From Deuterostichococcus epilithicus (Eukaryota > Chlorophyta > Trebouxiophyceae > Prasiolales > Stichococcaceae), in contig JAVTLE010000004.1 of NCBI GenBank assembly GCA_033439295.1, positions 930,012 to 994,011 of the forward strand: 64,000 nucleotides of DNA, given 5' to 3'. Shown piece by piece: positions 1 through 64,000 of the stretch (within the stretch, counting starts at the first letter, position 1; each line of letters begins with the position of its first letter). The translations under genes were made by a program, and so were the position numbers. The notes below the pieces were generated by a model. The model saw only the letters and a program-made list of their open reading frames with translations. It searched no databases and was not told where the DNA came from.

Positions 1-1201
1 GCCTTCGACGTCAAGCGGCAGGAACGCGGCCATCACAACAGCAGCCGTCTCGCAAGCGATCGCAGTAGCTGTGCTGATACCAAGTCTTGGCAGTGGCGTC
101 GGTCGTAGACGCTGAGGTACCTGCGAACGGGCTCAGCTGTCGCGGCCATCCATCAGCTTCGAAAGCTTGCCCTGCCGGCATTTCCGGTGCCTGTTCGCAA
201 CTCATGTATCTTAGACAACCAGCAGCAAGAATATCGTCATGCTCGACGACATTGTTCGCACTTCGACTGTGATTCGCCGATGTCTGGATAGCTGGCTGTG
301 CAGGTGCGGGTGCCGCGCCATGATTGAGGGCTGAGCATGAGGCGACCACCGTGATCACTAGTTGCAGGCCGGCCACCTCGGCGCCATCGTCATGGGCGCC
401 AAGTGCGTTGCTTCTTGCGCAAGCATGCCGACGGCCGGCATATGGTCTGTGTGGCAGCCTCGGCTGTGACCGCATGTAATCTCGGGGCAGGCCTGTGCAT
501 GTGCTAAACTTAACAATGATCGTCTGCGTGACAGGGAGGGCGAGGATGATGAAGCTCGACCGAAGGAGCTCTATAATGATGACGCTGCTGAGAGCGCTGC
601 GTTTCCCAAGGAGGTGCCAAAGGTGAGACGGTCAGCGACACCTGCACTCTGTGAGATGCTACGGTCTGTGCGCTGCTTTCCATGCTCTATTCGCAACTCA
701 CGGCCAATATATGCAACTTCTTGCAGAGCGTGCCGGCCATGGCGCGGGCGGCTGATCGCCTGGTCACCCTCTGCCTGCAGCCGTGAGCACCAATCAGGAT
801 TTGCTGCCGTCCACAGCATCCATGCGCTTGTGCAATAGCCCCTTCTGATACTGCCCACACGTGTGCCAGAGGAACTTTAGCCTGCGTGTTGACTGTGTGC
901 CGTGCTGGCTGCTGCAGGCCTAATTTCCGGGCGCTCAGAGTGGGGGCCTGTGTCACATTCATCTTGGAGGTGCTGGTGAGCAGGCGGAATGCCGAGGATT
1001 TTGCTGGTTTGTCGCACATCTTCACAGGGGGGCAGGCCTGGCCAGCGGCGTAAGCTCGCCTGCAGACAGTGCGGACTCGTGAAACGGCATCCATCCTGTG
1101 GCTGGCTCACCAGATGAACTTCGGACTTCAGTCCCTCGAGACTGTCGACCGGCTGCTGAGTCGGATCGCCATGCGCCGATTGGTGTATCGGATTCCCGCA
1201 G
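1..1201. other. Upstream part of the pyrophosphatase locus, mostly unassigned
   Basis: I cannot assign a gene here with confidence. One segment, 535-622, has the form of an internal exon: it follows a CAG acceptor, reads as an acidic peptide and ends in a consensus donor (AAG|GTGAGA). Its end phase (0) fits the next exon at 1202, so it may be an N-terminal exon of the pyrophosphatase, but acidic N-termini are not typical of that family. No other recognisable coding, RNA or repeat feature was seen. Confidence 0.35.
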
Positions 1202-4200
1202 ATGATGTACAAGATGGAGATGCGGGAGGATTTCACGGGCCAGGGTGGCGCCACATCAGCGTGCGTGGTCGCCTTCTCCACCGGCATCGCGGCGCTGGCG
1301 TTTGCCGACTTCCTGTCCACGGTGAGCGTCGGCTTTCAGTCGCATTCGTTCCGGCTGTTGAGCCTTTTGGCCCGGTGGCGCCAGAGAGCCGCCCTGGCTG
1401 GGCGTGCGGCTCGGCGGGCGCAGCGGCGCGCGGACGGCGCCGGCGGTGCTGGGCGCGTCTGGCGAGTCAGCATGCTGCGAGGATAAGCAGCTCGGCAACC
1501 AGCCTGGCGGCAATGGTGCCACTCCTCAGCGGCACGCGCAGCGCCCTGTGTGCCGGCGGCTCCTGTCCCAGGCACGATGAGCGGCCTTAGCGCCGCGTCG
1601 CGCCCCAAGCCGTCGGCCCCCAACGGATCCCTGCGCAAGCTTGAAGGGGCGGCTGCGCGGGGCCGCATGCGCAAGAGCAAGCTGCCCACCAATGCTGCAC
1701 TGCGCTCTCATCGGCGGCAGTCGAATGTCGGTCAAGCCAACCGCGCTATCCGTCGCCGCACAGACAGAGGATGTGCTGCTACGGAACAACTGCGCATAGG
1801 CGCCAGTCGACAGCTGTTCTAGCTGTTCTACCCTGCACTTTGTCATACGCAGAGGGTTCATGGCAGCCGTGCTTCACATGTGCGCGGGCGCCATTGCGGA
1901 GACAACATAAGAAAGAAGGAGCGGCCGCACTCCTGCGAGGGTTCTTGTGCATGCAGCCAATCGTAACAAGTGTTGCTCATTGCCGCCGCGCAGAGGGTGC
2001 AGGCGCAGCCGCGGGGGAATGTGCGCATGGGCGTCATCGCGGATGCCATCCAGGAAGGCGCCATCGCCTTCCTGCGGGCAGAGTACACCTGGCTGGCCTA
2101 CTTCGTGGCTGCCGCGGCGTTGGCGCTGGCTCTTGTCATGCGGGTGAGTGTGCTTCCCGGCCCATCGAGGGCGGTCCTGGCAGTCGGCTGCGCTTTGGCG
2201 GAGGCGGCTGGCGAGCAGGGCGGGGCGTGGGGCCGGGGCGGAAGGCCGGACGCCGCCGTTGCTGCTGTGTCTGACGCTGTGTTTCACCTGACATCAGAAC
2301 TGCTCAGTCGGTGCCTGCACGCTGTGCGAAACCCAGCTGGACGGTGGGGCTCTTGGTGACTTGCCATTTGAGCAGGCAGCATCCGCGGCAGGCGCTGGCG
2401 GGCTGGCTGGAGTGCAACTCCAGTGTGTCTTCAGAACCAGGTCAAGTCTGCATGGCATGGCGGAGTGCCGTTGGGCTGCAACCTGGCCGCCTCCCGCTGC
2501 GCAGGAGCTGGGGACGCCTGCATCTTTCATCGCAGGTGCGGGCACGTCGGCTGCCACAGGGTGGCTGGGCATGATGATCGCAGTGCGCGGCAACGTGCGG
2601 TGCGCCAATGCGGCGGTGCAGGGCCTCAACCCTGCGCTGCGCGTGGCATTCGACACAGGTGAGAGCGGCAGAGCCTTCTGCACAGCCGGATCATGCGAAC
2701 GGAACAAGGCAGTCGAGGGCACCGGCTTGCTGCACAGCCTGCACAGGTGGCCACGCTGGCGCCACATGTGCCCAATCTGGTTATCAAAACTGCTGTCGCT
2801 CATCATGCGAGGCGCACTGGCGCTGCATGGCCGGTGGCTAGCCACATTGGCCGGATGGCACCAAGCCCCCCAGCGGCTGCAGCAAGCCACAGCGGCGGGG
2901 CTGGCGGACCTGTCCCAGCCTGGCATGGCGCCCCCTGTTACTTCTTCGACCCTCATTGCTGTCGCCTACCGCAGGCACGGTGATGAGTATGCAGGTGGTA
3001 GGCCCCTCATCGACCCGTCGGGCGTGCTGCCAGTCTGGCAACCCCTGTCCCAGCGCTGACGCTGCACATTCTTCTAGTAAGCAGACTTTCGTGCACCCTC
3101 CTTCTCCCGCAGGCACAGTCATGGGCATGCTGGTGGTGGGCCTGGGCCTGATCGGCCTGTCGGGCGTGCTGGCGCTGCTGATGCACAGCGGGCTGGACGC
3201 GGTCGACTCCCTGCGCCGGCTGGCGGGCTTTGGGTTCGGCGCCTCCAGCATCGCGCTGTTCGCGCGCGTCGGCGGCGGCATCTACACCAAAGCCGCGGAC
3301 GTCGGCGCAGACCTCGTCGGCAAGGTGCAGAATGGACAAAAACACACGAGGAAATCAAACCGTATGTGTGCACGCATCGGCGGCGGAACCCGCCATGAAA
3401 GCAGCGGGCCGCATTGGCAAGGTGCGGCAAGGTGCGGCGTTCAGAATGTGCCTCGCATTGCGAGTCTGCATGATCTCGCAGCAGTGGCTGTGATGCCTGC
3501 AGCACAAGCTGCCGCGCAGCGGCGGCGCCTAAACCCTAAATAGCGGCGCGCCCCCCTGCACCAGCGCAGCTCGAGGCAGTGGTGCAGCCTGGCACGCCGG
3601 GGAGGGGTTGCCTGGAAGTTTGGTGCTAGCTTCTTTTGTTTGTTGGCGTTTGTTTAGCTGGACGAAAGGGTCACAAGGGTCCGAGGCGGCGATGCCGCTG
3701 TCGCGCTGGCCAGACCGGAACAAGGGACCCACACCAGCGAATCGCCATGAACGTCTGCCTGCAGAAACAGGCACCCTTGTTCTTACCTAATGCGTCCCAG
3801 GTGGAGGCGACCACTCTGGAGGACGCACCCCGCAACCTGGCAGGTCAATCGGCAGGGCCTTCTTTGGACTGCAGTGGACTTCTCGCACCACTCGCCTGGC
3901 GGGTTGCCATGATGAATTTTTCTTTCAATTTGAAGAATAGCAACAGCTTCTAGAATCCTTCAATCAAGAATGCTTTTTCTTATTGTTTGTTGTCAGGTGG
4001 AGGCGGGCATCCCAGAGGACGACCCGCGAAACCCGGCAGTCATCGCGGACTGCGTCGGCGACAATGTGGGCGACGTCGCCGGCATGGGCGCGGACCTCTT
4101 CGAGTCCTACGTCGGCTCCATCATCGCCGCCGCCACACTGGGGTGCGCCTTTAGGGTTTGGGTGGTGACGCCCCTGGGGTGACGTGACGGCAGCTCGGCC

Positions 4201-7200
4201 GCTTCGCGCGGCCGCCTCGCGCCGCCTCTGTGCAGTGGTTTCCATCTGACTGCACCCGGCTGCCGTCATTAGCGCAGTTGCACGGCGAAAGCGGCACCAG
4301 TGACGCGACGGCGGCTGAGCCGCAATGTGCTGGGTCATGGCAGGAGGGGTCCTCCACTGCAGGAATGTCTGTGCGGCACCCTGATCTGGCCATTGTGCTC
4401 CGTAGTCCTAGTTGGAGATGCTGGGGCACATCTTCATGCAAGGCAGCTCAGAGCTGCGAGTTCCCCTGCACAGCTGCGCCCTGCCCTCCAGCGCACGAAG
4501 ACAGGCTTGCAGCCCACCACGTGCAAGGCTGGCCTCTGCGAGCCCAGCGATCCTGCCTCGGCCCCCGCCCCGCAGCAGGCTGACGCCGACCGCTCACCGC
4601 ACCCTGCAGGATGGCGGAGCACGGGCAGCCGGGGCTGGCGCTGCCGCTTCACATCGCGGGCGCGGGAGTGGCGGCGGCGATCGTCGGCTCGCTGTTCGTG
4701 CGCACGCACGAGGGCGCCTCCCAGGCCGATCTGCTGCAGGCAAGTTGCAGGAGGGAACACAAACATCCACAGCCACAAGACGCTGGTTGCCCTGATGCTC
4801 AGACGTAAACAACTTTTCCGCACACACCGCCGGCTGCTGTTGCTGAACTGACGGCGAGGTGGGGCAGTTGACGTCCTGAGGGCGGTCTCGGCACGTCCGT
4901 GCGTGCAGCCTCTGCCACTGGTGCTTGAGAGTGCGTGAACACCGTTGTCCGACCCGGGGCGGACTTGACATACCACATGGTAGGTTGCATTTCCTGAAGC
5001 AGGCGCTCAGGACCAGGACTGGCACCACCAGCGTCATCCTGTTGCGACTCGTCTGCGACTGAACAGGCCGCAAACCGCAGGCGGCATCTGGTACTGAACC
5101 GCCTGCTGCTATGACGCAGGCGCTCAGGACAGGGACCAGCATCGCCAGCGTCGTCCTGGTGCTGGCGGCGGGTCTCATTATCCCCAACATGGGCTTCCGT
5201 GCGCCACTGGCGCTCTTCAGCTGCGTCTTCATCGGTGCGCGCCGGCTGCCACACACAGTCGATCGACTGTCCGTCAATGATCCCAGCATTGAAGCAAGCC
5301 TACGGCCGTTCACAGCCCAAGTCCATTTCGCCGTAGCGCGCGACAATCGAGTCCGATTCTATGACGAAGGTGGTGGCATGAGCATTCTAGTTAATGGCTC
5401 AGGCAACATTGTGGCTGGGTGGCAGGCTGGCTGGCTACAGCCTGAGATTGGAGGTCCTCATTAGGATGGCCACAGAGTTCGTGACCCTGTCCATAACCGA
5501 AATATTGCCCTGTATGATGTGCAGGCCTCGCTACGGGAAGCCTCATAGGGACAGCCACAGAGTATTGGACCAGCTCAGCATTCTCACCGGTGCGAGGTAT
5601 TGCAGCCGCCGCCGAGACCGGCCCCGCCACAGTCCTCATCAGGTGTGCGCCTGATGAAACTGCCAGCGCCGCCCCCTCCTTCCTGTCGTCCTCCAACGCT
5701 TCGGCAGGAGCCTGGAAAGCGAGCCTTGTGACTGTAAGCTAAGCCTTCGCTGCGGTGCCCGTCGCTGGCCCCAGATTGCTGGCCCAGATCGCTGACCCCA
5801 GGGTGCCAGTGTCCACACGCGGTCTGAGGGTCACCAGGTCAGCGAGCGGTACTTCAGGTTTGCAGGCATGAGCATGGTGTGTGCGCCTGCGCGGCAGGGG
5901 CCTGGCGGTGGGCATGTTTTCCACGCTGCCGACGATCGCGCTGATAGTTGCGGCCATCTGTGCGGCGCTGCGGCTGGGCGGCATGTACGGCGTCGCTCTG
6001 GCATCCGTCGGCATGCTGTCCACGCTGGGCGTGACGCTGGCGACCGATGCCTACGGCCCAGTGGTGGACAACGCCGGCGGCATCGCAGAGATGGCAGACA
6101 TGCCGCCGGAGGTGGGGGCCTGCTGATCTGGCTGCCAATCGTGACGCTTTCAGCAGGTGGTCGCCCCGCGCTGTGCTGGGCATGGAGCGCGGCACAGGCG
6201 TCCACGCCACACCCAGAGTCGGCGATTGCTGGAGCTGGGAGAGCTGGAGAGCTGCAAGTGCTATCTTTAATGCTGAAGCGCACATGCACGCAGCAGTGCG
6301 TAGCCATGGTGCAGCATGTGGCGGCCGCATCTGCTGTTGTCAGACTGGGTGGTTCCGTTTTCGTTTTATTCTTGAAGACTGTCTGTGTCTCGTTGAAAGA
6401 TGTCGAGCACAGCAAGCCGACTTGCAAAGGAGGTGAAAGCCAAACTTCGCACTGGCCAGCCTCACTCAGGCTGCCGAGGGCTTCAAATCATCAACATCGC
6501 GTCACAAGCTCGATGCTGTGCACAGGTGCGGCAGCGGACAGACGCGCTGGACGCGCTGGGCAATACCACGGCCGCCACTGGCAAGGGTTTTGCCATCGGC
6601 AGCGCGGTGCTGACGGCGCTGGCCCTGCTGTCGGCCTTCCAGCGGGAAGTCATCGCCGGCGGCGCCGGCGCCCTGCACGCCGACATCATTGCCGACGCAG
6701 CGGTGAGCGGGCCGCCGCAGCGTATTTCCTTTTGCTGTCTGCTGCGGTAGAGCTGTGATATACTTTTAGACCCTGAGCGTTGACATCGTCGCCGATGCGG
6801 CGGTGGGCCCGCCAGTGGGCGGACCTAGGTGTTCGAGCGTGTGTGTCCTGTGAGCGCCGCAGTCGTCGCTGCAGAGGCCGCGTCGGGGGGAGGGGCGCGG
6901 GGGGGCACAGCCGGGAATCCTGCCCTGTGCCATCCTCGGTCAGTGGTCGATTACCCTGGTGTTGTGGCCGGGTTCTTGACAAAATGCGTCTGTGCAGGTG
7001 ATGCCGGGCCTGCTGCTGGGCGGGGTGCTGCCGTTTGTGTTTTGCGGCTTCACCATGCTGGCCGTCGGCAAGGCCGCCTCGGCGGTCATCCAGGAGGTGC
7101 GAGACTTTAATGATGGAGTAGAGTGGATGTGTATTCCGGAACTCGCCAATATTGACAGGGATAAACAACACATCCAGGAGGTGCGGCGCAGCGCATAGCC

Positions 7201-8400
7201 GAGATGCCGGACGCTTGGCATTGACAGCAGGGCAAGCACTGCCTGATGCTTGCACGAGGCGGTAGGTTGCGTGTGGCAGGCGGCAGGCACCCTTCACTGA
7301 TGGCCTGTTTGTCCACGGCATGCATGTTCAAACCGCATCATGCTGTCTCGCACCACCGGACCCTATGTATGTGGGAAGTGTACGAGTCAAGCTGACGTCT
7401 GCACACACTGATGCGCAGGTGCGGCGGCAGTTCGACCTGGGGCTCCTGGACGCGGACAGCAGCCTCAAGCCGGACTACAAGCGCTGCGTGGCGCTCGTCA
7501 CCGCCGCCAGCCTGCGCCAGATGGTCGTGCCGGTGCGCACCAGCAACCGGCCTGGACATTCATGTATGATGCGTCGCAAGCCGCGGCTGGCCTGTGACTC
7601 CATGGCCAGCAGGAAGATGCTCCGTGTGCTCCGTCTGTGGCGCCGGCCGCCGTGTGCTGTGCCTGCCAGCGGTCCACGCTTGAGAATTTGGGCCACNGCC
7701 CCCCCCGNGTTAGTGCGCTCATCAAGGATGTGTGCGTCGTCGTCCGTAGGGCCTGCTGGCGGTGGCCACCCCGCTGGCGGTGGGCTTCCTCGGCGGCGCC
7801 TCCGCGCTGGCGGGCATGCTGACGGGCGCCATCGTCTCCGGCAGCCTGCTGGGCCTCATGATGGCCAACGCCGGCGGCGCCTGGGACAACACGAAGAAGT
7901 ACATCGAGGCAGGCGCCCACGGCGGCAAGGGCTCTCGCTGCCACCGGGTGCGAGCTTTCCCCGAGCTGTTCTGGAGCAGTTTTGAGCACTGTCCCGCCCT
8001 GTTTTCAGCCTCGAACGTCAGCTTGAGGCCCGACAGGAGTTGCTGGGAGAGTGGCGGGTCTGTGAAAATATTGATGTGCGGCATGGGCGGCCGTCTGAGC
8101 ACGTGCACGTGACGTTTGGGAGTGGCTTTGCAGGCGGCTGTCGTGGGCGACACGGTGGGTGACCCCTTCAAGGACACCGCTGGCCCCGCTGTCAACATCT
8201 TGATCAAGGTGTGATGCCCGCTGCGAAACACCCTTCAATTTTTTTAAACGGCCCTTTATGAAGGCTGCTCAACAGGTACAGTGAGCGTTGCAGAGGCGTC
8301 TTGCAAGTCGTGCCAGCAATAGATGGTGGTAACACGTCGATTTATCGTGCAGGCCTGCGCCGTGCTGGCGCTCATCTGTGCGCCGTACATCGGGCCATAG
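1202..8400 (+). CDS. K+-dependent, bacterial-like membrane-bound pyrophosphatase (ion-pumping)
   Basis: Integral membrane pyrophosphatase that couples PPi hydrolysis to H+ and/or Na+ transport, expected on vacuolar or acidocalcisome membranes. Fifteen exons join in phase to about 689 codons: 1202-1321, 1994-2143, 2505-2658, 3113-3324, 3997-4142, 4610-4739, 5120-5234, 5525-5642, 5898-6111, 6526-6702, 6998-7096, 7419-7532, 7750-7947, 8134-8208, 8353-8400. Diagnostic motifs are [14 protein letters not shown] and [12 protein letters not shown] (PPi/Mg site), [26 protein letters not shown] and [14 protein letters not shown]. The length matches bacterial enzymes. Ala and Gly in GNTTAATG are the residues of K+-dependent enzymes (K+-independent ones have Lys and Thr there). 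The TM6 sequence [10 protein letters not shown] is closer to bacterial K+-dependent enzymes than to plant AVP1. One intron (after 4739) uses a GC donor. Introns carry several degraded exon-edge copies. Identity is firm; the first exon and the ion specificity are not. Confidence 0.93.
2971..3031 (+). repeat. Degraded copy of the 5' edge of exon 3113-3324
   Basis: Starts with the same CGCAGGCAC acceptor context as the real exon about 140 bp downstream and tracks it for about 60 bp, including CGGGCGTGCTG, with scattered substitutions. Same strand and order as the real exon. Confidence 0.8.
3530..3541. repeat. Telomere-like CCCTAAA motif in an intron
   Basis: CTAAACCCTAAA, about one and a half units of the plant/Chlorella-type telomere heptamer, inside the pyrophosphatase intron 3325-3996. 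Confidence 0.6.
3797..3846 (+). repeat. Degraded copy of the 5' edge of exon 3997-4142
   Basis: Begins CAGGTGGAGGCG exactly like the real acceptor-exon junction at 3994-4005. It then encodes [15 protein letters not shown] where the real exon encodes [15 protein letters not shown]. The catalytic Asp pair is lost, so this is a decayed copy and not an alternative exon. Confidence 0.85.
4146..4162. repeat. Telomere-like TTTAGGG motif just after a donor site
   Basis: CTTTAGGGTTTGGG begins within a few bases of the donor at 4143 in the pyrophosph­atase gene. Confidence 0.5.
4998..5043 (+). repeat. Degraded copy of the 5' edge of exon 5120-5234
   Basis: GCAGGCGCTCAGGAC is shared with the real junction at 5117-5131 and similarity continues for about 45 bp (CACCAGCGTCATCCTG versus CGCCAGCGTCGTCCTG). 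It sits upstream of the real exon in the same orientation. Confidence 0.85.
5423..5490 (+). repeat. Degraded copy of the 5' edge of exon 5525-5642
   Basis: Contains GGCCACAGAGTTCGTGACC where the real exon has AGCCACAGAGTATTGGACC, preceded by a similar CCTCATTAGG/CCTCATAGGG stretch and a GCAGG start. The copy lies about 100 bp upstream of the real exon. Confidence 0.75.
6778..6815 (+). repeat. Degraded copy of the 3' edge and donor of exon 6526-6702
   Basis: Encodes VDIVADAAV followed by a GT, matching ADIIADAAV and the donor at 6703 about 105 bp upstream. Here the copy is downstream of the real exon and repeats its donor side. Confidence 0.75.
7166..7190 (+). repeat. Short copy of the 3' edge and donor of exon 6998-7096
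   Basis: CATCCAGGAGGTGCG recurs exactly about 84 bp after the real exon end and donor at 7087-7101. It is short, so it is supported mainly by the pattern at neighbouring exons. Confidence 0.55.
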
Positions 8401-8750
8401 GAAGCTGGCTGCGAGGGGAGGGACTCTTCCTGTGCCGTTGAGGACGGCTTATCCCGACCTCTTGTTCCACGATGATTGCTGCATAAATTCGAATGTCATG
8501 GACTTGGGCTGTGGACGAACAAAGATTTGGTGTTGGGAACAACAAAAATTCTGGCCGGTCCCTCCTGCAGCAGACACGGGAGTCCGAAAATTTCTCGGAA
8601 GACTCCGTTGAGCCGGCCGGCAGTTGTGCATGAGTTGCAAGCGTTGCTCAGAAGGCTTTCGCGTTTGTGCATTGGATCCATAGCACGATCAGCAACGACT
8701 GATAGCAGAGCTTCCCGGTGCACCACAGCAACCTCACGCACACAGGAGCG
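8401..8750. other. Intergenic: 3' end of pyrophosphatase and promoter of EF-hand gene
   Basis: No coding signal. It should hold the 3' UTR of the upstream gene and the promoter of the next gene in the same orientation. No TATA box or strong polyadenylation signal is obvious. Confidence 0.5.
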
Positions 8751-11700
8751 ATGCAGGCGATCGCAGCAAATGGCATGCATGCGGCGTCGGGAAGGGCCGG
8801 AGTCCAGAAGTTGCTGCCTCAGATGCGCAGTATCTCGCCATCAGGCCTGGCTGGCACGCCGCTGATCATGCAGCCTGTCGGCAGGCGCACAGCGAGCCGC
8901 ATTCGCAAACCCGTGTGTGTCAACGCGCAGCAGCGCCCGTCTCAAAAGGTGAGCATGAGTGGTTATAGAATCAACAGTATGACGGGCTTACAGCACGTTC
9001 CTCGCCCGGATTTGATTTCGGAGTAGGTCCTGCGGGATGAGCAATTCATGGTGGCAATGTCCGAATCTCTGCACTCGAGAGATTGATGAACAAGCAGACT
9101 TTGAAAACTCGCTGCTTTATGCTGGATTCTTACTTCATGAGAACCCGCTGTCATTGCTGCACTGGGGCTGCCGCTGCCCGGAACTGACATGGCGCAGCAG
9201 GTCACAGATGGAATCCTGGACGGTGGCTGAGGCGTGATTGTAGCAAGTATTGCATCAAAATCAATTACATCGGCTGCTGTAAACACAGTGCCAGCGTGAT
9301 GTAGATCAGGGACGATGCGCCGATCGCGCCGCTGTGCGCACGCTGCATATGATTGGCAGCAACAGTGAGCGACATCCTTGTCAATTGGATGCACTGCGGT
9401 GTCTGAAGGATTTATCGGGCTCTGTCCGACAGGACAAGGCGCAGGAATCGGGCAGCAACAATCGCGGTGGCGGCGGCCGCGGCAATGGCGGTTGCGACAA
9501 TGATGGCGGCATGGACGCTGACCTGGCACAGCGCGCCGCGCAGAAGTGGCAGGCGGCTGGCGGCGCAGCCGCCGACGAGAAGTCCCTGCGCCGTGTGCTG
9601 CGCCGCCGGTGCGCATGCAGAAACTGAAATGTTGAGTTGATGATGTAGCTCCCTGCAGCGTCAGGGAATAAGACCGCATGCTGCTCATCAGGTGCCCTGA
9701 AGTTGTAGCTCGCTTCCAAACTCATAAGACTGTGCAGGACGACATTGCACGCAGAGAGGCCTGATGCGATCGCGGCAATTCTGGATGATTTAATTTGCAC
9801 ATCTCAGCCGCAACTGGACAGACCGCCCACTGCAGGTCGCTGGCCGCCGCCTTTGGCATGCTGCTGCAAACGGTTTTGGACCTGGGCGCCGCCTGGGGCG
9901 GCTACACGTGAGTGGAGCACTCGCTTCGTCGAAGACACAAGTGCATGCATGATTCTGAAGCGGCTGCAGATGCCTCTTCGTGGCTGCCTCGATTTGCGGC
10001 ATTGCATTGCCGGCACGTTCACACGAGGACTGCTGCTGCTCTGCTTTCGGCAATCTGAATCTGAGACTCCTTCGGGCAGGCACAGTCCACCATGGCCGTT
10101 CACTATTTTAACCCTCGGCAACCTTAGCTTGAAAATTCGAAGCATGCATGATGGCCATGGTTCGAGGGGCGTGCATTCGGTTGCAGGCTGTCGGCATTCC
10201 TGACGCTGGCACCGGGTGTGCCATACCACAACTTTCTGTCCTTCGCAGCGGCTTTCGTGGGCTCATACTACTTGATAGGTGCGCAAGCTTTCACCAACCC
10301 AGGCAAGGGCACAGGATAGATCCAGCTGGCTGCATTGCCTAGTTTATGGCACTACTTGCTGCTCCCTTGCCATGATGTAGCATGCAGCCAATGCAGAAGT
10401 AGCATTTTCACGTGGGGAGTTGGAACAGCCTTGCTGGTTGTGTACCCTCTGTTGGCTTGCAAGCTCAACCAGATCATGTCGTGTTTCCATACCCTGCAGG
10501 CGCCATATTCGACACCTTCACGCTGGTGTCCATCATCATCGCGGCCTTCCGCTTCAAGGCGCGTTTGCCACTACCCACTGGAACCGCCTGATGCGGCACC
10601 GCCTGCGCAGCGTCTGCATCCAAAGAGAGGCTCTGTCATCGTATCAATGCTTGCAGCAGGCAATAGAGGTCGGCCGTGTGGATTGCGTCAGTAGGAAACC
10701 TGACGCTGGTTTCCACGCTCCTGACAGCGCCGCTGGCCGATGCTGATGCTGCCGACCAATCATTCCACAGGGACAGACGTGCATTGCGCGCCCGTATTGC
10801 AGGTGCACTCGGCGGCGCTGCTGCAGGCCACCAAGCAGAACGCGGGCGAGGCTGGGCTTGACATCGTCAACAAGGCCGGGACGGCTGTGGCTGCAGGCCG
10901 CGCCCACTCGTCGCTAGCCAACATCAACGACATGCTGCAGGTCACTTGCCATATATATGGCGTGTTCGAGCTCCTGCTTGGCCATCGAATCAAGCGTCTT
11001 GCTAGACCGGCTGGAAGGTTTGATTGAGAAACTGAGCACCTCTGCAGCCCCCAGCCCGAGGCTTTGTGGCAGTTGCATGACCGGTGAATAGCACTGGCAT
11101 GCCTCTGCACTGCGAGCCTGCTGGAGCCTGAATGTGCAAGCCTGAGCACTTCGGCTAGGCGCCCCTGGGCGACGCAGGCTGAGGGCGGCACCCTGTGGCT
11201 TGTATTTGCGGCCTTTCGTGACCATCGCGATGGCACTGCAGTCCAGCTAGATGGACCCTGTTGTATATTATACCTGGCGCCTCTGAGGGACTGAAATTAC
11301 CCTATCTGGGCAGCGCAGGACGAGGGCGCCAGCCTGGGCGGGCGCGAGGGATTGGGCGCCTACCTGGCGGCAAAGAACGCTGCGGAGCTGCGCCGCGCAC
11401 GCGCCGGCGACGGCGGCGGCGCCAGCGGCAGCATCGGCGGCCGCGACGCCTTCGACGGCCTGGTCGACCTGTTCTTCAAGTGCGCATCTCCGCAAATTTG
11501 GGAGCTGCACCGGTGCTTGAAGCCGTTCTTCTGTTGGCAGCCGCGTTGCTGCTGATAGAATCCTCAGTAGGCGACGATTCTGCTGCATCCCAGTGCATCC
11601 AAGCGCAGAATCCTGAAGTGCACGCCACGCCATTCGCTGGCAGCTTCTGGCCTGTCCATTCGCTGGGGTGCCATTCGCCAGATCAGGACGACTCATAAGC

Positions 11701-12432
11701 TGGCGAGCTTGTGCCGCCGCGAACCTGCCCGCTTTCCCCAGTGCAGGGCGGCCGTGGGCGGCGACGCAGGTCTGGACTTTGACCATGTGCGGGACCTGGT
11801 CGGCCAGCTGAGCGATGCCCGCGGGCGCAATGTGTCTGAGCCACGCGTGCGCCAGGCCTTCGATGCCGTCGATGGCGACGAGGACGGGTGACCCCTGTGA
11901 TGTCTGACACCATCTTCAGTGTATGCCTCGTTCTGAAGAGTCAAGCAGGACTCCTCCACAGTGGAAGTGAAGGACGCAGCATTTCTGCATCAAGCCATAT
12001 TAGAAATGCGCCCAGAGGTGCGGTCGCTGCTGCGCTCCTGAGTTGAGTGTCTGGCATCGTGAAAATTGCCGATTGGGTGCAGTGCTGGCCTTTCGACCAT
12101 GCTGCAGCATGTCGTCGATATCAGGAATGCTTTGCTGGCCGCGCCTGTCGAAGGCCGTCCATGGCAATAAATGCCATGTATTACAGGCCTCCGTCAAGAT
12201 TTTGAAACAGCTGTATGTCATCGAAACATATTGCACCCTGATTGCGTCAGAGGATGCCTGACCGCTCCTGTGTTTCACGGCGGCATGGCCGCTTGCAAGC
12301 CTCACAATGAGCGCGGTGTCACAGGTCATGCTGTGCGCTCATGCCTTCCGTTGATACTTATTTCAGCCCCTTCTCTGCTGCAGGTTCATCGACCTGGGCG
12401 AGTTCGTGGAGCTGTACAAGACGGTGTGCTAA
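8751..12432 (+). CDS. Plastid-targeted-looking membrane protein with C-terminal EF-hand (unrecognised family)
   Basis: Nine exons give about 361 codons in phase: 8751-8948, 9433-9608, 9836-9907, 10187-10278, 10500-10558, 10803-10940, 11319-11479, 11747-11887, 12384-12432. The first ~66 residues are rich in Ser, Arg, Ala and Gln with few acids, as in chloroplast transit peptides. A Gly/Asn-rich stretch follows, then about 70 mostly hydrophobic residues (exons 3-5) that look like two to three membrane segments, then a soluble Ala/Gly-rich part. The C-terminus holds one canonical EF-hand loop, DGDEDGFIDLGE, with Asp at 1, 3 and 5, Gly at 6 and Glu at 12; an intron splits it after DGDEDG. A Ca2+-sensing role in a plastid membrane is inferred from this architecture only. 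One donor (10559) is GC. The gene ends 17 residues after the EF-loop glycine, so no second EF-hand follows. Confidence 0.75.
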
Positions 12433-13364
12433 GCGGAGCAGCAGGCAGTTCTGCCGCTGCCGCCTGGGCTCGTGGCACTCTGCTGCTCATGCTGCCGCCG
12501 CTGCTGCTGCCGGTGGTGATGATGACGACTCCCCGCAAGGCAGGGGCGGCTGATGCATGGTGGCCAGGGTGAAAATGTGAAGGAGGCTTGCAACAGGTCG
12601 TGCAATTTGCCATGCGTTGATATATGCAGGAAGATGCTGTCGAACTAGAGGCATCACAAGGCGGTGTGCCGCACGCTGCGAGTGTCTAGTTTGCAGAGTA
12701 ACGTGTCATGTGTTTTGGTTCATCTGGTGGTCGAACGGATGCACATGAGATGTCTAGGATATATCGCTGCAAAGTCGAATGCCTGCGAATGTCAGCTTGT
12801 GGCATGCGGAGTGTGCAAACGTGTGTTGGCATGAGAGGTGTCTTGTGGCGCAAAGAAACGTCAATTTCGCGAAAGCAAACTCACTCTAAAACACACGAGG
12901 AAAGGTGTTAAACCACAACAGTGAATGATGAACATTATTATCTGCTGCAAACTCCTCATATGCTTGCGCCGCTCGAATGAAGTGCGCCCATCCTGTATGT
13001 GAGCAACTACCGCTGACCGAACACTTGACCGCAAGCCAATCCTGCCAAGAAAGCGCAAGAAAGAACATCTGCAGCCCATGCAATAACACATATGCACACC
13101 AGGGTTCGTTCCACCCCTGCACCGCTTGCAACATATTGACAGATGCTCTCAGATGCACACCCCAAACCCACTCACACAAGTACCACCAGCACTCATCTCT
13201 GAACTCGCGCTCGCCTGCCTCTAGGATAGTCTCCGGTGCGCAACAGTTTATACTGTGGCTTTCTAAAACGTCAAATGGCCAGCACCAACAAGAGCAAATT
13301 CCCCATCTCCGCCGCCGCTGCAGCCTCTGACGGCCGCATCAACGACGCATATTGGCTGACACTC
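12433..13364. other. Convergent intergenic region between EF-hand and aminotransferase genes
   Basis: Two genes end towards each other here. I see no convincing exon, only 3'-flanking sequence with lower GC than the genes. Confidence 0.6.
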
Positions 13365-16300
13365 TCACGCCGCAGCAGGGCCTGGGGGCAGCGGCTCGCC
13401 GGCCGCCGCCGCCGCCTGGGCAGCCGCCTTGGGCGGCGCGAGCGCCGTCGAGCGCGAATTCTTCGCAAACGCCCGCAGCACCGACGCCAGACGCTCCATG
13501 GCTGTCTCCAGTTCCTCGTCAGAGGCGGAGGCAAAGGAGATGCGCACAAAGGGGCAGGGGGTGGGCGGCCTCGGGCCTAGTGCGTGGCAGATGCGGCCTG
13601 AGGGGGACACGAAGTGTTTGTCAGGTAGTCGTCTCTACTGGAGAACAGCCTTTGGCAGCACAGCAGTCAGGCCATGGCAGGCGTAGGTGCACATGCCCTT
13701 GAATATCCTGGGAACTACACCATCTCCCGCTGCGGGCAAAGAGAGCCGGTTGGCCAGCGCCCAAAGTTCATTGAAGAAGCTCGTGGCGCCCATTGCTAGA
13801 GCTGCTCTCAGGAAAGGGTCATGCGACACGAAAGGCAGGAGCAGCATCTCACCGGGCACGAACACAACGCGGGCGTCGGCACACAGGTCCAGGATCTCGT
13901 CGGCGTCCGTGACTCCGGCGCCCAGCGCCATCCACAGGAACATGCCCGCCTGCAGGGGTGCGGGTGACGAGTCGCGGTCGTCAGAGTCGGCCGGGCATCC
14001 GCAACATGAGAAAGACCAGCAAGGGCCACAGCGACACGCCTGGGTTTTAGGGTTTTAACCCACAAGTGGATAGCGGGCCAGCTGCAGCCACATGCCTGCG
14101 CCCGTGCAAACGCAGCGCGGGCGCTGCCGGCGCCACAAAGCGCTTCCAGCGAGGGCGCTCATATACTACAAACTGGTGCCGCGCTGGCTGATAGTGCAGG
14201 ATCATCACCTGCGGCGCCAGCCAGCTGGCCAGGCCGGCCAGGTGCTTCTCGGCGGCCGCTAGCACAACGCCGGCGCGGCGCGCGTAGGAGCGCTGCATGT
14301 TGCATGCGTGCGCGCGCAGCCCGGCGCCGCCCCACGCTGCCAGCATCTCCGACACCATGACCTGCGGGAGTTTTTGGGGTTTAGGGTATGGGAGTGGAAG
14401 GTTTTAGGCGCCACCCTATGCCGCCAGCATCTCCGACACCATGAGCCTGCGCGAGAGCGGAAGCATGAGGCTGAGGCAGGCGCACCGAAACAGGCATGGT
14501 TATGTGTTCTGTTCTGTTCTGTTCTGTTCCGTTCAAAGTCGAGCCGGGCGGCCCCTGCAGTGGGGTGCCGGCATTCCTGCGGCCCCAGCGATTGTCATTG
14601 TCCCAAACAAAACCTCTCGCACTATGGAGCACACGCCCAAGGAGGGGCGGCGCTCCCAGTTTGTGACTTCCAAAGGTGTGACGCCGCCCTAACAGCACCC
14701 CAGGTTCGCCGGAGCAAGCGCAGGGCGCGTGGTGGGACCAGGCGCCGAGGGAACAGACGGTGATGCAAAACACCAGCTTTCTGGCATACAGTAGGGATAC
14801 AGAGATATAGTAGGGGGTTTAGGCTTCGGGTCCGGGAACCCGCCTGCGTGGTGGAGCAGGCGCCGAGGGATGAGCCGGTGATGCAGTACACCAGCTTCTG
14901 GATGATCGCCGGCGCGCCCGTGGCCCAGCCCAGGCGCAGCCCGGGCGCCAGGAACTTGGCGAAGCTGTCCAGCCGTACGACGCGGCCGTCCGTGTCGAGG
15001 GACAGGTATGACCGCTCCAGGGTGTCCAGGCCCCGCGCCTCGCCTGAGGGCAGGGTTTCCATGGGGGGCTGTTCAGGGGGCGGCTCAGGGGTCGCCCAGG
15101 GGGGGGAAGGGAGTGTCTGCAGCTGCTCCCGGCGGGTGCCGTGTCCACGATGGGCAGGGCGTTCATTGGAGGGTTCCGGTGTCAGCAGCATCTGTGCGGG
15201 GCCAAGGCGCATGCTGGTACGCTGCAACAGACTCGCAGCACAGCCTTCAGTAGCAACAGACAGTAGCACCGGCAAAGGCCAGGAGGACTTTTGTTCTTCG
15301 CAGTGCGAGGTGGCGCACCGGAGGCTGCGTCGGGGAATTGCAGGTAGTAGTACGGGTCGTCCTCCAGTATGACCACGTCATATTGGCGGCAGATGGCATA
15401 GATCTCCGCCTTGCGCGCCAGCGGCACCGTGGAGCCTGCGGCGGCGATCGAGATCCAGAGGTACTTTGAGCAGCTGGATGATGTTGGGTGTCGACCATCT
15501 GGCCAAAGCGAAAGTAGCACCAGGGATCCTGCAGCGGCGGATCACGAGCCGGAGCTCGCAGCATTGAGCTGTAGTGCAGGTTAGGTTAGTGTGGATGGCA
15601 GACGGCTGGCTCGGCATAGCGTGCACGTTTGAGGTGACGGACAGCGACTTTCATCCTGCAGTGGGGCTGCGACACCGCCGTGCAGTCGCGGCGGCAGGGG
15701 GCATCCATCCCACAACCTAAGGCACAGGCAAGGCTGCATGCATTCCAGGCACAAGGACCTTCACATACCATCTTGCAGCATCCAAAGGGAAGGCCCACCT
15801 GTGGGATTCTGGCCCGTGGGCACAGTGTACAGCACCCGCGGCGGGCGGCCGCCAGAGAGCTTGGCCGCCTGAGACGCCTGCTCCAGGCTCGCCGCCAGCG
15901 CCTCTGGCAGCATGCCGGCGGCGTCCATCGCCACGGGGAGGGCCTTGTAGCCGCGCAGGTTGATGGTGCCCTCCACCATGTGGGAATACGTGTACTGCTC
16001 CGTGACCATGTAGTCCCCCGCCTCCATGAGCAGCGAGCACAGCAGCTGCAGGCGGGAGCGGAGGCGGGCTTCAGTCGCGATGGTGTGTGTGTCACATAGC
16101 AGTGTCTGGCAAGGCTGCCAGCGGTCAGGCACTTGACCCTCGCTGACTTCCACTTTGGCGAGGGGAGGAGCAGCGTGACAGCCTAGCCCACATGGTGCGC
16201 ATGCTGGCACACCCTCCTGATGCAGGTTGCGGGCAAGACTGCAAGCTCCACATGCTGTCCACCTCGAGCATGGCATCAAAGCCAAGGAGCCAGTAGTGAC

Positions 16301-17525
16301 ACAGATGGCGACCGAGGCTGCAAGATCTGCAAGCTGCAGCGCACCTCCAGGGTGGCGTTGGAGCCGGTCGTGATGCAGGTGGCTGTTGGAAGCGGCGGCG
16401 CGTGCTGCTCCGCTGTGTGCTCAGTGGCCCACGCCTGCAGCGGTGGGTAGCCGCTCGGAGCAATGCAGTACTGCTGCATCGCCATGAGCTGCGAGCAAGG
16501 CAAAGAGAACTCGTCAGCGCCCGGACCCTCCCGCGCATGCACTATGAATCATGCACAGGGTGCCGATGGGGTAAATCTGCAGCCGCTGCATCATCAGCAT
16601 AGCGGCAGATCACTACCAGCATCAGGTGCACTGCAGCTACTGATGCAGTGGAGACAATCGAATGATCTTCTCAAGGCTTCTTGGCTTGTATGAATTTAAG
16701 CAGGCGCTGCGTGCTGCAACTACCCTCACCTTTGCAGGGTCATCAATGCTGACGCTCGTGCCGTCGCGCAGCGTATACGACAGCTGCGTGATGGGAAACG
16801 CCTCCGCCGCTGGGAAGCCGCCGTGCAGACCGATGACGCCCGGGATGCCGGTGTAGCGCGCCGCAATGATGCGCAGCGTTGGCGGCTCCCGCGCAGTGCC
16901 CTCAGCGCTCAGTTGCTCGTCCCAATTGACTGTGCCGCCTGCAGCTAGAGCCAATCAGGACTGCAAGGTGAGACAGGGCCGCACGGTGAAGCGCAGAAGG
17001 AAGTCAGCTGACTCGCCGATGGCCGCCGAGGACGGCGGGCGCCATGTTCCAAGGGGGCGGCAGCGCATCGGGAGGATGCCCCGGCCGCGTCGGCGGCGCG
17101 TGTGCGTCGTGTGTTATGGGGCTGAGTTTGTGAGAGGATATGTGGCTTAGACACCGTCTTGTTGCATGGGTCAGGCATGAACGAGGCGTGCTGACATGCA
17201 GTGCTGACTCCGCCGCCTTGTCAGGTGCCCTGTAGATGCCAGAGGCAGCAGCTCCGATGCGCGTCGGCATAGCACACGCTGTATGGGACAACAAGATATT
17301 TGGCTGGCCTTCAAGGTGCCCGCGTAACGCGAGGTTGGACCTTGTTCGAACTCGGCAACCTCGACGTCACCCACCTCCAGCGCTGCATGGCGACAAGCTC
17401 CGTTGCCGCTTCGCTGCCGGGTCTAGCTCGGCTGCAGTGGTGAGCGACGATGAGTCTGTGGCTGCATCGATGCACGCGCGGTCGGCAGGCAGCTCCACAA
17501 GGCCCGGCGGTCTGGCGATTGGCAT
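13365..17525 (-). CDS. Aro8/alpha-aminoadipate-type PLP aminotransferase (fold type I)
   Basis: PLP-dependent transaminase of the Aro8/KAT-II group, acting on aromatic amino acids, 2-aminoadipate or kynurenine with 2-oxoglutarate. Nine exons join to 516 codons: 17375-17525, 16730-16938, 16345-16488, 15799-16045, 15319-15435, 14844-15043, 14209-14361, 13853-13949, 13365-13597. Family landmarks in order: LSAEGTAREPPTLR and a following IGLHGGFP segment; APSGYPPL and ITTGSNATLE; TVPTGQNPTG (split by an intron); VILEDDPYYYLQF; RLDSFAKFLAPGLRLGW with the PLP-binding Lys; then MFLWMALG and VRISFASASDEELE. The C-terminal ~45 residues are an Ala/Pro-rich tail beyond the usual fold. The start was chosen because the exon ends in phase with the next conserved block. 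One intron (after 14844) uses a GC donor. Exact substrate cannot be read from sequence. Confidence 0.92.
14366..14386. repeat. Telomere-like motif next to an acceptor
   Basis: GGGAGTTTTTGGGGTTTAGGG lies directly against the acceptor of minus-strand exon 14209-14361. A related GGGTTTTAGGGTTTTAACCC element lies at 14041-14060 in the following intron. Confidence 0.5.
14405..14457 (-). repeat. Degraded copy of the 5' edge of exon 14209-14361
   Basis: On the plus strand, CAGCATCTCCGACACCATGA is repeated exactly here and at the real exon edge (14341-14360), followed by the same CCTGCG acceptor complement. The copy is upstream in the direction of transcription. Confidence 0.85.
14702..14795 (-). 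repeat. Degraded copy of the 3' edge of exon 14844-15043
   Basis: Plus-strand CAGGCGCCGAGGGA, then a GGTGATGCA...CACCAGCTT segment, repeat the end of the real exon at 14858-14895 with several changes. It lies just downstream of the exon in transcription order. Confidence 0.85.
14813..14832. repeat. Telomere-like TTTAGG motif near a GC donor
   Basis: GGGGGTTTAGGCTTCGGG lies about 12 bases beyond the GC donor of minus-strand exon 14844-15043. Confidence 0.4.
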
Positions 17526-17785
17526 GTTGGCAGCAGCGGCGAAGCTGGACTGGTAAACGTGACCACAAGGGAGAGGCAAATCTTCGAAACGATTTTAGCA
17601 CAGTAAACTTGCCGGGTTTTTCTATATAAATCGCGAGTTGTTTGAGGTCTGAACCTTGGGTGGCTGTGCTCTTGTCTGACTCGTGACTCATTTTGGCGGG
17701 AAAACTATTGAGGGGCAGTTGCATTCACAATGGTTTCGGAGCGACAGCACAAGCCAGTTGAGCCGCAAGCGCGCTTCCTCGTGGC
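17526..17785. promoter_or_regulatory. Divergent promoter region, aminotransferase / exonuclease genes
   Basis: About 260 bp separates the two predicted start codons on opposite strands, so both promoters must lie here or inside the 5' exons. It contains AT-richer blocks, including TCTATATAAATCGCG near 17619, a possible TATA-like element. No experimental start is visible. Confidence 0.45.
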
Positions 17786-20700
17786 ATGCGGCGGTTTGCA
17801 AACACTTACAACCGGTGGAATCCTCAGTCCGAGAGGTGTATCCGTTCGCACAGGACACTTAGCGCATTGTTGGCCTCGTCCGAGGCAGCCGTCACTGCTT
17901 GTGAGGCCATGCGGAGTACGTGCCGCAGGACGATGAGCGGCCAATCAGCAGCCGAAGACTCCACCATTGCGTCGCTGCAGGTGCACAGTCAAGCCTGCGG
18001 CACCTTGCAGTGAAGAGCGATGCTGCTGCTTGCAGTCGTTCTACATTCCCTTCTTGCGTGTGATGCTGTGGATAACGGTTGGCCAGAATATCCGTCCTGG
18101 TCGCTGGTATGACTTTGAGCAACTGCGTAGCGCGCTGTCCACTCCTGCATCATGCACCGATGTGGCCACCAACGCAGAGGCATGCAAGCCCGACGTCAGA
18201 CGCTTCAGACACAAGCAGCATGCCAATGGCAAGGCAGGCAGTACACGGTGAAAAGGTCTCAGCTCAGCAATCGGCCGGCACGCCAGTCAGCTCCTGCGAC
18301 GAAGCCGCCGCACGGCCAAAGTCAGCGAAGCGGCGTGCGGCGGAGGCTCTGCTGGCATCGCGCCACGAGGCGGCGGCAGCGCAGCTGGCGCGGCCCTGGG
18401 GCTCGTCAGCGCTCGGGGGCAGCCCGTTACTGGCAGAGCGCAGCTGTGGCGGCCGCCCAGCGGCGGCGCACAGCGGCCTGGGCGGCCAGCTGCGCGGCCT
18501 GCCGCACCTCAGCAGCACTGCGAGCGACCTGGACTCCTGCAGATTCGGCGCACCCGGGGGCCACGGCACCCACGCCGTGGCACAGCTGGCGTATGACGAC
18601 GCTGCCTCAGACTCCGCAGAGGAGGACGAGCTGTCGCTGGACGGCCGCCTGGCTGCTGCCAGCGGCCTTGCCGGACAACAGCAGCTGAAAGGCGCCTCAG
18701 CAGCTACTGCCGACGGCGGCTCGTGGGCAGCGGTGCACGTGCCGGCGTGCAGACCCGACGCACTCTGCTGCAACCCGCCGGCGACGGCCGCCGCCGACAG
18801 CAGCAGTGCTAGCACCAGCCAGGCGGGCCCTGCCGCCTCAGCGGCCGCGCAGGACCACAACTGTACCGACGGCGCCAGTAGGGCCGCAATCGAGGCCGCC
18901 GTGGCGCGGGCGGCGGCGGCGGCTGCCGAGCTGCCGCCGCAGCCGCCGGCGGCACGCGCGAATGCGCCGCACTGGTGCAGCTTTCCGGTTGCGGTCCCCC
19001 ACCTCGACTGGGCGCTGCTGCTGGGCGACATGGTGCGGGCGCAGCAGCGGCAGGACGGCAGTGGTGGGGAGCCAGCCTGCGCCAGCTCTATCGAGCTGGG
19101 TCCCATCCAGGCAGGCCCTCTCGCCCCAAGCCCTCTAGCTCCAGCGCCTCGACCAAAAGCGCATTGGCGGCAGTGTGTGCGGAGCTCCGCGCAGCTCATT
19201 GGGATGCTGCTTGCGGTGGTCACCATCACGAGAGGGCATCAGGTGTTGCGGTGGTTGTGGGCCAATGTTCGGAGAAACATTGCAGCAGCAGCAGCAGCAG
19301 CAGCAGCAGTGGCGGCGGCCGCGCCTGCGACACGCTGCTGGCAGTATGCCTGCCGACCCTGCCTTGGTGGCGACCCCCAAACCCTGAACAACCTGCAGGT
19401 GCACCTGGTGGAACGGGAGGAACAGGCGGCGCCTGCGATCGCCGCGCTGCGTGCCAGCATGGCCGACCCCGTCATCGCCATCGACCTGGTACGAGGCGTC
19501 GGCAAGCTGCTGTTGCCTGCATGCGTGGCTGGCAACTTGCAGGCGTACCTTACTTTACCAGACAGCCAGTCCAGGCGTCAACGGTGCCGGGCCAGGTCAC
19601 TTGCAGCTGTCGGCGCCTGCAATTCGCAGCCACGTGGATGCTGCGCCAGCATGCAAATGTGGCGGCCAGATGTCAAGCGCGGCAAGACGCCGCGCCGACA
19701 CCGTGCGGCCTGTGTGTACTGCCGCCTACTGCAGTCCCCCGACTGGTCGTGCGCTCTGCTGCAGGAGTGGCGGCCGGACTTTGGGCGCGGCAAGATGTCG
19801 CGCGTGGCGCTGATGCAGCTGGCCTCCTCTTCGGTGGCGGTCCTGGTGCGGCCGTGCGCCCTGGACTGGCAGCTGCCGGCCTGCGTGCGGGATCTGCTCG
19901 GGTGGGTCGCACCGCCTGTAGGCACAAGACCGTGGCATGCGGTGGTTGCCTCTGGGACGAGGTCGTTCAGATCCACGCCTCCGAGCGGCGCGGAAGCTGC
20001 ACGTATATAAGCATCATGCCCTAAACCCTAAACCCTCATGCGCGCAGCGATCCGGCGGCCGTGCTGGTGGGCTTCGGCTGGGAGTCGGCAGACGAGCGGA
20101 AGATGACGCGCACCTTTGGAAAGGGCTCTGGCCGCGCCGCCTTCGGCGCCTTCTGCGACCTGCAGGTGCGCTGCCGCCGGGGTTTGAAAGATTCATGGTG
20201 TTTGCCGCTCGCCCTGCAAAGTACGGTAGCCGGGGCGCTGGCCGCGCGCCGCCCTCGGCACGTTTAGGCTTACCTGACGAAACATACCTTGAAAGGCCTT
20301 TCACAGAACATGACGAGAAGGCCTGCAGAGGGCAGGGTTCTAATTGTCGTGTCACGGCTGCTGCCCTTGACGCCTTGTGCAAGCTGCCGGGGCTCCGCAG
20401 TGTGCTCGCCCTGCAATCAGCTGTTCGCCTTGGGGTTTGGCCTCTTGATGCTCGCCGTGCAGAACCCACATCCAGTGGTCTGCTTGCGGTGGCAAAGACG
20501 CTGCACGCTCCACCGAGGGCTGGGGTCTAGAGTGGTGTTGCATCGCCCCCCTTGCGTCTCCATAATGCAGGTGGCGGTGCACGCAGAAAGTCAGTCTCGG
20601 GCCATCCTCCCAGGTTGCTCCTGGGCCTGGCACCTGCGCCAGCTGCTAGCTGAGGTGCATGGCGTTGCCAGGCGACCTCTCGTCTCTCCGCACTTCCTCT

Positions 20701-21990
20701 CTCGGCTGCCAACTTGCAGGGCTCTCCTACCTCGTCTGTCTAGCGGACTGATCGTCCCCTTGTGTTCTCTCGCCAGGCAGTAGCATCGCAGCTGGGCTAC
20801 CGGAACCCAGGCCTGGCCAGGGTCACTGCCAGCGTGCTGGGAGCTGTGCTGCCGAAGCCGAAGAAGGTGGCGATGTCCAACTGGGAGGCGCCGCGCCTGA
20901 GCTTGCGGCAGATTCAGTATGCCGCACTGGACGCGCTGCTGACTGGCCATGCCTTCCGGGGCCTCAGGTGAGAGGCTTGCACGACAGGAGATGACCCAAA
21001 CCGACTCGCCACTGCAGTGGTGCACTGCTCCCATGTTTCGAAATACAGTTATCCTACCGTATCCTTGCACATCAGACCATGGCCCCAGAGGCCGTTCTCC
21101 CGAGCCGAAGCTGCATTCGTGCCTGTGGCCGCGCGTGTAGCAATGCGCCAGCGGCCGCCAGCCGCCAGACACAAGACACAAGCCGCCAGCCGCCGGTCGC
21201 CAGACGCGCTCTCTTGGCTGCCGCACGGCAGGCTGGCACTTGGCGCCGACGCCGTGCGCCGATGATAGTATGCTGCTGGCGTCCGCTTGAGCCTTTTTCC
21301 ATTCCCGTCCGCAGGCTGTGGCACTCAGTGCCGACGCCGTGCGCCGGGTGCAAGGTGTTGCTGGCGCACGCTCCGGCGCCCGGCGGGAAGCTGCCGTGCA
21401 GCGACCCGCGCTGCGGCCGGTCCTTCAAGACGCCCGGGTGAGTTGCAGGCAAAAAGGCAAATTTCAGCGACTGTTCCGCTCCCTTGCGCAGCGGGGATGC
21501 TTGTGTCTGCCGCTGCATGCTGTCCTCATGCGTGCTGACGCCGGCTTTCACCTGCGCCCTGATGGTGGTTTGAGACGTCCCTGTGAAGTTTGGTTCGACC
21601 GCGTGTGCATATGTGGTCTGCTGAGTAATGTGGTTGTCACATGTTGGATGCAGGAAGCTGGTGGCGCACGCGCAGCAGAAGGGCCACCGTGCGGGGTGGG
21701 CAGAGTGCGGCGAGTGCGGCCGCTGCACTGTGCGCCTGCTGCAGGGAGCGGCGGCAGTGGCGGGCCCTGTGGCGGCGAAGGCAGCTCGGAAGCCGGCGAC
21801 GTCTGCGGCGTCAGCCGCAGCCGCCACTGCCTCCGTGGTTGGAGAGGGCGCCGCCGCCATGGCAGAGGCAGTTGCGCCGCCATCGACGGCAGCCGGTTCC
21901 AAGCGGCGGGCAGCGTCGGGTGCGGGGAAGCAGCCAGCAGCAAAGCGGCAGAAGGGCAGGCGTCAATCGGGCGTGAGCAGTTGCAATTGA
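17786..21990 (+). CDS. DEDDy-type 3'-5' exonuclease domain protein with C-terminal Cys-rich tail
   Basis: Predicted 3'-5' exonuclease (RNase D/WRN/EXD-like). Eight exons close to 721 codons: 17786-17980, 18268-19242, 19399-19488, 19765-19901, 20048-20165, 20777-20967, 21315-21437, 21654-21990. The first ~400 residues are low-complexity, Ala/Ser/Gly-rich. Motif I is DPVIAIDLEWRPDFG, with an intron between its Asp and Glu. The second block reads VLVGFGWESADERKM, with an Asp where motif II is expected. Motif III is QIQYAALDA, the Tyr-x3-Asp of the DEDDy class. After the nuclease come Cys clusters (CAGCK, CSDPRCGRSF, CGECGRC) that could bind zinc, and a basic Lys/Arg-rich end ending KRQKGRRQ, possibly a nuclear signal. 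The N-terminal exon joins are tentative; the nuclease core is clear. Substrate (RNA or DNA) cannot be assigned. Confidence 0.82.
19280..19312 (+). repeat. (GCA)n trinucleotide tract
   Basis: About eight GCA units in a row. In the model it falls in the intron 19243-19398; if retained it would encode poly-Ala. Confidence 0.8.
19375..19398. repeat. Telomere-like motif directly before an acceptor
   Basis: CCCCCAAACCCTGAACAACC ends about four bases before the CAG acceptor of exon 19399-19488. Confidence 0.4.
19648..19705 (+). repeat. Degraded copy of the 5' edge of exon 19765-19901
   Basis: TGTGGCGGCCAGATGTCAAG then CGCGGCAAGACGCCGCGC mirrors the real motif-I exon start (AGTGGCGGCCGGACTTTGGG then CGCGGCAAGATGTCGCGC) about 115 bp downstream. 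Confidence 0.8.
20021..20038. repeat. Telomeric CCCTAAA repeats directly before an acceptor
   Basis: CCCTAAACCCTAAACCCTC, two and a half perfect units, ends about nine bases before the acceptor of exon 20048-20165. Confidence 0.75.
21236..21290 (+). repeat. Degraded copy of the 5' edge of exon 21315-21437
   Basis: GCCGACGCCGTGCGCCG is shared exactly with the real exon start near 21332, as are a GGCACT start and a TGCTGGCG end. The copy has lost the Cys codons of the CxxC motif, so it is not functional coding sequence. Confidence 0.8.
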
Positions 21991-22446
21991 GGCTGGGTGT
22001 CGTGGCCACACTTGCTGCCATCATGCAGGAAAACCTTCGTGATCAGCGCGCGGGAATTCAGCTGACATGTCATCTCGGCAACTTCAGGCTAGACGGCATT
22101 GGCCTTGTAGGTGGGCAATACACTCGTTTGTCTACGATTTCAGCAGGTTTTGACGTGAGACACAGCTTCTGTTACTTTCAGGTTGCAGTCCAGATGGCAG
22201 TTGTGGAACCTACAAGACTCGCCTATTCCAACATTCCTCAGTCCAGGGCGAGATGGCAAGTGAACCTTCGCAAAGGGAATGCTCGCAAAGAAGATCTGGA
22301 TAAATCTTGCGGCAAAGAGCAAGTGTGAATTGCTGGCTCTGTGCACGCTCATACTACGTTCCTGAAGCATGCATATTCGTTGACCGTCCTTGGACCCTCA
22401 ATGCACATGATGACGCCGCCGCCAGGAGTTGCGCGACGCAGCGCCG
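21991..22446. other. Convergent intergenic region between exonuclease and LPMO genes
   Basis: 3' flanks of two convergent genes. No exon, RNA gene or mobile element recognised. Confidence 0.6.
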
Positions 22447-25400
22447 TCAGGTGAACCCTTGCGGATTGCACTGCCACCACCAATCGCCGTATCGGGTGCA
22501 GACGCTGCCCTGTGGGACAGCACGGTGCTTGTTTCGGTTGCTGAAAGCTTTGCTTTTGGAAGCTTGCCTGGCGTGGCATTGCGACTGTGAGAGGGTTAGC
22601 ACTAACAGCACTGGAATGGATTTTCACAAGCGCTCTTGCCGCAGTTCCGATGCACACCTGGGCGCAAGTGGTATCGGGCCATGCGCCATTAAAGTCCGGG
22701 AAGTCGGCGTTCCCCGCCCGCCCGCCGCACTGACCCCACACAGCCGCCTGTGCCAGTAGCGGAGCATTGCGGCACAATGTCAAACCCTGCATACAGGATC
22801 TGCCTTGCCTCACCATGCACCACCGCATATATAAGAGCAATACCTGCACAAGCAGCGGCATCAATGATAACCCTTAGTGTTTGGTATCTACAGACAGAAC
22901 GTACAAATGCTTCAACATATCGATTGGACCCAGCACACTTGCAGGAGAGGCGCGCCTGCTTTGTAACGCCAGGGCCACCGCTGGGAGCCTGTGTCGGAAA
23001 AGGCGCTGCAGTCGGTTGCGTCATAGAACCTGTCGATGGGGCCGGGGTCGGCTGCCTCGTGGTCGGCGCTGCTGTTGATGGCTTCGTAGGGGCGCGGGTG
23101 GGTGCGACTGTCGGCAGTGCGGTCGGAGCCGCAGTTGGGGCAGGCGTCGGGCTCGGCACTTTGGTGGGGGCCGCCGTTGCGGGCGTAGCCGATGGTGCGG
23201 GAGTGCTACGTGGTGTGCCGGCAGGCCTGCATGCGGTCATGGCACCATGTCATGCACGCCTCAGGGACGCTGGCACGGTGCAGGGCCTCCTTGTGAAGTG
23301 GTGCCATGCAATCTGGCCAAGGACGCACAGCATGCGGCATGCGCCGACTGCACGGCGCCGGTGCACGGTGTGGCGAGCAGCTGCCATGAAGCGGCGAGAG
23401 CGGACTCAGTGTCAGCGTGCAGGAGCACAACAGCTCGAAGGCGCACGTGATCTTGACGTCTGCGCAATTCAGGAACTTCTCCGGCGTGAAGACCTCGGCA
23501 TCGAACTTCAGGTAGGTGCTGGGGTCGCACGCCGGCAGGTTGCCAGTGCCGCTGTAAGCGCTGACAGCCGCCACATTTGTACCCGGCGCTGCAGCTCATG
23601 GAAGAAGCACAGCGTTAACCGGCAGCACAGATGGTCTTGCCGCGCCTGTCCCAACTTGTGACATGAACGATGATGGGTTTCTGGCGGCCGAAGGTGCGTG
23701 TCCAGGGGCGGCACTCAATGGGTGGCTCTGAAATGACACCCTTTGCACCCTCAGCGGAATGCATGCAGCAGCTTGACTCCTTCACAGTGCCTCGCCCAAG
23801 GGCAGTGCCGGAGCTTACGGTAGCAGGAGTTGCCAGTCACCCAGCGCCACTGCAGGACGCAGCGATCGCAGGTGACGTCCGGCGGCAGCATGAAGCTCTC
23901 CGTCACCGCCATGGCAGCCTGCGTTGGTTGAACTTCACTACTAATTTATTGGAGTCTGGCATTGAGCATGCAGTACGGCACGCAGCGTCCTCCTTGGTCG
24001 AGTTTCACACATGAGGTGGACACATCATAGATCAGCTCTTTGTGCGGCGCGGCATGGCGCTGATGGTGGCTCGTTGAGGCGCCCGGCCATACCCGGCTCG
24101 TCAACCGCCTCGAACTCTGCATCATGCTGTGGCGACACCACTGCTGAAGATGCCGAACTGCCCTACTTCATTCCATTCCTGTTCGGTGGGTTGTCTGCGC
24201 TATGCTGCGCAGCACAGACTGCACACCTTTTCGAATGCCGTGTAGTAGTGATAGAACTCCGGCTCGCCATCGGTGCGCGACAGCCCCGGCTGCTGCTGCG
24301 CCAGCGGCAGACGGTGCGCCGCAAAGCAGTCCTCGGACAGCTCGGCCGCCTCAGCAGCGGCGCTGGGCCCGCTCAGTGGGCACACCCGCAGCTCAAACCT
24401 GCGACCATGTGAACGAGCACATCCCTGGCATATGACGCCGTGCATCGTGATGGCTGCCTCTTCATGTCGCAAGCGAGACAGCTAGGCACAGCATGTGCGG
24501 ATGAGGGCAGGACGTTGTGCGCGACACGTCAGGAGGAAATGGGCGTAGCACCTGCCCCAGTGCCACGCTGTGAATGTCAGTTTCACGGTGATAATCGATC
24601 CCTGCACATGAATTTTACGACATGTCAAGGCAGCACTTCAGGAGAGGGTTCCACGTGGGCCATTGCCGCCCAACAACACGACCTTCTGTGATGCGAGGCT
24701 GACCTTCCTTTTCATTGCGACATCCTGGTCAGACGCAGCTAAGCCGTCTCATGACAAACTCGGCTGGCCAAGCGACTGGGGGCACTGCCCCGTCACCTGC
24801 GCATAGGTGCCCGTGATCATCTGCTTGGCGTACTTGCCGGCATCGGCGTTGGTGGAGCCTGGCGGCTTGACCGAGAAGCGTGGGTCGCTTGCATACTGCC
24901 CACCACACTCTCCGGACCCCTTGCTGTTGAGCGACATGGCCTGCGCCGCACTGGATGAGCACCTCACGGTGGAGCTGGTATGATACAGGAGGAAGCAGTT
25001 CGACTATAATGAGTTGCTGGTCCACAGCCGAGCCGAGTGCGGCGCAGCATGCCCAGAGTGCCAGGACGCTGATACAACCATCATCATCGCATGATTTCCC
25101 CGAGGCAAGAGAAGAAAATTGCTATACATCAGCTAGTATGGCAGAGCAGGCTGGAGCATACTGGGGTGAAAAGGGAATTTAAATCGTAGAAGTCGCCGCC
25201 ATTGGCCCCCGCGGCGAGCCAATTCCGCGCCGCAGGCACCTACAACGTCATCGACGTCCTGGCCCATGAAGGACGCGACATCTCGCAGCAGTCCATCAGA
25301 CGAGCTTTTTGCAGTTGACAGCGTGTCGCCAGCGCTGCTGGGCGGGTGATGCAGTATCCAGTACGGCCGCCAAGCTGGCGCCAGCGGTACTGTCTGCAGC

Positions 25401-25575
25401 CTTTGCAGGTGGGTGATAGCATCCAAGAGAATGCACATTGAGATGCATCCTGTGCAGAAGCAGATCACCACCGCTGCCCCACCTGAAGGTATGCGTGGCC
25501 ACGGACTGCTGGGCACAGGAGCAGCAGCAGCGCAGCCGCAGCCGCAGCCACCGTGCACACGTCTGATGCGCGCAT
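22447..25575 (-). CDS. Secreted AA15-like lytic polysaccharide monooxygenase with Thr/Pro linker and CBM1-like module
   Basis: Copper enzyme predicted to cleave chitin or cellulose oxidatively, outside the cell or in the wall. Ten exons close to 396 codons: 25483-25575, 25162-25239, 24797-24940, 24552-24601, 24227-24398, 23819-23918, 23447-23588, 22968-23226, 22658-22747, 22447-22509. Exon 1 encodes a signal peptide (poly-Ala/Leu core, CPAVRG) and would leave His at the mature N-terminus (HAYLQ), as the histidine brace needs. The second brace His fits TAWHWGRFELRVCP. Other marks are PAARNW, GECGGQYASDP, GKYAKQMITGTYAQ, DVTCDRCVLQWRWVTGNSC and FLNCADVKIT. A ~75-residue Thr/Pro/Ala-rich linker follows, then WGQCGG...TTCAQGSVCTRYGDWWWQC, a CBM1-like fold with aromatic residues and paired Cys. 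The linker end (donor near 22967) is the weakest join. Confidence 0.85.
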
Positions 25576-27000
25576 CCTGTAGCGGTGCGCGCACCTGCAG
25601 CTTACTGTCGGCACCTGTCACATAAACAAGTCACCCGTATGATGTACGAAGACGAAGTACAATTTGGCAAGGTGCATTGAAGTCTTGAATAGGAAGGCGT
25701 TATTGTTTGGAGGATTCTATTCCGGCCAGCAGCCAAATCTCCAATGAACATGGAAGACGCAACAATGCGAGGTGCCTGAAGGCTGGCCAGACAGCCAGGT
25801 ACCATCAGGTTATTGGATGGGTAGATCTGAGCACGCCAAAGGAACAGGAAGCGACACCCGCACGAAACATAGATTTTGATGTGTTAGTGGACTATTCTGG
25901 CATTTTCAGCTTTGCTGACAGCTGAAAGACCAGCAGCAGCCGTACTTTCGATGGCGTTCCGGTGGCGGGATGTTGCAATGGCTGAGCCGTCAGCGGTTCC
26001 GCAACATGTTGGGCACCTTTGCGATCATGATGAGCAGACGTATTAGATGTTTCAAATGTTATTGCGGTGCTAAAGCAGGCTGTGCATCCTTCAGTGACAA
26101 GCTACTTGACTGACCGAGAGTCGACAAAGCGCACCTTGCGACGATGAAAGGATGAGGTTCCTCAAGCAGCTGTGATTTGGAGCACAGAATAAACTCACCC
26201 GACCCTCAGCAACGCCGTGCCGTGCCTTTTATCCTTGCGGCCGAGTGGCTCGCCTCACCCTACGACAGATGTGATGATGCCGAGCCAGATTCAAGACTCT
26301 TGCCAGCATTGCCAGAGCCTGTCCTTTGTCTACGAGCGTGCTCATCTGCGATTCGATTCCTGATTTGAGAAAACAAGGCAGCAGGCGGCGACAGATTTGC
26401 TCAAGCATGGTCACTTATGAAGGCGGGTACCCGCCGACGGTGGCGACGCCGCAAGCAAGACCACTATCGCAGGCTTAGCGTCACGCGCATCATGAATAGC
26501 ATCGTGTCATACAGTTACATACGGTCCTAAATCGTGCTTGATGAGCTTCGCTGCCTAGTGCTAGCACCGTGCTTTCTGCTTCCTGCCGCAATCACCTGCG
26601 ATTGCCGGTGCATGCCACAACTACCAGTAGTACTGCCACGCTCTGTTGTAAACCTCTCTGGCTGAGGCTCCAATTGGACTGCTGACACTCAAATCACTTG
26701 CAAAATGGCAGCAGGCTCCGCCTCTCGTACACACGCGCACGGGCTCTGCCCACTGACCAACACTGCGTGGCAAAGGTGGTCGGCTTGCATTGCCGCCATG
26801 CGACAGACACCAGCGCCGCACCAGCGCAGCGCCAATGGACCCAGCAGCTGCCGGCAGCAATGGCGATGCCCCAACAAAACTCTCAATGTTCAAACCCCCC
26901 TTCGCCCCCTTTCTCCCCGTGCCCGCTCTGCCGTGGCGCAGCCGCCGCCGCCGCGAGGGACCCCTCCGTGCACTGGCACCGGGACGGCAGAAACTTGCCA
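25576..27000. other. Intergenic region, LPMO promoter and MON1 3' flank
   Basis: About 1.4 kb with no open frame that resembles a protein family and no splice-linked exons. It holds the promoter of the minus-strand LPMO (right of 25575) and the 3' flank of MON1. I see no RNA gene or transposon. Confidence 0.55.
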
Positions 27001-30000
27001 TCAAAGCGGCAGGAACAGGTCCGCCTGGCGCGCCTTGAGCCATGCGCACAACGCATTGCATGCGTCCAGCGCCGCTGCCTTGGCCACAAGCGGCTCAAGC
27101 ACCTGCAAGCATCCAGATTTGCAACTGTTCTGACGATGTGTTGGTTGGCAGCGGGGGCATGCTCAAGGCAGCTCGAATGCCAAGCAGCTCGCATGCGTCC
27201 AGCGCCGCGGCCCTGGCCACCACCGGCGCCAGCACCTGCTGGCAGGGACAGGGACAGAAGTCTGCTCAGTCGCGACATGACACAGGGCAATGTGCGCGGG
27301 GCGTGGCGCCCACGGAGCGCTGCCGGCTCGGCTGCCTGTCCTGTCTTGGCCGCCAGCATCAGCAGCAGGGATCCAGCGCAGACATACACAGGTTGACATG
27401 CAATGATGCAAGAGGTATGTGAAGCTGCATGTGGCCGTCAGCGTCCGCTCGAGGGAGCTGAGCATGAGAGCAAGCCGAGCAGACCCCTGGTTGCGTTGGC
27501 GCACGCTTGGCGCTCAAGATGCGACAGGACAGCTGAGGTGACAGGAATTTAACGTGCATCCTCTCCAGAGAGTCGTGTTCTGCAGCCTGGACTCACCGCG
27601 TACAGCACAAACTCGGGGCCCGCATACGCTAGCACAGCATGGTCCGCCTCGGCGGCAAAGTGCATGCGCTGCAGCGGCGCCGGCGGCGGCTCCTGCGCCT
27701 TGGCCGCCGCCGAGGCGGACGTCTTGAGGCCCAGCGAGCCCCGCAGANGCGGCGGCGCGTCGGCGGCTGCCAGCGGCTCCCCGGCGGCGGCGGCGTCGCC
27801 GAACATGGCCACGTGCACGCGCGCGATGGCTGCCATCAGGTCCTGCGGCAGCGGGTGCGGGGGGAAGTTGTAAGGACCTTGAAAGTTGAGGGGTTTTTGA
27901 GATGCCGCAGCTGGTCGGCCGCCTGGCGCGGCGCCCGCTCGCCTGGGCGGTGCTGCCACTGGCTCAGGGCGGCGCTGCCGAACGTGCTAGCCGGGCCGCA
28001 GCTTCCACACAATGACGACGAGGCGGCTGCGCCAGCAGCCGGCAGACGGGTGCCAGCTGATATACATGCTGACCGGGGGACGGCGAACCCAGAATGAGAA
28101 AGGGGCGGCAGCATACCTGCGCGGCGTCAGCGGGTGGCGCCGGCGACAGGTACTGTCGCCGCGCAGGGACATGGTACACAAAATGCCGCAGCGGCCCCGC
28201 CGAGATGGTCACGCGCTCCGCTGCGGCGGCGCCGGCGCCAACGCCGCCTGGTGGCAGGTCGCCGAGCAGCAGCTGACCGCCGCCCCTGCCCGCCGCTGCG
28301 TCCACGAGGGCCTGTGCCGCGCAAAGCACGCGTGCGCAGCTGCCGTCAGGCGTGGGTCGTCGGCGCTGGACCAGGGGTGAGGCACACTGCAGATGCCGCC
28401 TGCAAGGCTCTGTCATTGGGCACCGGCAGCCAGATGAAGCCAGGTGGGGGCGAGGGACACGCCGCGGTGCCTTGCAGTCAATCGTCGGTGCCTTGCAGAT
28501 GTCGTCAGCAACTCACAGGCATACATGTGCATTGTAGGGTTTAAGGGCAGCAGAGCGAGTGAGCGACACCTGGAGGACGCCGCGCCGCTCGAGGTCCGCC
28601 TCCAGGGTTTTGCGGCCCGCCGACAGCGGGCCAAAGGAGTCGGGCGCGGCGGCCAGCAGCGCGACGGCGAGGCCGGAGCCCGGATGCAGGAAGGCGATGT
28701 AGGCGTGTAGGAAGGCGCCGGGGTCGAGCCGCGGCAGGCACACCGGGCACATCGACTCGCCCTGTGCACACAGCTGGGCTTCGAATGTGACCCTATGAAC
28801 TGTTTTGAGACGAGAGCTGAGAGACAGACCTGGAGGAAAAACCATGCGTGCAGCAGGGTCAGCTGACCAAGCCCACGCTGGCTGCTGCTGGACGCCCAGA
28901 AGCGAGCTGCCTACAGCGGGCGCCGACGATGCAGAGATCTGCCACAGGCACAGCCGCTAGGACTGGGTTTTGAGCCGGCTGCAGATGGGCGCAGCGGCGC
29001 CAAGCTGCAGCCGACATGCTGCAGGCAGCGGATGTTGCCAGACCGCCGGCAAGGGCGTCCTGACGCCGCGCCGGGCGAGCTACGGTCGTGTGCCCTCCCT
29101 CCGAGACCGACAGCTGCCTGCTCTCGCGGACCTTGGAGGTCTGCAGATGCAGCTGGCAGGTGCTGCCAGATGCTGCCGGATGCTGGAGACCTGCAGGCGC
29201 TGCTGTCCACCTGGCGCGGCGGGATGCGGGCGCACAGGGAGGGTCGCAGGCAGCAGCAGGGAGGTCGGCGCGGCGCCACCAGGGAGTGTGACCCTGCGAG
29301 TTGCTCGTCAACGTGGCCCCACTCAGGTCTCGATGTCGAGGCAGGGGTCGTTGCTCTTGCCTGGCGCAGGGAGTCGTTGGCGCGCAGAAAGGTCGCCAGC
29401 AGCAGCAGGTCCGAAGGGTGCAGCGGCGGGCTGGCGCGGTGGCCCGCCAGCGCCACCAGCCCCGCGTCGCCCAGCAGCACCCCGTACACCGCGCCGCACT
29501 CCTGCACGACCACGCGGCACACGTGCAGGCTTGAGCAACACGTGTGCGCCTGGACTGCTGTAGCAGGGATCTGCAACAGCAGAGACCTGCAAGCGAGCAC
29601 ACCGCGTCTCGTGAAGTCTGTTGGTCAGCAACTCGGCGGCCGGCCGCTGCGCGCACTGTGCTGTCGAGTAGGACCGAGGGAACAGCAGCAGGCCGCGGAC
29701 CTTGATTGAGGCGAATTTCAAAGTCTGTACCTTGACGGTGGCCTGCAGGGCGTGCACAGCGGCGGCACGCAGGCCCGCGGCCAGCGGCGCGGGCGGGAAG
29801 GCGGGCAGCAGCCCCCAGGGCGCGGCCTCCACCTCGTGCGCCAGCGCCCGCAGCACCGGCCCTGTGCCCACTGCGCGGGGGCAGCAACTGACTGGAATTG
29901 TACGTTTCGAATTGTGTATTCCGCGCTCGTGGGTGGCTCGGCGGCGCACGCCTGCAGCATTGGCCCCCTGCCCACAGCGTGCGGGCAGCGGCAGGGGCCT

Positions 30001-32547
30001 TGTCCTCAGTATGCCTTCGATACTCCCTGCGACCAGCAGGGCGCGGCGCAGTATCCTTTGCACTGCTTTCGCATCCCAGCTGCATGCCAAGGGTCACAGG
30101 GGCAGCCCAAGCAAAGGTGATCCAAGGCGGTAGCTTGCAGTCCGGCGTCTCGAGGCAGGCACGCGGAACCCCTGAAATTTGCCGAGCCCCTGGCAGGCGC
30201 ACCCAGTAGGCTGCGGCCATCGTAGCGCGGGTTGCGCGCGAACAGGCGGTCGATGGCGTTGGTTACGATCAGCGTGATGAGGCCGTGCAGGGCGTCTAGC
30301 CGCCGCCGCAGCGCCGCCGTCGGCTCGCCGCCGGCGGACGTCGCAACCAGCAGCAGCGGCCCGCGCTGCGCCATCACCACCAGGTGGCGGCCCGACCTGA
30401 GCACGCAGAGTTCATTTGAGATTCCTGTGGTTTCAAGACATGATGGTCCTAAAGAGAGGGTTCTCCAGAGGGAACGAGATGGAGTCATGCCTGAAGCCGC
30501 TCCTGGAGGTCAACCGTCATCTGCTCCGCTCAAGGCAGGGAAACAAAAAGCAAGCAGGGGTGCGCCACGCAGGGGAAGGGACTGGGGGTGGGCAGATCCG
30601 CTTGTGGCGACGGTGTGGCGGCATGGCGGTGTGGCGAGCGGCGCAGCGGTGCGAATGCAGCTGGGCTGCCGGTCAGGGAGGTTTGCGGCATGAAAGGAAG
30701 CAGGAAGCAGAGAGCGCACCTGATGCTCTGGATGGTGTCGCCACGGTCGGCGGCAAAGGCCGACAGCGCCTGGATGAGTGCCATGAAGCTGGCCAGGGCA
30801 CCCTCTTCCCCATGCCGCGTGAATAGCGGCTTGCCTGAGAGAAAAAATAACCAGACTTTCAACCACCGCAATGTACCGTGTCGGACAAACATCGCCTGGA
30901 CGAGTGCCGCGACGGGCGCCCTCCTCTCCATGCCGCATAAAGCAGCGGCTCGCCTGCAAGCAACGACCAATGTCAACGGACTTCAGCCGGCCGATACCGC
31001 ATACACAGCAGCGTGCCTGCGAGCAGACAGACAAGCTGGGCAGAGCGCCTCCCACATGCCTCGTGAACTGCATTTAGCCTGCATCGTAGTGCTTCAGTCG
31101 GCTGCGTTCAGCGGGCCGTGCCGCGTGAACAGCAGGATGCCTGAGCTTGCCTGCGACAGCACCCCGGCTAGCGCCTTCAGCCGCATGGTTTGGCAGGCTG
31201 TGCGAGGTCTGCTGGGCCGCAAGGAATGCAGCTTCGGAGCCACCTTGATTCTGGCCCATCCGAAGTTTTAACGAGAACAAGTGATTGCAACAGCGCAGCA
31301 TGCCTGCATGCGTGAGGATGAAGAAGTGCCGCGTCTGCCGCCGCCACGCCAGGCTCTGCTCGCCCTGCGCATCGTCCGTGCTCGGCACGGGGGCGCTGGC
31401 CGGGACAGATGCTGCCTCAGTGACCGGCGCCGCCGCCTGCGGCTCTGATGGTGCCGTCCTAAGCAGCTCGCTGGGCTTGCTGCCTGCGGCGGCGCCGCTG
31501 ACACCAGCAGCACTGTCGGCCGTCGGGGAGCCGCACATGGGAGCACTGCCGGCAGCGGCGGCGGGGGCGGCGCTACTGGCTGCGACGACGGCGTCACGGC
31601 CCGCGGCTCTGGAGCCGCCCCCGCTGCCGCCGGTGGGGCTGCCAGGGCTGCCCACCCCAGGGCTGCCGCGGGACGGCCGCCTGCTGCCGCCGGCGGGTGA
31701 GCTGCGCCGCTCCCAGGCGTCCGAGACCGCGGCAAAGGGCACCTCGCTGGGGTCCACCTGGCACCACAAAGGGCCTGGTTGAAGGTGACATGAGCATGCA
31801 ACGGAAAGTGCAGGCAGGGAATGCGTATCTGCCTATGGGGCTCTGGCAACCGCAGGTATGCCCAGCGTGTCATGTAAGCATGTGGTACGGAGACACAGTC
31901 GCGCTGCAGGGCTTGTTGCCAAGTCACAGGGTGATGCGCTTGCCAAGAGCGACCGGGGACATGGTGTCAGTACAGTCGGCACCTGCCACTTTGGCAGGCC
32001 GCCGGGCGCCTCCAGCTGCTGGGGATACGCGTCTGGCGGCGGCGGCAGGGTGGCCGCTGCCGGCGCCGGCGCCGCGCGCAGATGCGGCAGCACCCCCGGA
32101 AGCGGCCACGGCGTCGGCGGCATCGGCTGCGGCCCCATCGCCAGACCCGCCTGCGCAGCGTCATCATCGTGTGCTGTAACCGAGGACTACAACCGGAGGG
32201 GCCAGCGTGATTGCGACAGGCTTAAGTCGCAAACCGATGCGCATCCGGAGTATCTTGATATGATGATGGGACCTTTGGCAGGGCTGTGCATGGAGGTTCA
32301 CGTCCGGAGCAGGCATGCGCTTGCAGCAGGGGCTCGGCTGGTGCAGCGAAGTTCGAACGCGCAGGTCACACACCTGCGCGGCCGGCGGCAGTGGGCGCCG
32401 CCTGCCGCCCGGCATGCCGCCCTGCGCGCCGAGCGTGAAGCGCGGACGCTCGGCTCCAGGGTGCAGCTGCTCCTCTGGGGCCCCCCAGTCAGGTGGCGGC
32501 GGCGGTGCGCCATCCGCGTGCTGTCCACCCGCAGATTGCTCCACTGG

Positions 32548-32586
<39 letters not shown>

Positions 32587-35406
32587 GGGGTGCCGGGCAG
32601 CGCTGCCCGGCGGCTGCAGCCGGAGGTGCTTGGCGGGGGGGCGGGAGCGCGGCGAAGCCAGCTGCTCCGCGGCTCCGCCGGAGAAGACGCCAGGGCGCTT
32701 CGGCGAGGCTGCGAGCGGGTCCGGCCGGCGGGGAGGCTGCGTCTCCTGCACCGCAGCCGGCGCGGCTGCCGCCGGCTGCTCGGCCNCNACCGTCCGCTCG
32801 GCTGCCGCCGCCGCGTCCGCCCCGCGCGGCTCGCGTGCTGACGGCTGTGCAGGCTGCCCATCGGACGCCCCTGGCGGCTGCTCTGCTGACTGCTGCTGTG
32901 GAGGCTGGTCGAGCGAGTTGGCGTCTGCTCCCAGGTGTAGCTGGCTCAGCTGCCGCCGCAGGGTGTTCGCGGCTCCCGCCGCCGCCGCCTCAGTGCCAGG
33001 GCCCCGCCCAGCGCCTCCCGCCACCGCCGCCTCCAGTGACCTGCCCTGCGGCGGCTGGCCGATCGGGCCCTCAAAAGGCGGGCGCTCCTCGTCCAGAGAG
33101 CCCAGCTTCCGCGGCGCAGGTGTGCTGATGGACAGGTTGGCGATCACAGAGCCGATGCTGGGCATACGGACGCCCGCGCCGTCGCTGGCGCTGCTGCCCA
33201 GCGAGTGGACGGCGGTGCTGCACTGCATCGTTTGAACGGAAGACATCAGCGGCCCTGGGGCTGGTTCAACCGCTGACGACTCCAGTTTCACTTTGAATAT
33301 TTCTACCAAAACACACCGCAGCTGGCTGGCACTGCAGGGTGCCGATATGTAGCCTTGGGGATGGCAGAGGCAGGTCGGCAGCTCCGCATGCGGCACACAT
33401 GCAACCCGCGAGCTGGTGCGCGGCGCCTGATGGCCGCTGACGCCTCGCTGATTCAAGCTGGCGCTGCTCGCTTGCACAAACAAGCTAGATCGACGAACCT
33501 CTGGCCTGATCCGGCAAGTCAGGAACCGACTCACTGCTGAGGCGCCCCCGGTCGAAGGGCGTGCCACCGAGTCCAGCGGCACCGCACCGTCCCCGTCATT
33601 CTCCCATGGCTCATCCAAGTCTGGGTACTCGTCCTCGTCATCCAGCTGCAGCCCTGGAAACCCTGTTACTCGAGCGTCTGGGCCGCCCGCCGCGGATTTG
33701 GCAGAGGATGCAGGGCTGCTGGGCTGAGCACCTGGCTCCCCCAGGCTGCAATGTACCGCTGGGCGCGGCGGCGGCGGCGACGCCGATGAGCAGCTCTCCT
33801 CGGCTTCCAGCGGCGCGGCGCCGTCACCATTAGCGAAGGCAGCCAGGGCCAGAGCCGCAGGCGCAGCGGCCTCGGGCGGCGAGCGCGGCTGTGTTGCGCG
33901 TTCGAGCTGCTGCCGCTGCTGCTGCGGCTGCTCGGTCGGCGCGGCTGCTGAAGCCTTTCCAGGCGTGGGGGCAGGCCCTGGCGTCATAATGAAGGGGCTG
34001 GTCACGCTGCTGCTACTGCTGCTGCCGCCGCAGCCGCCAAAGTCGCCCACGAGATTGCTGCTGCCATCGGCTGACGCTCCCGCCCCCGCCACCGCTGCCA
34101 CCTCTGCCGGTGCCTCGCCCAGGCGGTCTGCAGTCGCAGCTTGCGGGGCAGCAGCTGCGTTGCCAACCATGCCGCCATGGGTGTCGCCAGCGTTGCTGCC
34201 GCCAGCGGAGCCGGCGCTGCCTTCGCCACCGCTGCCGGCAGAGCTGCCCGAGGGCTGCTCCAGTATGGTGCTGATGCCGCCGCCCGGAGCGCCGCTACCG
34301 CCGGGAGCGCCGCTGCCACCTTCACCATTTGCTACCACGCCGGCGCCGCCTGCGACGGGACTGCCGCCGTCCGCCGGGACGGACGAGGGCGAGCCGGGCG
34401 CGCCGCTGGGGCTCAGGTGGGAGAGCTCCGACGAGCTGCTGCTGCGGCGGCCGCTCAGGTTGCGGCGCAGCTGGCGCCGCGGCCGCGCCATCAGCAAGGC
34501 GCTGGCCGCCGGCACATTGTTGACCAGCGTGTCGTCCGTGGCGGCGGACGCATTGTCCGGCAGCCCGGTGGACACAGAGGTGCCCGGCGTGGCGCCGGTG
34601 AAACCGCCCGCAGACGCCAGAAGTGCCGCATCTGGAGGCGAGCGACCGGACGCCATGCCGGCCTCCTCCCAGCCGGCGGCGCCCGATGCGTCCGAGAAGG
34701 CGCTCGAGCCGGCACGGCGATGATCAACGCCGGAAAAGACCGCCGCCAGCTCGCCCGAGGGCGCCGGCGGCAGCGTCACGTCCGTCGCCACAGACGGGTT
34801 GCTGCCCAGGCCGGTCGACAACGACGCCGCCGGCGTAGGCGTCATCAACGCGCCGGCGCCGCCGCCTGCATCCAGCGGCGGCACAGCACGCGGCGCGGCA
34901 GCAAAGCCGCCTCCATCACCTCCGGACGGCGATAAAAGCGCGAATTGGCCGGCCTGGATGGTGCTGTCCGTCGCGGGGGAGCCTCCTGAGTGCAGCCCAG
35001 TGGTCACGGACTGTGAGAACGCTGTGAGTGTCCGCGCGGCACGGGGGATGTCGACGGCCATGGCCGCAAAGGGTGACGGCTTTGGGGCTTCGCCTGGCGC
35101 AGCAGCTCCTCCTGGCAGCGCCGCTGCAGCTTCTGTGCCTGGCGCTGCATCTGCTGCTGGCGATGCGTTTGCTGTTGTGTCGTTGTCATCAGCGGCGTGC
35201 TGCGAGCTGGGAGGCAGTTGCGCCACAGGCCCAGAAGCTGAGACGCTGCCGCCGCTGCTTGTTTCTGGTCGGTCCTCACGTGCTCTTGCTGCAGCCGCAT
35301 CATGTGCTGCGGCATTGTAAGCGAGTGACGCGGCAGTGAGCGGATGCGTGTCGACGCCCTCCTCCTGATCTTGCGGGCTCTCGCCCGCTGCTGAGCCTTT
35401 CGGCAT
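27001..35406 (-). CDS. MON1: MON1 vacuolar fusion protein with giant N-terminal extension
   Basis: MON1 pairs with CCZ1 as the guanine-nucleotide exchange factor that activates Rab7 on late endosomes and vacuoles. Exons: 33535-35406, 32374-33222, 31983-32150, 31304-31757, 30720-30834, 30203-30396, 29731-29870, 29361-29501, 28570-28761, 28117-28311, 27597-27842, 27001-27102, about 1555 codons. Core marks in order: RHFFILTHAG, KPLFTRHGEEGALASF, LVVMAQRGPLLLVATSA, IDRLFARNPRYD, LHPSDLLLLATFL, MCPVCLPRLDPGAFLHAY, LRHFVYHVPARRQYLSP and GPEFVLYA. Plant MON1 is about 600 residues; here some 960 low-complexity Ser/Gly/Ala/Pro residues come first. Exons 32374-33222 and 31983-32150 join in phase to the conserved core, which supports one gene, but transcripts must confirm it. 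An alternative start is at 35508. GC donors follow 31304 and 29361. Ns at 27748, 32786 and 32788 fall inside exons. Confidence 0.88.
27175..27240 (-). repeat. Copy of the 5' edge of the last MON1 exon
   Basis: Minus strand reads VLAPVVARAAALDAC against VLEPLVAKAAALDAC at the real exon (27001-27102). It lies just upstream in transcription order and keeps an AG before it. It is the best-preserved copy seen and lacks the final 18 codons of the gene. Confidence 0.85.
28533..28546. repeat. Telomere-like motif near a donor
   Basis: GTAGGGTTTAAGGG lies about 25 bases inside the intron from the donor of minus-strand exon 28570-28761. Confidence 0.4.
29920..29996 (-). repeat. Degraded copy of the 5' edge of MON1 exon 29731-29870
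   Basis: Plus-strand GCAGCATTGGCCCCCTGCCC (plus a CACAG...CGGGCAGC end) matches GCAGCACCGGCCCTGTGCCC (plus CACTG...GGGGCAGC) at 29850-29885. Upstream in transcription order. Confidence 0.8.
30899..30961 (-). repeat. Degraded copy 1 of the 5' edge of MON1 exon 30720-30834
   Basis: Plus-strand CCATGCCGCATAAAGCAGCG then GCTCGCCTG matches CCATGCCGCGTGAATAGCGG then CTTGCCTG at the real edge. A one-base length difference after the Pro codon breaks the frame. Confidence 0.85.
31107..31150 (-). repeat. Degraded copy 2 of the 5' edge of MON1 exon 30720-30834
   Basis: Plus-strand GTGCCGCGTGAACAGCAGGA then TGCCTGAGCTTGCCTGCGA is a second, more diverged copy of the same exon edge in the same intron. 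The minus strand still reads LLFTRHG. Confidence 0.75.
32548..32585. repeat. (CTG/CAG)n tract encoding poly-Ala in MON1
   Basis: About twelve CTG units on the plus strand. In the MON1 frame on the minus strand they encode a run of Ala residues in the N-terminal extension. Confidence 0.85.
34515..35018 (-). repeat. Three imperfect protein repeats in the MON1 extension
   Basis: The minus-strand frame contains SVTTGLHSGGSPATDSTI, SLSTGLGSNPSVATDVTL and SVSTGLPDNASAATDDTL, roughly 200-250 bp apart. The shared core is TGL...S.ATD.T. Confidence 0.75.
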
Positions 35407-36083
35407 GCCGGGCTGCCGCTGACATGCCCCTGCGTGTCTGCTGACGATATGCTCCGCTTCGGAGCCTGCGCAGTGGCGGTGTGCACTGTAACTCGGTGGC
35501 GGGATCATGACACGGTTAGTCAATGATGGAGGGAACAACGACCGATCAGCATCCGAAGCACAGATTGTGCACAAGCACGGACGGCTCTTGGTTTGATGTT
35601 CCAGGATGCGAGCTGACCTGACTTTGAGGCAAGTTTTGCCGGCCTGGCACGTCCTGGTCTCGCTCACGATGCCAGGATGGATATCACTCAAGGCATCTGT
35701 GTCACACACGTGCAGGTATCAGGCGAGTGTTGGCATGGGCATGTTGACGACCCAGTGCTCACAAGCCCTTCTTAACTGTAAATCTACCATATAATTACGG
35801 CTGTCCTCCCTCTTCCCCTGTGATTACTTAACACCTTTGGATCTGCGGTCGCGCTGTCCGTCCAGTCTCCAGTGGCAATTCGTGCCGGAGTAGCGCGTTT
35901 CAGGGCGGCACATAACACTGTAACAGCATTGAGCCAAATATCGAACTTGAAGCACCATACGACCCGCAAGCTGCCGCGCAACTGTCCAGAGGCCAAGCCT
36001 GTCTGCAGGTGCAGTGTCTTCCGGCGCCACCACCAGGCTCAGTCCGGCTCATTCCGCCACCACAGCAGGCGAGTGCGGCCATC
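35407..36083. promoter_or_regulatory. Divergent promoter region, MON1 / CBSX
   Basis: About 680 bp between the predicted MON1 start (minus) and the CBSX start (plus). The MON1 frame stays open to 35709, so part may be 5' UTR or extra N-terminus. The AT-rich block near 35780-35835 is a candidate core. No element was identified firmly. Confidence 0.4.
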
Positions 36084-37973
36084 ATGGCACACATGACAGC
36101 TGCAGCGCACGGCATCAGCACATCTGCCAGCCTGCAGCGGTCTCGCAGCCAGCAGCACACGCCCGACCTCAGGCCAGCACACTTCCTGAGCGGCAGCTCG
36201 CGCCCCAGCGCAGCCGTCCAGCACAGCCGCAGGGCGGCATGGCAGCGTCGTGGCGGTGCTTCGCATAGCCGCACGCAGCCCATCGCGTTTTCGAACGTCG
36301 AGTCGCCCCCGTCTCCGATGGTGAGGAGAGGCGTGTGAGGGTCTCGCATAAGCCTGCATTTGCGGCCTATGTTGGCTGCAGCCATCTCCTCTTCATACCA
36401 GTTGCAATGCAAGTTTGTAACGTTCAACATTTGACGTGGCGCGTTGACCATCACCCGAACAACAGACGCCTGTCTTCTCAAGTCAGCTGGGCTGGGCTTA
36501 GACCCGTTTTCAGGCAGCCGAGCGTCTTTACAGCCCGAGCATTCATCCGGCTACTCACTGATGTCGAGGTCATCGCATCTGATGTGGCATATCACGACTC
36601 GCAGACTGAGACGGTGGCGGACGTCATGACGCGTGGAGCCATCCACTGCGTGCACCCAGACACCAGCGTCGACCAGGGTGAGCGTTGTATGCGTTGGGTA
36701 CTGTTCTCCCCTTTGCTCCTCTCACCTGCTGCTCACCACAGCTGCAGTCACCGCTTACAGGCTCTGCACGAGCACCTGCAGTGGCACGCGCTGAATGAGG
36801 CGTGCTGCTGCACTGCATGCATTCGTCACTGCAGCTTACCGCTAACACAGCATCACCGAGCGCCTTTGTTTGATGCTTTGTGTTCGTTTCTCACCGCAGC
36901 GCTGGAGCTGCTGGTCAGCAACGCAGTCACGGGCATGCCAGTGCTTGATGACGATGGCAAGGTGGTGGGCGTGGTCTCGGACTACGACCTGCTGTCGCTG
37001 GAGGGCATCGCGGACAAGGCGCAGGAGGGCACCGACATGTTCCCGGAGCTGTCCATGGAGTGGAACACCTTCCGCGCGGTCCAGCGCCTCATCTCGAAAA
37101 ACGCTGGAAAGACGTGAGCGTCCTTTTTGCCCTACTGTGTGGCCCGTGCCGTTGCCATCCTTTAGTGGGCGCAGACTCTTCAGGGAGCGTCAAATTTACC
37201 TGCCGTCGGACACTGGACGTTGCGGCAGTGCCGAGATGGCAGCGTCGCGTCGGCGAGCGGCACTATCAGCTTGGTCAGGATTGGCAGGAGCAAGCTTACA
37301 GCAGAGACTTGAGGACTTCGCTATTGCGCGACCACAGTGTGTCTGGGGTTGTTTTGTCCTGTTGTGAGCAGCTCAGAAGGCGCAGCAAACACTGCTGATC
37401 TGCATGGTGATTCGCTTTCGCTGTACACCTACTTTACTAAGCCAAATCCTGCAAGTCGCTGACGTGATGAAGGATCGTTGTTCTCTTTAGCGAAATACTC
37501 TGCAATCTCCTGAAACCTGTTGCTGCCTCGCTGCAGGGTGGCGGACGTGATGACGGAGGAGCCACTGGTGGTGCGCCCGGAAACCAACATGGCCGCCGCC
37601 GCCAAGATCCTGCTCGACCAAAAGGTACGCTTGTGACACTTGGATGCTGATGGGTGGATCGGAGCTCATCCTGCACTTTCACTGGTTGTCGTGTCTCTTG
37701 GCAGAAGCTTTGAGCTGGAGCCTCCAGGGGGAAGAGGGATTGGCTAGCGGCTCCGCAGCATACATGAACCCGCGACCGACCATCAGAAACACTGCCCAAG
37801 GTCGCAAGCGCTACCTCAGCGGTCCATGCAGCGCCTGAATATCATGTTGTCCCGAACTGCAGGTCCGTCGGCTGCCGGTGGTGGATGAGGCAGGACGGTT
37901 GTTGGGCATCTTCACCCGCCGCGATGTCATCAAGGCGGCGCTGACAGCGCGCAAGGCAGCGCAGGGCCTCTGA
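36084..37973 (+). CDS. Plastid CBS-domain pair protein (CBSX1/2-like)
   Basis: Two CBS domains forming one Bateman module that binds adenine nucleotides. In plants, plastid CBSX proteins modulate thioredoxins; that role is carried over by family. Five exons give 240 codons: 36084-36320, 36605-36677, 36900-37113, 37537-37624, 37863-37973. Exon 1 (79 codons) is Ser/Arg/Gln/His-rich with few acids, as in a transit peptide. CBS1 starts TVADVMTRGAIHCVHPDTSV and runs through AVTGMPVLDDDGKVVGVVSD; CBS2 starts VADVMTEEPLVVRPETNMAA and ends VRRLPVVDEAGRLLGIFTRR. The SDYDLL and TRRDVI ends match the usual nucleotide-binding (S/T)x(x)D motifs. The ~45-residue insert within CBS1-CBS2 (LEGIADKAQEGTDMFPE) is typical of CBSX1/2. 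Complete, with no breaks. Confidence 0.92.
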
Positions 37974-38452
37974 AAGGCTGGCAAATTGCTCACTGGCACT
38001 CCAGTTGGCTGCTGCTGCTGCTGCCAGATGGTGCTGCGCGCTGCAAGCTGGGCAGAAACACTGAAGCCAGCAACGACACGAATGGCAAAGGTATGTGTGT
38101 TGATAAACTCAGATTCCAGTCGGAATTTGGCGACTCTGCGGGCATCTGGATCGTGTACATCCTAGCAGCGTTTAGGATCATTTGTAGAAAGCGTAGGTAG
38201 CAACAGGCACCGCCCGTAGCTGCCATTGATACTGCTAACCCATCGAGGACAGGTACAGGCAGAGACATGTGCTTTGTGGGTGAATGGCTATATTCTTTTA
38301 GCACTCGGTTTGTAAACACCCCGATGACGAGCCAAACCAATTGCATAGCAGCGGCTTCATGAGCTCGTGTGGATCACGAATGGTGTCGCCGACTCCTGAG
38401 AGACTATCGGTCGACAGTCTCGGATTTTGCTGAGCACTGCAGCCCGCCATGC
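37974..38452. other. Convergent intergenic region, CBSX / HR-like gene
   Basis: 3' flanks of two convergent genes. A short CTG-rich run at 38010-38024 is the only repeat. Nothing coding was seen. Confidence 0.6.
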
Positions 38453-39743
38453 TCATGCCAGCTTGATTCTCGATTGCCTCGTCGACACAAAGATGAGCAG
38501 GGCGCCAAACAGTGCCTGCGCCAGACACAGCATGCATGGCATTCGAGTCGTGGTTGACGGTGGTGGGCAGTACTGACAGCCAGTACCATCTGAGCACTTG
38601 GCGAAGAATGCCTGCACACAGCCTTGTGACGCCAAACATGCAAAGAATGGCATGCGCGAACCAGGTTCTTGAAGAACTGTATCATGTCGGTGATCTGCAC
38701 GTCCACATGGATTCCCGTCAACATCCTGTGCCGGCAGTGCTTGCAGCAGACCTGGCAAACATATGTTGAATACAGATCCTTTACAAGCCTACCTGCTCCT
38801 CGGAGCCCTCCTTCAAATCCCAGAAGTTGTGCATTACGGGCGTCACGGACGCCAGGAACAGGATCTGCATTGCACACAGTTATCATTTGCATCAGGACAC
38901 ACGCATTTGCCTCAGGACACACGCCCATGGGCCGAGCCGTTTCTCAACCAGACGCTCGGCGCAGTGTCACTGGAGCACGCTGCCTGCGCTGCCTGACAAG
39001 TTGGCCTGACGAACCGCTCGCAGCAGGCACACAGCATGCGATAGGACCGGAGCATGAGTGCGCACCAGCAGCCAGGCGCCGAGCCGGGATCCCAGCACAA
39101 ACAGCACGCCGCCCGCCAGCTCCAGGAAGATGGCGCCGCCGAGCGCGTACACGTAGAAGGACTGCGAGAAGAGATGATGATCAGTCGAAAGAGATGATTC
39201 TGAAGCTGGGCCATCGGTCCAGCCAATGCTGCGCAGCACTGACGGCCAACTCACATGAGGGCCAGAACGGAGCCGGCCCAACCGGAGCGCACAGCCAGCA
39301 GGAGGCCTGCTTTGACGACCAAGGCTGTGCAAAGGCCGCCCCTCCCTACCTTGGGCACGTTCAGCGACTGGCCGGCGAACTTCTCGATGCCGGCCAGCGC
39401 CTGGTCCAGCTTGGGAGCCATGAAGTCCATGGTCGGGCCGCCGGTCGACAGGTTGAAGGTGCTCAGCTTCTGGGCGCCGCTGCGCGCATGGCCGAGCAGC
39501 GCAGGGCGTCAGAAAGGGCCACGCACGGCCAGTGGTCTGGGCCCCCCGCTAGTCTGCCAGGACGTAGGACCAGATAACATGAAACACAGCGCAGCGCGCG
39601 GCAATGGCGGACAGGCATGCATGCAAGGCTGGCATGGTTCCCCCTCCATTGTGCAACCAACTGCGGATGCAACACGCAGCAGCGCACCTGCTCAGGAACA
39701 GAAACGCGAACAGCAGACGCCCTGTGACGTTCACCAATCCCAT
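38453..39743 (-). CDS. HR-like lesion-inducing protein family (small DoxX-like membrane protein)
   Basis: Small integral membrane protein related to plant HR-like lesion-inducing proteins, whose biochemical role is unknown. Six short exons join in phase to 149 codons: 39688-39743, 39350-39479, 39066-39161, 38793-38864, 38662-38694, 38453-38515. Family order is preserved: an N-terminal hydrophobic segment (MGLVNVTGRLLFAFLFLS), a soluble loop with GGPTMDFMAPKLD and NVPK, a membrane helix ALGGAIFLELAGGVLFVLGS, then SVTPVMHNFWDL, ITDMIQFFKNL and a last helix ALFGALLIFV followed by a basic tail. Length fits the family (about 155). One exon is only 33 bp. The start Met opens the first membrane segment. 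The minus-strand start faces the PP2C start 303 bp away. Confidence 0.9.
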
Positions 39744-40046
39744 GGTGACAAAAAAGGACTGTCACCGACGTGCTAGGCGTGCGATGCAAGTGGTTGGATC
39801 AGGTTTTCACAGCTAGCTCGAGACTCACACCGCAATTGGCCAATTGCCCGCCGCAACACCGCTGCGAGCTGCAACAGAATGAACTGTGACTATGTATCCG
39901 CTGCTGTGCTAAACCCTGCATTTCACCCTGGACTCCGTACTTGGCAAGAAAAGAAGTAACCCGCACCTGCGCTGTGGAGTAATGTTCCTGTGCACACAAA
40001 AAGGCAGTGAGACCATCTTGCTTTGGCATGCGTAGTTTGCCATGGG
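39744..40046. promoter_or_regulatory. Bidirectional promoter region, HR-like gene / PP2C
   Basis: Only 303 bp separate divergent start codons, so this is a compact shared promoter. No TATA box stands out. The poly-T and AT-rich stretch near 39945-39960 and a GAATGAACTGTGAC block are the only composition changes. Confidence 0.5.
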
Positions 40047-43000
40047 ATGCCGGACGAGCGAGAGCTGAGCCGAATGGCCGAGGAGCCTGACTCGGAAACC
40101 ATCAGCAGTTCCAACCGAAGGGTTGTATCTACAAGCTTCCCCAGGTGAGGCGTCGTGGTTGCTGCTCCTGTGATGCGGGGCGGGCTGCGGTGCGCCTTGG
40201 CTGACGGGCCCCGCCCGGGAAGGCGGGCCTGCCTGAGATGTATCTGTGACACCTGGGTGAGCTCGCTCCGCCTGCTGCCCGCAGCACGCAGCCCGCCGGC
40301 AGCAAGCGGGCGAGGGAGGCAGCAGAGGCGGAGGCCGTGAGCATCGACGCGCCGGGCAAGGAGGGCAGCTACGAGGTTTGGGCTCGCGAGGTGCTGAGAG
40401 CAGAGGCAGAGCAGTCAGCCTTGCTGCAGCGTGCGCGGTCCGCGGAGCTGCGGCAGGAGTCAGCGGGATACACGATCAACTCCGCAGCGACACGCCCGCC
40501 AGGTGAGCGCTTCTGGGTCGCCGCTGCTGGGTGGGACGCTCCTTCTCGCCTAATAGCAGACGTCACGCTTGGGGACGGGGCGCCCAGCCGGCGCAGGCAA
40601 GGCTTTGAGCGAGTCTTTCCTTCGCTCTTGCCCCGATCGCGGTGACGGAGGGGCTGTGTTGGCGCGATGCCCAGGGCTTCGACCGTGTACTGCTCGCGGG
40701 CCTGGCGCTGCAGGCGCCCAAGGGCCTTGCTTATATAAATTTTCCGGCCTCAGGCCGGCTGCAGTGGTGCGGCTGGCCTGGGACCTGGGCTTCAGAAAGC
40801 ATCTCGCTGCGCGATCAGGCGGTCTGCAGCCAGGCCGCGGAGGGCTTCGGCCCGAGTGTGCCGTTGCGCGACTGCAAAGCGTAGCAAAAAGGGGTTGGTG
40901 TCCGGAAGCCCGGTCAGCGAGTGCGGCCCACCCTCTGGCGTCGCTACGGGGGGCAATTGGTGATTTTCGGCGGCAAGAGAGAGAATGTTTGCCGTCGTAT
41001 GGACACGGCTGCCGCGTGCCAGCGCCCTGATTCGAGCTGCTCTGACTGCGCTGCCCAGCCGACGCTGTCGCTGCCTACGGCCCACGCTGTCGTCCGACTG
41101 GGCCCCAGTGTTTGCCAAAGCCGTCGTTCTGCTCGACCGGCTGCAGCGGCCCTCTGCTCCGTGCAGCCAGTCGTGCAGGTGGGATGCCGAGGTTTTCTGC
41201 CGTCTGGCCGAGGCAAGAGCCCGGCGGAGGCAGCATGACGGTTTCATCACCTGCAGTAGGCTGTTTAGCACTATCTAGGAGCAGCTCGCCCTGCTACAAC
41301 CCACAAGGCCATGCTTCGCTGGTACACATCACTAGTTTTCAAGTGCTGTCCTTTCCGTTCAGCCTGTACCTTCGCGTGCTGCTGTTCGGGGAATACCCCT
41401 GGCCCTTTCATGGCTGCAGCACGGAGCCGAGGCCCTGGCACCCTGCCTCACCACTGGTGCTGAACGGAACCTCCCTGCGACGGGACATTGATGGCCACCT
41501 GGTGAACCCCCCCCAAGCATTGCAGCAGCGCCTGAGCGCGCCGATCCGTGCTCCCCTGCAGGCTCTCCAGCAGACAGCTCCGCCGCAAAAGCGGCATTGA
41601 GCCTCTCGGAGGAGCGCTCTGNGCAGACGGNCGNACNGCACACNGCGGGCCNGAGCGCCAGCGACGACTCCGCATCGCCCGAGGCCAGCCTGGCAGACAC
41701 AGCGGTGCAGCAACTGCACCGGTCGCTGCGGCAGCGTGACACACAGCCGCCGCCCGCCGGCACGGCAGCGCCAACGGAGGACCCCCAGCAGCCGGCGCAC
41801 CCGGCGGCGGCGGCCCGATAGCGGCCCCACCGGCGGCGCCCCGCCGCCCGCGGCCTCACCCGCCCAGGCCAAGCAGGCGCACGCGGCAGGCGCCATGGCG
41901 GCGCCACCCCAAGCCTCTGCCCGCTTCTGCCCGCCGCACGGCGCAAAGGCCATCTGCGGCCGCCGCGCCCGCATGGAGGACGCGTACACCGCGGTGCCCT
42001 TCCTGCTGGAGGTGCCCATGCCCGGNGGCGGCCTGAGCCTGGAGGAGCTGGTCCCGCCACGCATCGCGACGCACGTCAAGTCCGCATCCGGCTCTGACAC
42101 CCAAGACTCTGACGGCGAGTCGGAGGCGCCGGCGGCGAGCGAGCCGAGCTCCACGGCTGGCGGCCCCGCGCCGGCCGGCAGCCCGCCCGCAATGGACGCG
42201 CTGCACTTTTTCGGCGTCTTCGACGGCCACGGCGGCGCGGAGGCCGCGCTGCACTGCGCCCGCACCCTGCACGAGCGCATCGCCGAGGCGCTGAACCTGC
42301 GGTCCGCCGCCGCGCGCCCGCGGGCGACAGCTTTGCCGCCAGCATGCAGGCGACGGTGCCCGGCGCCGCCGCGACCGCGAAGCGCCGCTTTAGCGGCTGC
42401 CAAGGCGCCGCCGCCGCAGCCGCGCAAGTCGGGCGAAGCTGGCGACGAGGCCTTCAGCGGCGCGGGTGCGCAACTGCTGGCTATGCATTGTTGCTAGCCT
42501 CCTCACGCGTGCATGCAACTTGACCAGAGTCCGTCATGACGAGATGTGCGCGCCAACCAGGCCTCTACTCTACTGCTGTGCCGGGCCTTGGGTCGCGGAC
42601 ATTAACTCTGCCATCTGAAGCAGCAGTGTCCCCTGGAGCTGTATTGTGCTCTACCGCTGGTGCCGCCGACCGGTCGAACGACGCACCCACCGAAGCAGGC
42701 AGCCTGGCCTCTGACTGCCGCACATCTCACGGTGCTTCAGGCTCCGACTTCATGGAAATGGATGTGCTGGACGCGCACCTGGACAGCGTGACGCGCGGCG
42801 AGGCGTGCGACGTCAACCACTTTGACAGCGCCTTCACCAACGCGTTCCTCAAGACCGACGAGGAGTTCGGCAAGGTGCGTGAAAGAGACAACGGACGAGA
42901 GATTAATACCTGTTATCTTGGCAGACCATGCATGGCAGCACAGGGGATGGCAGCGCAGGACACGGCTGCTGCCCGCCTGGTCCCCCCAGCCTGCGAGGGT

Positions 43001-45968
43001 TGTTCTGGTCCTGGCACGCGGCTTGCCAGCCGGCATCAGCAGCAAAATGGTCCGCGCATCGGCGTGCACCGATGCTTTCGAAGCACCGACCAGCTGCTGG
43101 AACATTTGGACCTGCTGTCATGCCTGCTGTCCTCCTGACTGCAGGTAGACAATGCGGCGCTGGTGGGCACGACAGCAGTTGTTGCGCTGATCGGCGACCG
43201 CCAGCTGTACGTGGGCAATTGTGGTGAGCCTCCATTGAAGCCTCAAAGCCTCGACTCTGCTTACATCACCAACTCACTTCAACCTGCGTCGTCTGATGGC
43301 GCTGCTGTGCGAGGGCATTTGCTGCCGTGCAAGGCTGTGCAGGTCCTGGGCCAGGTCCAGACATGAATCAGAGATCTCAAGCTGGCTGTGAAAAGCCCTC
43401 TTGCTCATTGCCCAACCGTGCTTGGCAGCCTGCCCGCTGATCTGCGACGCGTCGCCTGCCTGTGCAGGCGACTCGAGGGCCGTGCTGTGCCGCAGCGGCG
43501 TCGCGATCCCGCTGACCGATGACCACAAGGCGGCCCGCGAGGACGAGACGGTGAGCGCCCTTTGGCTGCAGCCTTTCGCTGGACCAAATTCATCATGTTT
43601 TCGGTCACCTGAGGAAGGGTTCGGCCCTGAGCAGGAGCATGGGCGGCTTTGCCCCTGCCGATAGCTCCTGGCTGCTCCCAGACCCCTGCGGCAGCCGAGG
43701 CAGAGGCTCGTCACTGCCTCCCACCTGTGCCCATCCTCGCCGAACGGCCTCGTGCTGACATGCAAGCCCAGCCAAGCCCGTGCCCGCTCGTGCCCTTCCG
43801 TTGACCGCCCACGCAGCAGCTGACTGCTGTGCCTTCACTGCTTGCCACAGGCCCGAGTGGAGGCGGCTGGCGGCCAGATCCTGTTCTGGAATGGCGTGCG
43901 GGTCATGGGCGTGCTGGCGGTTTCGCGCGCCATTGGCGACCACTGCCTGCGTCCCTTCGTCATTGCGCAGCCGGAGGTGCCTCACTTGGCACACCTCCTC
44001 AAGAGCAGTCGCCAGCCCGTGCTGTGGTGTGCAGTCTGCGACAGTTGGGGAGAAAGCACTTCCCCCGCGGCTGCAGATGCTGCGGTTTGCGGCTAGCAGA
44101 CGCCTGCAAAGACGTCTGCTCGCCCCGCACAGCTCCGCCTGTGCGGAGCCGCATGCCAGCCGCATGCATACCTGTGCGCCGATCTGCCAAGCGAATTTCC
44201 ACCAGCCACGGCGCTCCGCGGCCTGCGAGTCCTCCATGAGCCCTGCAGCCACATGTGCTGGTGTCTCACATGCGTGCCCGAATTGCGTCCCGGTGGCCGC
44301 AGCAATACTGAGGTTCTTCCCCTTGCGGCAGGTGACCATCCTGGGGCGGCACGACCAGGACGAGCTGCTGCTGCTGGCGTCGGACGGGCTGTGGGACGTG
44401 CTGACCAACCAGGTCCGTATCTAGGGTTCAGGGTTCAGGCTTGGCGCACCTGTCTGAGGCACGCTTGTGGTGCTCCCGCCCTGTGCGTGCACACTTGCGC
44501 GGTCCCTGTGCCGCCGTGCCTGGCTCGCCTGCCGCGCTCCTCCTGCCATTGCTTGCGCCAGCTGTGTGGCCTGGGTCGCAGCGTGTCACGCGGCTGTCAC
44601 GCTTGCGGCGTGGTCCAGCTCCCCGGTGCATGCGCCTCATCCGGTGCATCTGTCCCGTGTTCCAGTTCGTTCACTGTCTCCAGCCCCTGCGCATTGCCGC
44701 ATCAACCGTTGCAGCTGTCGGCTTCCTTTCCCAGCCGCCAACCCTCTTGACGCGGGCGCGTGCCGGCTCGTGCGGCGGCGCCCTCCCTCTCTGTGCAACT
44801 GTCATGAACCGCGGCAGAGGAGCAGGGCTTGCGCCTGGCTCGTCCAGCAGGCCACCTTCCAGGTCCAAAACATGCCGGTACGTACTGCACTCATCACCTG
44901 CAAACTCCACACCCTGCAGGAGGCGTGCTCGTTGGCGAAGCGGTGCCTGCGGCGCGCGCGGCAGCGGGGCGCCAGCCGGCACTCTGCGGCGCGCATCGCC
45001 GCAACGGTGCTGACGCGCGCCGCCGTCGACCGCGGCTCCCGCGACAACGTCACCGTCGTGGTCGTGGACCTCTCCAGGCACGTCCCGCCGAGATGCTTAT
45101 GCTGTCGTTGAACATATCCAATCAATTTTCACACGTTTGATTCCTTTTCACAAACGGATCGGGAGTGCTGCAGGACGAAGTGCCCCCGCAGGGCTGGGGT
45201 ATTTAGCGAACCCCAGCCCGGCAGGCACAGGATCAGCATTTGGGGCAGATGCAGCTGTGGGGCGCCGCATGGTGCCAATGAAGCCCGGTGGCGCCTGGCT
45301 TCATGTGGCATTGGCGCTCTTCTTCGTGCGGCGCTGCAGCTCATGGGGCATTCACGAGCCCTGCATGCTGCAGCCAGGCCCGCAGCACTGGCACGGTGGA
45401 CGAGCGCTGGCCTGATGGCGAGGAGTCTGCGCCTGCACGAAGAACAGCCTCGGTCTTTCCACTTCCCTTCCCAAAACCCTCTTTTCCTTTTCAAAAAAAC
45501 TTTTTTTATGTCAAAAGGGAGGAGCTGGACGAGGAGCCGGAGTACGAGGGTGAAGAGGAGGACAATGGGCGCCGCTCCGAGGGCCCAGCCCGCAGCGGCG
45601 ACAGCAGCGGGGTGCGGCCCCCGCTCCAGGCTTACACGCAGGACGGCGGACAGTCAAACACGCGTTCTGTGTGTCTGGTCCGTCTGAAACCTGCTGGCCC
45701 AAGGGCATGCACACCTTGGACTGGAGGCATCGCAGCCTTGCAACAGCAGTTGTGTGCATTGGCGGCACCATTGGTGTTCGCCTCAAGTATCCGCCGCGCA
45801 TGCAAATGATGTTGTCTTCTGGCTGCACAGCACGGCGGCCGCCGCAGCAGCGACCGACCGGCGGGGCACCGCCGCCACCGCTCGCAGCCCGCCGTCATCG
45901 CTGGCCCGCACAACGATGACAGCCGCGAGTCCAACAGCAGTGCGTCTTTCTTCCTGTCCTGCTCGCTG

Positions 45969-46000
<32 letters not shown>

Positions 46001-46368
46001 ATCCCGCTAGGCGGCAGTTTCAGGTGCATGACCGACATGTTGAAGCCCCACCTGCTGGGGTTTGTCGCGGGCAGTTCAGGCGAGCTACGCCACTCCCCAC
46101 AATCCCCTCTGAGATCGTTGCCGACTCGCTGGCAAGGTGAGGAGTGGCATGGTTTGTTCCTGACCCCGCTGCCATCGTTGATCAACAGGCGTCGGCGGCG
46201 CGCGGCCGTCTGAAGACGCCCGTCGCAGCCGCAGCCGGCAAGAGGCCCCCAAGCAGGCTGCCGGGGGCTGATCGATCGCACACTGCCCCGATGCTGCTGC
46301 CGGTGGGCTGCGCTGTCACGCGGCCGGGCCCGGTGTGGGCATCCGGCGGCGCATCGTGTGCCGCCTAA
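40047..46368 (+). CDS. PP2C-family Ser/Thr protein phosphatase (frame problems in the 5' half)
   Basis: Mg/Mn-dependent protein phosphatase. Clear exons: 40047-40144, 40285-40502, 41562 to about 42330, about 42650-42874, 43145-43223, 43468-43550, 43851-43976, 44332-44412, 44920-45088 or 45111. PP2C motifs: [51 protein letters not shown] then [54 protein letters not shown] and [13 protein letters not shown]. Metal-binding Asp residues in DGHGG, SDGLWD and RDN are present. The 5' part has a TAG at 41819 between two long open frames, plus two opposite frame changes around 42330-42420, in a stretch rich in N bases (41622-41652, 42026); an assembly error is likelier than a pseudogene. Tail exons (about 45520-45611, 45835-45945, 46190-46368) join in phase with an acidic [15 protein letters not shown] start but are tentative. 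Resembles plant PP2Cs; subgroup not assigned. Confidence 0.85.
44422..44441. repeat. Telomere-like motif directly after a donor
   Basis: TAGGGTTCAGGGTTCAGG starts about ten bases after the donor of PP2C exon 44332-44412. It is a degenerate TTTAGGG array. Confidence 0.45.
45968..46000. repeat. (CTG)n trinucleotide tract
   Basis: About ten CTG units, in the tail of the PP2C gene and probably in an intron. Confidence 0.8.
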
Positions 46369-47571
46369 TGGCGGTCGCTTCTGGCTCTGTGGGGAGGCGC
46401 CCCTCGCTCCTGCAACACAGCGTTTTGTGTCTCGCTTCCCTGTTCTGACGTCACATCGGACTTCCCCCGGCGGACAAATCTGTCTGGGGGCGGGCCAATC
46501 CTTTGCTATGCCATGCACGATTGGCACGGGACACACCGACTTGCCTGTGGCAGCACAGGGGCACACCCTTTTCATATAAGGACCCTCTGACACCTGGAGC
46601 TGTGCACCTCGTGTTCAGTCAGGGCCCACGCTGCTGTGACATCTTGCTTCACTGTGTAGAGAGAGGTCCGCATATTGAACCCTGATGCGCCGCCCACGCT
46701 TGCCGCTTGCACGGGTGTGGGCAGCGTAGACAGCGGGCTAAAACACGTCTTACTTACGAACCACATACCTATTGCTACGGCCTGCTGTAGGTCGCGTCTA
46801 GATTAGCTTCTACTTCCTGACAAAAGTGAAACTTCCAGCCGCTGGTCATCCCCCACCATTCTGTGAGCCCTCCCACAAGTTATTATTACAGCTTCCTCCC
46901 ACCATATCATCCTGTGGATGGAGCATTCTCATCTACAGCACAATGTCCCTTCGTCGAGCTGCCAAACCTTCCCGCCTCGTGTTTGCACACCTACGAGGCA
47001 CCGTGGACTTGAAGCCTAGGTGATGTAAGTCCGGCGACTCCGTCACGGAGGCGGCAGATAACACTCTAGCTTGCACTAGCAGTCTATTTGGCGCAGTGAC
47101 ACAAAACCATTCACTGTCGCTGGTTGACCGCCATGCGGAAGTTTCCCTGCAAGACGAGTTCACTACCTCGGTGAGCAAACGTTTTGCGCAGACGCCATGA
47201 AACGTAAGTCCCAGCTGTAGGGTCAAGACCAGGTACCAAGGTCTACAGCTCGTCAGAGCCCTGCCGCTCCAAACACACACGCGCAATGATCCAATATCAA
47301 CGAACGTGCCCATAATCACCCTCAGCCCCATCACTATGAAGCACTAACCCCTTGCAAGTGCAGCGGTGCTGCACCCCTGCAGCGGCACCGGAATTCCCGC
47401 CAGTAGCCTCATGTGCGGCCTGGGCCGGCCATCAGCCGCCAATGTCCCTGCCTGCCGGCAACCACGTAAGTGGCCTGGGGAGGACTCGGGATCTCCACCC
47501 AGCACGGCGCCGGCCTGCGCGCAGAGTCTTCGGCTGCGACAGTCCCGGCATGGCGACTCCGGCGAGCGCGG
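46369..47571. other. Convergent intergenic region, PP2C / hydrolase
   Basis: About 1.2 kb without a convincing exon. It is AT-richer from about 46600 to 47350. No RNA gene, transposon end or array recognised. Confidence 0.55.
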
Positions 47572-50500
47572 TCACCGCAGGAAGGAGGCGAGCGCCTGCA
47601 CGACCAGCTGAGGGTAGTCCTCCTGCGGCACAGAGGGCACACGTACGGCGTTTATGTCTGGTTGCGGAGCGCTGACACATGTCAAAGACGGATCACGTGA
47701 AGGTGCCAGGCTTTGGGGGCGGTGTCTGGCGTGCCCTGGCCCGCTGCCCGACCTGCGGCCTGCGTTTCCTGTCTGCTCAGCCAGCAGACGAGATTCAGAC
47801 GGCCCACCGCAAGTCGCGAGCAACACCGCACCTGCGGCTGGTGGNCGGCGGCCTCGATGGTCTTGGCAGTGATGGCGCCGGGGTTGGCCGCCGCGACCGC
47901 CTCCGCCGCCTCCGGCCCCAGGTACTTGTCGGCGTCGCCCGTCAGCAGCAGCGTCGGGGTGTCCCAGCCGGCGCCCGCCGACAGCCCCTTCGTCAGGCGC
48001 TGCCCCAGGTCTGGCAGCTTTGCCTGCTTAACCGTCTCCAACAGCGCAACGCCTGCCTGTGAGCTGGAGAGGTAGGGGTACCTGCGAGGTGGTTGCTGTG
48101 CTTGAGGCATGCGGTCGATTGCAGTCCCGTCGCGGCAGGGGAGTCGGCCTGCTTCGCTGCCAGCCAAGCATGTGGACTGCAGGTGCTGACGAGTAGGCCG
48201 CAGCTCCTGCATTTGGCTGTCCGCATGCGAAAACTGTCCCTGGCGGCACCATGCAATGAGACGCGATTAAGTTGGGCGTCTCGAGGGCCGCTGGGAACTC
48301 TGGTTGGACCACCGAAACTGCAAACGGCATGTCACGGCATCCAGAAACCGTGCTGGCAGGCTGTAGTAGAGATGGCAGGTCATTGAGTTGGTTGTCGAAC
48401 TCGGACCGGACCCAGGGCGAGCGTTGATANGCTCTTGTTGAAGCCCCACCATTCTGCCATCCCGCTGCCAGAACCAAAACTGCAGATGCGGGCAAGGATG
48501 CGCCTTGATGAAGTGGCAGGCCGAAGCCTCTGGCTGCTGGAAAGCCACCTGACGCAGTCGCGAGTGTCCCTGCGCTTGCAGCTGTGCTCACAGGCCCAAG
48601 ATGGACAGACTGTCGACCCCGGGGCCCCCNCTGCAAATTCCTGTCGCACATCAAGCAGGCAACCTCTACCCTGGTGCCGCACCTGTAGATGTCAGCATCG
48701 GCGAGGTCCATCACGTACTTGCTGCCCGCTTCAAGTGTGCGCTCTGCGATGAGGGCGTCCTGGCAGGCGAAGGCGCCCGCGAACGGCACCGTCAGCGGCT
48801 TCAGCCGCAGCGGCAACTTCGCCTGCAATTGCGCACAAACGCTACAAAATGCCTTGGTATGCTTGCACCCGACAAACACTCAGGCATAAGCGGCAGTGCA
48901 CCAGAGCTGGGCTCGGCCCAAACTTGCGGCCGGCAGCACCCGAGTGACCCCCCCTGCCCTGGTGTTTCTCTGCACCTCGGGCGACAGCGGCACGTCGATG
49001 AGGACCAGCTTGGCCACACAGTCCGGGTGTGCCAATGCCCAGGTCGCGGCATACTGCCCCGTGATGAAACCGTGCGCCACCAGGTTGAGCGGTGACGCGA
49101 TCGCCTTGTCCGCCAGCATGTTGTCCAGCGCCTGCGCCATTTGGTGTTACAGTTTTGACCGGACCGCGCTGCAATGCATCTTCACACGCTTTGCTCGGGA
49201 GATCAAGGCGGCAGGAAGTGTCCGATGCAGGGCACAGGGGCTCTCGCCGGCGCCCAGGCATCCAGCGGTCAAAACCGGGCTTTTGAATAATTTATCTGAT
49301 ATGGCACCCAAAGCGGCTCACACGTGCCACAGGGGCCTGGCCTCACGTATCATGACGACTTCGAGGGGAGTTGGAATACCAAGTTTGACGTCGAGTCTGA
49401 GTTGAGAGCTGGCTCGAAGTCCTCAAGAGGTTCAAAGTAAGTAAAGTCGTTTGATCGGCGATTACAGCTTTCTGAATCAGCGCACGCACCGTGTGGAACT
49501 CGGCCTCCGTGTAATTGAAGCCAAATTTTGGCTGCGGGTGCTCAGAGAACCCGAAGCCCGGCCAATCTGGCGCATATGCGTGCCACCCGCGCGAGTCCAG
49601 CTCCCGCAGCACCTGGTGGCAGTTCGTGTCGACGGGTCACAGGCGCACAGGTCACAGGCGCATTGGCACCACGTGAGGGAGAGCTACGAGCATGTCAACC
49701 TAATGCCATGAACTGCTGCAAGCGAGCGCCGGCGGCCAGNGGAGGCGGGGGGGAGGGGGGGGACTGGTCGATGCTGCAACGACCTGTGCTGTGTTCAAGA
49801 ATGTTTGCTGTGCAGTGTTTTAGAGCTCACCGGCAGGAAGGAGTAGGACTGGCTGGGCACGCCGTGTAGGAACAGCGTTGGCGGCGCCTTCGAGTCCGAT
49901 TTCTTGCTGCCGATCTCCCTGCACTCAGCCCACGACAGTTCCAGCATGCGCAGCCAGTTTGAGCGCTTCTGCACGACGTTGGCAGTGGTCCAATCCGCAG
50001 GCATGGCAGCACCTTTGCAGGCTTCGAAGCAAGTGCCGCCCCGGCGGTGCATGCGATACGCAGCGCTGCCAATTGAGAACCTGAAAAAAAATTTCGCACC
50101 GGATGAACCAGGTCAGCTCGTCGACGCCAGAGCAGCTGCCAGTGGCGCGCGCCCCCCACCAGTCGCCAAAGTCCTTGCCCTTGTCCTGAGTCCGTCGCCC
50201 TACAGCGCCCACCTCGCTTGTTTCCGGGGTGTCCTGGTAGATCGCCTGTTCTCGCAGCGTGTTGAAGTTTGTCACACCTAGTATCACATGTATGAACCCG
50301 CGGCGCAGGCACTCGTGTGCGCGGGAGCATTGTTGCGGCAGACGCCGCAGGAGGTGGCAGCGGCGGCAGTCCGACCCCATGGCAAAACTCACGTTTTGAG
50401 AAGAAGGGTTGTCCGTCACAAAGCCGAACAATCCCTTGCCCTCCTTTTGCTTGGGCTCCTCCTGCGCCCTGATCCGCGTCGCAAGGCGCCTGTGGGCCTG

Positions 50501-50602
50501 CCTGTAGCCGGCCGCTGCTCGGAAGCAGCGGCTGCCGATGTGGACTCTGGAGTCCAGCGCATGGCCGTGATGCTCAGCAAATTTCATGCACTGCGAAGAC
50601 AT
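47572..50602 (-). CDS. Plastid-type alpha/beta hydrolase
   Basis: Alpha/beta-hydrolase fold protein of a plant/algal plastid group; substrate unknown. Eight exons close to 436 codons: 50393-50602, 50100-50245, 49831-50065, 49490-49612, 48976-49131, 48683-48822, 47832-48081, 47572-47622. The N-terminus is a transit-like Arg/His/Ser-rich segment. Next come GKDFGDWWGARATGS and VDELTWFIR, then the fold: TLFLHGVPSQSYSFLP (oxyanion strand), AYAPDWPGFGFSE, NYTEAEFHT, LNLVAHGFITGQYA at the nucleophile elbow, LVLIDVPLSPE, TLLLTGDADKYLG (acid) and HQPQEDYPQLV (His). The elbow lacks the usual Ser or Asp of GxSxG, so catalysis is uncertain. N at 47845 is in the codon before the catalytic His; Gly is the expected residue. 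The intron 50066-50099 is only 34 bp and should be checked. Confidence 0.85.
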
Positions 50603-51259
50603 GGTGTTTGCTGATCTTCAGTTGGCCTGGCGGCAGAATCAAAGCTCAGCTTTCAAGATTGTGGTCGTAGCCAAGGTGCAGAGTTGCCCAGTCGAGATCC
50701 CGAGTGATCGAACTGCAGGATCCAACGCTAGGCACAGTTGTGGTGATTTCGCTGCTACTTGCATGAGCGTGCACACGGCCTGAGATGAAGTGGCTGACGC
50801 CGCGGTCGAGCAGATCTTTGATGGTGCACGTGCGAAAATGAGTCATGCTGTGCAAGCACCATTGGCTCTGTCAGGACTGTCACTTTGTGCGGCAGACTTG
50901 TAGACTCGTCTCAAACACGTTTGGCGCATTCCACAAGCTTGGTCCCTTCAGACCTTGCAGGTGCGGCTGCGAGTCCAAACTCCCTCTTTTGCTCCACGAG
51001 TATTGTCAAGTAAGTGTTGGCTGCAACGACTGTCGCACCATCCTCCTCACCTTCGAATGCCATGCACCAGATTGGATTCTTGGAGGAACTTGCGTCAGCG
51101 TACCCGCCTGTGTCTGCACAGTTTGCAGTTGTGCAACCGGAAATGCAGGGACCGGTTACTTACACACAAGTTGCAGTTGAACCGCACACGTCTCACGGCT
51201 GGTGGGCTTGGTAGCTGCAGCAGAGAGGTCACAGTCATCTTCGACGGAAGAGCAGAATC
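50603..51259. promoter_or_regulatory. Divergent promoter region, hydrolase / AGT
   Basis: About 660 bp between divergent starts. No family-like exon was recognised. A small plus-strand open frame at 51014-51214 has no recognisable homology. Confidence 0.45.
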
Positions 51260-54200
51260 ATGTCGGCGGAAGCGCTGTCGCTGGGCGCACGCCCCGGTGA
51301 GGAGGTGCCGGCAGTCAAGGGAGATGCCGGCCTCACTGGCCCGATCCAGGTCGGTTAGCACGTCTTCCCGTGCCAGGTTGCGGCACTAGATCGTCGCTTC
51401 AGCGCGCTGGTTCTTGAGTCGGCGGTGCTGCACATTGCATGCCTGGCGCTGATTGCAATGCAGCATGCAGTCTCTCACTCCAATGTCCCTCCTCAGGTGC
51501 CGAACCGGCTGCTGATGGGGCCGGGCCCGTCCAACTCGCACCCGCGCGTGCTCGCGGCGCAGACACTGCCGATGCTGGGTGGGCGCCCGCCTTCCCACAC
51601 GCCATGCGCTTGTGCCCCCAGGGCTGCACAGCGCCACACCTTGGGAGGATCCCACCGAAAAGCCTGCTCGTGCCCTTACACAGCGTTCAGCTGGTCGTGT
51701 GCATGCACCTTCCTCCATATCCATTCATTGACAATTCCTCATTGCACAAGTGCATGGCATGCATGCAGGTCACCTCCACCCGCCGTTTCTGGCACTCATG
51801 GATGAGATCAAGGCAGGCCTGCGCTACCTGTTCCAGACGGAGTCGCCCTACACCTGCCTCATCTCCGGCACCGGTGTGTCCAAACAGCGCATCATGTTAT
51901 GGCGCAGGTTGACAGGTCGCCTTTGCTGAACGAAGTGCGCACGACTTCCTGCGACATGCTCCTGTAGCCAGGAATTATGTGTTGCAATCGACACGCCTGA
52001 GCTTCGCCGTCCTCAGGATCCTCCTCCCGTGCCAGTGCAGCAGCCTCGAACGCGCATGCTGCTGCTGCGGTCTGCTGCCGCAACAAGTGGCACTTACTGC
52101 AGTGGTCTCCAAGCCTGGCGCGCATGAGACATTGTTGCACCACAGCCAAAACAATGCCGTCCGCTTGCTGCACAGGGCACGCGGGCATGGAGGCGGCGGT
52201 CGCGAGCCTGGTTGAGCCGGGGGAGACCATTTTGGTGGGCAACACCGGCATCTGGGGCGCGCGCGCCGCCGAGCTGGCCTCCCGCTACGGAGGTGAGTCC
52301 CCAAAATTTGACAGGTCCCGTAGTGCGGCCTTCGGGCGCGCGTGCCGCCGAGCTGGCTACCGCTGCGGAGGTGCGTCAAGGCTGGACAGCGCGCTGTTGG
52401 AACGGCTATCAGGGAGAAGGCCAGCGGAAGTGGAAGCTGGCAGCAGCCTCGTGATTGTTGCGGCGTGACTCAATGCGTGCCCATCTTTGGCTGCCGCTGC
52501 TGCCTTTCATTGCTGCATAGGTTTTCCCACATGCAGCCTGCAGCTCTCGACTGCAGCTGGCCCAGCCTCCTTGCTGTTGCCTGGACGTGCGGCTACGCTG
52601 TTGTCTCGTGGCCCGGCACAGCCGCCCTGAACAAACCTGTGCGAGGGTCCCGTCCTGATGCCATCCCGACAGCCAAGGCAGTGGAATGCAAGGCGTAGCT
52701 CGGCGTTGCATGCGGACGACGTCACTGTGTGGATGTGTCCATCCCTTTTCATCCTGCAGCCGAGGAGCTGAGGGCGGAGCCCGGCGCTGCCCTCATGACA
52801 CACCTTTCCGAAGCATCACAATGATAACTTCAAGATGAAATGTGAGGATTCTCGGTTCCTGTGGCTCCTTCCCGCAGCCAAGGTGGTGGAGATCAAGGCG
52901 GAGCCCGGCGCCGCGCTCAAGACGGACGACATCAAGGCCGCGCTGCAGCAGCACAAGCCGGCGGTGCTGTTCCTGTGCCAGGGCGAGTCCTCCACCGGCG
53001 TGCAGCAGAGCCTCGCCGGTGCGCGGCTCCCAAAACTGCAGCGAAGGCACCGACCAGGCTTTGAGAGACCAGCAGCAGCATACCTGCTCTGCGGGATGTG
53101 CAGCACATGTCCGTCCGATGGGCACCGGTCGTGAGCGCTGCCGGGTGCGGGCACAAACAGTGACTCTCCCATGCCAGACGGCAGGGACGATCGCTGATGA
53201 TCCAGTCCCCTGTCCTCACGGCCGCCGCAACACGCTACTCGCCCCTGAGAGATAGCATGCATGCGGTCCCACCCACTCTGCGAGTTGGGAGGCTCGCCCC
53301 GGCTGCACAGTCAGAATGTCAGACGTCAGATGCGGTGCGAACATTTTCCCTGCCCTTGGGCAGGGGCGAGGCATGCCGCCCGAGCGCCATGCCGCCGCTG
53401 GCGGACAGCACTTGTGCTGTGCCTGTTGCTTGAACACAGAATCAACGCCACGAGCTCCTGATTCTCACTTGCACCTCCAGCTCTGCCGCCCACAGGCATG
53501 CAAACGAGGTGCTGCCGCTGGCCGGAAGCGCTCGCACTGCGCGTGCTGCAACATCGGTTTGCGCACCTGATCCTGGCTCGTACATGTGCCTTGCGGCTCG
53601 CAGGCATGGGCGAGGCGTGCAGCAAGAGCGACACACTGGTGCCGGTGGACACTCGAAGTTTCAGCTGTCCTGGAACCTGAGCCCGCCAGGGTGTGAAATA
53701 TCATGAAATTGTATGTCACCGCTTCGCAGGCATGGGCGAGGCGTGCCGCGCAACCGACACGCTGCTGCTGGTCGACAGCGTGTGCACACTCGGCGGCGCG
53801 CCGCTGTTCTGTGACGCCTGGGGCGTCGACTGCACCTACTCCGGGTCGCAAAAATGCCTCTCCGCACCGCCCGGTGAGCCGCAGGCGCGATGGCTGCCTG
53901 AGATGCGTCTGGAGCGCTACGTGTGGAACACACGGCCTTTATGCTAGGAGCGCACCCACATGTGACCTGCATTGATCTGCCGTCGGGCAGCTGTTGCATG
54001 GCCTCACCCAAGAGACGCGTCAGCGACCCCGATGCCTCCGCGGCACCTTGGCAGAGCTGCAGCAACTTGCGCCTGCCGCTGCGACTCGAGGGCGCTGCGC
54101 TTCGGTGCGCAGGCGCGGCGCCGTTCATGCTGAGTGAGCGCGCGTACGAGAAGCTCAAGAACCGCAAGAGCAAGGTCGCCTCCTGGTGGGTTTGCTCTTG

Positions 54201-56032
54201 TCGTATGGTTTCTGTGGTGACCATCAGGACCGTGATGCAGATGAGTCGGTCCTCCAGCGGGCGCTGCCCCGACAAGGCGCCGCTTGCGCACTGCGTGGTG
54301 CAGTACTGCCGCGCATCGGCCAAGGCTGAGCTGAGCTTGACCATACCCAGGTATTTCGACATGGTGGTGTGCGGGCAGTACTGGGGCTGGGAGGGCGCCG
54401 GCCGCTTTTACCACCACACCGGGCCGATTTCCGTGTGGTGAGCCCGGTCACCCCGCCAGCCTTGCGGTCATGCCCTCCGCACCACAACCTGCGTCGCTGC
54501 AGGCCGCACGGCCGACCGCATGCGGCGGCACAGTGCATCTGCCGCTCTCCAGCCAGCAGGCCCGTCCCTCCCAGCCGGCGAGCAGTGCACAGCCTCCGTC
54601 CTCGGAGCCTGCAGAGCGTGGCCTGACGCCTGGGTGCGCCCGTGCGGCAGGTACGGCATGCGCGAGGCGCTGGCCATCGCCGCGGGCGAGGGCCTGGAGG
54701 CCATGTGGGCGCGCCACCAGCAGGTGACAACTCTACAAAGTCACACAGCTGTGTCATCAGAAAACATCAAACATCGTCGTCTCTATAAACGTATGTCTTA
54801 ACGCGGTCGGACGAGCTTTGGTCCTGTCGCCGTTGGAACCTGGGGCGCGGTCAGGCCATGGCCCCCTGCCGGCCGGCCCCCACACGCATGCCCTGGGCCC
54901 CCTGCATGAGCAACGCGGCAGCGTCCACTTCCGTCCGAGACTACTTGAATCTCCCTGTGCAGCACTGAGGCGCCACCACTCTGCTCGGACGAGCACCGTC
55001 ATGGCCGGCTCCTCGTGGCCACTGTGTGACAGCTGATCGAGACGACGGCGAGCTGACCGCAAACCCTGGAACCCTAAAACCCTTTTCTGGGCGCCGCAGG
55101 TGTGCCGGCTGCTGTGGGGCGGGCTGACCTCGCTGGGGCTGCAGCCGTTTGTTGAAGACGAAGCGGACCGCCTCGCCACCGTCAACACCATCAAGGTGCG
55201 CATGGAGTCTGACTCCTGTCGTTTCTGAGGTGCCCCAAGCACACTTTGGGATCACAGGAGATGGACATTTGACTCCAAGCAGGGTGGCGGCGGCTGCGGC
55301 GGCGGTCCTGGCGTGCTCATGCTGTCCCAGTGCGGTTCCTGTTGCATGTGCTGCCGAGGCTGGCATCGCACCCTCGGGTCAGAGATGTGTGCTGCGACGC
55401 GATGTTGGCTCTCTCCAGGTGCCGGAGGGCATCGACTGGCTCAAACTCAACGGCTACGTCATGGACAAGTACCGGTGCGCAGTGCTGATGAGGCTTGTGC
55501 TGCCTCACGAACTCACTCCTGAGGAGCAGATGTTCGCTAACTCGATGCCCCGCTCGCCAGGTGCAGCCACATGCAAACGGCATCAGGCCTGTCTCCACGC
55601 AGCGCACTCAGTGCCTGGGATGCTCCGTGCGCAGGCTCGAAATTGCAGGCGGCCTGGGACCCAGCGCTGGCAAGGTGCGATGGCAAGGCACAGCTGCACA
55701 ACGTTGTTACAGTGGACCGATTATATGTGGTTGGCCCAGACCAGGTTGTGGAGATGTGCCCAGTAGTTTTTGTTGCCCATCTGCGGCTCCCTGTACCTGC
55801 CTGCGAAGGTCCTGTAGGCAGTACTGGGGTGACAGTCCCAACATACCAGTCGCCAGCCTGAGCAACTGCTGCGCCTGCAATCTCTGTCGTGCTTTCCCCG
55901 GGACAGGTGTGGCGGGTGGGCATCATGGGCTACAATGCAACACCGGCCAACGTGGCAGTCGTCATCGCGGCGCTCAAGGACGGCCTGCAGGCGCAGGGCT
56001 ACACCTTCTCCTCTGCACCCGCGCCGGCCTGA
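51260..56032 (+). CDS. AGT: Alanine-glyoxylate / serine-pyruvate aminotransferase
   Basis: PLP enzyme converting glyoxylate to glycine in photorespiration or glycolate metabolism, in peroxisomes or mitochondria. Thirteen exons give 409 codons in phase: 51260-51349, 51497-51578, 51769-51873, 52176-52292, 52878-53018, 53730-53873, 54113-54185, 54351-54437, 54651-54723, 55100-55195, 55419-55474, 55635-55674, 55907-56032. Landmarks: NRLLMGPGPSNSHPRVLAA, GHLHPPFLALMDEI, GTGHAGMEAAV, TILVGNTGIWG, FLCQGESSTGVQQSLAG, LLLVDSVCTLGG, YSGSQKCLSAPPG with the Schiff-base Lys, YHHTGPISVWYGMREAL, LEIAGGLGPSAGKVWRVGIM. Length matches the family. The C-terminus (SSAPAPA) is not an obvious PTS1 signal, so location is open. 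All exon joins agree with family order. Introns 4-5 hold several decayed exon copies. Confidence 0.96.
52330..52373 (+). repeat. Degraded copy of the 3' edge of AGT exon 52176-52292
   Basis: GCGTGCCGCCGAGCTGGCTA then CCGCTGCGGAGGTGCGTC repeats GCGCGCCGCCGAGCTGGCCT then CCCGCTACGGAGGTGAGTC from the real exon end and donor, about 76 bp downstream. Confidence 0.85.
52760..52798 (+). repeat. Degraded copy of the 5' edge of AGT exon 52878-53018
   Basis: GCAGCCGAGGAGCTGAGGGC then GGAGCCCGGCGCTGCCCTCA matches the real exon start (GCAGCCAAGGTGG, then GGAGCCCGGCGCCGCGCTCA). Confidence 0.85.
53358..53418 (+). repeat. Degraded copy 1 of the 5' edge of AGT exon 53730-53873
   Basis: GGCGAGGCATGCCGCCCGAG then GCCGCCGCTGGCGGACAGCA follows the real GGCGAGGCGTGCCGCGCAAC then GCTGCTGCTGGTCGACAGCG. 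A further weak candidate lies at 53491-53545. Confidence 0.7.
53594..53652 (+). repeat. Degraded copy 2 of the 5' edge of AGT exon 53730-53873
   Basis: CGCAGGCATGGGCGAGGCGT is identical to the real acceptor-exon junction. GACACACTGGTGCCGGTGGA then tracks GACACGCTGCTGCTGGTCGA. Confidence 0.88.
55056..55083. repeat. Telomere-like motif shortly before an acceptor
   Basis: CAAACCCTGGAACCCTAAAA then CCC ends about 17 bases before the acceptor of AGT exon 55100-55195. Confidence 0.5.
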
Positions 56033-56605
56033 TGATGCCCACACGGTCGTGGGGTTGCACGAGACACGCCATGATTCACTCGGATTGCCTTCTGCCATTT
56101 GGGTGAGAGCGCGAGCTCCACTGCAGGATTGACTGTCAGCATGACAGCAACTGCCATTTGCCGCTTCTACACGCTCTTGCGCATGCTGTTCTGGAAGCAG
56201 CAGTGACGCATAGGGAAAATCACTTGCATGGTTACTGTGGCGCACACATTACTTGTGAACACTTTGACAACCGTCTTGGGAAGCTCAGGTATTGGGTTTA
56301 GCAAGCAACCGGCATTATCTTTAGCAACCGCCAGAACTGAGGGATACCTACCAACAACTCATTCCCAAAACCCAGAAACCACGCCCAGAGAAACAATCAA
56401 TTTGCACTTTCGACACACTGAGAACACGACACGCGATGGAAGCTGCTGGAAGGCTGCCTGTATATATGCAGCCGCTCAATGCCGCATGGCAAAGCATGGC
56501 TGGTGATCCTGCAAGTCACGTCGCCTGCACCGCAATCCCCACCCTCCCCAGCCGAGGGCCTGTCGCCGTCCGTCGACCACATTCAGGAAATCCAACCAAG
56601 GCAAA
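56033..56605. other. Convergent intergenic region, AGT / ESV1
   Basis: 3' flanks of two convergent genes. Nothing else was seen. Confidence 0.6.
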
Positions 56606-59600
56606 TCACAGCGAACCGAGGCCGCCAGATTCAAATTCGTCAAGGTTGCCACGTGGCAGCGTCGGCACCTGCGCATTGACACACGCCCTATCAGTGGCAG
56701 CAATTAGCCGATGCCAGCCATTCTCACGATCTAGCAGCCGTGCCCGATCGTGCAATCAAGCAGCCAAGCAGCCACATGGCAATGTAGCAAGGCAATGCCA
56801 GCGCTCACACATGATCACCGCCGCCCCACGACATGCGCGCACGGACCGAGGGATGGTCAGTACAGAAGCCCCTACGTTTTTGAGGGTGGGCGAGTGGTCC
56901 AGCGCCATCTGGTAGGTGAAGTGCGGCACTGGGTTGTAGTAGGTGTCCATCTCCTCGCTCTGGTCCCAGTGCTCGCCTGGATGTGACATGTGAAACGTGC
57001 AGCATGCATGTAGTGCGGGTCTCAAGGTATCAGGTTTGTCCATGCCATCGGGTTGTCATAGGTGTTTCAGAGTCCCAGCTCTGGTCCCAAATGCTCGCCT
57101 GGGTACTGAACTGCTAGCATCAATGCAGGAAATGAACGACCGTTCCCAAATTAGATGCCAAACTCTAGAGCTATCTCAGGCAAGGCAAGATGGAGCATTT
57201 GCGCACAGCAGTGTCTCGGCGACACGCTGCACGAAGGTGCAGTTTGCGCATGGCACCGCAACAATGCCAAGGCTGACTGGATGGTCAGACAATGGCAAGA
57301 AGATCGAAGCTACAGATGACAGCTCGGCGAGGCTCTCAAGGCGACGGCGGCCGTACCGGTGGTGGAGTTGCCGAAGCGGCGCACCCAGCCGTTGCCAAAG
57401 TGGTCCTCACCCCACCAGCGCTGGTAGCGGTGCCCACCGCCGTCCACGCTCCACGTCTCCCCCTTCTTGCCGCCCTGCATGATGGCAAATGAAATCAAGC
57501 GGGAGGTTCGGAAGCGCAGTGCTGCACAGCGAGCTGCAACCGCCTGCCTGCCGGAGCAGTGGCGCCAGGCGCAGCAAGTAGGCTGTGTGCAGGGCAGGTC
57601 AACAGCGCTGCAGAGCGCCATGCTGTCCAAGTCCCACCAGTCAAGCGAGTTGACTCCCAGAGCCCCGCTCACCTTGCCGTCGCCAAAGTCCTCCACCCAG
57701 TTCTCGCCCCATTGCTCACTGGCGCCGCCCTCCAGCAGCCGTTCCGCCCACTGCAGGGGCGCGGGCACGGTTTCGACGTGTCAGATGCAGCCCCAGGATT
57801 CAGCATTGTTGCACGGCAAGGTGCAGCGCAGGAAGCGGCAGTCTCTGCACGATGGTTTGCAGCGCCGCTCTGAGGCGAGAGCTGACGCTGCCATTCGTTA
57901 TACCTGGCGAGGGGTGCTGCTGACGCCTCATTCACTGATACCCCATTCCACATACGAGGCAGTTCAAAGGGCATCTGTATGCCACAGGGGACTGCCGCCA
58001 GCTGGTAAGATGCCGCTATGTTGACGATCCATGTCAAGATTGGGTCTCGTGAAACACCTGTGCTGCCGCTGCCGCTGGCTTGCATTTGGGGCGGCGGAAG
58101 AGTATTGACCGAGGAGATCCACAGCAAGGTCGGCTGTCAGGGCGGGGCATTGCCTTGTCGGTGTACTTGGTGCAGCCGCCGGCGCCGTCGTAGTCCTCGC
58201 CCCAGCGCTCGTGCCATACGTTAGGGCCGTCCTTGCCCCACTTGTCTGCATACTTGTTGGCCTGGCCGCCAGCAGCGTAGTGCTCCCCCCACTTCTCCTC
58301 CCACTCGTCGCCCTGCAGCGGAATTGAAGCGTCCATGGCCTGAGTGCCCGGGTACGTACACCCGCCGTGCACCGGCGCCTGATGGCTGCCGGCTCGCTGC
58401 AGCGGCGCAGCGCCCACAGCCGCCTGCCGTGCACTGGCGGCCCTGCTCGTCGCCCTGCGGCGGGCGTGCAGTGAGCGCGTGACAACCGCTGCAGTCTGAG
58501 CAGGGCTCCGGCCTGCTCAGATGACCAGCGCAGAACCTGCAGAAGCACTGCAGGATGGCCTTGGCCAGGGATGAACAGGTGGGCTGGCGCCATTGGCATG
58601 TCTGTGCCGTGTGGGTGTGGCCTCTGCGGCCTGGTGCAGGGGATTGCGGCCCAGCAACGGCAATACAGACCTGCGAAAAATGGTACACGGCGAAAACTAA
58701 AACGGGCGTGACTCGCCTTGGCATCATGCGCCCACTTGTGGGCAGAGCGCTCCACAATGGGCTGGCCCGAGGACGTGTCAAAGGCGATGGCCTCGCGCCA
58801 GGTCTCGCGCCAGGCCGACCCGTCGGCGGCGCAGCCGCTCTTCTCCGCGCCCATCTCCCGCATGCCCGCCCAGTCGGAGGCCTCCCACCAGCGCTCCTCC
58901 CACTCCACCTGGCGACGAGGCACCCGACGCTGACGCTGTGTCCTGGTGTCAGGGCGGCAGCCGCGTTTCCCCTGCGCTCGCCTGCCACCTTCCTGCCACC
59001 AGTCGCTGGCAACCCACCAGTCCTCCCCCCCCAACTTTGCAAGGAGTCTGAAAAGCATTGCTTGGCGAATGACTTCAGTGTCCGGCTGGTGAAGAACCTT
59101 CCTGGCACCGTTCGATGCACACCCGCTGCCGCTGGCCTCCCGCTGCACCTGGGCGAGCCACAACAGCCCTCACTGGGCTGAAGCTTGTGTGGTTGTAGTT
59201 TTTGGCAACGCCGCTTGGCGTCTGCGCTCGGTTTGGCGCCTCCCCCAGCGTCCGCAACTTGAGAAGCAATCCTCATTGCGGTTTTGGGGGCTGTCAGCAC
59301 GGACATCGACGAAGTTCAATGCTGTACGCGCAGCTCGGACCTGCCTCCCGACACAAGGTCTCTGGTGATTGTGGTTTTGCCTCCAAAACCTTATTCAGGA
59401 ATCGCCCCACCGTGCCGTCGCCAGAGACCCCTCACACTTGACGGTCTGCCGCAGCCAGTGGCCGCCGGGCCGCCAGCAAAGTCTCTCCACAACAAATGAA
59501 GTTTCTCTTTCCGATGACAAAAGTGCTGGTGGAAGCAGCCACCCACCTTGCCCTCGCCGGAAACGCCACGCATGACCGTCTGCCGCAGCCAGTAGCCGTC

Positions 59601-62028
59601 GGGCCCATACTCCTCCGTGGTTGTGCGCTCGAATCTCGTGCCGTCCGCCAGCTGCCCGGCGCCATCCTCCATCTGTCGACCTGCAACGAGCGTGCGCCCA
59701 GACGAACGTGGAGCAGAACGCAGCGGGTGGGGCGGCCTGCACATCTGCATGCCTTTTGCAGCTGATGCGCCAGCAGGTTTCCAGAGGACCCAAACCCAGG
59801 GAGGCGCTGGCCTTCGCTTGATAGCATTTGCTTCCGTCGCACACACTCGCTGGCATCGCTTGCATGCGGCATCAGCTATTGCCAAAGTGGCACGATGGTG
59901 TAAATCCAGAACCCTCTCACCAAGCAGACGACACGGTCACCTCACATTGTGGCTGGGCAACAGACAGCGTCAGCTCAATCGGATAGCTTCGGTCTCATCC
60001 AAGAGCACTCGCTGATGAGCTGCACGACAGTCGTGGCAAACCCCACACCCTCTCACCGGCGGAGGAGGCGGTTGTTGTTTCCTCCGCATTTGCAGAGGTG
60101 TTGCCCAATCCGACGTGGTTTGACCTCACTCAGAGCGCCCGCTGATGGCTGATGAGGCGCACCACCCGCACGACCCGCACATCCGCACGGCCCTCTCACC
60201 GGCGGAGGATCCCACAAGCATGGGCGGCAAAACCCTCTCACCGGCAGAGGATACCGCAAGCATGGGCGGCGAAACCCTCTCACCGGCAGAGGACACGGTG
60301 GCCATCTCCTCCATGTTGCGGCTGGGCGGCGCAGCGGCGGACGTCAGCTCTATCACGCTCTGCAGCGGCGGCAGCGTTGCTGAGCGCGCCTTGGCTACGT
60401 CCTGCTCCGTCTGTGCGGCAGGATGATGCCTCGTCATCACTCATGTCACGGCCCGGCTCCCAGCGCCAAAGTCACGATCCGGTCTCAGCACGCAGTCGCA
60501 ACCGCTTGACAGCGTGTGCCTCACTGTGATGTCTCTACAGCAAAGCGGAGGATTCTGCACTGCAGAGTTCGAGGGAATAGACCCTAACGATCCCCAGGCT
60601 CACCTGTGACGCCAGGTCCAGCTGCGAGAAGACGCGCTCCGCGAAAGGCAGCGCCGGCAGCGACTGCTGCGTCGCCTGCGGCTGCAGCTGCGGCTGCGCC
60701 GCGGAGTCGCGCCTGCACAGCCACAGAGCACCGTTCGCAGGTCACCTCCAGTGGGCCCTTGTTCTCTAGCAAAGCCCTGCTCTGGAAGCAGGTGGTAGCG
60801 TTTCTCAGGTGCGCAGCCGGGATCTGTGAATGGACTGAGGTCATCTTGGATCGTCATCGCACCAGGCTCGCGAGCTCCTGAAACCCTGGAGCAGGCCCTC
60901 GACAGATGCAGTGGCTCCCCCACCATGCGGCCCGCCGCACTCGTCATGTGCAAGAGTCGAGGCCGTGCCCTGATACTGTGGAAGCAGACCAGCGGTAGGG
61001 CGACCTTGTTCACGAGAGGAACACCAAAGGCAAACGAGGTTCTCCAAAAGGAGTGCCTGTCCATGAACTGGTCGGTCCAGGCCGGCTGCGCGCCGAGGTC
61101 GTCGCCAGAGGCAGCCGGCGAGGCGGCGGCGGCGGCGCTCGAGTCCCACTCGCCGCTGGCGCCGTACCGCCCCAGCGCCTCGTGGAGCGTCGCATGCTTC
61201 GAGTCGTTCTCCCGCCGACGCGCGTCCCGCCTGTGCCGCAAGCAGCCCGATGAGCTCCGTCAGTCAGGAGGGCCCACGCATGCGGTTCGAGTCGAGTCCT
61301 CGTGCAGCGTGCCAAGTCCGTGTTTGGGGGTATGTGTGCGAGCCTGGCTCTGTGGCAGCACTTGGAGGCAAGAAGCGTTCATGTGCGCGTTGGAGCGATG
61401 GGCGTCCTTCCAGCCCTGCACAGAACGGGGGAGTAGAGCAGCCGGCACAAGAAGCGCACTTTTTGTCGGTGTAGGTGAAAACGCGCGAGGGGTCGGGCCG
61501 CGACGGCGCCCGCGCCTGCGTGTTTTGCAGCGCCGCGCGCGCCGCCTCCAACGCCGCGGTCTGCACTCCCAGACCATCGACGGTGCTTTTGAGAACGAGG
61601 GTCCACCGGCCCCGCTGTGGTCCAGACCCCCGATGCAGCTGCTGCCCGGTGCAGGTTGCTGCCTGGCCCGATGGACGCGGCGATCCGGCAGTGCCACCCG
61701 GCACTTCCAAAGGCTGGCCGTGATGTCGGAAGCCTCTTGACCAGGGAAGCCAGGCACTCCAGTGAAAGCAACTTGATCCACAGGATTCCTGAACAGGGCC
61801 ACCCACCGCTGACTTGATGACATCATCCGAAGCGCCACCATTGCCACTGCCGCCGCCGTTGCTGGTGGATTGACCCACCGGCTCAGCAGCTGGCGCCTGG
61901 ACCTTGCCACTGCTCGCATGATGCGACCCAGTCTCCGTCTGCGGCTCGGCTTCGCTCTGCGGCAGCAGCCTTGCAATGTAACCGTCGCCACATCGTCGCA
62001 CTTCGTTTTGTGCGTGCCAGTGCAGCAC
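56606..62028 (-). CDS. ESV1/LESV-like starch-granule protein (Trp-rich)
   Basis: Plastid starch protein. In plants ESV1 and LESV control starch granule structure and turnover through a Trp-rich glucan-binding sheet. Twelve exons close to 525 codons: 61807-62028, 61460-61560, 61057-61230, 60604-60712, 60284-60410, 59547-59680, 58717-58908, 58154-58312, 57673-57750, 57357-57474, 56876-56976, 56606-56668. The repeated Trp/acidic pattern is diagnostic: EWEERWWEASDWAGMREMGA, GDEWEEKWGEHYAAGGQANK, KYADKWGKDG, VWHERWGEDYDGAGGCTKYT, WGENWVEDFGDG, KKGETWSV, RWWGEDHFGNGWVRRFG, GEHWDQSEEMD and PHFTYQMAL. The ~240 residues before the Trp-rich part include an Ala-rich, charged possible coiled coil and are not recognised. 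Exon 1 does not look like a transit peptide, so a further 5' exon may exist. GC donors occur after 61057, 58717 and 58154. The exact paralogue (ESV1 or LESV) is not settled. Confidence 0.92.
57048..57105 (-). repeat. Degraded copy of the 5' edge of ESV1 exon 56876-56976
   Basis: Plus-strand GGGTTGTCATAGGTGTTTCA then CTCTGGTCCCAAATGCTCGC and CTGG follows GGGTTGTAGTAGGTGTCCAT then CTCTGGTCCCAGTGCTCGCC and TGG at the real edge (56930-56980). Upstream in transcription order. Confidence 0.85.
58989..59036 (-). repeat. Degraded copy of the 5' edge of ESV1 exon 58717-58908
   Basis: Minus strand reads EDWWVASDWW against EERWWEASDWAG in the real exon. The surrounding phase does not join the neighbouring exons, so it is read as a copy and not an exon. 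Confidence 0.65.
59400..59475 (-). repeat. Degraded copy of the 3' edge of ESV1 exon 59547-59680
   Basis: Plus-strand GTCTGCCGCAGCCAGT then GGCCGCCGGGCC matches GTCTGCCGCAGCCAGT then AGCCGTCGGGCC in the real exon (59568-59600). The preceding CCGTCGCCAGAGAC matches CCCTCGCCGGAAAC. Downstream in transcription order. Confidence 0.88.
60045..60262 (-). repeat. Three copies of an ESV1 exon 3' edge with its donor
   Basis: The plus-strand block CCCTCTCACCGGCAGAGGA (complement of exon end plus donor) at the real edge, 60275-60293, recurs at 60232-60250, 60192-60208 (CTCTCACCGGCGGAGGA) and 60051-60067. The units around 60190-60290 are about 43 bp long and nearly identical, with ACCGCAAGCATGGGCGGC between them. 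Each carries a GTGAGAGG donor on the minus strand. Confidence 0.9.
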
Positions 62029-62855
62029 ATGCGCGCTTAGGCTGTGTCAAGCTGCTGGTTGAGGTGTCCAACGCGGCAGTCGTAATGTTGATCACCTCGA
62101 AGGCGATCATGTCCGACAGGTAGCCCGTAGATTCACGCTCATCATTGGCAGTTGCCCCAGCGGCCTGGCGGCCCTGACGCCAGCCAGTGTGCGACAACGC
62201 AGGGTGATCCCTCGGTCCGTGATACGCCAGCCTGTTTGCCGGCATGCGATAGGGTGTTGCAACGGCGCCATACTAATTGAGGACCGATGGGGCTGATTCT
62301 GTCAGTCCTTGGTGCGCGGCCGAGCGGTACCCACGAGCTGGAGATCATGCACATGCAAGCTGCTGAATCTGCGAGCATGCTTTGCACTCTTCAAACCGGG
62401 ACATACCTGCCATGCTGCGATAGCCTGCGTCGTGCTGGGCCCGGAGGCAAGTGTGTGCGTGAAGAAGGTGATCCGGCTGTGCGTCTTGCGCTAGGTTTGC
62501 ACGCCAGCTCTTTAGATGCCATCTTGCCCGTCTCAGATTGTGAGCTTTCAATAGCACAGGATGATGTAGGAATGTCTGCAAACTTGAATGTGCGGCCCAC
62601 GAGAGCTGGTCAGCATCTGACCGCTCCTCCGACACTCCTCTGGCCTTTTTGCATCAGCAATGTGCAATCGTCGCACTCGGTCCCACTGGCAGCTCGTCTC
62701 AGCAGAGAGATTTCTGTTTTGGATGTGTCAAATGCCATCAAAGCTCGAAGTTACAGCAGCCGTTGACATATGTGATTGCAAGTCAGACCCATCACTTCGT
62801 CTAGTGTCACTTCTTCTTGTAGACTTCCTGACAGCGAGTGTCCCCACTGTAAGTA
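62029..62855. promoter_or_regulatory. Divergent promoter region, ESV1 / PEX6
   Basis: About 830 bp between divergent predicted starts. It may include an unrecognised first ESV1 exon. No other feature is supported. Confidence 0.4.
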
Positions 62856-64000
62856 ATGGCAAATCAGCGTCCAGCACTGTCACCAGCGGCAGCCAGGCTC
62901 CTGGCGAGTCTCTCGCAGCAAATTGCCGAGCGGCTGCCTGCCGAGACTTTCAACACCACAACCGATGTCGAGCAGCTGCCCAGTGCAACAGGAGGCTCTG
63001 ACAGCGATGCAGAGGCGCTGTTGGCACCGGAGGAGCCCCGCATCACATGCTCAGCAGCGGTGCTGGGCATGCCGGTTCCCACCGAGGCCACGGCGGCGAT
63101 CGGTGAACAGTCCGATTGGCTGGCGCAGCCAGACGCCACCAACGAGCTAGCGGTCTGCGCATCCACGCTGAGGTCGCTACACCTGCAGAGCGGCGCGCTC
63201 GTCAAGGCGCGGCCTCATGGAGATGGTGGCTTTGTGTCCAATGTCACATGTGCCATAATGTCGGCAGCTCGAACGCATCGTATCCTGGCTGCACAACCCT
63301 GACACCTCAGCTAGCAGTCGATGAAGTGATGTACAATTGATACTGGTGCAGGTGTGGAGCGCCACTGCCGCAGACGCGCCTGCGCACATTGCGCGGCTGG
63401 TCGAATACAGCCTGCTTGATACGGACAGTACAGCCGGCCTGGAGCGCAGCGGCAGCGGCGAGGACAGCGACGACGAAGCATGGCGGTCGCACCTCCCGAG
63501 CAGCATGCACAACGGCGGGCGCGTCCAAAATGGCCTGCCGAACGGCCGCGCCACAGTGGAAGCAGCCATCAGCACGGCTTGGCTGCCGCCGCTGCTGGCA
63601 CTCAACCTGGGCCTCAGCTGCCACCTGCAGCCCTTCCTGCAGCCGGATGTTGCCGAGGCTGGTAGTAGTGGCGCCGACGAGGCGCCAGCAGCCAGAGCCG
63701 AGCCACAGCCGGCTGCGGCGTCAGCATTCAGCCGGCAGCGGCAGCGGTTCGGTGGCTCTGATGCTGTCGTCATCCAGGCGTACGCCGCTGTGACAGACGA
63801 TCCGGCAGCCAGCGTGCAGATACCGCTGCCAGGCGGTGGTCATGCGTCCGTGTGCACGGCAGACGCCCTGGGCATCAGCCAGGTGACTGTAGGTGGAGTA
63901 CTGATGTCTGGCTGCTGCACTGCTGGGATGACAACGACACGCAGCGTTGTTATAGGCAAGCTGACTCATCACATCGTCCTGCACATCCGATCCCTTCTCC
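62856..64000 (+). CDS. PEX6: Peroxin-6-like AAA ATPase, N-terminal part (runs off the window)
   Basis: PEX6 works with PEX1 as the ATPase that extracts the peroxisomal import receptor PEX5. Only the divergent N-terminal domain is in the window. Exon 1 runs from 62856 to about 63230-63246 and exon 2 is 63352-63882 with a consensus donor. NELAVCASTLRSLHLQSGAL matches the plant PEX6 pattern of two hydrophobic strands around SGSLV, and TAWLPPLLALNLGLSCHLQP matches AYLSPMLAFNLSLH in plant PEX6, at similar spacing. An acidic Ser/Gly loop lies between them. No Walker motif is in view, so the call rests on these two blocks. The exon 1 donor is uncertain. Confidence 0.65.

Follow-up and report, generated by a model that had tools for sequence, protein, structure and literature searches.

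The closest described counterparts of the structures analyzed here come from work on intron gain and on telomere repeats lying within chromosomes. In Daphnia, new introns have been traced to the repair of staggered double-strand breaks, which leaves direct repeats, and internal staggered breaks have been proposed to lengthen young introns (PMC4202315); intron gain by break repair has also been reviewed (PMC3443670). In a case described from potato, duplication across an intron-exon boundary, in which the splice signals were copied, makes a new intron that inherits intron signals (PMC4974935). The interstitial telomeric sequences of mammals are described as telomere repeats, together with random sequence, inserted at double-strand breaks, with the target duplicated at 6 of 130 loci in rodents, 4 of 25 in primates and 3 of 66 in the horse (the last put down to staggered breaks); the intronic insertions, which make up 31% of the human ones, were called compatible with random placement (PMC7215372, PMC2246262). 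The repeat TTTAGGG is stated for the green algae Chlorella and Coccomyxa (PMC12636532). Among open-licence full texts, and in titles and the opening parts of abstracts, we found no account of systematic exon-edge copies in introns or of telomere repeats at splice sites.

The window, a stretch of 64,000 nucleotides of Deuterostichococcus epilithicus (C4:930012-994011), belongs to a genome of 46.8 Mb in 21 contigs. With 140 kb added to it, the sample came to 204 kb, or 0.4% of the genome, consisting of 84 kb of C4, 100 kb of C1 (C1:500001-600000, from the first base of which the C1 sample coordinates given below are counted) and 10 kb each of C12 and C16. Gene models were obtained with a self-trained HMM gene finder, which in the 204 kb yielded 469 exons and 435 introns, the latter with a median length of 233 nt, a donor consensus of CAG/GTG and an acceptor consensus of TGCAG/G (the slash marking the junction). 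Of the six gene labels previously assigned in the window, five are supported by Pfam matches (a V-type pyrophosphatase, two aminotransferases, a 3'-5' exonuclease and the longin domain of MON1), whereas a Pfam search with the segment labeled ESV1 returned no match; an S19e gene on the C1 sample is likewise Pfam-supported. The window also contains isolated single N bases at 16 positions, which are probably ambiguous base calls. The pairs of exon edge and intronic copy analyzed below number 60 at a score of at least 14, 56 with an alignment of at least 26 columns and 52 with at least 38 columns, 46 of the last having a spacer of at least 20 bp. Many tests were run; the central ones, namely those of side and strand, of placement at the junction and of simulated duplication, concern large effects.

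The original prediction held that some twenty intronic segments of the window are decayed copies ("echoes") of the edge of an adjacent exon, splice site included, with copies of 5' edges lying upstream of the real exon and copies of 3' edges downstream. All 20 listed sites indeed have a same-strand local partner, with scores of 14.2-38.0 that exceed the best of 60 shuffles of the query, and the reverse-complement scores at the same sites (8.0-14.2) are at about the null level. The description as an exon edge copied into an intron holds for most of them, but the sites listed at 19648 and 29920 are exon-exon pairs in the gene models and that listed at 5423 is an intron-intron pair. In the 204-kb sample, at a score of at least 14, a match to the previous intron is found for 36 of 407 acceptor edges, as against 3 of 379 for the next intron, i.e., the wrong side; correspondingly, 24 of 405 donor edges match the next intron and 6 of 379 the previous one. 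Reverse-strand matches number one in each of the four edge-versus-intron tests, and random control introns match exon edges in 0.1-0.4% of cases. Because the wrong-side, reverse-strand and random-intron counts are so low, the comparison that could have undone the prediction, namely that of same-strand, same-side matches with those of the opposite strand or wrong side, came out in its favor in this 0.4% of the genome. A scan independent of gene models for local repeats 25-1000 bp apart, at a threshold of 18, returned 138 direct and 10 inverted repeats. Apart from a single echo pair on C12 and another on C16, the pairs are located on C4 and C1, and the identity of their exon parts is 68-92% (52 pairs). 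Hence, the process acting at exon edges is systematic and reaches beyond the window. The proposal that it lengthens introns fits the greater length of introns with an echo (median 387 nt, n=56) than of those without (220 nt, n=379; p 5e-13), but this difference is partly one of ascertainment, since long introns offer more room for a match.

Within the window, plus-strand echoes of 5' exon edges are found at 2966..3029 (pyrophosphatase exon at 3113; real copy 3104-3171, 79% identical), 3798..3843 (exon at 3997; real copy 3994-4039), 4995..5045 (exon at 5120; real copy 5112-5162, 82%, with eight intron nucleotides copied), 21229..21287 (exon at 21315; real copy 21312-21372) and 52764..52799 (exon at 52878; real copy 52888-52923, with a gapped alignment extending 37 nt into the intron). 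The 5' edge at 53730 is accompanied by two, a farther one at 53359..53409 (real copy 53729-53779, 78%) and a nearer one at 53598..53651 (real copy 53724-53777, 83%, six intron nucleotides copied). Echoes of 3' edges on this strand lie at 6771..6813, where the donor is included (edge 6702; real copy 6671-6713), and at 52326..52377 (edge 52292; real copy 52246-52299, seven donor-side nucleotides copied). The site listed at 5423 corresponds to a short plus-strand echo at 5456..5478 with its partner at 5541-5563, and the real exon beside it is probably a 66-nt pyrophosphatase exon at about 5525-5590 missed by the gene model. The plus-strand pair listed at 19648 spans 19642..19695 and 19750-19803, both exonic in the model.

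On the minus strand, acceptor-edge echoes occur at 14407..14455 (aminotransferase exon ending at 14361; real copy 14323-14370, 88%, nine intron nucleotides copied), 27191..27244 (real copy 27058-27111, 85-88%, again nine intron nucleotides), 57050..57102 (edge 56976; real copy 56931-56980, with a gapped alignment 37 nt into the intron) and, in the MON1 gene, 30889..30963 (real copy 30763-30844), the same MON1 edge having a second, more distant echo at 31116..31145 (real copy 30810-30839). A donor-edge echo lies at 59406..59471 (edge 59547; real copy 59542-59605, 82%). The donor-side echo listed at 14702, at 14727..14784 (exon 14892-15043; real copy 14846-14901), takes in about 46 nt of modeled intron and is an exception to the boundary rule developed below. 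The minus-strand pair listed at 29920 joins 29949..29989 to 29845-29885, both called exonic, and the feature at 60047..60293, on the same strand, is an ordinary tandem repeat that spans a donor edge, with a 42-bp array at 60191-60293 and older single copies from 60047.

Most echoes share an X-filler-X structure, in which a 20-90 bp segment is present twice around a filler unrelated to it. In 56 pairs, the distance between copies has a median of 118 bp (5-95% range 92-200), the copies reach a median of 54 nt into the exon, and the median spacer is 64.5 bp, with filler lengths falling mostly in the range of 20-140 bp. The ends of the copies lie 1-14 nt inside the intron in 32 of these pairs, inside the exon in 14 and farther into the intron in 10; thus, in 46 of 56 the copy stays within the exon or takes in at most 14 intron nucleotides. 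At acceptors, the match rate at positions -6 to -10 is 42-55%, compared with 27% for random acceptors, and past -13 it is mostly that of background; at donors an elevated rate extends to about +7 and reappears at +9/+10, after which background is reached. In a scan not seeded by exon edges, 35 of 56 pairs combine an exon source with an intron copy, and 25 of these 35 start or end at a splice junction (from 14 nt outside to 3 nt inside), as opposed to 8.0±2.4 of 35 under random placement (maximum 16 in 1000). The remaining 21 unseeded pairs comprise 10 exon-exon and 11 intron-intron rows; six of the latter represent one minisatellite and one 376-bp duplication, and one reflects a misplaced model edge.

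The filler does not resemble its surroundings. Alignment of the spacer with the flank beyond the echo scores 9.4 versus 8.9 for shuffles in 27 acceptor pairs and 9.3 versus 8.5 in 20 donor pairs, and such homology is individually notable in three acceptor and two donor pairs (5 of 47, on the intron side). Given how little residual homology there is, derivation of the spacer from a decayed intron or exon half was set aside. A mobile element or a copy from elsewhere was rejected as its source in the material searched: 41 spacers compared with the 204 kb show no dispersed copies, and four spacer-holding queries match the whole genome only at their own place. Divergent alleles or old paralogues were discarded as well, a single paralogue pair having been found, whose third-position identity is 51% as against 78% in the echoes. 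The flank upstream of acceptor echoes, between -30 and -13, is itself acceptor-like (n=27, P 0.004; n=15 for echoes that keep the AG, P 0.001), a modest effect in favor of an original site preserved in the echo and of newly added filler. At C1 sample 98648-98889 (L010:8648-8889), one exon edge has two successive echoes about 100 bp apart, and since these share a flank absent from the exon, one of them may descend from the other. Separately, C1 sample 87750-87892 (L009:7750-7892) holds an intronic minisatellite with units of about 33 bp and copies up to 100% identical.

Inspection of the substitutions provides an indication of how the echoes decay. Across 60 pairs, identity at the first, second and third codon positions is 83, 85 and 78%. 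Where a pair includes no more than 14 intron nucleotides, the 324 changed codons divide into 104 synonymous, 213 nonsynonymous and 7 stop changes (32/66/2%), against a neutral expectation, derived from the observed spectrum, of 27/71/2%, whereby synonymous changes are slightly in excess; in the ten remaining pairs, the 86 changed codons include 18 synonymous, 66 nonsynonymous and 2 stop changes. The AG is retained in 19 of 33 echoes and the GT or GC in 13 of 20, about as neutral decay would give by our own arithmetic. Apart from the slightly raised share of synonymous changes, the echoes thus resemble relics under neutral decay, and because the splice dinucleotides survive about as under neutral decay, there is no sign that the decoy splice sites envisaged in the original prediction are maintained.

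A further feature of some spacers is their resemblance to telomere repeats. A scan of the 204 kb recovered eight telomere-like tracts scoring at least 15, and three of the four best (scores 22, 19 and 18) lie inside echo spacers, at C1 sample 78455-78480, C1 sample 35931-35964 and window 14373..14408, whose echo pairs are 91, 93 and 88% identical. The last, on the minus strand between the 14407..14455 echo and its real edge, reads CCCTAAA in the sense of the gene and ties for the third score with the fourth tract, an exact telomere-type repeat at 20019..20036 on the plus strand, which is outside spacers, stops 11 nt short of the acceptor at 20048 and lacks a clear echo. Spacers occupy 4.5% of bases, and by length alone the placement of three of the four best tracts in them has a probability of about 3e-4 (our own arithmetic); for three of all eight intron tracts it is 0.009. 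Five of the eight are in introns of at least 75 nt, all 4-16 nt from a splice site, with the repeat reading CCCTAAA on the acceptor side and TTTAGGG on the donor side. Modeled introns of 51-59 nt, in which no position is far from an edge, hold the other three; two of these introns are spacers that the gene model took for introns. Two of four weaker tracts lie in mid-intron. In terms of edges, nine have a tract with TTTAGGG pointing outward and three the reverse, all three at modeled introns of 51-59 nt. A plus-strand CCCTAAA tract at 55056..55083 lies 16 nt before the acceptor at 55100, and beyond it an echo of at most 15 nt, decayed, can be read by eye. The 55-nt modeled intron on the minus strand at C1 sample 11138-11180 (L002:1138-1180) consists largely of telomere-like repeat and looks like a splice-competent minisatellite.

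The orientation of these repeats is also apparent in motif matches across the genome, where exact telomere doublets number 619 in all, terminal arrays included, and where TTTAGGG arrays at contig ends are among the matches listed. Within 0-8 nt of the donor-like AGGTG there are 13 doublets and 6 reversed, and within 0-14 nt of the acceptor-like GCAGG 25 and 10 reversed, i.e., 38 to 16 overall (p 0.004), with a few places recurring within or between the lists; farther out, there are 24 over 30 positions per motif, some of them repeats of near matches. Of the eight loci L019-L026, seven were evaluated; two of these gave the same site, which leaves six distinct sites (four modeled donors, one ambiguous and one on the opposite strand), and no flanking repeat exceeded its best shuffle (17.1 versus 17.2 at L023). 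Taken as a whole, the 48 spacers tested do not resemble telomere repeats (KS p 0.82; reversed, p 0.54), and a general telomeric origin is thus unsupported for them; a telomerase step would accordingly cover a minority of cases. Further, among the edges of the HMM models, having a telomere-like tract does not raise the frequency of echoes (1 of 9 versus 59 of 803, p 0.5), a comparison to be read with the caveat that two of the three telomeric spacers sit at mis-modeled edges.

Taken together, these observations suggest that introns grow via a repair-like process anchored at splice sites. The reading we tentatively prefer, at somewhat less than even confidence, is that exon edges suffer staggered breaks whose repair involves fill-in and filler, the simplest process to give X-filler-X on one strand, and that the product is kept because the splice site has been duplicated. 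If the staggered ends of such a break were long, both would be filled in, doubling X; filler, sometimes telomerase-made TTTAGGG repeats, would be added and the ends joined; the outer copy and the filler would then be spliced out, so that each event might add about 100 bp to the intron, and the outer copy would decay into an echo. Its starting points are the X-filler-X arrangement, the constant strand and side, the pile-up of copy ends, the near-neutral outer copy and the three telomere-like fillers; from these we infer the break, the fill-in, the involvement of telomerase and the insertion of the filler. Direct duplications flanking an intervening stretch, and a stretch unrelated to either flank in all but the few pairs noted above, are what staggered-break repair would leave. 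An insertion at an exon edge would survive selection only where it doubles the splice site in full, which would let splicing remove the outer copy and filler, and the side rule would thus follow from geometry and selection on the exon. Repair and selection together would account for strand, side, filler and decay. However, geometry and selection do not give the stop near the splice signal, and staggered breaks predict neither this stop nor the scarcity of intron-intron events. Breakage or copying seems to be confined to exons plus about 10 bp. It also counts against the mechanism that, once X had been doubled, the new acceptor would face competition from the original one.

The alternatives differ chiefly in how they deal with the missing intron half. 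The original prediction had named short tandem duplication as a candidate process, and a version of it, in which ordinary local duplications of 80-200 bp across junctions lose their intron half to drift while the exon half is constrained, would agree with the spacing of the copies, which is typical of short duplications, and with the presence of the 42-bp array in the window. When neutral decay of a fully copied unit is simulated from the measured divergence of each pair, intron homology beyond 14 nt is expected in 40±2 of 46 pairs under plain duplication but observed in 6, with about 5 expected by chance, given that unrelated intron ends reach it in 9-12% of cases; in ten young pairs it is expected in 9.9 and seen in none. 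Nor do the copies generally abut, and alignments of the spacers to the flank beyond the echo score only slightly above those of shuffles. Because the intron half is mostly uncopied and an unrelated spacer intervenes, short tandem duplication is unsupported as the main mechanism; the simulation rejects duplication with drift for most pairs, and as a general explanation we regard it as improbable. The pairs with more than 14 intron nucleotides and a spacer of at least 20 bp are near the chance rate and are hence not counted as proven tandem duplications, whereas four with a spacer under 20 (C4 1292 and 2043; C1 33369 and 80405) look like true abutting duplications that copy the intron too. A 376-bp tandem duplication at about C4 genome 928870-929638 (L012), just left of the window and about 88% identical, copies exon and intron alike and provides a true case for contrast. 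Old tandem duplications whose exon halves are rewritten by gene conversion from the real exon, so that intron halves saturate while the echo stays fresh, would account both for homology limited to the constrained region and for the two independent acceptor-like flanks. We nevertheless consider this doubtful: mosaic tracts are lacking, the longest identical runs being as expected (p 0.36, 42 pairs), which led to the rejection of mosaic conversion, and slippage between such repeats is expected to delete one copy, here the echo. Conversion is hinted at solely by mismatches being adjacent slightly more often than expected (p 0.015).

Other readings involve splicing itself, the boldest candidate for what confines breakage or copying to exons plus about 10 bp being an RNA-linked one. 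RNA-linked copying of an exon edge into the adjacent intron, with ends set by splicing-factor sites on the pre-mRNA or by breaks at the borders of mRNA-DNA hybrids, would suit the boundaries at about -10 and +7, present on both sides of exons, and the confinement to exons. Yet strict locality and a single orientation are unusual for RNA-derived insertions, and the acceptor-like flanks suggest that the echo kept the original site, so this too seems unlikely. A related proposal, to which we give similarly little weight, is splicing-guided breakage or copying of DNA at the borders of spliced RNA-DNA hybrids or at splicing-factor footprints, healed by filler or telomerase, which would place the breaks or copied ends some 10 nt upstream and 7 nt downstream of exons. 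Functional decoys or alternative exon edges under selection, as might be imagined from the AG or GT kept in some echoes, are very improbable in view of the near-neutral retention of these dinucleotides and of substitutions nearly neutral over codon positions. Finally, chance, simple repeats or an assembly artefact could draw on the isolated Ns and the few minisatellites, but is barely credible against the ratio of direct to inverted repeats, the side and strand controls and the occurrence of pairs on C4, C1, C12 and C16 at 8-32% exon divergence, which assembly errors do not give.

Intron lengthening is usually treated as diffuse; here, as counted above, the exon's own edge is recognizably duplicated at 36 of 407 acceptors and 24 of 405 donors. 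Since the copy ends cluster at the splice signal, a pattern not produced by ordinary tandem duplication, step-wise intron growth anchored at exon edges becomes directly testable, and staggered-break repair, the reading preferred here, would tie such growth to break repair and telomere repeats. If breakage were splicing-guided, introns would lengthen away from their exon edges, by about 100 bp at a step, with the echoes as growth rings.

Introner elements would add intron sequence at many loci; the spacers differ from these and from transposons in having no dispersed copies in the searches described above (41 spacers against the 204 kb, four queries against the genome). Intron gain of the Rogers type, in which a new intron is bounded by two copies, is at odds with echo introns of median 387 nt whose copies lie about 118 bp apart, a comparison in which C1 sample 35875-36022 has a doubtful gene model. 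The potato case resembles the echoes in that an intron-exon boundary is duplicated with its splice signals; however, in the present sample the intron is mostly pre-existing, the echo lies inside it and the intron context is mostly uncopied (PMC4974935). With the Daphnia introns the echoes share insertion with direct repeats, but the Daphnia repeats are shared with the adjacent exon over 4-12 bp and mark new introns, whereas those described here span 20-90 bp and are found in existing introns at exon edges (PMC4202315). The mammalian telomeric insertions are similar in having telomere repeats as the insert and a direct duplication around it; unlike these, in which duplications are a minority among the loci reported, the doublets analyzed here are enriched beside splice-like motifs and in one preferred orientation (PMC7215372, PMC2246262).
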